Below are positions 1-34,682 of a stretch of DNA of 34,682 nt, one piece after another. This DNA comes from Comamonadaceae bacterium (lineage in GTDB: Bacteria; Pseudomonadota; Gammaproteobacteria; Burkholderiales; Burkholderiaceae_C). The stretch's first letter is position 1. Each line of letters opens with the position of its first letter. Made by a program: the position numbers and the translations under genes. Location of the stretch: NCBI GenBank assembly GCA_947371915.1, contig CANBRM010000016.1, positions 1-34,682 of the forward strand. The letters run 5' to 3'. The notes beneath the pieces are model-generated. The model was given only the letters and a program-made list of their open reading frames with translations, ran no database searches and had not been told where the DNA came from.

Positions 1-103
1 CTTCGTGCACCAAATGGCGGTCGATGTAGAGGATGGACGTGCCATCTTCTTCGGTGTGGACGACGTGCTCGTCCCAAATCTTGTCGTAAAGCGTGCGTCC
101 CAT
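1..103 (-). CDS. leuC: 3-isopropylmalate dehydratase large subunit, N-terminal part (cut by window edge)
   Basis: The first 34 codons of a leftward gene run off the left edge. They read [15 protein letters not shown] and continue to YIDRHLVHE, the usual start of LeuC, which with LeuD isomerises 2- to 3-isopropylmalate in leucine synthesis. The ATG is preceded at 103 by AAGGAAGA, a good ribosome binding site. The Fe-S cysteines and the rest of the protein lie outside the window. It is separated from the phosphatase block by a terminator, so it probably has its own weak promoter between about 104 and 176. I could not assign that promoter confidently. Confidence 0.88.
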
Positions 104-176
104 GGGTCTTCCTTATATGGAGACGTAGATTTTATGCGGAGTGCCCTGAGCGTCCCCCGGTTGACTGTCATCTAAG

Positions 177-208
177 AAAAAAGGGGCTTTCCTGCAGAAA
201 AGCCCCTT
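177..208 (-). terminator. Rho-independent terminator of the alkaline phosphatase operon
   Basis: AAGGGGCTTT at 181-190 pairs with AAAGCCCCTT at 199-208 around a short loop. On the minus strand the stem is followed by six T (A run at 177-182). It lies 30 bases past the stop of the secreted-protein gene and separates that operon from leuC. Confidence 0.88.
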
Positions 209-237
209 ATCGCTTCTGTCGTTTGCAACAGCGAGAT

Positions 238-921
238 TTAATCCAAAAAGTCTGAGTAGTCTTTTTGCGCAAACTTCTTGGTCACATCCCACGGGTTCTT
301 AACGGCGGTGTTGAGCACTTTGACCGTGGTGGAGCGGTTGCCGTTGGCACCTTGGCTCAACACCTGTAACGGCATTTCGCGTTTGGCATCCCACAGCACG
401 CGCACAGCGTTGCGGCCTTTGGTGTTTTCAAACCATTGGCCTTGCGGCGTGCTGTCACCGGCCTTCAAGGTTTTGAGCACGGCTGGGTCAATCAAGTGGT
501 ACGCGGCGAGCCACGCACCATCAAAGCCCACCGTGGCGTATTCGGCAGGGGCAATGTCGACCACCACCTCGTCGTGCATCGCAACCAGTCTGAATCGCAG
601 CTTGCCGTCGGGCAGGCGTTGAATCCAACGGGTGGCGGCGCTCAAATCGGCGTGCTTGTGGTCTTTGGCTGCACCCACCTTGGCTTTGGCGTGCTCATCG
701 TCTTGATGGGCACCTGCAGGCATCACGCGTTCAATCCACACCGAGTCGCCTTGGCGGACCACGCGTTCGGTGAACAACGTGCTGCGTTGAATGCCATCGG
801 CCCCCAAAACGCTGCTTTTGTGCGTCACCTCGAGGCTGACATCAGGTGCCGCTTGCGCAGCCCCCATGCAAGCCAAGCTCAAGGCGAGTACCCAAGGCTT
901 CAAATTTGACAACACACGCAT
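238..921 (-). CDS. Secreted protein of unknown function, last gene of the phosphatase operon
   Basis: The protein has 227 residues with a clear Sec signal peptide, residues 1 to about 24, ending AQAA. The mature part has a His/Lys/Asp-rich stretch near residues 72-92 (HQDDEHAK, KDHKHAD) that could bind metal. The rest looks like a mixed beta protein, loosely like LolA/RseB-type periplasmic folds, but I recognise no family. Its ATG at 921 directly abuts the TAA of the upstream alkaline phosphatase (922-924), so translation is probably coupled and the product likely works with the phosphatases. The terminator just downstream marks the end of the operon. Secretion and operon membership are seen in the sequence. 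The function is unknown. Confidence 0.75.
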   Translation of the reverse strand: MRVLSNLKPWVLALSLACMGAAQAAPDVSLEVTHKSSVLGADGIQRSTLFTERVVRQGDSVWIERVMPAGAHQDDEHAKAKVGAAKDHKHADLSAATRWIQRLPDGKLRFRLVAMHDEVVVDIAPAEYATVGFDGAWLAAYHLIDPAVLKTLKAGDSTPQGQWFENTKGRNAVRVLWDAKREMPLQVLSQGANGNRSTTVKVLNTAVKNPWDVTKKFAQKDYSDFLD

Positions 922-2349
922 TTAGAAACCAAACGCTTTCTTCAGCAAGGTGTAGACCTTGGTGTTGTCGATGGTGCCTTTGAAGTTGGCCGAGCCTGCG
1001 CCTTTGGCAAACAACATCACGTCGCCGCCACCGTGGGTTTCAGAGCCCACGCTATTGAATGTCACACCCACTTCTTGCAAATAGTCTTTGTTGAAGGCCG
1101 TGTCCACGTTGGTCAGGTCGTCGCGCACGTCTTTGCGCTGAGCGGCTGCACCGCCGTTGCCAAACACGAGCGTGGTGTAGGGTTTGCCATCGGCAGCCTT
1201 GGCCAAGTTTTTCGTGCGGTAGTCGGTGGTTTTGCCCAAGATGTTGTTGCCCAAGTGGGAGTAGCCGTTGAAGGCCATCGTGTGGTCGTGGTCGGCGGTC
1301 ACCACAATCAAGGTGTTGGTCAAGTCGACTTTGTCCAAGGCGGCCTTGATGGCGTCGTCAAACGCAATCGTGTCAGCCAAAGCGCGCATGGCGTTGGTGC
1401 CGTGCAAGGCGTGGTCAATGCGACCGCCTTCGACCATCAAGAAATAGCCGTTCGGGTTTTTGGACAAGATGTCGATCGACTTGGCCGTCATTTGCGCCAA
1501 GCTGGGTTCAAGCGCAGGGTCACGGTCCAGCTCATATGACATGTGGCCTTGTGCTTGCGCTTGGTCAAACAGGCCAATGATCTTGGTGCCTGCTGCCGAG
1601 GGGGCTGCGTTGAAGGTGGTCAAGTCTTTCGCGTAGTTATAGCCTTTGGCTTGGAGTTCCGTGATCAAGTTGCGGCCATCAGGACGGCCCTTACCAGCAA
1701 TCGTGGTGTTGAAGGGCACCCAATAGCGGCTGTCTCCACCCATCAAAATGTCAACACCTGTGCCCAAAGCGGCGTTGTAACCTGTGCCGCCGGGCACGGC
1801 TTGGCGCGCAATGTCGTATTCCGCGTTGCGGTTACAGATGTGTGAGTAAGTGATGGCCGGTGTGGCGTGTGTCAAACGCGCCGTAGAAACCACACCTGTG
1901 GCCTTGCTCTTGGCAATGGCTTGCTCCAGCAAGGTGGGCACGGAGGCACCGTTGCCGGTAGCTGGGCAGTTATTCACTGCGCTGCTCACGTTCGGGGTCA
2001 CTGTGGTGTCTGTTGTTGGTCTGAAGGCGCCTTGTGCACGGGTAACGCCGTCCATCGACACCACTTCGTTACGTGCCTTCACGCCTGTCATGTAGGCACC
2101 CATTGAAGGTGCGCTATCGGTCGTTTGTGCGTCAAGCGAGTAGGTTTTCACGCGTGCGGTACGACCCAAGGTTTCCATCGTCAACTTGCCAGCTTCGCCG
2201 TATTTGTAGATGCGGCTGGCGGTGACGGTGACTGGGCCCATGCCGTCACCCAAAAAGAAGATCACGTTTTTGGCTTCGCCATCGGCAAAAGCCGACAGGG
2301 CGCTGGTCAAGGCGAGTGCCGCCACGGAGAGTTTGAATGTGTATTTCAT
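922..2349 (-). CDS. phoA: Periplasmic alkaline phosphatase, PhoA family (second copy)
   Basis: This 475-residue protein has a signal peptide (residues 1-22, ending SAFA). It then carries the PhoA-family core: VIFFLGDGMG near 29-38 (metal Asp), TDSAPS with catalytic Ser79, RLTHATPA, VEGGRIDHALH, TADHDH and GSETHGGGD. It should release phosphate from organic monoesters in the periplasm using Zn and Mg. By my manual alignment the residues matching E. coli Asp153 and Lys328 are both His, as in many non-enteric PhoA proteins. I chose the ATG at 2349 because GGAGC lies upstream; a TTG at 2364 is the only earlier option. It follows the lipoprotein paralogue by 29 bases and abuts the secreted-protein gene, so the three form an operon under the Pho box at 3855-3894. 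Confidence 0.93.
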   Translation of the reverse strand: MKYTFKLSVAALALTSALSAFADGEAKNVIFFLGDGMGPVTVTASRIYKYGEAGKLTMETLGRTARVKTYSLDAQTTDSAPSMGAYMTGVKARNEVVSMDGVTRAQGAFRPTTDTTVTPNVSSAVNNCPATGNGASVPTLLEQAIAKSKATGVVSTARLTHATPAITYSHICNRNAEYDIARQAVPGGTGYNAALGTGVDILMGGDSRYWVPFNTTIAGKGRPDGRNLITELQAKGYNYAKDLTTFNAAPSAAGTKIIGLFDQAQAQGHMSYELDRDPALEPSLAQMTAKSIDILSKNPNGYFLMVEGGRIDHALHGTNAMRALADTIAFDDAIKAALDKVDLTNTLIVVTADHDHTMAFNGYSHLGNNILGKTTDYRTKNLAKAADGKPYTTLVFGNGGAAAQRKDVRDDLTNVDTAFNKDYLQEVGVTFNSVGSETHGGGDVMLFAKGAGSANFKGTIDNTKVYTLLKKAFGF

Positions 2350-2378
2350 GGTGATGTGCTCCAAAGATAGGTCAGGGC

Positions 2379-3806
2379 TTACAGGCCAAAGATGCCGCGG
2401 ATCAAGCCGAAAACTTCGGTGTTGACCAACACGCCGGTGAACTTCTCAGCGCCTTTGCCGATCGCACCCAAGAACACGTCGCCGCCGCCATGTGTTTCGC
2501 TGCCCAAGGCCGTGGGGATGACCGCTTCTTGGTGGTAGGTGGCACCAAAGACCGTGGCGTCAGTCAAGGCTGTGCGTGTCGTGGGGCGGTTTTCGCCGTT
2601 ACCGAAGCCAATGATGGTGTAGGGATTGTTTGAAGCGTCAACTGCGAAGACACCCGTGATGTAGTCTTTCAGCAAGCCCAACACGCCTGGGTTAGCGTCA
2701 GTGGTTTTGCCAGTCAATGCGGCATAACCGTTCAAGACCAAGGTGTGGTCATGGTCGGCGGTTACCACGATCAAGGTGTTTTTCAAACCTGGATCGATGA
2801 TGTTCATTTTGTCGATGGCCACTTTGATGGCATCGTCAAACGCCACGGTGTCTTGCAAGGCTTTGCGGGCTGTGGTTTCGTGCAAGGCGTGGTCAATGCG
2901 ACCGCCTTCGACCATCAAAAACATGCCACGGTTGTTGCTCTTGAGAATGTCAATCGCTTTACCTGTCATGTCGGCCAAGCTGGGCTCATTGGCTGCGTTG
3001 GCGATACGGTCCAAGTCATAACTCATGTGGCTTGGGGTGAACAAGCCGACCAGTTTTTTGTCGCTGGCTGAGGCTGCGTCAAACTCGGTTTTGTTGGTTA
3101 CAAATTTGTAGCCTGCCGTTTTGAATTCGGCCACCAAGTCGCGCGTGTCGGTGCGCTTGCTGCCCGTGGTTGTTTTGGGTTGGAAGTAAGCAATACCGCC
3201 ACCCAAAATCACGTCCACGCCAGAACCCAAAGCGCTGTTGTAACCGCTGCCGTTGGGCACGAGTTGAGCCGCAATGGCGTTTTCGCCGTCACGGTGACAA
3301 ATGTGCGCGTAGGTCGTGGCCGGTGTGGCGTGCGTGATGCGTGTGGTGGTGACGACGCCTGTGGCCAAGCCCGCTGTCTTGGCTTTTTCAAGCATCGTAG
3401 GCACAGCCGTGCCGTTGGTGCTGGGGCAGGTGCTGTCCGCGCCACTGACATACGACGCGAACGTGTTTTTGTCATAAGCACTGGTGTCCGCAGACATGGA
3501 TACCACTTCGTTGTTCATCTTCACGCCGGTCATGTAAGCGGCCATCGAAGGCGCGCTGTCAGTCACTTGAGCGTCGTTGGAGTAAGTCTTGATGAAGGCC
3601 GTCTCGGGCAACGTGTCCATCGTCAACTCGCCGTCTTCACCGGCTTTGTAAATGCGGGCTGCGGTCATGGTGGTCAGACCCATGCCGTCACCCAAAAAGA
3701 AGATCACGTTCTTGGCAACAGGTGCCTCGGTGGTGGAACTGCAGGCAGACAAACCCGCGATGGAGAGCGCTGCAAAAGCACCCCACAAAAAGACTTTACG
3801 CTTCAT
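2379..3806 (-). CDS. phoA: Alkaline phosphatase lipoprotein, PhoA family (first copy)
   Basis: This 475-residue PhoA-family phosphatase begins with a lipoprotein signal, LSAC with Cys22 as the lipidation site, so it is probably anchored in the outer membrane rather than free. Family motifs are all present: VIFFLGDGMG at about 34-43, VTDSAPS with nucleophile Ser84, RITHATPA, VEGGRIDHALH, TADHDH and SETHGGGD. It is clearly paralogous to the next gene, and the two differ mainly in N-terminal sorting. A four-half-site Pho box lies upstream, and GAGG about 9 bases before the ATG serves as ribosome binding site. It is the first gene of a three-gene leftward unit. It may also be read from the btaA promoter through the small zinc-ribbon gene. 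Confidence 0.93.
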   Translation of the reverse strand: MKRKVFLWGAFAALSIAGLSACSSTTEAPVAKNVIFFLGDGMGLTTMTAARIYKAGEDGELTMDTLPETAFIKTYSNDAQVTDSAPSMAAYMTGVKMNNEVVSMSADTSAYDKNTFASYVSGADSTCPSTNGTAVPTMLEKAKTAGLATGVVTTTRITHATPATTYAHICHRDGENAIAAQLVPNGSGYNSALGSGVDVILGGGIAYFQPKTTTGSKRTDTRDLVAEFKTAGYKFVTNKTEFDAASASDKKLVGLFTPSHMSYDLDRIANAANEPSLADMTGKAIDILKSNNRGMFLMVEGGRIDHALHETTARKALQDTVAFDDAIKVAIDKMNIIDPGLKNTLIVVTADHDHTLVLNGYAALTGKTTDANPGVLGLLKDYITGVFAVDASNNPYTIIGFGNGENRPTTRTALTDATVFGATYHQEAVIPTALGSETHGGGDVFLGAIGKGAEKFTGVLVNTEVFGLIRGIFGL

Positions 3807-3838
3807 GATGAACCTCGTTGAGTGGCTAGAAAAAAGCT

Positions 3839-3894
3839 ATCTTTGCGTGCAGAAAAGACCGTGTGATGAAGGTTTTATGAAGATTGCGCGACAG
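3839..3894 (-). promoter_or_regulatory. Pho box array and -10 for the alkaline phosphatase operon
   Basis: On the minus strand four 7-bp half-sites repeat every 11 bp: CTGTCGC (3894-3888), TCTTCAT (3883-3877), CCTTCAT (3872-3866) and a weaker CGGTCTT (3861-3855). Ten bases further is AAAGAT (3844-3839), a plausible -10, giving a start near 3832 and a leader of about 26 bases. Part of the array lies inside the last codons of the zinc-ribbon gene. Confidence 0.75.
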
Positions 3895-4111
3895 CGTTTT
3901 TAATTGGCCTGCAATCTGCGCAGAAAAATAAGTTGGCGCCCAAATAGCGCTTGAACGAACCTGTGTTTCGCATCCTGTGCTGTCCACATTTCATACAGCT
4001 CATGGTTTCTCCACCACGACCCATGCCTTGAAAAGGTGACCCGTTTTGTTTGTTGGTGTAGCGCAAGCCATCGCTGGTGATTTGAGTTTTTTCGTGGTGG
4101 TAGTTGTTCAT
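3875..4111 (-). CDS. Small zinc-ribbon protein of unknown function
   Basis: This 78-residue protein starts at the ATG at 4111; a TTG at 4117 is less likely. Its C-terminal half has a CMKCG pair and, about 25 residues later, CADC, the four-cysteine pattern of a zinc ribbon. The N-terminal part is polar (SDGLRYTNKQNGSPFQG). No signal peptide or membrane segment is visible, so it is probably cytoplasmic. It sits 27 bases after the GNAT-like gene and before phoA1, in the same direction, so it is probably co-transcribed with btaA. Its 3' end overlaps the Pho box of phoA1. No clear ribosome binding site is seen. It could be a regulator or a general small zinc protein. The role is unknown. Confidence 0.65.
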   Translation of the reverse strand: MNNYHHEKTQITSDGLRYTNKQNGSPFQGMGRGGETMSCMKCGQHRMRNTGSFKRYLGANLFFCADCRPIKNAVAQSS

Positions 4112-4138
4112 GATCAAAGCTTCAAGAAGTTAATAAAT

Positions 4139-5188
4139 TCACGCACCAAGTGCCATCAACGCATCCGCGTCTATACGCTGAGCTTTTTTTTCGAGCCAGC
4201 GCAAAAGCTGTGAGCGCCAGCCATTGGCTTTTCTCGAAGGCGCGCAAACCATCGTGTATTCCAAGTGCGGCACGCCGCCGCGTTTGCGCTTGAAGTCGCC
4301 TGCGCCTGAGCTGTAGTTCAACAGCAGCGCATGGGTTTGGGTGTAGTCGTGAATGGCCGAAAACAGCAGGCGGTACAAGCCGTCGATCTCGGCATCTGTG
4401 GCGTAGCCCAAGGCTGGCACGGTCAAGGTGTCGCCCACTTGGTAGAGCATGGCGAAGGCCATGATGTCGCCGTTGCTGTGCGTCAACGCCAGTGCACGCA
4501 TGACTGAGCCATTCAGCATGTCTTCAAAAAACTCAGGCGTGTACTGCGCGTTGAGTTGGCTGTGTTTGTCGAGATAAATGCGCGTGTACAACGAGGCCAT
4601 GCGCCGCGCTGTTTCTGGTGTGGCTTGCTCTAACACCACTGTGTTTAAGCCAGACCGTTTGCGTGCCGTGTGATCGCGCGCGAGGTGCGAAGGCTTGCGC
4701 GCCAATCCCTGACGCAAGTCAAACTCGTAAACCACGCGTGCGGGCAGTGCCACGAAGCCCAGGCCGCGCAGTGTTTCCATCAGGTCTTCGTGTTTGCTAG
4801 CTTGCAAATTGCGAACACCAACAAAGCAATCGGGGTTTTGGGCCACCGCGCGGTTGCACGCGTCAGATAGCTCGACACTACAGGCCGCGTCCCACACGTT
4901 GGTGGAGACGGGCCAATTGCCCACCAAGATCAAGCGGTCAAGACCCAGCCAGCGCGCACAAGTGCCCAAGCGTCGCACGCCCCAAGCCGCCCACCATGAG
5001 GTGGCTTGCAACTCTTCCGCGGCGTAGTCAAACCAGCCGCTGCGCAGTGAGGTGAGGTAGCTGGTGTCAGCCATTCCCGGTTTGCGCGACACCGTCACGG
5101 CCAACGACGACTGGCCCAGCCACTGAAGCTCTGCGCTGGCGTTGCGCATCCAGCGCTCGAGTGGCTGGCGAGGCCAAGTGGGTTGCAT
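4139..5188 (-). CDS. FemAB/GNAT-like acyl- or aminoacyltransferase coupled to btaA
   Basis: This 349-residue protein starts at ATG 5188, which overlaps the TGA of btaA as TGATG, so it is translationally coupled. The frame is open for 40 more codons upstream, but that part lies inside btaA and is not needed. The C-terminal half shows features of FemAB-like GNAT proteins (the Acetyltransf_6 type), including the NYSSGAGDFKRKRG stretch, about 50 residues from the end, and a following EYTMV strand. A predicted amphipathic segment (WWAAWGVRRLG) lies near residues 64-74. Coupling to BtaA suggests that it acts on the BtaA product or a related amine-bearing lipid, perhaps N-acylating or aminoacylating the head group. 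That is inference. It shows no SAM-binding motif, so it is not a BtaB methyltransferase. Confidence 0.8.
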   Translation of the reverse strand: MQPTWPRQPLERWMRNASAELQWLGQSSLAVTVSRKPGMADTSYLTSLRSGWFDYAAEELQATSWWAAWGVRRLGTCARWLGLDRLILVGNWPVSTNVWDAACSVELSDACNRAVAQNPDCFVGVRNLQASKHEDLMETLRGLGFVALPARVVYEFDLRQGLARKPSHLARDHTARKRSGLNTVVLEQATPETARRMASLYTRIYLDKHSQLNAQYTPEFFEDMLNGSVMRALALTHSNGDIMAFAMLYQVGDTLTVPALGYATDAEIDGLYRLLFSAIHDYTQTHALLLNYSSGAGDFKRKRGGVPHLEYTMVCAPSRKANGWRSQLLRWLEKKAQRIDADALMALGA

Positions 5189-6438
5189 CAAGCTTGCAAG
5201 CGGTACAAATGAAACGCGCCGTAAATGCCAGAGCGGTCGGTGGGGCCCAGTGTGTCGGAGGTGGCATCGTCGCGCATCCACTTGCCTTGCAAGTCGCCCG
5301 TGAAGCACACGTCCACCGGCGATGTGACGCCTGCTGTTCTGAAAATCACGCGTGCACCCGGCTTAGCAGCGCGGGTGATTTCGCGCCACAAAGCGGTGAT
5401 CTCTTCGTTGGACATCCAGTCTTGTGCATCCAGCAACACCACCGCATCCACACTCAGCATGTCCATGCGCGCAATGGCATCGCGAATGTTGCTTTGCTCA
5501 ACCGACAGCTTGTGCACATTGGCCTTGACTTGCGCGTAGTGGCTGCGCATTAAGTAGGGTGGCAAGGCGCTTTGACCTGTGGCGTCGTAGCGGCGTCCAA
5601 AAGCTTGCCAAGCAAAGTAGTTGTCTTGGATGGGCACCACAGTGGCCAAGCGACGTGCACGCTCTTTCAACACCTGCGCCATGTTGTCGGGTTGTTCATC
5701 GCACAGCGCGTTGTGCTGGCTGGGAGGAATGCCCAAGTTGTAGAGCGCAAAGGGACTGCTGCAAATTTTGGCCATCAACTTGGAGTCAAAAATTTTGGCA
5801 ACCTTGTTGTCAAACCATTTCTCTTGCGCTTGTTGGGTGGGTTGCGCCAACAACTCATCAAGCTTCACGCCGTGCAATTTGGCACCCCAGTGGATGATGC
5901 CGATCAACTGGCCTAGCAGCCCGTACTTGTAAAAGCCTTTGGCAAACATGCGAATGCGGCGAAAGCCAATGGGGCCACCTTCCCAGTAATGGCGGCTGTC
6001 GGCGTCGAGTTTGGGTGCAATCAGGGTTTTGTAGACGCGCACATTGCTAGACGCTTGAGCCACCCCAAAAAATTGGAAGAAGTCGTCGTAATGGGGCAGG
6101 GCACGCAGGCCCGCGATTTTCAGTTTGTTCAAGGAGACGTGGGCGTGGTTCAAGTCCACCGCTGTGACCTTGGCTGGGTTGGCCGTCAAATACGACAAGG
6201 CATTACAACCGCCAGAGGCGATGGTCACCACATGGTCTTCGGCACCCAAGTTCAAGGCCTGCATGTCCATGACGGGGTCTTCCCAAATTTGGGTGTAAAC
6301 CAATTGACGGAACCACATCGCAAACAAACGCTCTTTCAAGGTGGCTTTTTGTTTGTGCCCAAAAACCGCGTTGCTCAACAGCTCTTTAGAGCGGTCTGCG
6401 CTGGCACTGGGGGTGCGGAGTGTCTGTGTGAATTCCAT
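5188..6438 (-). CDS. btaA: S-adenosylmethionine:diacylglycerol 3-amino-3-carboxypropyltransferase (BtaA, DUF3419)
   Basis: BtaA moves the 3-amino-3-carboxypropyl group of SAM to diacylglycerol, giving diacylglyceryl-homoserine, the first step to the P-free betaine lipid DGTS. The 416-residue protein shows family hallmarks: YTQIWEDPVMDM (about 48-59), the SAM loop IASGGCNAL (73-81) with acidic Asp95, the HYDDFFQFFG segment, SPFALYNLGIPP, DNYFAWQAFGRRYD, VLLDAQDWM and a C-terminal SGIYGAFHLY. I chose ATG 6438 because AAGG precedes it by about 7 bases; an in-frame GTG at 6465 lacks support and lies at the presumed transcription start. A Pho box precedes it. It probably also gets read-through from tonB upstream. 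BtaB, the N-methyltransferase needed to finish DGTS, is not in the window. Confidence 0.93.
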   Translation of the reverse strand: MEFTQTLRTPSASADRSKELLSNAVFGHKQKATLKERLFAMWFRQLVYTQIWEDPVMDMQALNLGAEDHVVTIASGGCNALSYLTANPAKVTAVDLNHAHVSLNKLKIAGLRALPHYDDFFQFFGVAQASSNVRVYKTLIAPKLDADSRHYWEGGPIGFRRIRMFAKGFYKYGLLGQLIGIIHWGAKLHGVKLDELLAQPTQQAQEKWFDNKVAKIFDSKLMAKICSSPFALYNLGIPPSQHNALCDEQPDNMAQVLKERARRLATVVPIQDNYFAWQAFGRRYDATGQSALPPYLMRSHYAQVKANVHKLSVEQSNIRDAIARMDMLSVDAVVLLDAQDWMSNEEITALWREITRAAKPGARVIFRTAGVTSPVDVCFTGDLQGKWMRDDATSDTLGPTDRSGIYGAFHLYRLQA

Positions 6439-6467
6439 GTCCAACCTTGAGATGAAGTGAAGCACGA

Positions 6468-6523
6468 ATGGTGCTTGGCAGACATGAAAAAACGATGAAG
6501 GTTTGGCGTCAATTCTGTGAAGA
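6468..6523 (-). promoter_or_regulatory. Pho box and -10 for btaA
   Basis: On the minus strand CCTTCAT (6501-6495) and TTTTCAT (6490-6484) are 11 bp apart, and a further in-phase TCTTCAC lies at 6523-6517. Ten bases past the box is CACCAT (6473-6468), with A2 and T6 of a -10. It lies in the tonB-btaA gap and lets the lipid and phosphatase genes be switched on apart from the TonB system. Confidence 0.7.
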
Positions 6524-6541
6524 ATTCACGCCACCTAGATG

Positions 6542-7207
6542 TCAATAGCAAGCCACCCAGATTTGGTACACGCCATCTTTGTTTTGCAAACCGGCAGGGG
6601 GCAAAGGGTAAGAGGCGGTCTCTACCGCTTTGGTTGCGGCGCGATCAACGGCGCTCAAGCCACTGGTTTGAAGTACACGAATGGCAGACACTTTGCCGTC
6701 GTGCAAACTGAACTCCATGCGCGCACGTCCTTTGAACGACAGCGCTTTGGCGGTGCCCGGTACCTCAAACGCAGCCTGCACGGCTGCAGCCAACTTCACG
6801 TTGTAGGCCAAGGCTGGGTCGGGTAAGGCGGGTGTTGCAGGCGAGGCAGCGGCTGCTGGCGTGGAAGGTGCCGTTGTGGCTGTGGGTTCTGTTTTTGTGA
6901 CCGCTTGCACAGATGCATCGTTCGACACCGTTTGCACTTTGGGTGCAGCAGCGCTCACGGGTGGCGGGTTGGTGTTGACTTGCGGTTTTGGCGTTGGGGT
7001 GGTTTTCAGTTTAGGGGGCTCAGCCAGGGCTGGCTTTTTTTCGAGCAAGGGCGCCACAGCCATCTCTAAAGTCAGAGGTATGACCTCGCGTTCGATGGGC
7101 GTAATGTGTTGCCCAGCCCAGAGTAACGTGCCGACGATCAACAAAGACTCAAGGCCAAACGCCACGGCAAACGATTGCCAATGACGGCGGTTCAAAGTTA
7201 GGGCCAT
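6542..7207 (-). CDS. tonB: Energy transducer TonB
   Basis: This 221-residue TonB-type protein couples the inner-membrane proton gradient to an outer-membrane receptor. It has one N-terminal membrane anchor (about residues 12-31), a Pro/Lys-rich periplasm-spanning region (about 53-85), an Ala/Thr/Pro-rich linker, and a C-terminal TonB domain with the pattern KGRARMEFSLHDGKV, then SGLSAVDRAA, ending YQIWVACY. It is the fourth gene of receptor-exbB-exbD-tonB, 8 bases after exbD, so it is likely dedicated to that receptor. Confidence 0.9.
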   Translation of the reverse strand: MALTLNRRHWQSFAVAFGLESLLIVGTLLWAGQHITPIEREVIPLTLEMAVAPLLEKKPALAEPPKLKTTPTPKPQVNTNPPPVSAAAPKVQTVSNDASVQAVTKTEPTATTAPSTPAAAASPATPALPDPALAYNVKLAAAVQAAFEVPGTAKALSFKGRARMEFSLHDGKVSAIRVLQTSGLSAVDRAATKAVETASYPLPPAGLQNKDGVYQIWVACY

Positions 7208-7215
7208 ACCTCGCC

Positions 7216-7611
7216 TCAGCGCGCCACAGCGCGCGCAGCCAAACCCACTTGCGTGACACCGCTGTGCTTGACCACATCAATCACATCCATCACGCGCTGG
7301 AGGTTCGTGTCATCTGAGCCGGCAATCGTCACCGACAAAGTGGCTGTGTCCTTGCTCTGAATCAAGCGCTTGAGTTGTTCCATCGTTCTGGGTGCGCCGT
7401 CGGCTACCAAGGTGCCGCCATGTTGAATTTCAATCAGCAACTTGGGCGCTGGGATGCTCGAGGCCGAACTGCTGGTGGGCAGTTTGGAGAGCTGGCCGGA
7501 AGCCGGAATCATCCGCAGCGTCATCATGGCAAAAAACACCAGCAAGAACAGCATGATGTCGATCATGGGAATGATCTCGATGCGTGCCTTGCGCGTCTCG
7601 AAATAGCGCAT
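7216..7611 (-). CDS. exbD: Biopolymer transport protein ExbD
   Basis: This 131-residue ExbD/TolR-family protein forms the proton-driven motor with ExbB. It has a short basic N-terminus (RKARIEIIPM), one membrane helix (about 15-35) carrying the conserved proton-carrying Asp at residue 18 (MIDIMLFLLVFF), and a periplasmic C-terminal domain with the ExbD strand TLSVTIAGSDDT and helix LQRVMDVIDVVKHSGV. It starts one base after the exbB stop, indicating coupling. Confidence 0.92.
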   Translation of the reverse strand: MRYFETRKARIEIIPMIDIMLFLLVFFAMMTLRMIPASGQLSKLPTSSSASSIPAPKLLIEIQHGGTLVADGAPRTMEQLKRLIQSKDTATLSVTIAGSDDTNLQRVMDVIDVVKHSGVTQVGLAARAVAR

Positions 7612-7612
7612 G

Positions 7613-8269
7613 TCAGACTACTTTCAGTTTTGGACGCGCATGCGAGGGCGCATTGGTTCCAAAACGTCGGTTCAAAAGCATCAGTTTGAGAATGTCGAGC
7701 TGATGCACGATGGCGCGAATCTTGGTGCTGAGTCCGTTGAAAAACACCAGGCCAATCATGGCAATCAACAAACCAAAGGCCGTCGCGATCAAGGCTTCGG
7801 CGATGCCGCCGGTAACTTGAGACGCTGCGTTTTGAATGTCACCCAACACCGAGAACGCCCCAAACATACCAATGATGGTGCCAAAAAGACCCAGCAGCGG
7901 GGCCAAGGTGATGACGGTGTCGAGCATCCACAACGAGCGATCGAGCAGCGGCACTTCGCGCATCAGCGCTTCTTCCAAATGACCCGCACAGGTGTCACGC
8001 GCAGATTCTTCGGGTTCGAGCAACGAGGCTTCAAACAAGCTGATGTGGGGCAGGTCGGCATGCTTGCGCAATCCTTCCTGCATGGACACCGCTTGCAGCT
8101 CTGTACTGTCGTGCAGCAGCGCAATCAACTCGTCACCGCCTTGCTGCATTTTTGACAAAAAGAGCGTGCGCTCAATGATCACGGTCAGTGCCACCAGCAG
8201 CAGCACGCACATGATGTAGAGCGTGCCGCCCGAGTGGTTGGCCAGTTCAAATAACTTCTCAGGCGTCAT
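7613..8269 (-). CDS. exbB: MotA/TolQ/ExbB proton channel family protein
   Basis: This 218-residue ExbB-type protein has three membrane segments, near residues 17-38, 107-128 and 148-172. The family motif LAPLLGLFGTIIGMFGAF is in the second and GGIAEALIATAFGLLIAMIGLVFFN in the third. It forms the pentameric channel around ExbD that drives TonB. It sits immediately downstream of the TonB-dependent receptor (stop 8272) and overlaps closely with exbD. A complete private energising complex next to one receptor suggests that they serve the same substrate. Confidence 0.93.
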   Translation of the reverse strand: MTPEKLFELANHSGGTLYIMCVLLLVALTVIIERTLFLSKMQQGGDELIALLHDSTELQAVSMQEGLRKHADLPHISLFEASLLEPEESARDTCAGHLEEALMREVPLLDRSLWMLDTVITLAPLLGLFGTIIGMFGAFSVLGDIQNAASQVTGGIAEALIATAFGLLIAMIGLVFFNGLSTKIRAIVHQLDILKLMLLNRRFGTNAPSHARPKLKVV

Positions 8270-8271
8270 GT

Positions 8272-10581
8272 TTAAAAGTCTGCTTTCAGAGAAACCATCA
8301 TGCTGCGTGGTGCTTGGTAGATGTAGGTGTCTTGCGCCACGGTGGAGCCAGTGCTGATGGCCGTGATCTTGCCGCTGTTGGCCAAGTTAAAGACGTTGAA
8401 TTGCAGCTTCAAGTTCTTGGTTTGTGGTGTTACGTTTTTCAGGGTGTAAGCCACGCCTAAGTCCAAGTTGCCGTAGGCTGACGTCTTGTAATAGTCGTAG
8501 TAAGAGACACCTGCAATGGCTGCTTTGGTTGCGTCATAGTCCTTTTGGTGTACGACGCCTGTGCGCTTGTAAATCAATGAGCCTGACCAAGCGCCTTCGC
8601 TGTAGAGGCCACCCAATGCGGCGGTCATGCTAGGCGCACCGGAGATTTGTTCTCCTGTGTCGTTGGCTTTGGCGCTGTTAACTGAGCCGTTCAGGTACAG
8701 CGAGAAGCCGCCACCCAGCACTTGGGCCATTTGACCTTCGATGCCTTTGTAGGTTGCGCCACCGATGTTGGTGTAACGCGTGATGCCACTTTCGACCACT
8801 GAGACCAGTTTGTTGGTGAAGTCAATTTGGTAAACGTCCACGTCCCATGTCATGTCGGCTGTTTTACCAACGATGCCGAGTTGTAAGTTGGTGGACTTCT
8901 GAGGTGTGGTGCTGTTCTTGGTGGGGTCAGTGATGTAGAAGGTGTTCAGGTCAGGAATCTGAAATCCTTTGGCATATTGGGCATACACCGACATCGTGGG
9001 GTTGATTTTTTGATTCAGCGTCAAGAAAGGCAACGTTGTCTTGTAAGTCACCTCGGCTTTGTGGTTCAAGTCGCGGCTTGTGTTTTCAACGGCAGCGTCG
9101 ACCGAGCGTGTGATGTTGACGTACTTGACGCCAGGGGTGACGGTCAAGTCTTTCGTTGCGGCCCATTCAAACTCGGCAAAGGGTTGCACGGATTTGATGC
9201 TCGATTGCTGATCAAACTTCACGCTGTCGATGGGGCGATTCGTGCCAGCCAAGTTCGTTGCGTTGGCTGTTGACTCAATGCGGTTGTAGCCGCCGGTGGT
9301 CAAGTCCAAATCGTATTGGTGGCGGTCGGTCGATGAGGTTTCATACCAAACCCCCATGCGGGCGAGGCCATTTTCAAGTTGGTTCGTGGCCTTGAACATG
9401 TCACCCCACACACGGTATTTGTTTTGCTTGTCGATGCCCGGGATGTGGCCGTTGGCAGTCACCGTGCGCGTGCCATCGCTGGCCGTTTTGCGCGGATCAG
9501 ATGTCAAAGGCAATGTGCCGGTCCATGTCGGTGTTGTGGACGACATAGTTTGGTTGTCGTAGGCGTATGTGTACAACGAGTTGTCGGTGCTCCAGCCGTT
9601 GCCAAGCTCACTGCGCAAGCGAAGGTAGCTGAAGTCTGTGTCTTTTGTTGTTTTGTTGTACCCCATGTAGTTCATGCTGGTGGGGTCGTTGTTCAACTGA
9701 AAGTTGCGACCGTAGGCTGCAATTTGGGTAAGGGTTGCACCTTTGTTGCTGTCGGGTTGGTTGTAGTCGATGTGGTTGTAGGTCGAGAAAATCGTCATCA
9801 AAGACGCATCACCTACGGGGCGCTCGTACTTCAAAGCGTAGTTTTGGCTCTTCACAGGGCTGTTGCTCAGATAGCCGTCTGAAGAAAGATTTTGATAGTT
9901 CAGTTGCAGGGTGGCATCGCCCTTGTCTGCCATGCGACCTGTTTCATACGCAAAGCCGTAAAGCTGTGTGTTCCACGTACCCAACGAGGTGAACACGGAT
10001 GTTGTCTCTTCAGACATGGGCATCTTCGAGAACAAATTGATGGAGCCACCAAACGTTGCATGGCCCAAGTTGCTGGCATTGCCAGGACCGCGTTCGACCA
10101 CAGCACCGCCAATGACTGAGGCTGGGAAAAATGAGGTGGAGTGGTGAGCGGGGTTGTTGGTGTCAGCCCATGGAATGCCATCGAACGTGATGTTGTATTG
10201 GTCATCGCTGAAGCCGCGAAGTGTGGTTTTTGTTTCGCTCAAACCAGGTCCGTTGGCCGAGTCGCCCGACAAGCTGGGCGCGATGTTGACGATGCGGCTG
10301 TATTCGGCAATGGGCGAAACAGACAAGTCCATGAACTCACGCGTGATTATGGACTGTGGTTGCGTGGCTTCTAAGCTGGCTTGTGTCGGGGCCACGGCTG
10401 TGGCCGTGCCTTTCAAAGCCTCGTTGGTGCGAAAAGCACCCGCTGCGGTGCTGGCACCAATGGTGCCGAGGTCCACTGCAGCAGTTTGCGCAGCGGCCAT
10501 TTGGCTGGCCACCAAGGTCATCAGCGCCACAGAGACAAGACGTGACACGGCGTTGAATTTGAATGCAGGTTGTTTTTTCAT
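8272..10581 (-). CDS. TonB-dependent outer-membrane receptor under Pho control, substrate unknown
   Basis: This 769-residue receptor has a signal peptide (about 1-31, ending MAAAQ) and a TonB-box-like stretch, AVDLGTIGA, near the mature N-terminus. The plug domain contains the features SETKTTLRGFSDDQYNITFDGIP, VIGGAVVERGPG and FGGSINLFSK. A long beta-barrel follows, ending in the C-terminal aromatic signature SLKADF. It is not rich in the cysteines or histidines typical of heme receptors, and no siderophore genes are nearby. It is the first gene of an operon with exbB, exbD and tonB and shares its promoter region with a divergent phosphatase. Control by a strong Pho box array suggests uptake of a phosphorus compound, or of a metal cofactor for the phosphatases. 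No clear ribosome binding site is seen before the ATG at 10581. Confidence 0.92.
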   Translation of the reverse strand: MKKQPAFKFNAVSRLVSVALMTLVASQMAAAQTAAVDLGTIGASTAAGAFRTNEALKGTATAVAPTQASLEATQPQSIITREFMDLSVSPIAEYSRIVNIAPSLSGDSANGPGLSETKTTLRGFSDDQYNITFDGIPWADTNNPAHHSTSFFPASVIGGAVVERGPGNASNLGHATFGGSINLFSKMPMSEETTSVFTSLGTWNTQLYGFAYETGRMADKGDATLQLNYQNLSSDGYLSNSPVKSQNYALKYERPVGDASLMTIFSTYNHIDYNQPDSNKGATLTQIAAYGRNFQLNNDPTSMNYMGYNKTTKDTDFSYLRLRSELGNGWSTDNSLYTYAYDNQTMSSTTPTWTGTLPLTSDPRKTASDGTRTVTANGHIPGIDKQNKYRVWGDMFKATNQLENGLARMGVWYETSSTDRHQYDLDLTTGGYNRIESTANATNLAGTNRPIDSVKFDQQSSIKSVQPFAEFEWAATKDLTVTPGVKYVNITRSVDAAVENTSRDLNHKAEVTYKTTLPFLTLNQKINPTMSVYAQYAKGFQIPDLNTFYITDPTKNSTTPQKSTNLQLGIVGKTADMTWDVDVYQIDFTNKLVSVVESGITRYTNIGGATYKGIEGQMAQVLGGGFSLYLNGSVNSAKANDTGEQISGAPSMTAALGGLYSEGAWSGSLIYKRTGVVHQKDYDATKAAIAGVSYYDYYKTSAYGNLDLGVAYTLKNVTPQTKNLKLQFNVFNLANSGKITAISTGSTVAQDTYIYQAPRSMMVSLKADF

Positions 10582-10635
10582 AGGTTTGGAGTTTGAAAAA
10601 GTGAAATTGAGTGCAAGTCGATAAAACTGACATGC

Positions 10636-10691
10636 AGTATCTAAACCGCTTGTGACTGCGGCATGAAAAATTCATGAACCTTAAATGACGC
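10636..10691 (-). promoter_or_regulatory. Tandem Pho boxes and -10 for the TonB receptor operon
   Basis: Four minus-strand half-sites in 11-bp phase: GCGTCAT (10691-10685), GGTTCAT (10680-10674), TTTTCAT (10669-10663) and CAGTCAC (10658-10652). Exactly 10 bases on is GATACT (10641-10636), close to the -10 consensus. The predicted start is near 10629, leaving a leader of about 48 bases. Confidence 0.82.
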
Positions 10692-10692
10692 C

Positions 10693-10726
10693 GTGTCTTT
10701 TGTTTGTCATATAGCTCAATCAAACT
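10693..10726 (+). promoter_or_regulatory. Pho box and -10 for the metallophosphatase
   Basis: GTGTCTT (10693-10699) and TTGTCAT (10704-10710) are 11 bp apart. CAAACT (10721-10726) follows after 10 bases; the same hexamer stands at the same place in the ppk promoter. The box is back to back with the receptor array, only one base away, so PhoB could fire both directions together. Confidence 0.7.
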
Positions 10727-10749
10727 GACGTTTTTTATATTTAATCGAC

Positions 10750-11742
10750 ATGCTTAAAGTCCTGAGTTTTTCTGTTTGCTTGTGCCTCTCAATGGCCGCG
10801 AGTGCCGCTGATTTTTCATTCGCTTTGTGGGGCGATATGCCCTATGGCAAAAACAAAGACGCACGTCAAACCCAAGCGGTGATCGACAGCATCAACCGCT
10901 CTGAGGTTGCGTTTTCTATCTTTGATGGGGACTTCAAAGATGGCAGCTCACGCTGTGATGACGCGGTCTATCAAAAGGCTTCTTTGATGTTTGAGGGCAT
11001 GAAGAAACCCGTCGTGTATGTCCCCGGTGACAACGAGTGGACCGATTGCCACCGCACGAACAATGGTGGCTACAACAGCCAAGAAAGGCTGTCGCTGATT
11101 CGCCGTACGTTTTTCTCGCAGCCACTGAGTCTTGGACAAGAAAAAATGCGTTTGCAAAACCAAGGGGCTTTGGGCGACAAGTTTTCAGAGAACACGCGCT
11201 TCCAAGTCGATGGTGTGGTTTTTCTGGGCTTGAATGTCCCAGGTAGCAACAACAACTCGGTGCCCGATGCGACAACATGTGCTTTTAAAAGTGTGCGCAC
11301 ACCCGCCGATTGCGAAGAGGCCAATCAAGAATTCGCAGCGCGCAGCCAAGCCAATCTGGCTTGGTTGGCCTCCGGTTTTGCCCAAGCCACGGCCAGCGCG
11401 GCGAAGGGCGTGGTGATTTTTTTTCAAGCCAATCCCGGGTTCGACCTGTCGGAAACAGAGAAGGTCGATGAAAGCCAGTTGCCTGAGTACGCGGGCTACC
11501 AATCTTTGATGGCAGCTGTGGCGCATGAGACGTCGAAATACAAAGGCCAAGTTTTGCTGGTGCACGGCGACGATCATTTTTTCAAAATGGACAAACCTTT
11601 GTACGCGCCCGGCAAGATGTTGAATAACTTCACCCGCGTGCAAACCTTTGGCAGCCCTTCCAACCATTGGGTCAAGGTGCTGGTGAACAAAGATGACCCC
11701 GAGGTCTTCACGATCAAGCCGGTGATTGTTCACCTCGATTAA
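10750..11742 (+). CDS. Secreted calcineurin-like metallophosphoesterase
   Basis: The 330-residue protein has a signal peptide (about 1-20, ending ASAA). Metallophosphoesterase motifs follow in order: WGDMPY with Asp29, SIFDGDFKDG with Asp59/Asp61, VPGDNEW with Asp94 and Asn95 (GNH-like, His replaced by Glu), and a late LLVHGDDHFF. The usual GNHD is degenerate (GDNE), so the family is a divergent one. Four or more cysteines in the mature part (RCDD, TDCH, TTCAF, ADCEE) suggest disulfides and a periplasmic home. It probably releases phosphate from an organic ester. The exact substrate is unknown. Its Pho promoter faces away from the TonB receptor, which suggests joint use: the receptor imports the substrate and this enzyme hydrolyses it. 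corA follows by 35 bases. Confidence 0.85.
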   Translation: MLKVLSFSVCLCLSMAASAADFSFALWGDMPYGKNKDARQTQAVIDSINRSEVAFSIFDGDFKDGSSRCDDAVYQKASLMFEGMKKPVVYVPGDNEWTDCHRTNNGGYNSQERLSLIRRTFFSQPLSLGQEKMRLQNQGALGDKFSENTRFQVDGVVFLGLNVPGSNNNSVPDATTCAFKSVRTPADCEEANQEFAARSQANLAWLASGFAQATASAAKGVVIFFQANPGFDLSETEKVDESQLPEYAGYQSLMAAVAHETSKYKGQVLLVHGDDHFFKMDKPLYAPGKMLNNFTRVQTFGSPSNHWVKVLVNKDDPEVFTIKPVIVHLD

Positions 11743-11777
11743 GTGTCACGCCGGTAGGCTCGCGTACAGTTCGCGCC

Positions 11778-12893
11778 ATGAGAGTTTTTCAAATCAATTC
11801 GCAAGCCGTCATCGAATCGGCGCAACTGCCCAGTCAGCTGCCTGAGCATGGCTTCATCTGGATGGCCTTTGCGCGGCGTGAGTTTGAGGTGCTGCAGCAA
11901 GAGATTCAGGGCACCTTAGAGCGCTTGTGTGGCGCACAAATTGTGGATTTGCATGTGTCGGATGTGTTGAACAACCAACTGCCCTCGCATTACGACTACA
12001 CCTCCGATTACAACTTGATGGTGTTTCGCCGTCTCGCTGCGGGGCAAACGGAGTCGGACTTGTCCCGTCCCGGCGAAATCTTGCATCGCTCGCGCGACAA
12101 AGGCGGTCCGCCGGTGTTGCACCGCATCGACACCAGCCCTGTGGCATTTGTGGTGTTTGACCGTGTGGTGTTGACCGTGCATCCCACCGACTGCGCGATT
12201 CGCGAGAGCTATGCCGCACGTTTGCTGAGCTTGGGCGCATTGGCTTCCAACGCACAGGCGGGCCAGCAGCCCAACCGTTTGCCCTTAAGTCCGCCCGATT
12301 TGATGTTGCGTGTGATCAGCCAAATGGTGGACGGCTATCTCAATTTGCGCCGTGAACTCACGCGGCAACTCGACCATTGGCAAAGTGAGTTGATCAACCC
12401 CAAAACGCGCTTCAACAACTGGAGCGCCTTGTTGGATGCCCGTTTGTCGCTGCACCATTTGGATGAAATTTGCGAAGACCAACGTGCGGCCATTCAAGAT
12501 TGGATCGATGCGCTCGATGCGGTGGTCGAGCCGCACGCCGTGCACCCGCGTTCGTTTGAGTTGCTCAAAGTGCGCAGCCGCGATGTCTTAGAGCACATTG
12601 AGCGCGTGGTTCACCATGTGCGTCGCTTGGAGCAAAGCGCTGAAACGGCGGTGCAAATGCATTTCAACGCGCAGAGCAACCGCACCAACGACATCATGCG
12701 CACCTTGACGGTGTTGACGGCGATCTTTTTGCCTTTGAACTTGATCACCGGATTTTTTGGCATGAATTTCGAAACCTTCGCCGTGCTTCACGATGAACAT
12801 GGCTTGTGGTGGACGAGTTTGTTCATGCTGTTTCTCGCCGTGGGCTTGGTGGTGTTCTTTTGGCGCAAACGTTACTTGGGCGGTACCAGTTGA
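11778..12893 (+). CDS. corA: CorA-family divalent cation transporter
   Basis: This 371-residue protein has the CorA/ZntB layout: a large cytoplasmic N-terminal domain, a long helix (about 180-300), and two C-terminal membrane helices. The signature GMN is at 328-330 (FFGMNFETF) at the end of the first helix. The GMN motif means a Mg2+ (or Zn2+, Co2+) channel. I cannot tell Mg from Zn by sequence alone. It is only 35 bases after the metallophosphatase and has no visible Pho box of its own, so it is probably carried on that transcript. A divalent-ion channel would fit a locus rich in Zn/Mg phosphatases. It may also be an unrelated passenger. Confidence 0.9.
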   Translation: MRVFQINSQAVIESAQLPSQLPEHGFIWMAFARREFEVLQQEIQGTLERLCGAQIVDLHVSDVLNNQLPSHYDYTSDYNLMVFRRLAAGQTESDLSRPGEILHRSRDKGGPPVLHRIDTSPVAFVVFDRVVLTVHPTDCAIRESYAARLLSLGALASNAQAGQQPNRLPLSPPDLMLRVISQMVDGYLNLRRELTRQLDHWQSELINPKTRFNNWSALLDARLSLHHLDEICEDQRAAIQDWIDALDAVVEPHAVHPRSFELLKVRSRDVLEHIERVVHHVRRLEQSAETAVQMHFNAQSNRTNDIMRTLTVLTAIFLPLNLITGFFGMNFETFAVLHDEHGLWWTSLFMLFLAVGLVVFFWRKRYLGGTS

Positions 12894-12903
12894 GCGGGCA
12901 GCG

Positions 12904-12937
12904 CTGTCACTGATTTTTCACAATGGGTCGCTAAAGT
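12904..12937 (+). promoter_or_regulatory. Pho box and -10 for the TRAP transporter operon
   Basis: CTGTCAC (12904-12910) and TTTTCAC (12915-12921) are 11 bp apart with a TGAT spacer. TAAAGT (12932-12937) follows after exactly 10 bases and matches the -10 consensus at four of six positions. It starts 11 bases after the corA stop and is one of the best sites in the window. Confidence 0.82.
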
Positions 12938-12977
12938 GCATGTCAATTTCTCAATCGATTGACATGAAGGTGGCCTT

Positions 12978-13862
12978 ATTTTTCGCCCTATTTTTAAGGC
13001 TCTGTGCTGCCTGTGCCTCTTGCACACCTTGTCGGGGTGCGCCATTCGCAGCTATGCCGTTGACCAAGCTGCGAACGCCCTAGCGGGCCAAGACCTTGCT
13101 GCTGAGGATGACTTGGTGCTGGTGCGCGAATCCAGTGCGTTCTACCTCAAGATGTCTGAATCATTGCTGCGCGCGTCCCCGAGCAATCTCAAACTGGCGC
13201 AATCTGTCGCTGCAGGTTTCACCCAATACGCCTATGCCTTTGTGGCGTTTGACGCTGAAAAAACGGAGTCTGTGAATGCCAAAGCGGCCTTTGTGTTGCG
13301 CGAGCGTGCGGCACGGTTGTACGGTCGCGCCCATCGCCATGCGATGACCGCTTTGGAGCTCAGCAGTCCCGGTTTCAAGCAGGCTTTGTCGCAACCGCCA
13401 CATGCATTGCCAACGCACCCCACCGAGCAGCAAGTGGCGCTGGCCTATTGGGCTGCGGCGTCGTGGGGCGGTCTTATATCTTTGTCCAAAGACCAGCCCG
13501 ATGTGGTGGCCGATTTGCCCCAAGCCATCCGCTTGACGCAGTGGGCTTGGCAGGCTCAGCCTAGTTATGGCCAAGGCGCTTTGGCCAGTCTGTTGGGCAC
13601 CTTTGAAGCTGCGCGCCCCAACGGGTCGGTTGCTCAAGCCACGCAGTATTTTGAACAAGCCATGCGTGACGGTGCGGGTGAACAAGCCGGACCCTACGTG
13701 GCCAAGGCCGAAAGCATCGCCTTGGTGGCACAAGACCGGGTGATGTTTGAGCAGTTACTGCACCAAGCCGTGGAGGTGGCCACGCGTCACCGTAATTTGC
13801 AAAACGAAGTCATGCGCGAACGTGCAGTGTGGTTGCTCGACATGACTGACGATTTATTTTGA
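12978..13862 (+). CDS. TRAP-associated lipoprotein TatT; start codon or frame unusual
   Basis: This is the TatT family (TRAP-associated tetratricopeptide-like lipoprotein), which partners the P subunit of some TRAP importers. The body has the family pattern SYAVDQAANALAG and a run of paired helices to the end, about 280 residues. LSGC is a lipobox, but no ATG, GTG or CTG gives a full signal peptide in this frame. An in-frame stop lies at 12960-12962. Using ATT 12978 gives a good 21-residue lipoprotein signal, with GAAGGTGG 4 bases before it. Alternatively ATG 12964 in the +1 frame gives MKVALFFALFLRL and would join this frame by one extra T in the T5 run (12991-12995) or by -1 slippage there. 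TTG 13020 would leave almost no signal. Two genes for the transporter follow directly. Confidence 0.8.
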   Translation: MFRPIFKALCCLCLLHTLSGCAIRSYAVDQAANALAGQDLAAEDDLVLVRESSAFYLKMSESLLRASPSNLKLAQSVAAGFTQYAYAFVAFDAEKTESVNAKAAFVLRERAARLYGRAHRHAMTALELSSPGFKQALSQPPHALPTHPTEQQVALAYWAAASWGGLISLSKDQPDVVADLPQAIRLTQWAWQAQPSYGQGALASLLGTFEAARPNGSVAQATQYFEQAMRDGAGEQAGPYVAKAESIALVAQDRVMFEQLLHQAVEVATRHRNLQNEVMRERAVWLLDMTDDLF

Positions 13863-13872
13863 AAGCTTTCCT

Positions 13873-14880
13873 ATGTTGAAGTCTGCCTTGTTGGTCATGG
13901 CCGTATATCTGGGGGCCATGAGCCCAGTGTTTGCGGCTGACAAACCCTTTCGTATCGGGACGCTGGCCCCCAAAAATTCGCTGTACCACCGCCAACTCTT
14001 AGAGGTGGGTGAGGCGTGGCGCGCTGCCCAAGGCGGTGGCGCGAAGTACGTGGTGTACCCAGACGGTAGCCAAGGCGGCGAGACCGAGCTGGCCCGTCGT
14101 ATGCGCATTGGGCAGTTGCAAGGTGCGCTTTTGTCTGTTGTGGGCTTGCACGAAATTGAACCCTCGATCAGTGCCCTGCAGGCCATGCCGCTGCTGTTCA
14201 AAAGCTGGGACGAAGTGGACTATGTGCGCGAGAAAATGCGCCCCGCCATGGAAAAGAAGTTTTTAGACAAAGGCTTCGTGGTGCTCGCGTGGGGCGATGC
14301 GGGTTGGGTGAGGTTCTTCTCGAAGGAGCCCGCGTTTAAACCCGATGATTACAAAAAGATGAAATTCTTTGCGTGGGGTGGCGAGGCCGATCAGCAAGAG
14401 ATCATGAAGAGTTTGGGCTACACGCCGGTGCCGCTGGAGACCAGCGACATCTTGCCGTCCATTCAAACGGGCATGATCAATGTGGTGCCCTCGACGCCTT
14501 ACTTTGCCTTGGCCAGCCAGGTCTACACCATGGCACCCAATATGTTGGAGATCAATTGGGCCCCCATCGTGGGTGCCTTGGTGGTGACCAAGAAAGCATG
14601 GGACGAGATGACACCCGCCACGCAAGACGCGGTGCGTGTGGCCGGTGAAAAAGCAGGCGCACAAATTCGCACTAAAGCACGCCAAGAGGTAGACGAAGCG
14701 GTGGATGCCATGAAAAAACGTGGCCTCGTCGTGAACAAACCCAACGCCGAACAAATGCGCGAATGGACCGAGTTGGCCGACAAGCTTTACCCCCGTATTC
14801 GCGGCACCTTGGTGCCTGCCGATACCTTTGACGAGGTGTTTCGCCATTTGAAGGCCTACCGCGCTAGCAAGGCCAAGTGA
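13873..14880 (+). CDS. dctP: TRAP transporter solute-binding protein, DctP/TatP type
   Basis: This 335-residue periplasmic binding protein has a signal peptide (1 to about 21, ending VFAA) and the DctP fold pattern: FRIGTLAPKNS, YPDGSQGGETELARRMRIGQLQG, GWVRFFSKEP, and LPSIQTGMINVVPSTP. In carboxylate-binding DctP proteins an Arg in the motif PEDLKGLKIRV clamps the ligand. Here the matching stretch is PDDYKKMKFFA, with Phe166 in place of that Arg. The ligand is therefore probably not a simple carboxylic acid. It lies 10 bases after tatT, and its stop overlaps the start of the permease. PhoB control of the operon suggests a phosphorus-related or lipid-derived ligand, which is inference. Confidence 0.9.
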   Translation: MLKSALLVMAVYLGAMSPVFAADKPFRIGTLAPKNSLYHRQLLEVGEAWRAAQGGGAKYVVYPDGSQGGETELARRMRIGQLQGALLSVVGLHEIEPSISALQAMPLLFKSWDEVDYVREKMRPAMEKKFLDKGFVVLAWGDAGWVRFFSKEPAFKPDDYKKMKFFAWGGEADQQEIMKSLGYTPVPLETSDILPSIQTGMINVVPSTPYFALASQVYTMAPNMLEINWAPIVGALVVTKKAWDEMTPATQDAVRVAGEKAGAQIRTKARQEVDEAVDAMKKRGLVVNKPNAEQMREWTELADKLYPRIRGTLVPADTFDEVFRHLKAYRASKAK

Positions 14881-16673
14881 TGAGGAAAATCTGGCCTTTA
14901 GACGAAGCTTTGGCTGGCCTTGCGCTGGCCTTGATGGCGCTGATTCCGTTGATTGAAATTGTGTCTCGGCCCATGCTGGGCAAGGGCGTTGAAAACGCGC
15001 CTGTGCTTGTGCAGCACTTGGGCTTGGTGATGGCCATGTGGGGCGCTTTGGCGGCTGAGCGGCATGGGCATCTGACGAGCTTGGGGGCTGTGTTCCACGG
15101 CTTCTACTCTTGGGCGCAAGGCGCAGCATCCGTGGTGTGCGGCGTGTTGGTTTGGGCCAGTTGGCAATTGGTGGCGAGCGAGCGCGAGGGCGCGCAAACC
15201 TTGGCCTATGGCCTGCCCATGTGGTGGGTGCAATTGGCCATGCCTGTGGGCTTTGCATTATTGGGCCGTAAGTTGGCCATGCGCTCGACGCCACGTTGGG
15301 GCTGGCAGATTTTCCTTGGTGTCTTGTTACCAATGGCCGGCTTCGTTTTGGGGTGGCTGGGCGACGGCGAAGTGCTAGCGCTGTGGCCGATGCTGCTTGG
15401 TTTGGCCTTGATGCTGTTGTGTGGTGCCCCGATTTTTGCGGTGCTGGGTGGTTTGGCGCTGGCCTTGTTTTGGCAAGAAGGCTTGCCACTGGCTTCGATC
15501 GCGTTGTCGCACTACCAAATCACGGTCAATCCGTCGTTGCCTGCTTTGCCTTTGTTCACCTTGGCGGGTTTGGTTTTTGCGCGCACCGGTGCTGCGCAGC
15601 GCTTGGGTGCTGTCTTTTTGGCCATGTTTGGTCAGGGCGTGGCGGGCTCGGTGGTCGCGGCGACGGTGTTGTGTTCGGTGTTCACGGCTTTCACTGGTGG
15701 CAGCGGCGTGACGATTTTGGCGTTGGGCGGGTTGTTGCTGCCGTTGTTACGCAACGCGGGCTACCCTGAGAAAAAGGGCATCAGTTTGGTGACCAGTGCC
15801 AGTGCGTTGGGCGTTTTGTTGGCGCCCTCGGTGCCGCTCATCATGTACGCCATCATTGCGCGCGTGCCCATCAACACCATGTTTCTGGCCGGCTTGGTTC
15901 CAGCGGTGGTGATGGTGGGGTGCTTGTTGGTGTTTGGGGGCTACTTGCGCGTGTCAGCCACGGCAGCTCCTCAAAATCCATCGGTGCCTGTGTCGTCATC
16001 ATTGTCTTTGCCCACTGCTTTGTGGCGAGCGAAGTGGGAAATATTCGCCCCCGTTGTGGCGATTGGCTCTTTGGTCTCAGGCCTCGCCACACCCACAGAG
16101 AGTGCGGCTTTGACAGCTGTTTACGCGGTGCTCACACAGGCCTTTGCCCATGGTGAGTTGAGTGGTCGCTTGTTGGCGCACTGTTTGTCGACGTGTGCAC
16201 AAATCATTGGTGGCGTGATGTTGATTTTGGGCATGGCTTTGGGGCTGACCAATTTCTTGGTCGATGCGGGCATTCCCGATTTGGCGATTGACTGTGTCCA
16301 AGCCATTACCTCGAACAAGTGGGTGTTCTTGCTGGCGCTGAACGTGTTCTTGTTTTTTGCAGGTGCTTTGATGGAGATTTACGCGGCCATTGTGGTGCTG
16401 GTGCCGCTGTTGCTTCCGCTGGCCGTGAGCTACGGCATTGACCCCGTTCACTTTGGCATCATTTTCTTGGCCAACATGGAGATGGGGTTCTTGTGCCCAC
16501 CCGCGGGTATGAACATTTACTTTGCCTCTGCTGTGTTTGGCAAGAGCTTGCGTGAGGTGGCGTTGTCGGTGTTGCCCGCGTTGGTGGCCATTTTTGTGGG
16601 GACGGTGCTGATTTCGTGGCTGCCACTCGTGGCTACGGGCTTACCGGCGCTGGTGGCTGCTGGCTGGCGCTGA
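14880..16673 (+). CDS. dctQM: TRAP transporter permease, fused small (DctQ) and large (DctM) subunits
   Basis: The 597-residue membrane protein joins a four-helix DctQ part (about 1-150, with ENAPVLVQHLGLVMAMWGALAAERHGHL) to a DctM part of a dozen or so helices. DctM motifs include FTAFTGGSGVTILALGGLLLPLL, SASALGVLLAPSVPLIMYAI, TPTESAALTAVYA and MGFLCPPAGMNIYFAS. It imports the solute captured by the DctP protein using a sodium or proton gradient. ATG 14880 overlaps the dctP stop as TGATG; a GTG one codon earlier is less likely. The fusion fixes the Q:M ratio and is known in other TRAP systems. The operon ends 26 bases before the convergent olsA; I see no terminator hairpin between them. Confidence 0.92.
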   Translation: MRKIWPLDEALAGLALALMALIPLIEIVSRPMLGKGVENAPVLVQHLGLVMAMWGALAAERHGHLTSLGAVFHGFYSWAQGAASVVCGVLVWASWQLVASEREGAQTLAYGLPMWWVQLAMPVGFALLGRKLAMRSTPRWGWQIFLGVLLPMAGFVLGWLGDGEVLALWPMLLGLALMLLCGAPIFAVLGGLALALFWQEGLPLASIALSHYQITVNPSLPALPLFTLAGLVFARTGAAQRLGAVFLAMFGQGVAGSVVAATVLCSVFTAFTGGSGVTILALGGLLLPLLRNAGYPEKKGISLVTSASALGVLLAPSVPLIMYAIIARVPINTMFLAGLVPAVVMVGCLLVFGGYLRVSATAAPQNPSVPVSSSLSLPTALWRAKWEIFAPVVAIGSLVSGLATPTESAALTAVYAVLTQAFAHGELSGRLLAHCLSTCAQIIGGVMLILGMALGLTNFLVDAGIPDLAIDCVQAITSNKWVFLLALNVFLFFAGALMEIYAAIVVLVPLLLPLAVSYGIDPVHFGIIFLANMEMGFLCPPAGMNIYFASAVFGKSLREVALSVLPALVAIFVGTVLISWLPLVATGLPALVAAGWR

Positions 16674-16699
16674 ATTTGTTCACGCAGTGCTGGCGTTGA

Positions 16700-17452
16700 T
16701 TAGCTAGCGCTGAGGGCTTCTAACTGCGCTATCACGCTGCTGCGTGCCAGCAAAGCTAAGCTCTTTCTGGAGTGACCTTGTGACATCAAGCAGGGGCTTG
16801 CATGCACCGTGATGCAGATGCCATCACGCGCGCGCATCACTTGGTGGAGGGAGCTGAGAAAGCTCACATCGCCCACAAACGCGGCACGCGTGCAATGCTC
16901 GCCCGTCTGCATGTTGGTGTAGCGCAGAGCCAATGGTTGCACAGGCACGTCCTGGTGAATGGCCGACTCAAACAAGTTGGCGTGAAACATTTCAACGGTG
17001 TGGCCCAAGGTGCTGGTGCCCTCAGGGAATCCCGCCACGTTGTGGCCGCTTTCCATGGCTGCGGCAACTTGGCTCACCATTTTTCGTGTAGAGCTGGGGG
17101 AGCCTCGGTTGACAAACACCACGCCGCAGGCTTGGGCAATGGCACCCACGACCGGCCAACGCCGCACCTCTTGTTTGGCCACAAAGATGCTGGGTTGCAC
17201 CGTTTGAATGACCACGGGGTCCAGCCAAGACACATGGTTGGCCACCAACAGTTGAGGCGTGTTGGACAAAGGCGGGCGCTGAATCTGGCCCACGACGTTG
17301 ACCGTCACGCCCATGACCGCCAAAGTCTGAGCGGACCAAGTTTGGATGGCGAGGAGTTTTTCTTCACGATTGAGGCGTGGAAATTGCACCCACAAAATCC
17401 AAAAAGAGTGGATGAATGCCTGCAAGAGGCGTAGGTATTTGATGAACAACAT
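16700..17452 (-). CDS. olsA: Lyso-ornithine lipid O-acyltransferase (PlsC family)
   Basis: OlsA esterifies a second fatty acid onto the 3-hydroxyacyl-ornithine made by OlsB, completing P-free ornithine lipid at the inner membrane. The protein has the acyltransferase block NHVSWLDP (His73, Asp78 from the start chosen) and FPEGTST (142-148), with a hydrophobic N-terminal segment. A lysophosphatidate acyltransferase (PlsC) is the alternative, but divergence from olsB favours OlsA. I chose ATG 17452. The earlier ATG 17479 directly abuts the Pho box, and the predicted -10 (17464-17469) and start point (about 17457) fall inside that extension. The resulting mRNA would have only about 5 leader bases, and no Shine-Dalgarno is seen at either ATG. 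Confidence 0.88.
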   Translation of the reverse strand: MLFIKYLRLLQAFIHSFWILWVQFPRLNREEKLLAIQTWSAQTLAVMGVTVNVVGQIQRPPLSNTPQLLVANHVSWLDPVVIQTVQPSIFVAKQEVRRWPVVGAIAQACGVVFVNRGSPSSTRKMVSQVAAAMESGHNVAGFPEGTSTLGHTVEMFHANLFESAIHQDVPVQPLALRYTNMQTGEHCTRAAFVGDVSFLSSLHQVMRARDGICITVHASPCLMSQGHSRKSLALLARSSVIAQLEALSAS

Positions 17453-17463
17453 AAGCAACAAGA

Positions 17464-17497
17464 AGTTTAGGCATCGCATGTGACAAAGCGGTGAAGA
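17464..17497 (-). promoter_or_regulatory. Pho box and -10 for olsA
   Basis: On the minus strand TCTTCAC (17497-17491) and TTGTCAC (17486-17480) are 11 bp apart. TAAACT (17469-17464) follows after 10 bases with four of six -10 positions. It is back to back with the olsB array at 17508. Confidence 0.75.
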
Positions 17498-17507
17498 CGC
17501 CGCGCAT

Positions 17508-17563
17508 GTGTCATCAAAATTTCATGATTCCGTCTTGGTCTCGTCATGTGATCTTTCAAGAAT
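17508..17563 (+). promoter_or_regulatory. Tandem Pho boxes and -10 for olsB-plcP-agt
   Basis: Four half-sites in 11-bp phase: GTGTCAT (17508), ATTTCAT (17519), CCGTCTT (17530) and TCGTCAT (17541-17547). Ten bases on, AAGAAT (17558-17563) matches the -10 consensus at four of six positions. The predicted start is near 17570, about 39 bases before the olsB ATG. Confidence 0.78.
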
Positions 17564-17608
17564 TGCTGTCATTGCAAGACAAGCATCACGTCAAACAAAG
17601 GACTGACC

Positions 17609-18457
17609 ATGAAAGAATTGCCAAACCCCACCATGCCGTTATCGTTGATCGATTTCCCACGGGGGTCGCTTCATCGACACGATCATCAAACTCAAGAAAA
17701 TTTTGTCGCGCCCCAAAAAACACAAGACCGTCCAGCGCTGATTGTGGAGTGGGCCAAGCATCAAGACGAGGTGCGTGAAGCCCAGCGTTTGCGTTACGAC
17801 GTGTTTGCCACAGAGATGGGCGCACGTTTGAAAGACAGCATTCCCGGCCATGACATCGATTTGTTTGATGATTACTGTGAGCACTTGATCATTCGCGATG
17901 ATGCCACCGAGCAAGTGATTGGCACCTACCGCGTGTTGACACCGGTGCAAGCCAAACGCATTGGCAGCACCTACTCCGATTTGGAATTTGATTTGACCCG
18001 TCTGCGTGGCTACCGCGACCGCATGGTCGAGTTGGGTCGCAGCTGCGTGCATCCAGAGCATCGCCACGGTGGCGTCATCATGGCTTTGTGGGGTGCGTTG
18101 GCTGAGTTCATGGTGCGCAACAAGTTGGACGTGATGATTGGCTGTGCCAGCATTCCGATGCTCCATCAAGGCGTGATCAGTGGCGAAGTCGCTGCAAGCA
18201 TCTGGCACCAACTCAAGGGCACACATTTGGCTGACGTGTCCGACCACGTCACGCCTCGCTTGGCCTTGCCGGTGGACGAGTGGGAAGTCAACCCCGCTTT
18301 CGAGCCGCCTGCACTGATCAAAGGATATTTGCGCCTAGGCGCCAAAGTGCTGGGTGCTCCTGCGTGGGACCCAGATTTCAATACGGCTGACTTGCCTATG
18401 TTGATGAAGATTCACGACATGCCAGCGCGTTACCGCAAACACTTCTTAGGTGCTTGA
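17609..18457 (+). CDS. olsB: L-ornithine N-alpha-acyltransferase (ornithine lipid synthesis)
   Basis: OlsB transfers a 3-hydroxyacyl chain from acyl carrier protein to the alpha-amino group of ornithine, giving lyso-ornithine lipid. The 282-residue protein has the GNAT-like OlsB domain (Acetyltransf_5): EAQRLRYDVFATEMGA near 56-71, VIGTYRVL, ELGRSCVHPEHRHGGVIMALWGALAEFM and the later IGCASIPM. An N-terminal tail of about 45 polar residues precedes it. AAAGGAC, 7 bases before ATG 17609, is the ribosome binding site. It is the first gene of olsB-plcP-agt, with the stop overlapping the plcP ATG as TGATG. olsA, its pathway partner, is divergent. Confidence 0.93.
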   Translation: MKELPNPTMPLSLIDFPRGSLHRHDHQTQENFVAPQKTQDRPALIVEWAKHQDEVREAQRLRYDVFATEMGARLKDSIPGHDIDLFDDYCEHLIIRDDATEQVIGTYRVLTPVQAKRIGSTYSDLEFDLTRLRGYRDRMVELGRSCVHPEHRHGGVIMALWGALAEFMVRNKLDVMIGCASIPMLHQGVISGEVAASIWHQLKGTHLADVSDHVTPRLALPVDEWEVNPAFEPPALIKGYLRLGAKVLGAPAWDPDFNTADLPMLMKIHDMPARYRKHFLGA

Positions 18458-19227
18458 TGCATTACCGGGCGATTTTTATTTCTGATTTGCATTTGGGAAC
18501 GCCCGGATGCCAAGCCGATGCTTTGCTTGACTTCTTAAAGCTCAACACCAGCGACTACTTGTATTTGGTGGGCGACATTGTCGATGGCTGGCAATTGCGT
18601 CGCAAATGGTATTGGCCACAGGCCCACAACGATGTGGTGCAAAAGTTGTTGCGCAAAGCAAGAAAAGGCTGCCGCGTGATTTACGTGCCCGGCAACCACG
18701 ATGAGTTTGCGCGTGGGTTTTTAGACCATCAATTCGGTGGCATTGAGGTGGTGGAAGAGTCCGTACACATTACCGCAGACGGTCGCAAGTTGTGGGTCAT
18801 CCACGGTGACTACTTTGACGCCGTGGTGCAGCAAGCCAAATGGCTGGCCTATGTTGGTGACTACTTGTACGAGTTCACCCTCAAGCTCAACCGTTACCTG
18901 AACAACATGCGCGGGCGCTTGGGTTTGCCTTACTGGTCGCTTTCGGCTTACTTGAAGCACAAAGTGAAGAAGGCTTTGAACTACGTCACGGATTTTGAAA
19001 ATGCCGTGGCCCAAGAAGCGGCCAAGCATGGCTATCAAGGCGTGGTGTGCGGCCACATTCACCGCGCTGAGATTCGCGATGTGAACGGTGTGTTGTATTG
19101 CAACGATGGTGACTGGGTCGAAAGCCGAAGCGCTTTGGTCGAGCACAAAGACGGGCGCTTGGAGCTGGTGTTTTGGAACGCAGAAGCCAAAGCTGTTGAA
19201 AAACCCAAGTTGTTGAAGCTCGCATGA
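18457..19227 (+). CDS. plcP: Phospholipase C-type metallophosphoesterase PlcP
   Basis: PlcP removes phosphorylated head groups from membrane phospholipids when phosphate is scarce, leaving diacylglycerol for P-free lipids. The 256-residue protein is an LpxH-like calcineurin-fold enzyme: FISDLHLG (Asp10, His12), LVGDIVDGW (Asp40), VPGNHDEF (Asn80, His81), VIHGDYFD and VCGHIHRAE. It resembles UDP-2,3-diacylglucosamine pyrophosphatase, with which PlcP is often confused. The long insert YLYEFTLKLNRYLNNMRGRL and the neighbouring agt support PlcP. ATG 18457 overlaps the olsB stop; TTG 18454 is the alternative. Its stop overlaps the agt start as ATGA, so all three genes are probably coupled. Confidence 0.9.
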   Translation: MHYRAIFISDLHLGTPGCQADALLDFLKLNTSDYLYLVGDIVDGWQLRRKWYWPQAHNDVVQKLLRKARKGCRVIYVPGNHDEFARGFLDHQFGGIEVVEESVHITADGRKLWVIHGDYFDAVVQQAKWLAYVGDYLYEFTLKLNRYLNNMRGRLGLPYWSLSAYLKHKVKKALNYVTDFENAVAQEAAKHGYQGVVCGHIHRAEIRDVNGVLYCNDGDWVESRSALVEHKDGRLELVFWNAEAKAVEKPKLLKLA

Positions 19228-20270
19228 AGATCGCACTTATCACCGATGCGTGGCGTCCTCAAATCAACGGCGTGGTGACCACGTTGGTGGAGTTGGTCGA
19301 CCAGTTGCAGGCGCAAGGCCATGAGGTGGAGGTGGTGCATCCAGCCTTGTTTCAAACACGCCCTTGCCCAGGTTACGCAGGCATTGACTTGGCTGTTCGC
19401 CCGTATTCGCAGTTGAAAGTTCAGCTGGATGGCTTTAAGCCTGACGCGATCCACATCGCCACCGAAGGCCCGCTGGGCTGGGCGGCGCGTAAATATTGCT
19501 TAAAAAATAAATTGCCGTTCACCAGCGCATTTCACACGCGGTTTCCTGAAGTGTTGAAGGCGGCTTTGCGTGTGCCCCTGTGGCTGGGCTACGCCCTATT
19601 TCGGCACTTTCACAAACCGTCTGCAGGCGTGATGGTGCCCACACAAGGTGTGATGCGCTTGTTGGACGGCAAAGGTTTTAAGAACTTGCGCAGTTGGACA
19701 CATGGGGTGGATGTGGGCTTGTTTGAGTTCTCATCCACCGTGCAAAACCACCCCGCGCTGGATGACTTGCCACGCCCTTTGGCCTTGTATGTGGGGCGCG
19801 TGTCTTACGAAAAAAACATTGACAGTTTCTTGGCCATGCCTTGGCAGGGCAGCAAGGTGGTCTGTGGCGTGGGGCCTTTGGAGAGTTCGCTGAAGCAGCG
19901 TTTTCCAGATGTGCGCTGGCTGGGTGTGTTGCCGCGTGATGAGTTGGCCAAGGTCTACGCCAGTGCCGATGTGTTCACCTTTCCCAGCCGCAATGAAACA
20001 TTTGGCCTGGTCATGCTCGAGGCCATGGCGTGTGGCACGCCTGTGGCGGCTTATCCGGTCGATGGACCCTTAGAAGTGTTGCAAGACCATGCCGGTCATG
20101 TGCAGCAGCCACAGGGCGGTGTGCTGCACGAGGACTTGGCTTTTGCCAGCCGGGAAGCTTTGAACGTGCCGCGCCACGATGCCCGTCTTCAAGCATTGAG
20201 CTTCAGCTGGGACGAGGCCACACGCTTGTTTGAATCACATTTGGTCAAGTTGCCCGCTCGACGCGTTTGA
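19224..20270 (+). CDS. agt: Glycosyltransferase making diacylglycerol glycolipid (Agt type)
   Basis: This 348-residue GT-B (family 4) glycosyltransferase would add a sugar, such as glucose or glucuronate, to the diacylglycerol that PlcP releases, making a P-free glycolipid. Visible features are the N-terminal ALITDAWRPQINGVVTTL, the basic membrane-facing stretch PLWLGYALFRHFHKP, ALYVGRVSYEKNID at the start of the nucleotide-sugar half, and the EX7E motif with Glu258 and Glu266 (NETFGLVMLEAMACGTPVAA). plcP-agt pairs are known from marine alphaproteobacteria starved of phosphate. Here the pair is joined to olsB. The sugar donor cannot be read from the sequence. Confidence 0.9.
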   Translation: MKIALITDAWRPQINGVVTTLVELVDQLQAQGHEVEVVHPALFQTRPCPGYAGIDLAVRPYSQLKVQLDGFKPDAIHIATEGPLGWAARKYCLKNKLPFTSAFHTRFPEVLKAALRVPLWLGYALFRHFHKPSAGVMVPTQGVMRLLDGKGFKNLRSWTHGVDVGLFEFSSTVQNHPALDDLPRPLALYVGRVSYEKNIDSFLAMPWQGSKVVCGVGPLESSLKQRFPDVRWLGVLPRDELAKVYASADVFTFPSRNETFGLVMLEAMACGTPVAAYPVDGPLEVLQDHAGHVQQPQGGVLHEDLAFASREALNVPRHDARLQALSFSWDEATRLFESHLVKLPARRV

Positions 20271-20339
20271 TGGGCAGGTGTGCGGTGCCGCTCGGTAGAG
20301 GACGCGCAAAATGTGAGAAGCTCGCCAAGATGCGTTGAT

Positions 20340-20373
20340 TTGTCACAAGAATGTCACGGTGACAAGACAAACT
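20340..20373 (+). promoter_or_regulatory. Pho box and -10 for ppk
   Basis: TTGTCAC (20340-20346) and ATGTCAC (20351-20357) are 11 bp apart with spacer AAGA, very close to the consensus. CAAACT (20368-20373) follows after exactly 10 bases, as in the metallophosphatase promoter. The predicted start is near 20380, about 20 bases before the ATG. Confidence 0.82.
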
Positions 20374-20399
20374 CACGTACATTGAAACTAGGTAGCACC

Positions 20400-22502
20400 A
20401 TGACGACTTCGCCAACGCCCCACAAGACGCCCGTACCGACGGTTTCCACCGACTGGCTGGACCGCGATTTGAGTTTGTTGGCCTTCAACGCCCGTGTGTT
20501 GGATTGGGCGAAGCGCCCAGAAGTGCCGCTGTTGGAGCGGGTGCGCTACTTGTGCATCGTGTCGTCGAACTTGGATGAGTTTTTTGAGGTGCGTGCCGCG
20601 CTGTATTCCAGCCTTGAGAACCCCAAAGCTCCGCCAGATGCTGCCAGCGCCAAAGCACAACTCAATTTGAGTGATGTGGCGCATGCGTTGGTGGATGAGC
20701 AGTACGCGCTCTACAACGATGTGTTGATGCCGGCGTTTGCCAAAGAAGGCGTGCGAATTTTGTCGCACAGCGAGCGTAATTTGGCACAGCACCGCTGGGT
20801 CAAGTCATTCTTTGACCGCGAAGTGCGACCCTTGTTGTTGCCCGTTGGCCTCGACCCCGCACACCCATTTCCACAGGTGGCCAACAAGTCGCTCAACTTC
20901 ATCGTGCGTTTGTCGGGTAATGACGCGTTTGGCCGCGACAACGAGATTGCGATTGTCAAAGTGCCGCGCAGCTTGCCGCGTCTGATTCCTGTGCCAGAAA
21001 AGCTGTCTGGCAAGCGTCAGTTGTTTGTGTCCATTTCCAGCGTGATCCGTGCGCATTTGAAAGACCTGTTTCCAGGCCGTGAAGTCGGGCAGTTTTCACA
21101 GTTCCGTGTCACACGCCACTCCGATTTGGCGGTGGACGAAGAGGATGTTAAAAACCTCCGCACAGCCTTGCGTCAAGGGCTGGTGCACCGCAACTACGGC
21201 CAGGCCGTGCGCTTGGAAGTGTCGGCCGGTTGCTCAGAGCACCTGTCTGACTTTTTGTTGGAGCAGTTCGAGTTGCCACCTTCTGCGCTTTACCGCGTGC
21301 ATGGCCCCGTGAACTTGGTTCGTCTGAACCAACTGATCGATTTGGTGGACAACCCTAAGTGGTTGTTCCCGCGCTATGTGGGCAGTTTTCCGCACCAAAT
21401 CAATCCCAATAACTCTATTTTTGAACAGTTGCAGGCCGGTGATGTGCTGATCCATCAGCCGTACGAGAGTTTTGATGGCGTGCTGTCCTTTTTACGCGAT
21501 GCCGTTCGCGACCCCAATGTGTTGGCGATCAAGCAAACCATTTACCGCACAGGTGCCGATTCTGTGTTGATGGAGCTCTTGCATGAGGCCGTGCAGCGTG
21601 GCAAAGAGGTGACGGTGGTGGTGGAGTTGAAGGCTCGTTTTGACGAAGAGGCCAACATCAATTGGGCCGAAAAGCTGGAATACATCGGTGCCCAAGTGGT
21701 GTACGGCGTGGTGGGTTTGAAGACACATGCCAAGATGCTTTTGGTGTCGCGCCGCGAAGGTCGCGTGATTCGCCGTTACGCACACATGTCCACGGGCAAC
21801 TACAACCCTCGCACAGCCAAGCTTTACACCGATTTGAGTCACCTGACCTGCGACCCGAAGCTGACGCAAGACGTTGAAACTGTTTTCAATTTGTTGGCGA
21901 ATCAAAGCAAAATTCCGCGTCTCAACAAGATGCTGATTGCGCCGTTTCATCTGCAGCGCAGCCTCATCGAATGGGTGGACAAGACAGCCGCCTCAGCCGT
22001 GGCCGGTGTTGCCAGTCGCATTGTGTTGAAGATGAACACCTTGACCGACGAAAAGTTGATGGAAGCCTTGGTGCGTGCAGGACAAGCCGGCGTGCAAATT
22101 GATTTGATCGTGCGTGGTGCTTGCATGTTGCCCGCGCAGCGCGCCGGATTCACCGACAACATCCGCGTGCGTTCCATCATTGGCCAATTCTTGGAGCATT
22201 CACGGGTGTTCTACTTCGCCAGTGGTGACCAAGAGACGCTGTACCTGTCGAGCGCCGATTGGATGAACCGCAATATGCTGCGCCGCGTAGAGTTGGCATG
22301 GCCGGTGGAAGATGTCGTCTTGCGAAAACGCATCATCAACGAATGTTTGTTGGCTTATTTGCACGACAACGTGGACGCTTGGATTTTGGATGCCGATGGC
22401 CAATACAAGCGTGCACAACCGAGCAAGAGTCGCTCGGCCAAATTGAAAGAACCGCACAGCGCGCAAGCTGCGTTGAAAGCACTCTATTCAGCCAAAGTGT
22501 GA
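20400..22502 (+). CDS. ppk: Polyphosphate kinase 1
   Basis: PPK1 reversibly polymerises the terminal phosphate of ATP into polyphosphate. The 700-residue protein has the whole family layout: N-terminal LDRDLSLLAFNARVLDWA, head domain with LDEFFEVRAA, and the C-terminal catalytic domains. His443 (KTHAKM) and His462 (YAHMSTGNYNP) correspond to the E. coli catalytic pair His435 and His454, with the same 19-residue spacing. The frame is open for 40 more codons upstream, but that stretch includes the Pho box and predicted start point, so ATG 20400 with TAGGTAG before it is right. sixA follows by 10 bases. Confidence 0.96.
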   Translation: MTTSPTPHKTPVPTVSTDWLDRDLSLLAFNARVLDWAKRPEVPLLERVRYLCIVSSNLDEFFEVRAALYSSLENPKAPPDAASAKAQLNLSDVAHALVDEQYALYNDVLMPAFAKEGVRILSHSERNLAQHRWVKSFFDREVRPLLLPVGLDPAHPFPQVANKSLNFIVRLSGNDAFGRDNEIAIVKVPRSLPRLIPVPEKLSGKRQLFVSISSVIRAHLKDLFPGREVGQFSQFRVTRHSDLAVDEEDVKNLRTALRQGLVHRNYGQAVRLEVSAGCSEHLSDFLLEQFELPPSALYRVHGPVNLVRLNQLIDLVDNPKWLFPRYVGSFPHQINPNNSIFEQLQAGDVLIHQPYESFDGVLSFLRDAVRDPNVLAIKQTIYRTGADSVLMELLHEAVQRGKEVTVVVELKARFDEEANINWAEKLEYIGAQVVYGVVGLKTHAKMLLVSRREGRVIRRYAHMSTGNYNPRTAKLYTDLSHLTCDPKLTQDVETVFNLLANQSKIPRLNKMLIAPFHLQRSLIEWVDKTAASAVAGVASRIVLKMNTLTDEKLMEALVRAGQAGVQIDLIVRGACMLPAQRAGFTDNIRVRSIIGQFLEHSRVFYFASGDQETLYLSSADWMNRNMLRRVELAWPVEDVVLRKRIINECLLAYLHDNVDAWILDADGQYKRAQPSKSRSAKLKEPHSAQAALKALYSAKV

Positions 22503-22512
22503 GGGGCAGGCT

Positions 22513-23013
22513 ATGGATTTGATTTTGTGGCGCCACGCAGAAGCCGAAGTTGCCGCGGATGGTGATGATGATTTGTCGAGAGCCCTGACGTCTAAGGGCG
22601 AGCGTCAAGCCCAGCGCATGGCCAAATGGCTGGATGCCCATTTGCCGGAAGGCACGCGTGTGTTGTGCAGTCCTGCTAAGCGGACCGAGCAAACGGTGAA
22701 AGCTCTGGGCCGTAAATATAAATTGCGCGAAGAATTGGTGCCCGAGAGCACGGCAGACGCGGTGCTCGATCTGGTCAAGTGGCACCCAGAAGCCGGCCCG
22801 CAAGGCAAAGGCCCGGTGCTTTTGGTGGGGCACCAGCCTTACTTGGGGGGCTTGGTGGCGCGCTTGCTCGGCATGCCTGAGCAAGCCTGCGCCATTCGCA
22901 AGGGCAGCGTGTGGTGGCTGCGCACACGCATGCGCGAAGGTCAACTGCAAACGGTGCTGTTGACCGTGGTCTGCCCAGACCTTACTTCGCGTTTGTGGGA
23001 CGACCGGTCTTGA
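22513..23013 (+). CDS. sixA: SixA-like phosphohistidine phosphatase
   Basis: This 166-residue histidine-phosphatase-superfamily protein has the RHAEAE motif (Arg7, His8 nucleophile) at the N-terminus, SPAKRTEQT, and LLVGHQPYLGG with the second His. SixA removes phosphate from phosphohistidine, in E. coli on the phosphotransferase protein NPr. The target here is unknown. It starts 10 bases after ppk with AGGGG upstream, so it is co-transcribed and expected to be Pho-induced. Its last 32 bases overlap the 3' end of the convergent histone-like gene. Confidence 0.9.
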   Translation: MDLILWRHAEAEVAADGDDDLSRALTSKGERQAQRMAKWLDAHLPEGTRVLCSPAKRTEQTVKALGRKYKLREELVPESTADAVLDLVKWHPEAGPQGKGPVLLVGHQPYLGGLVARLLGMPEQACAIRKGSVWWLRTRMREGQLQTVLLTVVCPDLTSRLWDDRS

Positions 23014-23500
23014 TTGTGGGGACTTTGATCAAGGCAGCTTTGAACTGAATGTCGCTCATGGCGGCCAGTGCTTTGATGCCTGCGCGCAAGAGCTCGCTTT
23101 TCTTGACGGCTTGACCCAATTTACCTCCGCGCATTTTGAGGGCGTCGATGACTTCGTATTCGTCTTTAGGGATGGTGAAGCTGTCACGGACCAATTTAGG
23201 TTTTTTCACCTTGGCTGGCTTTTCTGCTTTGACGGGTTTGGCGGCAACCACGGCTTTGTTAGGCGCTGCGACTTTCGTTGCTTTCACAGGCTTTGCTTTG
23301 GTCGCTGCAGGCTTAGCCGCAGTTTTTGCAGCAGGCTTGGCGGCCACTTTGGCTGCTGGCTTGGTAGGGGCTTTTGCGGTAGCTTTTTTAGCGGCTGTAC
23401 GTGGCTTGGCGGCGGCCTTGGGTGCAGCTGGTTTCGCGGCTTGTGGTGCGGTCACTTTGGTGTCTGTGGCGGCTTTGACGGGGGCGGTTTGGGCTGTCAT
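22982..23500 (-). CDS. Histone H1-like Ala/Lys/Pro-rich protein with a conserved C-terminal domain
   Basis: This 172-residue basic protein starts with about 100 residues of low-complexity Ala-Lys-Pro repeats (AAKPAAK, KAKPVKATK), like histone H1 or AlgP/PhaF tails. It ends with an ordered domain of about 65 residues: KLVRDSFTIPKDEYEVIDALKMR, then KKSELLRAGIKAL, which looks like a ribbon-helix-helix or phasin-like segment. It probably binds DNA or a polyanion. Given ppk and ppx on either side, polyphosphate is one possibility, and that is inference only. It lies downstream of ppx behind a terminator, and its 3' end overlaps sixA by 32 bases. The exact family is unclear. Confidence 0.75.
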   Translation of the reverse strand: MTAQTAPVKAATDTKVTAPQAAKPAAPKAAAKPRTAAKKATAKAPTKPAAKVAAKPAAKTAAKPAATKAKPVKATKVAAPNKAVVAAKPVKAEKPAKVKKPKLVRDSFTIPKDEYEVIDALKMRGGKLGQAVKKSELLRAGIKALAAMSDIQFKAALIKVPTIKTGRPTNAK

Positions 23501-23516
23501 TGAGAGTCCTTGAATT

Positions 23517-23553
23517 AAAAAAGAGTAAACAGTATAAACCGTTTACTCTTTTT
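23517..23553 (-). terminator. Bidirectional-type terminator hairpin after ppx
   Basis: GAGTAAAC (23523-23530) pairs with GTTTACTC (23541-23548) around a 10-base loop. A tracts precede and T tracts follow on both sides, so it works as a terminator for ppx on the minus strand. The same bases precede the histone-like gene and could contain its promoter or operator. Confidence 0.8.
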
Positions 23554-23554
23554 A

Positions 23555-25048
23555 TCAATGATTGATGAGTTGAAGCGACCAAGGCGTTCGCTCCCACGCT
23601 GCACATTCTTGTCTGAGCAAGTGTGTCGATTGCGGATAGCGGTTTGTCCAGGCGGCATCTGCGGTCAAAACGAAAGATTGCCTCGTATCGTTGCAGCGCA
23701 GGGTGAGGCCGCTGTGGTCAGGCTCTTTGCGTGCATGGCACAAAATGATGGCCACACGCAAGGCCAACAGCAATTTGACAAATTCGGGTTCGTCAAACTC
23801 AGCCTCTAGTTTTTTCAGCTTGCCGCGTTGGCCCAAGACCAGCACGCCGAGGCGATGCAGCTCTTGCATGCCAAAGCCCAGCAAGTCGGCATTGTCCAAA
23901 ATGTAAGCGCCGTGCTTGTGGTAATCGGTGTGCGAGATGGCCATGCCCACTTCATGCAACTGAGCTGCCCAACTGAGCTTGCGCTCTAGTTTGTCAGTGT
24001 GCGGGGTGTCTTGGGGCGCGATGCGATCGAACAGGGTGAGGGCCGCTTTGCTGACGCGTTGGGCTTGTGCCGCATCGACTGCAAATTTTTGGGCCAGACG
24101 TTGCACCGAGACGTCGCGCGTGTCCGTGTTGTGGTCATCGCGCTCAACCATTTCGAACAACACGCCGTGGCGCAAGGCGCCTTGTGCCACTTGCAACGTG
24201 TCAATTTCCAGCAGTTCCATCAACGCACGCAGCACGCTCACGCCGCCGCCAATCACCGCGCGCCGGTCTTCCTTCAAGCCTTCCATGCGCACGTTAGACG
24301 CATGGCCTGCGCGCAGCAAACACTTCACCAGCCAGTTCAAACCTTCGCGCGTCACTTGGCCTTCGGGCCAGCCTGACAGTGCCAAAATGTCGGCCACAGC
24401 GCCCACCGTGCCAGAGGCACCATATGCCGTGTCCCACTGTGTGCGAGGGTAGCTGCTGAGCGCTTCTTCGAGCACTGCCTGTGCGGCAATTTCAGCGCGG
24501 TAGAAGCTTTGTTCGGTGAACTCACCTTGTGGGAAATAAGTCATCGACCATGTCACGCTCCCCACGTGAAATGACGCTGTTTCTGTCGCCTGTGTCCCCA
24601 TGCCGAGCACCAGCTCGGTGGAGCGCCCACCAATGTCAATGACCAATCGACGCTCATCGCTGTGCGGCAGCATGTGCGACACGCCTTGGTAAATCAAGCG
24701 CGCTTCTTCTGTGCCGGCAATCACCTCAATGGGGAAACCCAAAATTTCACAGCCTCGCTGGATGAATGCATCACGGTTCTTGGCCTCGCGCAGCGTTTGT
24801 GTGGCGACGGCACGCACCTGTGCTTTTTTGAAACCAGACAGACGTTCGGCAAAGCGCGCAAGACAAGCCCAGCCTCGCTCCATGGCTTCGGGGGTGAGGT
24901 TTCGGTCTTCGTCCAAGCCATTGCCTTGTCGGACGGTTTCTTTCAAATACTCAATCCGTTGGATTTGTCCATGGTCGTAGCGGCCAATTTCAAGTCGGAA
25001 GCTGTTGGAGCCTAAGTCGATCGCTGCTAGTAAGGTGCCGTGGTTCAT
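23555..25048 (-). CDS. ppx: Exopolyphosphatase (Ppx/GppA family)
   Basis: Ppx cuts phosphate from the ends of polyphosphate. The 497-residue protein has the ASKHA-fold motifs AAIDLGSNSFRLEIG (8-22), AVATQTLREAKN, GTEEARLIYQGV with the catalytic Glu near 115, and VIDIGGRSTELV near 136-147. A C-terminal HD-like part follows, with LHEVGMAISHTDYHKHGAYIL. I chose ATG 25048. An in-frame GTG at 25078 lies inside the Pho box and would be upstream of the predicted start point (about 25049). The mRNA would then be leaderless or almost so, which fits the lack of a ribosome binding site. The divergent porin shares the control region. Confidence 0.92.
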   Translation of the reverse strand: MNHGTLLAAIDLGSNSFRLEIGRYDHGQIQRIEYLKETVRQGNGLDEDRNLTPEAMERGWACLARFAERLSGFKKAQVRAVATQTLREAKNRDAFIQRGCEILGFPIEVIAGTEEARLIYQGVSHMLPHSDERRLVIDIGGRSTELVLGMGTQATETASFHVGSVTWSMTYFPQGEFTEQSFYRAEIAAQAVLEEALSSYPRTQWDTAYGASGTVGAVADILALSGWPEGQVTREGLNWLVKCLLRAGHASNVRMEGLKEDRRAVIGGGVSVLRALMELLEIDTLQVAQGALRHGVLFEMVERDDHNTDTRDVSVQRLAQKFAVDAAQAQRVSKAALTLFDRIAPQDTPHTDKLERKLSWAAQLHEVGMAISHTDYHKHGAYILDNADLLGFGMQELHRLGVLVLGQRGKLKKLEAEFDEPEFVKLLLALRVAIILCHARKEPDHSGLTLRCNDTRQSFVLTADAAWTNRYPQSTHLLRQECAAWERTPWSLQLINH

Positions 25049-25055
25049 AAAAACA

Positions 25056-25100
25056 ATATTATCTTTTTTTCGTGACACATTTATGTCATTCTTGTGAAGT
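25056..25100 (-). promoter_or_regulatory. Pho box and -10 for ppx
   Basis: Minus-strand half-sites in 11-bp phase are ACTTCAC (25100-25094, weak), ATGACAT (25089-25083) and GTGTCAC (25078-25072). TAATAT (25061-25056) follows after 10 bases with four of six -10 positions. Transcription would begin at about 25049, next to the ATG. Confidence 0.65.
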
Positions 25101-25106
25101 TCGGAC

Positions 25107-25120
25107 GCAACATGCGTTGC
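25107..25120. promoter_or_regulatory. Short perfect dyad between two divergent Pho boxes
   Basis: GCAAC at 25107-25111 and GTTGC at 25116-25120 form an inverted repeat around ATGC. It sits exactly between the ppx and porin Pho boxes. It may be an operator for a second regulator or mere chance. Confidence 0.3.
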
Positions 25121-25121
25121 T

Positions 25122-25155
25122 TTGTCATGACACGGTCACGGTGAGTGGGTAAGTT
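25122..25155 (+). promoter_or_regulatory. Pho box and -10 for the OprB-type porin
   Basis: TTGTCAT (25122-25128) and CGGTCAC (25133-25139) are 11 bp apart. TAAGTT (25150-25155) follows after 10 bases. The predicted start near 25162 leaves a leader of about 75 bases. Confidence 0.7.
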
Positions 25156-25237
25156 AGGACTTTGCCCCACGCTTCATACAATGCGTCTGCTTTTGTGTGT
25201 TCTTTTGTTGTCGGTTGATTGATTGCCCATTTGTTTC

Positions 25238-26581
25238 ATGCATTTTTCTTTGTCTCACTCTCAAACTCTGGGTTTCCTATTGGCGTTCTGTGCGTGCACG
25301 GGATGGGCACAAACGAGCGACACAGAAGATGAGTCGGCGCGTTATCAAATCACCTACAACACGCAACGCCATCTGGCGTTCAACGCACCTTACGCCAGTC
25401 CAAACAGCATTTCCTCGCAAGCTGAGCACATGTACACCTTCAGCGCCACCGCGCATTGGGGCTTTCGTCCGTGGCAAGGCGGTGAGTTGTATTTCAACCC
25501 TGAGATCACACAAGGTGTGCCGTTTACGGGTAGTCTGGTCGGCTTGGGCGGCTTCACCAATGGTGAAATCACACGCGCAGGTGGGAGCAACCCGAAGTTG
25601 TACCGTCAGCGTTTGTTCGTGCGTCAAACTTGGAACCAAGGCGGCGGCCAAGAGTCCGTTGACTCCGATTTCAACCAAATGGCAGGCTGGGTCGATAAAA
25701 ATCGTTGGGTGCTGACAGTCGGTAATTTTTCAACACTGGACGTGTTTGACGACAACGCTTATGCCAAAGACCCGCGTACCCAATTCATGAACTGGGGCAA
25801 CTGGACTTACGCCGCCTATGACTACGCCGCCGATGCGCGCGGTTTTGGCTGGGGCTTTGCAGCCGAGTGGTACCAAGACGATTGGGTGTTGCGCTTTGGC
25901 CGCATGACCGGTCCAACGTCCCCCAACGCTCAGCCCACCGACTTTGCGTTGGCACGCCATTACGGAGATCAAGTGGAGTTGGAGCGTTCGCACGTCGTGT
26001 TCAACCAGCCGGGAAAACTGCGCGTGTTGGCGTGGCGTAACCGTGCTGAGCTCGCCAGTTTCAACGATGCCACGCAATGGCTTCAACGCCCTGGTACGCC
26101 GGTGCAAACCGGTCCAGATGCCTTGATCGCTGTGCGAAATGGTGAAAAAACCAAATACGGCTTGGGCTTTAACGTGGAGCAAGCCATCAACCCTAGCGTG
26201 GGCTTTTTCTTGCGCGCCATGAAAGCAGACGGACGCACCGAAACCCATGCTTTCACCGAAGTTGACGGTTCGTTGTCAACCGGCTTGGTCGTCAAAGGTG
26301 GTTTGTGGGGCAGGGCGGACGATGCGGTGGGCGTGGCCTTGATGCGCAACACCTTGTCGACAGACCGTCAGCAGTTTTTGAAGGCCGGGGGAATTTCGTA
26401 TTTCATTGGCGATGGCCAGCTGAACTACCGCCCTGAACAAATCTTAGAAACTTTTTACAGCTACCAAGTGGCCCGCGGTACCTGGGTGACCGCTGACTTT
26501 CAGCACATTCAAAACCCCGCCTACAACGCAGACCGTGGCCCTATCAAGGTGTATGCGGCGCGTTTTCACGCCGAGTTTTAA
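25238..26581 (+). CDS. oprB: OprB-family outer-membrane porin
   Basis: This 447-residue porin has a signal peptide (about 1-24, ending TGWAQ) and the OprB pattern: YQITYNTQRHLAFNAPY near the mature start, GELYFNPEITQGVPF, GGFTNGEITRAGG and LYRQRLFVRQTWN. It ends with QNPAYNADRGPIKVYAARFHAEF and a C-terminal Phe. OprB porins let sugars and similar small molecules cross the outer membrane. A Pho box in front suggests that this copy instead passes a phosphorylated or phosphate-starvation-related solute. It is not OprP/OprO. I chose ATG 25238; a TTG at 25223 is the other option, and no strong ribosome binding site is seen for either. Confidence 0.9.
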   Translation: MHFSLSHSQTLGFLLAFCACTGWAQTSDTEDESARYQITYNTQRHLAFNAPYASPNSISSQAEHMYTFSATAHWGFRPWQGGELYFNPEITQGVPFTGSLVGLGGFTNGEITRAGGSNPKLYRQRLFVRQTWNQGGGQESVDSDFNQMAGWVDKNRWVLTVGNFSTLDVFDDNAYAKDPRTQFMNWGNWTYAAYDYAADARGFGWGFAAEWYQDDWVLRFGRMTGPTSPNAQPTDFALARHYGDQVELERSHVVFNQPGKLRVLAWRNRAELASFNDATQWLQRPGTPVQTGPDALIAVRNGEKTKYGLGFNVEQAINPSVGFFLRAMKADGRTETHAFTEVDGSLSTGLVVKGGLWGRADDAVGVALMRNTLSTDRQQFLKAGGISYFIGDGQLNYRPEQILETFYSYQVARGTWVTADFQHIQNPAYNADRGPIKVYAARFHAEF

Positions 26582-26589
26582 ACGCGACT

Positions 26590-26605
26590 GGGCACAATAG
26601 TGCCC
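26590..26605 (+). promoter_or_regulatory. Palindrome with -10-like CACAAT before the CoA-transferase gene
   Basis: GGGCAC and GTGCCC form a perfect inverted repeat around AATA, ending one base before the ATG at 26607. It contains CACAAT (26593-26598), a plausible -10, so transcription would start close to the ATG. The dyad could also be an operator. Confidence 0.4.
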
Positions 26606-26606
26606 C

Positions 26607-27809
26607 ATGAACACTTTTGCTTCCACCCCATTGCACGGTTTGCGCGTGGTCGAATTGGGCCAACTGATTGCAGGCCCGTTTGCTGCCAAAACTTTGGCTG
26701 ACTTCGGCGCTGATGTCGTCAAAATCGAAACCCCACACACAGGCGACCCGCTGCGCAAATGGCGCTTGCTCAAAGACGGCACCTCCGTGTGGTGGCAAGT
26801 GCAGTCGCGCAACAAGCGTTCGGTGGCCCTGGACCTCAAAGAGAAAGAAGCCCAAGACATCGTGCGCCAACTCGTGCAAGACGCCGATGTGCTGATCGAA
26901 AACTTCCGTCCCGGTGCCATGGAGGGCTGGGGCTTGGGCCCCGATGCCTTGTTGGCCATCAACCCGCGTCTCATCATGTTGCGCATCAGTGGCTATGGCC
27001 AAACTGGCCCCTATCGCGACAAGCCCGGTTTTGGCGTGGTGGCGGAGGCCATGAGTGGTTTGCGCCACTTGACGGCCGAACCCGGTCGTGTCCCTGTGCG
27101 TGTGGGCGTGAGCATTGGCGATACCTTGGCCTCGTTGCATGGGGTGATTGGCATTTTGACGGCGCTGCATGAGCGTGAAAGAAGCGGCCAAGGTCAAGTG
27201 ATCGATGTGGCCTTGTACGAAGCGGTGTTCAACTGCATGGAAAGCCTATTGCCGGAGTACAGCGCCTTTGGTGCGGTGCGTGAAGCCGCCGGCAGTGCCT
27301 TGCCTGGCATCGCGCCCAGCAACGCTTACCGTTGCCAAGATGAGGGCTATGTGCTGATTGCAGGCAATGGCGACAGCATTTTCAAACGACTCATGCACAC
27401 CCTGGGTCGAGACGATTTGGGACAAGACCCCGCGCTCGCCGATAACGCTGGCCGTGTTCAACGGGTGGCAGAAATTGATGCCGTCATCGGCGCATGGGCC
27501 GCTCAACACAGCGTGGACCATGTGTTGCAAGCTTTAGACAAAGCCGCTGTGCCCGCAGGCCGTATCTACACGGTGGCCGACATTGCCGCAGACCCACACT
27601 ACCAAGCGCGCGACATGATTCAACAGGTGCAGATGGACGATGGCACATCGCTGTCTGTTCCCGGCATCATTCCGAAGCTCTCGCGTACACCCGGCAGTCA
27701 CCGTCGCAATGCGCCCACCATTGGGCAAGATACCGATGCCGTGTTGCAAGAAATTGGGTTAACGTCAGCACAGATTCAAGCGCTCAAAGACAAAGGTATC
27801 GTGGCATGA
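26607..27809 (+). CDS. CaiB/BaiF (family III) CoA-transferase
   Basis: This 400-residue family III CoA-transferase moves CoA between carboxylic acids. Motifs are LRVVELGQLIAGPFAAKTLADFGADVVKIE at 12-41, NKRSVALDLK, LIENFRPG, ISGYGQTGPY, and SIGDTLASLHG with the catalytic Asp172. It overlaps the following HMG-CoA-lyase-like gene as ATGA, so the two act in sequence: activation of a branched 3-hydroxy acid, then cleavage of its CoA ester. The acid could be 3-hydroxy-3-methylglutarate or citramalate. The sequence does not decide between them. Confidence 0.92.
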   Translation: MNTFASTPLHGLRVVELGQLIAGPFAAKTLADFGADVVKIETPHTGDPLRKWRLLKDGTSVWWQVQSRNKRSVALDLKEKEAQDIVRQLVQDADVLIENFRPGAMEGWGLGPDALLAINPRLIMLRISGYGQTGPYRDKPGFGVVAEAMSGLRHLTAEPGRVPVRVGVSIGDTLASLHGVIGILTALHERERSGQGQVIDVALYEAVFNCMESLLPEYSAFGAVREAAGSALPGIAPSNAYRCQDEGYVLIAGNGDSIFKRLMHTLGRDDLGQDPALADNAGRVQRVAEIDAVIGAWAAQHSVDHVLQALDKAAVPAGRIYTVADIAADPHYQARDMIQQVQMDDGTSLSVPGIIPKLSRTPGSHRRNAPTIGQDTDAVLQEIGLTSAQIQALKDKGIVA

Positions 27810-28717
27810 ACCGCATTTATTTCAACGAAGTCGTCACGCGTGACGGTTTTCAAATCGAACCCAGTTTTGTGCCCACGGACGCCAAGGTGGCCCTGATTGA
27901 CGCTTTGAGCTTGTGTGGCTACGCCAAGATCGAAGTCACCTCGTTCACCTCGCCCAAAGCCATTCCCATGTTGCGTGACGCCGAAGAGGTGATGGGCCGC
28001 ATTCAACGGATGCCCGGTGTGGAATACACCGTGCTTGTGCCTAATTTGCGCGGTGCCGAGCGCGCGATGGAGGCCAAGGCCGATGAGTTGAATTTGGTGA
28101 TGTCGACCTCGGAGACCCACAACCTGGCCAATTTGCGCATGACCCGCGCGCAAAGCTTTGCTGCCTTGTCCGGTGTGGTGCGTTTTGTGGACGATCAAGT
28201 GCCCATCAACGTGTCGCTGTCCACCTGCTTTGGTTGTCCAATGGAGGGCGATGTTGCGCTTGATGACGTGCTGGCGATTGCACGTCGATTTGCCGACCAT
28301 GGTGTGCGTGGCCTCACCATTTGCGACACCACGGGCATGGCCCATCCCTTGCAAGTCAAGCGCATGGCCGAGGTCTTGCAGGCGCAATTGCCAGACACCC
28401 AACTCACCCTTCACTTTCACAACACGCGTGGCATGGGCTTGGCCAATATCTTGGCTGCGGTGCAGGCGGGCATCACGCGTTTTGATGGTTCGTTGGGAGG
28501 TTTGGGAGGCTGTCCCTATGCGCCTGGTGCCAGCGGTAATGTGTGCAGCGAGGACGCCATTCACATGCTTGATGCCATGGGCTATGACACCGGCATGGAC
28601 ATGGCGAAACTGATCCAACTCGCGCGTCAATTGCCCCAGATTGTGGGACACGAAGTGCCGGGTCAGGTGGCCAAAGCAGGTCGCATCACGGATTTGCATC
28701 CTGCCCCGGCTTTATAA
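27806..28717 (+). CDS. Hydroxymethylglutaryl-CoA lyase-like protein
   Basis: This 303-residue TIM-barrel lyase belongs to the HMG-CoA lyase family. It has the metal and catalytic motif VVTRDGFQ (usually RDGLQNE; Arg12, Asp13), KIEVTSFTSPKAIPML, LHFHNTRGMG with the paired His, and the signature GLGGCPYAPGASGNVCSED with the catalytic Cys. HMG-CoA lyase gives acetyl-CoA and acetoacetate. The Phe in RDGF and the CoA-transferase partner leave a related substrate such as citramalyl-CoA open. ATG 27806 overlaps the upstream stop; the frame is open upstream inside the transferase but that part is not used. It converges on the leftward Bug-receptor gene. Confidence 0.9.
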   Translation: MNRIYFNEVVTRDGFQIEPSFVPTDAKVALIDALSLCGYAKIEVTSFTSPKAIPMLRDAEEVMGRIQRMPGVEYTVLVPNLRGAERAMEAKADELNLVMSTSETHNLANLRMTRAQSFAALSGVVRFVDDQVPINVSLSTCFGCPMEGDVALDDVLAIARRFADHGVRGLTICDTTGMAHPLQVKRMAEVLQAQLPDTQLTLHFHNTRGMGLANILAAVQAGITRFDGSLGGLGGCPYAPGASGNVCSEDAIHMLDAMGYDTGMDMAKLIQLARQLPQIVGHEVPGQVAKAGRITDLHPAPAL

Positions 28718-28748
28718 GGAAACCCCTATTTGCCAATGGCGTGCTGGC

Positions 28749-29738
28749 TCACTCAATACGAATGCCCGCCGCCTTAACCAGCTGAGCGGCCGCCAAAGTT
28801 TCAGCGTCCACGTATTTTTCAAACGCATCTTGTTGCATAGGCATGCCAGCAGCGCCAAGTTTTTCCAAGCGTTCTTTCACATCCGGCATGGCCAGCACAC
28901 TCATCACACCCGCATGCAGTTTTTGCACGATGGGCTTGGGCGTTTTGGCGGTCACGAACAAGCCCACCCAAAAGGTGTAAGCCGCGCTGGCCAAACCTGC
29001 CTCGGAGATGGAGGGCACATTGGGCAGCAAGGGGGAACGCTGCGCTGTGCTGACAGCCAAGGCTTGCAGACGGCCACTTTGAATCAAGGGCAGTGCTGAC
29101 ACCAGGGGTGCAAAGAACCAATCAATGCGTCCAGCTGCGGTTTCAGTCAGGGCTTCGGGCGTGCCACGGTAGGGCACATGCTGCGCTTGTAGACCAGCAG
29201 CGACGCGGAACTTTTCAGCGTTCATGTGCGTGGCTGAGCCGTTGCCAGCCGATGCGTAGTTGAGAGCGCCCGGTTGCGCTTTGGCCTTGGCCACCAAATC
29301 CGCCACATCTTTGTAGCCCTTGCTCGGTGACACCACGATCACATTGGGCAAGCTAGCCAGTGGGCTGATACCGTCAAAGTCTTTCAGCGTGTCGTAGCTC
29401 AGCTTCGGGTAAAGCGCGGGGTTGACCACATGGCCTGAGCTGTGTACCAGCATGGTGTAGCCGTCGGCAGGGGCCTTGGCCACCAAGGCTGCGCCCACCG
29501 TGCCGCCCGCACCGGTTTTGTTGTCGATCACGATTTGCGCGCCCAAGATGGGGCCCAGCTTTTCAGCCACTGTGCGTGCAATCACGTCCGTGCCGCTGCC
29601 CGCAGTGAAGGGCACCACGAAAGTGATGCTTTTGTCTTTGGGCCAATCCGATTGCGCAAAGCTAGGCAGGGCGGAGCCCGCCGCCAAGGCTGCAGCCCAT
29701 TGCAAACTTTGGCGACGAGTGAAAGGTGAGTTGCTCAT
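28749..29738 (-). CDS. Tripartite tricarboxylate transporter (Bug/TctC) solute receptor
   Basis: This 329-residue periplasmic Bug-family receptor carries a twin-arginine-like signal (FTRRQSLQWAAALAAGSALP, about 6-25). The usual TctC pattern follows: ITFVVPFTAGSGTDVIARTVAEKLG, IVIDNKTGAGGTVGAALVAKAPADGYTML, NVIVVSPSKGYK and HVPYRGTPEAL. It probably captures a carboxylate or aromatic acid used by the operon. No membrane partners (TctA, TctB) are in the window, which is common for orphan Bug receptors in Burkholderiales. It is the last gene of the operon, 25 bases after the cupin, with CAGGAGA before the ATG. Confidence 0.93.
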   Translation of the reverse strand: MSNSPFTRRQSLQWAAALAAGSALPSFAQSDWPKDKSITFVVPFTAGSGTDVIARTVAEKLGPILGAQIVIDNKTGAGGTVGAALVAKAPADGYTMLVHSSGHVVNPALYPKLSYDTLKDFDGISPLASLPNVIVVSPSKGYKDVADLVAKAKAQPGALNYASAGNGSATHMNAEKFRVAAGLQAQHVPYRGTPEALTETAAGRIDWFFAPLVSALPLIQSGRLQALAVSTAQRSPLLPNVPSISEAGLASAAYTFWVGLFVTAKTPKPIVQKLHAGVMSVLAMPDVKERLEKLGAAGMPMQQDAFEKYVDAETLAAAQLVKAAGIRIE

Positions 29739-29763
29739 GGTTTATCTCCTGTTGATGTGTCGA

Positions 29764-30123
29764 TCAAGCAGCGGGGGGATCAAAAGGCATAGCCAGCAAA
29801 ATCCGCGCTTCTTGCTGGGTGTGGTTGATGATTTGGCGTTTCTCACCGGGCGCAAAGCGGCACGAGTCGAAGGTGTGGAGGATGTCGCGTGTTTGCACAC
29901 CGTCGAGTTCACTCACCAACGTGAGCTCACCTTGCAGCACCACGTAATGTTTTTCAATCGGCGAGTCATCGAGGGTGGTGTGGCCTCCGGGCTTCAAGAT
30001 GGACATGCCCATCCAGAGCTGCACCGCAGGGCCAGCTTCACGCCCTTGCAGGCGCAAACATTGCATGTCAAAGTGGTTGGGCGCCACGTATTCAGGCGCT
30101 TGGTCGAGTCGTGTGATGTTCAT
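29764..30123 (-). CDS. Small cupin-domain protein
   Basis: This 119-residue single cupin has the motif-1-like GGHTTLDDSPIEKHYVVLQGELTL and motif-2-like DSCRFAPGEKRQIIN. The metal ligands of motif 1 are only partly kept: a His is present, while the second His of HxH is replaced. It could be a small sensor, isomerase or ring-related accessory enzyme. It lies 15 bases after the MDR reductase in the catabolic operon. Its substrate is unknown. Confidence 0.82.
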   Translation of the reverse strand: MNITRLDQAPEYVAPNHFDMQCLRLQGREAGPAVQLWMGMSILKPGGHTTLDDSPIEKHYVVLQGELTLVSELDGVQTRDILHTFDSCRFAPGEKRQIINHTQQEARILLAMPFDPPAA

Positions 30124-30138
30124 GGAAGGTCTCGCTTA

Positions 30139-31134
30139 TCAAGGGTTGAAGACCATGCGACGGCTGGCACCGCTCAGCACTTCTTTGTAAACCGCCAACA
30201 CCTGGTCGAGCGAGAACACCGAGTCCGCACTGACTTCAAAAGGGTGCAGCGTGCCTGCCTCAAAACCAGCCCGCATGGCGTCCATGCGCTCGTTGGTGTC
30301 GATGCAGTTGAGCGCCAAGGTGTCGATGCCCACATAGGTGTGCATGCCACGGTAGAAGGTGAAGATGTCAAACGGCACCGGGCGCTCGAGGGTGGAAATC
30401 AAAATTTGCGTGGCGCCTTTGGCCATGGCTTTGTTGGCGGCTTCAAAGTAAGGGCTGCCCACGGTGTTGAACACGATGTGTGCGCCTTTGCCGTCGCTGA
30501 GTTCACGGATGCGTGCGGCCACGTCTTCGGTTTTGGCGTCGATGGTGTGCACGCCTGGGGAGGGGCCGTCCCATGTGCCAGCGCCGCGCCGTACGGCAAT
30601 CACATTGGCACCGGCTTGTGCGGCGAGCTGCACCGCAGCTTGGCCGACTTTGCCGTTGGCCCCCATCACGGCCACCGTTTGACCACGTTGCGGCATGCCG
30701 CTGCGACGGAAACCTTCGTAGGCCGTGATGAAGGGCACACCCACCGAGCCTGCTTCTTCAAAGCTCAAGTTCTTAGGCTTTTCGCGCAAAGCAGCTTCGG
30801 GCAGCACCAGCCAACCCGCGTGTGAACCATCGCGTGTGATGCCCACGTCGCCGCCCGAACCCCACACCTCTTTGCCCACCCAGGCGCTGGGGCCGTCTAC
30901 CACCACGCCCGCAAAGTCACGGCCTGGGGTACGTGGAAAAACCGCTTGCGGCATGATGCCCAAAGCAGCTTTCACATCGCTGGGGTTCACGCCTGCGCTA
31001 CGCACGCGCACCAAGGCCTCACCTTTTTGCAAAGCGGGTGGCGTTTGTTTTTCAACCGTGGGTGCCAGCTCATCGGCTGAGGCTGCTTTTGCGTTCACGC
31101 GCACGGCGCGCAAGTCTTCTTTTTGAATCGACAT
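30139..31134 (-). CDS. MDR-family NAD(P)H oxidoreductase (quinone oxidoreductase-like)
   Basis: This 331-residue medium-chain dehydrogenase/reductase lacks the structural zinc cysteines. It has GVNPSDVKAALG, PRTPGRDFAGVVVDG, the nucleotide-binding loop VMGANGKVGQAAVQLA, and a C-terminal FEVSADSVFSLDQVLAVYKEV. It probably reduces an enone or quinone-like intermediate with NADPH. In this operon it might reduce maleylacetate-type products of ring cleavage, a role usually given to a different (iron-type) family. That is inference. It is 23 bases after the BKACE gene. Confidence 0.88.
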   Translation of the reverse strand: MSIQKEDLRAVRVNAKAASADELAPTVEKQTPPALQKGEALVRVRSAGVNPSDVKAALGIMPQAVFPRTPGRDFAGVVVDGPSAWVGKEVWGSGGDVGITRDGSHAGWLVLPEAALREKPKNLSFEEAGSVGVPFITAYEGFRRSGMPQRGQTVAVMGANGKVGQAAVQLAAQAGANVIAVRRGAGTWDGPSPGVHTIDAKTEDVAARIRELSDGKGAHIVFNTVGSPYFEAANKAMAKGATQILISTLERPVPFDIFTFYRGMHTYVGIDTLALNCIDTNERMDAMRAGFEAGTLHPFEVSADSVFSLDQVLAVYKEVLSGASRRMVFNP

Positions 31135-31157
31135 TCTTTGTGTTCCTTATGCGTGGT

Positions 31158-32042
31158 TCAAGCGCGGCTGGGCAAGTTCAGCATCTGGCGCGCTTCGCGT
31201 GGGTTGGCCAATTCGCCGCCCAAGTCATGGATGATGCGTTTAGCTTTGGTCACCAACTCGGCGTTGCTCTTGGCGAGTACGCCTTTTTCCAAATAGATGT
31301 TGTCTTCCATGCCCACGCGCACATGGCCGCCTGCAAACCAAGCTTGGGCCACGATGGGAAATTCAAATCGGCCAATGCCAAAGGCTGACCAAATCGCGCC
31401 TGCAGGCAGCAAGCTGCGGGCGTAGAGCAAGGTTTCGGGTGAAGGTGAAAAACCGTACTTCACCCCTGTGACAAACGTCCACATGCCAGGGCCGTCGAGC
31501 GTGCCATCAGCAATCAGGTCGCGTGCCAAATGCATGTCGCCAGAGTCAAAAATTTCTAGCTCAGGTTTCACGCCTGCTTCGCGCATGATCTTGGCCATGA
31601 TGCGCACGTTGCGCGGTGTGTTGATCACCACATCGCCACCTGAGTTCATGGTGTTGAGGTCGAGCGAGCACACATCGGGTTTCAAAACGCGCACATGCTC
31701 CACGCGCTTTTCGGGTTGCACCAAGGTCGATCCGGGTGCGGCCACGCGCGGGTCTTCCGCGCTGGGAATGAAGCGACCGCCAGGGCCTGTGGTGAGGTTG
31801 ATGATCAGTTCTGGATTGGCACGGCGTACTTTGTCAAACACCTCACGGTAGAGCTCTAACTCCATCGAGGGTTTGCCAGTTTTGGGATCGCGCACATGGA
31901 TGTGCACGGCTGCTGCGCCTGCTTCGGCGGCGGCCAAACATTCATCCGCAATTTGTGCGGGCGTGACTGGCAGATGTGGCGTTTGGTCAGGCGTGGTGAT
32001 GTTGCCGGTGACGGCGCAGGTGAGGAATGTTTTTTGACTCAT
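31158..32042 (-). CDS. Beta-keto acid cleavage enzyme (BKACE, DUF849 family)
   Basis: This 294-residue TIM-barrel protein is of the BKACE (3-keto-5-aminohexanoate cleavage) family: FLTCAVTGNITTPDQTP at the start, zinc ligands in VHIHVRDP (His47, His49), INLTTGPGGRF, PDVCSLDLNTMN, PELEIFDSGDM, and GHVRVGMEDNIYL near the end. BKACEs cleave a beta-keto acid with acetyl-CoA, giving acetoacetate and a shortened acyl-CoA. Next to a ring-cleavage dioxygenase, 3-oxoadipate is an appealing substrate, since it would give succinyl-CoA and acetoacetate without a separate CoA-transferase and thiolase. That is inference. It lies 18 bases after the SDR. Confidence 0.9.
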   Translation of the reverse strand: MSQKTFLTCAVTGNITTPDQTPHLPVTPAQIADECLAAAEAGAAAVHIHVRDPKTGKPSMELELYREVFDKVRRANPELIINLTTGPGGRFIPSAEDPRVAAPGSTLVQPEKRVEHVRVLKPDVCSLDLNTMNSGGDVVINTPRNVRIMAKIMREAGVKPELEIFDSGDMHLARDLIADGTLDGPGMWTFVTGVKYGFSPSPETLLYARSLLPAGAIWSAFGIGRFEFPIVAQAWFAGGHVRVGMEDNIYLEKGVLAKSNAELVTKAKRIIHDLGGELANPREARQMLNLPSRA

Positions 32043-32060
32043 GTCTTGTTCGCTTTCAAA

Positions 32061-32828
32061 TCAAAGATGACGGCCACCATCGACCACGATGCGTGTGCCC
32101 GTGACATAACGCATGGTGGTGGCGCAGGCTTGCACCACGGCAGCCACATCGTCTACCGTGCCAATGCGGCGCAGGGGAATCGTGGGGGCTACTTTGTCGT
32201 TGAAGTCCGCGCCGCGGCCTGGCACAAAGGTAGAGTCCACCACGCCGGGCGAGACCGAGATGACGCGCACGAACGGCGCAAAGGCTTTGGCCAGTGCATC
32301 GCCCACCACGTCGATGCTGGCTTTGGCAGCCACATAGGCCAAGTTGCTGCCCGTGCCTGTGAAACCCGCGATGGACGAGATGTTGACGATCAAACCATCT
32401 TCTGATTTTTTAAGCAGCGGCATGAAGGCGCGAATGGTGGCAATGACGCCGCGAAAGTTGACTTTCAAAATGTCGTCAATCAAGTCGTCGCTCAGCGCGT
32501 CTAAATCGGCAGCAGGCACGGCCTTGGTGTAGCCCGCGCTGTTGACCAAGATGTGCACCACGCCACACAGCGCCGCCACTTGATCTGCCACGGCTTGCAG
32601 TGAAGCGCTGTCCGTCACTTGGGCTTTGAAGCTCAGGTGTCCCGAGCCTGGCAATGCAGCTGCTTTGGCCGCTGCCGATTCGGGTGCTTCTGAGTTGTAG
32701 AGCAGCACACAACGTGCGCCCAGTTTGGCCAAGCGCTGTGCGCAGGCCAAACCAATGGCACCCGTGCCGCCGGTGATGACGGCGACTTTGCCGGTCAAAG
32801 AATCTGTGGGTTCGAAACTAGAGGTCAT
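32061..32828 (-). CDS. SDR-family oxidoreductase
   Basis: This 255-residue classical short-chain dehydrogenase has the TGGTGAIG (19-26) cofactor loop, NSAG (96-99), catalytic SSIAG (Ser151/152), and YVAAK (Tyr165, Lys169). It also has PGVVDSTFVPG. It uses NAD(H) or NADP(H); LLYNSE after the second strand mildly favours NADP. It lies 31 bases after the dioxygenase. It may oxidise a diol or reduce a keto intermediate of the pathway. Confidence 0.92.
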   Translation of the reverse strand: MTSSFEPTDSLTGKVAVITGGTGAIGLACAQRLAKLGARCVLLYNSEAPESAAAKAAALPGSGHLSFKAQVTDSASLQAVADQVAALCGVVHILVNSAGYTKAVPAADLDALSDDLIDDILKVNFRGVIATIRAFMPLLKKSEDGLIVNISSIAGFTGTGSNLAYVAAKASIDVVGDALAKAFAPFVRVISVSPGVVDSTFVPGRGADFNDKVAPTIPLRRIGTVDDVAAVVQACATTMRYVTGTRIVVDGGRHL

Positions 32829-32859
32829 GGATTTGTTGTTGTTCTGAGGTTGAAGGGCA

Positions 32860-33765
32860 TTACGGAATTGGCGGGTGAGGGAAAGTCATCTCACCCTCAG
32901 TCAAGTGAAAGTCATGGGTGAGCGTGGCGTGGGTCTTGCCATTTGCTGTGTGTTCTTGGAAGTCGCCAACCAAAGGAGCAGTCACACCAAACACGGGGTC
33001 GCTGGTGAGGTTGTCATCGCCATCGGCAAACACTTGGGTGATCAGCACTTTGTGGCCTGGCGTAGACACCATGAAATGCAAATGGGCTGGACGGTTGGGG
33101 TGGCGCAGTTGTGCGCGCAGCAAATCTCCGCATGGGCCATTGGTAGGGACGGGGTAGCCCGCAGGACGCACGGTTTTGAAAAAGTAGGCGCCGTGCGCAT
33201 CGGTTTTGAAACGGCCGCGCAGGTTCATGTTTTCTTGTGCATCGTCTTGGTTCTCGTACAAGCCGATGGGTGAGGCGTGCCACACGTCCACCGTGGCATT
33301 GGCCAAAGGCTTGCCGTGTTTGTCGTACACCACGCCACGCACGTCGAGTGGCATGCCTTGCGTGTTGCCGCGGGCAATGTTGGCGCCTGCTTCGCAAAAA
33401 GGGGCATTGGCTCGCCAGAAGGGACCCAGCAACGCCGCGTGTGAGGCAGCTTCAGCTTGGGCATGTGCGTCACTGTGATTGGCGGGGTTGTTGAGCACTG
33501 CCACCAAGGAGGACACACCCAGCAAATCGGCAGCCAAGATCACTTCGTTGGTTTTTTCGCCTGTGGCTTGACCGATGTCGATCAAAAATTTCACAGCGCG
33601 TTCAAACTCTTCTTCTGTGACTTGCGTCTCCAGAATGAAGGCATGCAAGTGAGAAGTGAGTGAGGCCATGAGTTCGCGCAAGCGGGCATCGGGTGTGCGC
33701 GACATGGCCTTGAGAACCAAAGGCAAGATGGATTCGGGGGTGGTGGGGAGCGTCACGTTTGACAT
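32860..33765 (-). CDS. Intradiol ring-cleavage dioxygenase (hydroxyquinol 1,2-dioxygenase-like)
   Basis: This 301-residue enzyme has an N-terminal helical domain and then a beta-sandwich carrying the non-heme Fe(III) ligands: Tyr170 (GLYENQ), Tyr204 (PAGYPVPTNGP), His228 and His230 (HPNRPAHLHF). Spacing matches hydroxyquinol and catechol 1,2-dioxygenases. RGRFKTDAHGAYFFKTVRP is also family-typical. It would open a catechol or hydroxyquinol ring between the two hydroxyls. The PVPTNGPCG loop favours the hydroxyquinol type over catechol 1,2-dioxygenase (by recall, not by search). It starts 12 bases after the amidohydrolase. Confidence 0.93.
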   Translation of the reverse strand: MSNVTLPTTPESILPLVLKAMSRTPDARLRELMASLTSHLHAFILETQVTEEEFERAVKFLIDIGQATGEKTNEVILAADLLGVSSLVAVLNNPANHSDAHAQAEAASHAALLGPFWRANAPFCEAGANIARGNTQGMPLDVRGVVYDKHGKPLANATVDVWHASPIGLYENQDDAQENMNLRGRFKTDAHGAYFFKTVRPAGYPVPTNGPCGDLLRAQLRHPNRPAHLHFMVSTPGHKVLITQVFADGDDNLTSDPVFGVTAPLVGDFQEHTANGKTHATLTHDFHLTEGEMTFPHPPIP

Positions 33766-33777
33766 GGTTGTTTCCTG

Positions 33778-34682
33778 TTAGGCGCGTCCGAGGATTCGCT
33801 GCGCATTGCGGCTTTCAATGGCTGTGAGGTCGTTCATGCTGAAGCCCATGGCCATGAGGCCTTTCACATGGTCGAGTGAGGTGCGGTAAGGGAAGTCAGT
33901 GCCAAACACCACTTGCGACACATCGACCAAATTCAGCAGCGACAGCAATGCACCGGGGTGCGACGCTTGTGCGGTGTCGTAATAGAAACTGCGCAGGGTG
34001 GGCAGCACTTGTTCGCTGGGCAAGATCTTGCCGAAGTTGGCGTTGAGCTTGGGCAGCATGACAAGGCGCTCCACCAAGAACGGCATCGTGCCGCCCGCAT
34101 GCGAGAAGATGAACTTGATGTCCTTGCAACGCGTGGCCGTGCCGCTGAACAACAAGCTGGTGATGGTGCGCGTGGTGTCGGTGGCGAACTCGATGGTCGA
34201 GCCCGGCACGCCCTCTTGCAGGTTGTTACAGCACTGCGTGTTGGACGGGTGGGTGTAGACGATCAGCTTGCGGCGGTTGATCTCGTCCATGATGGGGGCG
34301 AACGCTTTGTCGCCCAGCCACTTGCCGTTGTAGCTGGTGAGCATGGCAATGCCATTGGCTTTGAGCACGTCGCAGCTGTAGGCAATTTCGGCCAATGCAC
34401 CATCCACATCAAGCATGGGCAGCGTGGCAAAGAAACCAAATTGGTTGGGGTAATCGCGGGCGAGTTGTGCGCCGTATTCGTTGCTGATGCGCGCCATGCT
34501 GCGCATGGTGGCCACATCACCAAAGCCAGCCGCAGGCGTGGTGGGCGAGGTGAGGGTGTAGGTCACACCGGCTTTGGCCATATCGTCCATGGTTTTGTTG
34601 AGCGACCAGTTGCGTGCAGGCGGCTCGGCCAGTTTGCGTGTTTCGAGTTCTTTCAAAAACGCAGGGGCCCACACATGGTGAT
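33778..34682 (-). CDS. Amidohydrolase (ACMSD / aromatic decarboxylase-like), N-terminus cut by window edge
   Basis: At least 300 residues of an amidohydrolase-2-family protein run leftward from beyond the right edge. The frame is open to the last base and the first readable residues are HHVWAPAF, the end of the usual metal-binding HxHH motif, so the start is outside. Other features are VYTHPSNTQ (metal His), FSHAGGTMPFLVERL (metal His), VVFGTDFPY (metal Asp) and NAQRILGRA at the end. ACMSD and gamma-resorcylate decarboxylase belong here. Just upstream of an intradiol dioxygenase it probably decarboxylates a hydroxybenzoate-like acid to feed the ring opener, which is inference. A GTG at 34674 is not the real start. 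Confidence 0.88.
   Translation of the reverse strand, partial: HHVWAPAFLKELETRKLAEPPARNWSLNKTMDDMAKAGVTYTLTSPTTPAAGFGDVATMRSMARISNEYGAQLARDYPNQFGFFATLPMLDVDGALAEIAYSCDVLKANGIAMLTSYNGKWLGDKAFAPIMDEINRRKLIVYTHPSNTQCCNNLQEGVPGSTIEFATDTTRTITSLLFSGTATRCKDIKFIFSHAGGTMPFLVERLVMLPKLNANFGKILPSEQVLPTLRSFYYDTAQASHPGALLSLLNLVDVSQVVFGTDFPYRTSLDHVKGLMAMGFSMNDLTAIESRNAQRILGRA

Follow-up and report, generated by a model that had tools for sequence, protein, structure and literature searches.

In a locus of a freshwater Limnohabitans MAG, btaB is replaced by a transferase gene as the partner of btaA. The window, that is, the whole 34,682-nucleotide stretch of DNA analyzed, carries this gene directly after btaA, and the pairing with such an uncharacterized transferase suggests an undescribed membrane lipid. 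Our best reading is that the locus encodes an ornithine-type lipid, a glycolipid, and a third lipid based on diacylglyceryl-homoserine (DGHS), the amine of which is amide-capped, probably by an aminoacyl and possibly by an acyl group. We assign amide capping of DGHS by the btaA-adjacent transferase, from either donor, a probability of roughly 0.55; the substrate, donor, product, and regulation of the predicted pathway are those we infer. The btaA-transferase pair, which we did not find described in the open-licence PMC literature, is more unusual than the clustering of three lipid routes emphasized by an earlier, sequence-only reading of this DNA.

Table 1. Features of the window, with strand and basis of assignment.
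Feature	Position	Strand	Basis or remark
Two PhoA-type alkaline phosphatases	922..3806	-	PF00245 twice; outside the interval of the sequence-only reading
Tandem-GNAT-fold transferase, 349 aa (Acetyltransf_6/MprF-C-like)	4139..5188	-	Pfam PF13480 below cut-off; AlphaFold; Foldseek
btaA, S-adenosylmethionine:diacylglycerol 3-amino-3-carboxypropyltransferase family (DUF3419)	5188..6465	-	PF11899, E 1.9e-102
tonB, exbD, exbB, TonB-dependent receptor	6542..10581	-	strand shared with btaA
Phosphatase-like protein	10750..11742		named by eye only
olsA-type lyso-ornithine-lipid O-acyltransferase	16700..17479	-	PF01553; NCBIfam OlsA 118 bits
Divergent olsA/olsB promoter region	17480..17608	.	three overlapping Pho-box-like sites
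olsB-type ornithine N-acyltransferase, GNAT	17609..18457	+	PF13444; NCBIfam OlsB 164 bits
plcP-like metallophosphoesterase, LpxH-related	18454..19227 (start also given as 18457)	+	TGATG with olsB
agt-like GT4 glycosyltransferase	19224..20270	+	ATGA with plcP
ppk1 polyphosphate kinase	20280..22502	+	TIGR03705, 868 bits
SixA-type histidine phosphatase	22513..23013	+	PF00300
ppx exopolyphosphatase	23555..25078	-	PF02541

The sequence-only reading had placed btaA, olsA, olsB, plcP, and agt in one locus, and profile matches to these families bear this out, with btaA through agt spanning 15.1 kb. The overlapping olsB-plcP-agt junctions that it described are likewise seen in the sequence. Profile matches also identify PPK1, SixA, and Ppx. 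For the phosphatase-like protein at 10750-11742, Pfam gave nothing at E values as high as 1. The NCBIfam models for OlsA and OlsB are the best matches to their proteins, yet neither score reaches the curated cut-off (118 bits against 300 for OlsA, 164 against 350 for OlsB), and plcP scores well below the LpxH model cut-offs. Genes close to btaA in alphaproteobacterial loci share 53-68% identity with this plcP, which is directly followed by the GT4 agt, the order of the PlcP-Agt module. The three-route cluster, presented as unusual, is real and recurs in several relatives. We found the olsB-plcP-agt block to be usual in the genus (14 of 20 fetched plcP regions, hand-picked and non-random) and btaA to be accessory, since it occurs in 18 of 84 genus genomes, lying no more than ~12 kb from plcP in 10 of these 18. 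Passages of PMC4796936 describe plcP beside btaA-btaB and plcP beside agt, as well as a plcP mutant that loses DGTS.

The start of btaA is either GTG 6465 or ATG 6438, and its stop overlaps the ATG of the transferase gene as TGATG; the open frame of the latter runs further upstream to GTG 5308. This gene lies inside the interval covered by the sequence-only reading, where it went unnamed. The presence of btaA through misassembly or contamination is unlikely: Limnohabitans sp. B9-3 (L020, also L110) has the same arrangement, with a 95% identical btaA that is accompanied by the transferase and adjoins the same ols-plcP-agt-ppk block. A tonB/exb-like set also adjoins plcP-btaA-btaB in another locus (L173).

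The earlier claim that all three routes lie behind Pho boxes held in part. In the intergenic stretches, we found nine sites matching 10 or more of the 14 bases, whereas shuffles average 1.22 and none of 300 reached nine. Three of the nine mutually overlap before olsB (17508-17547, with starts at 17508, 17519, and 17530, 11 bp apart), and upstream of olsB in nine relatives the best site matches 11 of 14 bases in L110, L112, and L114 and 10 of 14 in the other six. In contrast, the count over the whole window, three matches with at most three mismatches, all intergenic, against 2.75 expected, is not above chance, and btaA has only a 10/14 site upstream (6484-6501). Among the btaA upstream regions of 17 relatives, only the site in L109 was rarely reached by shuffles (5/200), the others being reached in 43-158 of 200.

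Enzymes of the BtaA family transfer the 3-amino-3-carboxypropyl group of S-adenosylmethionine to diacylglycerol, which gives DGHS, and the betaine head group is made by the methyltransferase BtaB. With a BtaB profile model, BtaB was not found in the 84 genomes of the genus: the matches listed included no full-length BtaB-like protein, and the best of them was a partial match of 42 bits over model positions 41-120. The best match reached 30 bits in the window's own genome (a MAG that is 83.5% complete) and 43 bits in 10 genomes of the order. By comparison, btaB genes adjoining btaA score 72-194 bits within the order, and 46 btaB genes from named loci score 166-351 bits, 14 of the 46 having been used to build the model. 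Because no BtaB was found for the btaA route here, we would not expect it to yield a betaine lipid, and the earlier label "betaine-type lipid" was not confirmed.

We then compared the gene after btaA across 126 loci and found btaB in 95, the transferase in 26, and neither in 5; since the BtaA loci from the homology search were the best 80 of 585, the ratio of btaB to transferase is not a natural frequency. In none of the 126 loci were both genes adjacent to btaA on the same strand. In the genus, the transferase is present in 15 of the 84 genomes, all among the 18 with btaA and always directly downstream of it, and in none of the 66 genomes that lack btaA. Within the order, 10 of 399 genomes carry the transferase, degenerate in one (G436), and btaA is directly upstream in nine. 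DUF3419 occurs in 41 of the 399, with btaB next to it in 26 (including G275), the transferase in 10, and neither in 5 (G575, G590, G494, G435, and G269, the last four being distant DUF3419 members). From the btaA stop to the transferase the gap is -4 to +17 bp in 25 locus entries with the pair, a best case because the nearest start codon was chosen; several entries are one genome entered twice.

The BtaA tree and the transferase tree contain the same two paired clades. By a quick method, the tree requires just two changes between btaB and transferase, so the members of a clade are not independent. The 126-row tree was made without the order genomes added last (the distant DUF3419 members G590, G494, G435, and G269); L026 and L029, which duplicate genus genomes, were removed, and L001, L002, L020-L025, L027, L028, and L161-L163 were left out as copies. 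One family (f18) includes a genome with the transferase (G413) and three with btaB (G442, G499, and G554); as their BtaAs are not sisters, btaA and its partner moved as a unit.

AlphaFold models of two members of the transferase family, 30% identical, have pLDDT values of 89.8 (the 4139-5188 protein) and 91.7. For both, the top Foldseek matches are MprF/A-PGS/L-PGS, FemX, and the aminoacyl-tRNA-dependent synthases Sbb17 and Sba18. The match to 6lv0 (E 1e-10; query TM-score 0.53, target TM-score 0.58), repeated with the second model, covers the C-terminal DUF2156 double-GNAT fold. Judged by length, an N-terminal membrane flippase domain is absent, the 349-aa model being wholly double-GNAT. In comparison with the FK..RG motif of the transferases, the FK pair of which is F299-K300, an MprF-family protein has FKDKFDPVWEARYLV; according to a passage of the review PMC12945691, the reactive residue of FemX is Lys305. 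Sixteen of 17 transferases have a pI of at least 8.8. Sequence comparison found less: LPG_synthase_C (PF09924) was matched in 3 of 15 members, never over the cut-off (best E 0.085), the family matches listed for the 15 at E values of 10 or lower did not include PF02388 (FemABX), a PDB sequence search gave no meaningful match, and hhalign against two single MprF-family sequences gave nothing. A divergent BtaB was ruled out for the 4139-5188 protein by its GNAT fold and the absence of a methyltransferase match, and an OlsB paralogue by the absence of PF13444.

Four homologues do not adjoin btaA (L134 and L176-L178); G459 has a homologue with DUF3419 entirely absent, and three genomes have a normal btaA-btaB elsewhere. 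Some unlinked homologues sit beside Rieske/ATP-grasp genes. In L164, L179, and L180, the neighbourhood includes a gene for a Rieske oxygenase and one that weakly matches ATP-grasp, and in L181 the three scanned neighbours are neither.

In the pathway that we propose, PlcP would, judging by its family, strip the phospholipid head group under phosphate starvation to release diacylglycerol, part of which Agt would glycosylate, while OlsB and OlsA would independently make an ornithine-type aminolipid. The BtaA product would be DGHS, and its free alpha-amine would be amide-capped by the product of the gene directly after btaA, in place of trimethylation by BtaB. The likeliest donor would be an aminoacyl-tRNA, as in MprF/FemX, yielding an aminoacyl-homoserine glycerolipid. 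At odds below even, we tentatively propose that DGHS with an amide-linked amino acid forms a new glycerolipid class of bacterial membranes, made in two clades by BtaA and a stand-alone aminoacyl-tRNA-dependent GNAT-fold enzyme that replaces BtaB. Counted against amide capping were a locus with both partners (L030), the unlinked homologues, TM-scores of about 0.5, sequence profiles that fall short of MprF/FemX, btaA-positive genomes with neither partner, a generic methyltransferase that could act on DGHS, and the completeness of the MAG.

The second-choice donor would be acyl-CoA or acyl-ACP, the transferase then being an N-acyltransferase that, like OlsB, would form a three-chain anionic lipid, N-acyl-DGHS. 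Use of acyl-CoA is common in GNAT folds, CoA-using (acetyl/acyl) tandem GNATs and N-myristoyltransferases appear lower in the Foldseek lists, and the nearby OlsB is itself a GNAT N-acyltransferase. Nevertheless, PF13444, which a passage of PMC11631085 gives as common to known aminolipid N-acyltransferases and which the window's OlsB does match, is absent from the 15 transferase members, and tRNA-dependent enzymes predominate among the top fold matches of both models. We consider this donor rather unlikely; it is included in the probability of amide capping. Alternatively, DGTS might still be made by an unrecognized N-methyltransferase acting on DGHS from elsewhere in the genome, with the transferase doing other phosphate-response work. 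Methyltransferases weakly matching the BtaB model in 84/84 genus genomes are consistent with this, as is the MAG L030, where an adjacent transferase coexists with a convergent, good BtaB; however, the lack of a full-length BtaB among the matches listed for these genomes and the pairing in 26 loci make it quite unlikely. Unmodified DGHS as the end product, with a regulatory or dispensable transferase, would suit the three btaA-positive genus genomes with neither partner (order psd-btaA-dgkA) and the L171 homologue that has lost the FK..RG motif, but 29 of the 30 homologues retain this motif and 24 positions are invariant across 17 divergent proteins, which renders it improbable. Last, an ordinary set of known phosphate-regulated genes for ornithine lipid, glycolipid, and betaine lipid, as first read, agrees with the family assignments and the published plcP-btaAB and plcP-agt arrangements, yet deserves little credence with BtaB not found in the 84 genus genomes profiled.

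The locus resembles several known systems and differs from each. With the BtaA-BtaB DGTS pathway of Rhodobacter and Phaeobacter MED193 it shares the BtaA family enzyme, the proximity of plcP, and the phosphate-starvation context, but a GNAT-fold transferase takes the place of BtaB and the trimethylation enzyme was not found. MprF/aminoacyl-phosphatidylglycerol synthases and the lysyl-diacylglycerol synthase LysX have in common with the transferase the double-GNAT fold, an FK motif near the C terminus, and a lipid context, whereas the transferase has neither their N-terminal membrane domain nor a significant sequence match and would act on DGHS. FemX and the FemX-like peptide synthases share the fold, and their amine acceptor would fit DGHS; in contrast, the transferase has no PF02388 match and its neighbourhood is lipid synthesis. 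The PlcP-Agt and OlsAB remodelling modules correspond in gene families, plcP-agt order, and Pho-box-like sites, while here olsB overlaps plcP-agt and polyphosphate genes lie next to them.

The presence of btaA is often taken to indicate that a betaine lipid (DGTS) is synthesized. Should btaA in the absence of btaB lead to another lipid, DGTS annotations would be wrong in Limnohabitans and other Burkholderiales, and an uncharacterized phosphorus-free lipid would await discovery. Aminoacyl-DGHS, if true, would connect the betaine-lipid pathway with tRNA-dependent lipid aminoacylation.

The window, from a presumed Limnohabitans, comes from contig C16 of a 2.74-Mb assembly (207 contigs, 83.5% complete), and its BtaA is 95% identical to that of Limnohabitans sp. 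B9-3. Gene and family searches found every gene named in the sequence-only reading in its proposed place, and the window sequence confirmed the claimed overlaps of olsB with plcP (TGATG) and of plcP with agt (ATGA); the cluster stands in outline. The names OlsA, OlsB, and PlcP are family-level assignments: for the first two, the best NCBIfam models are OlsA/OlsB at scores short of the curated cut-offs, and for PlcP the LpxH models match weakly.

BtaB is the methyltransferase that converts diacylglyceryl-homoserine (DGHS) into the betaine lipid DGTS. BtaB was not found in the 84 genus genomes (at most 42 bits, with partial model coverage, among the matches listed); the same profile gave 72 to 194 bits for btaB genes adjoining btaA in the window's order and 166 to 351 bits for 46 genes of named loci (the profile was built from 14 of these genes). 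The gene following btaA encodes a 349-aa tandem-GNAT-fold protein (the transferase), whose ATG overlaps the btaA stop. Thus, the label "betaine" given earlier to the btaA route is not borne out. The transferase had no Pfam match over the cut-off; the nearest family was PF13480, which 12 of the 15 homologues searched matched below cut-off, at E 5.1e-5 for the best.

Within the genus, 15 of 84 genomes had the transferase, in each case as the gene right after btaA; the 66 genomes lacking btaA all lacked it as well. The order sample (399 genomes) contained it in 10, with btaA directly upstream in nine; a further btaA-linked copy (G436), which no longer has the conserved motif, scored too low for the search to report. 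Among the 41 order genomes with DUF3419, the family of BtaA, the next gene was btaB in 26, the transferase in 10, and neither in five, four of which carry distant DUF3419 members. Across 126 btaA loci, some of them drawn from the best 80 of 585, btaA was paired with btaB in 95 and with the transferase in 26; five had neither partner. Two changes between btaB and transferase partners suffice in the btaA tree, which contains two transferase-paired clades; a tree of the transferase recovers the same two. The family coded f18 includes both partners, btaB in three genomes and the transferase in one. The BtaAs of these genomes are not sisters in the tree, however, an argument that the pair was transferred together. 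Together, distribution and trees are evidence that the transferase acts on the BtaA product, at the step that BtaB normally takes. Separately, the search output shows a TAG stop within one DUF3419 gene that is followed by btaB (G275).

Several loci weigh against this role or point to others. A Rhizobiales MAG (L030) carries plcP-agt-btaA-transferase together with a convergent btaB. Homologues not linked to btaA occur in G459 (L134), a genome without DUF3419, and in G646, G757, and G916, each with a normal btaA-btaB elsewhere. A branch with 87/92 support has all these unlinked homologues on the same side, closest to the second paired clade; thus, the family serves at least one further purpose. 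In three genomes, an unlinked homologue lies near a gene for a Rieske/VanA oxygenase and one that weakly matches ATP-grasp, a candidate small pathway; neither was among three neighbors scanned at L181. Three Limnohabitans loci (L112, L113, and L116, from G141, G180, and G163) have btaA between psd (PF02666) and dgkA (PF01219), adjoining agt-plcP-olsB, without either partner. A phosphatidylserine decarboxylase gene beside btaA raises the question of whether DGHS could be decarboxylated.

Coordinates of the features discussed
Feature	Locus	Coordinates
Transferase (- strand)	window	4139-5188
btaA/transferase overlap, TGATG	window	5190-5186
TonB-ExbD-ExbB-TonB-dependent receptor set	window	6542-10581
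Similar TonB set beside plcP-btaA-btaB, another order genome	L173	10900-14883
TRAP transporter with TAtT component (PF16811)	window	13020-16673
Homologue, Rieske/VanA, ATP-grasp	L164 (G459)	4204-8388
Homologue, Rieske/VanA, ATP-grasp	L179	5329-9195
Homologue, Rieske/VanA, ATP-grasp	L180	4886-8748
psd-btaA-dgkA adjoining agt-plcP-olsB	L022	9056-11710
Broken DUF3419 gene, then btaB	L205 (G275:C7)	152658-153587
btaA-transferase-unknown-diverged PF13444 acyltransferase-plcP-agt	L029	12353-17596
Homologue without FK..RG, directly after btaA	L171	7579-8658

The claim that a cluster of three phosphorus-free lipid routes is unusual held in part. Of the 84 genus genomes, 68 have plcP, and olsB-plcP-agt was contiguous in 14 of 20 plcP regions that we chose (18 from btaA-less genomes, two from genomes whose btaA is distant or on a different contig), once with diverged OlsB (55%) and Agt (43%) and often accompanied by ppk1-sixA-ppx or TRAP genes. 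btaA was present in 18 of 84; of 120 genomes sampled across the family, from 119 genera, the window's alone had it. In these 18, plcP lay within about 12 kb on the same contig in 10, about 76 kb away in one, and on a different contig in six; it was not found in one. olsB (at least 70% identical), plcP, agt, and btaA occurred together in six (window, L109, L110, L112, L114, and L116). A diverged PF13444-type gene takes the place of olsB at L115, L117, and L119 (26 to 29% identical to OlsB) and at L118, whose contig stops before agt. The three-route cluster is therefore real and recurs; in it, an accessory btaA unit adjoins a block that is usual across the genus. PMC4796936 already describes plcP-btaA-btaB and plcP-agt neighborhoods and reports that a plcP mutant loses DGTS. 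Many Limnohabitans genomes (also L186-L196) carry the TRAP transporter next to their ols/plcP block, and a UDP-glucose dehydrogenase gene adjoining the variant L029 cluster would fit a glucuronosyl lipid.

The routes had also been placed "all behind Pho boxes". Pho-box-like sites were enriched between genes of the window (9 versus 1.22 expected; 0 of 300 shuffles reached 9), the best lying before olsB, in the interval between the TonB receptor and a phosphatase-like gene, and in that between ppx and oprB. Upstream of olsB in nine relatives, three had a site reached by at most 3 of 200 shuffles and six were unremarkable (36 to 44 of 200); upstream of btaA, a site stood out in one of 17. A TonB system and two genes for PhoA flank btaA. 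The olsB block is likely under phosphate control, and btaA may be.

AlphaFold modeled the window transferase with a pLDDT of 89.8 and a pTM of 0.89, and a homologue (30% identical to it) with a pLDDT of 91.7. In Foldseek searches of the PDB, MprF/A-PGS/L-PGS and FemX ranked at the top for the first model; Sba18, A-PGS, a DUF2156 domain, MprF, and Sbb17 did so for the other. Except for 3frm (function not assigned), the leading matches are aminoacyl-tRNA-dependent enzymes or putative kin, several acting on lipids. Because TM-scores normalized by query length are near 0.5 and identities 9 to 18%, the models indicate likeness of fold rather than family membership; Pfam, PDB-sequence, and profile-alignment searches against MprF-family proteins found no link to MprF/FemX. 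FK..RG in the SSGAGDFKRKRG region is kept in 29 of 30 homologues, and the FKDKFDPVWEARYLV stretch of an MprF-family protein (in L174) appears to offer a similar sequence setting. FemX uses Lys305, according to PMC12945691. Of 17 transferase proteins, 16 are basic. The L171 copy, on a long branch, may be decaying or altered.

The transferase would place an amide on the α-amine of DGHS, and we propose DGHS so modified as the product. An aminoacyl group is preferred over an acyl group because of the Foldseek ranking of the models and because the Pfam search found no PF13444 in the transferase, the domain of known aminolipid N-acyltransferases according to PMC11631085. We take the locus as a novel form of the BtaA pathway, with its end product at the stage of a proposal.
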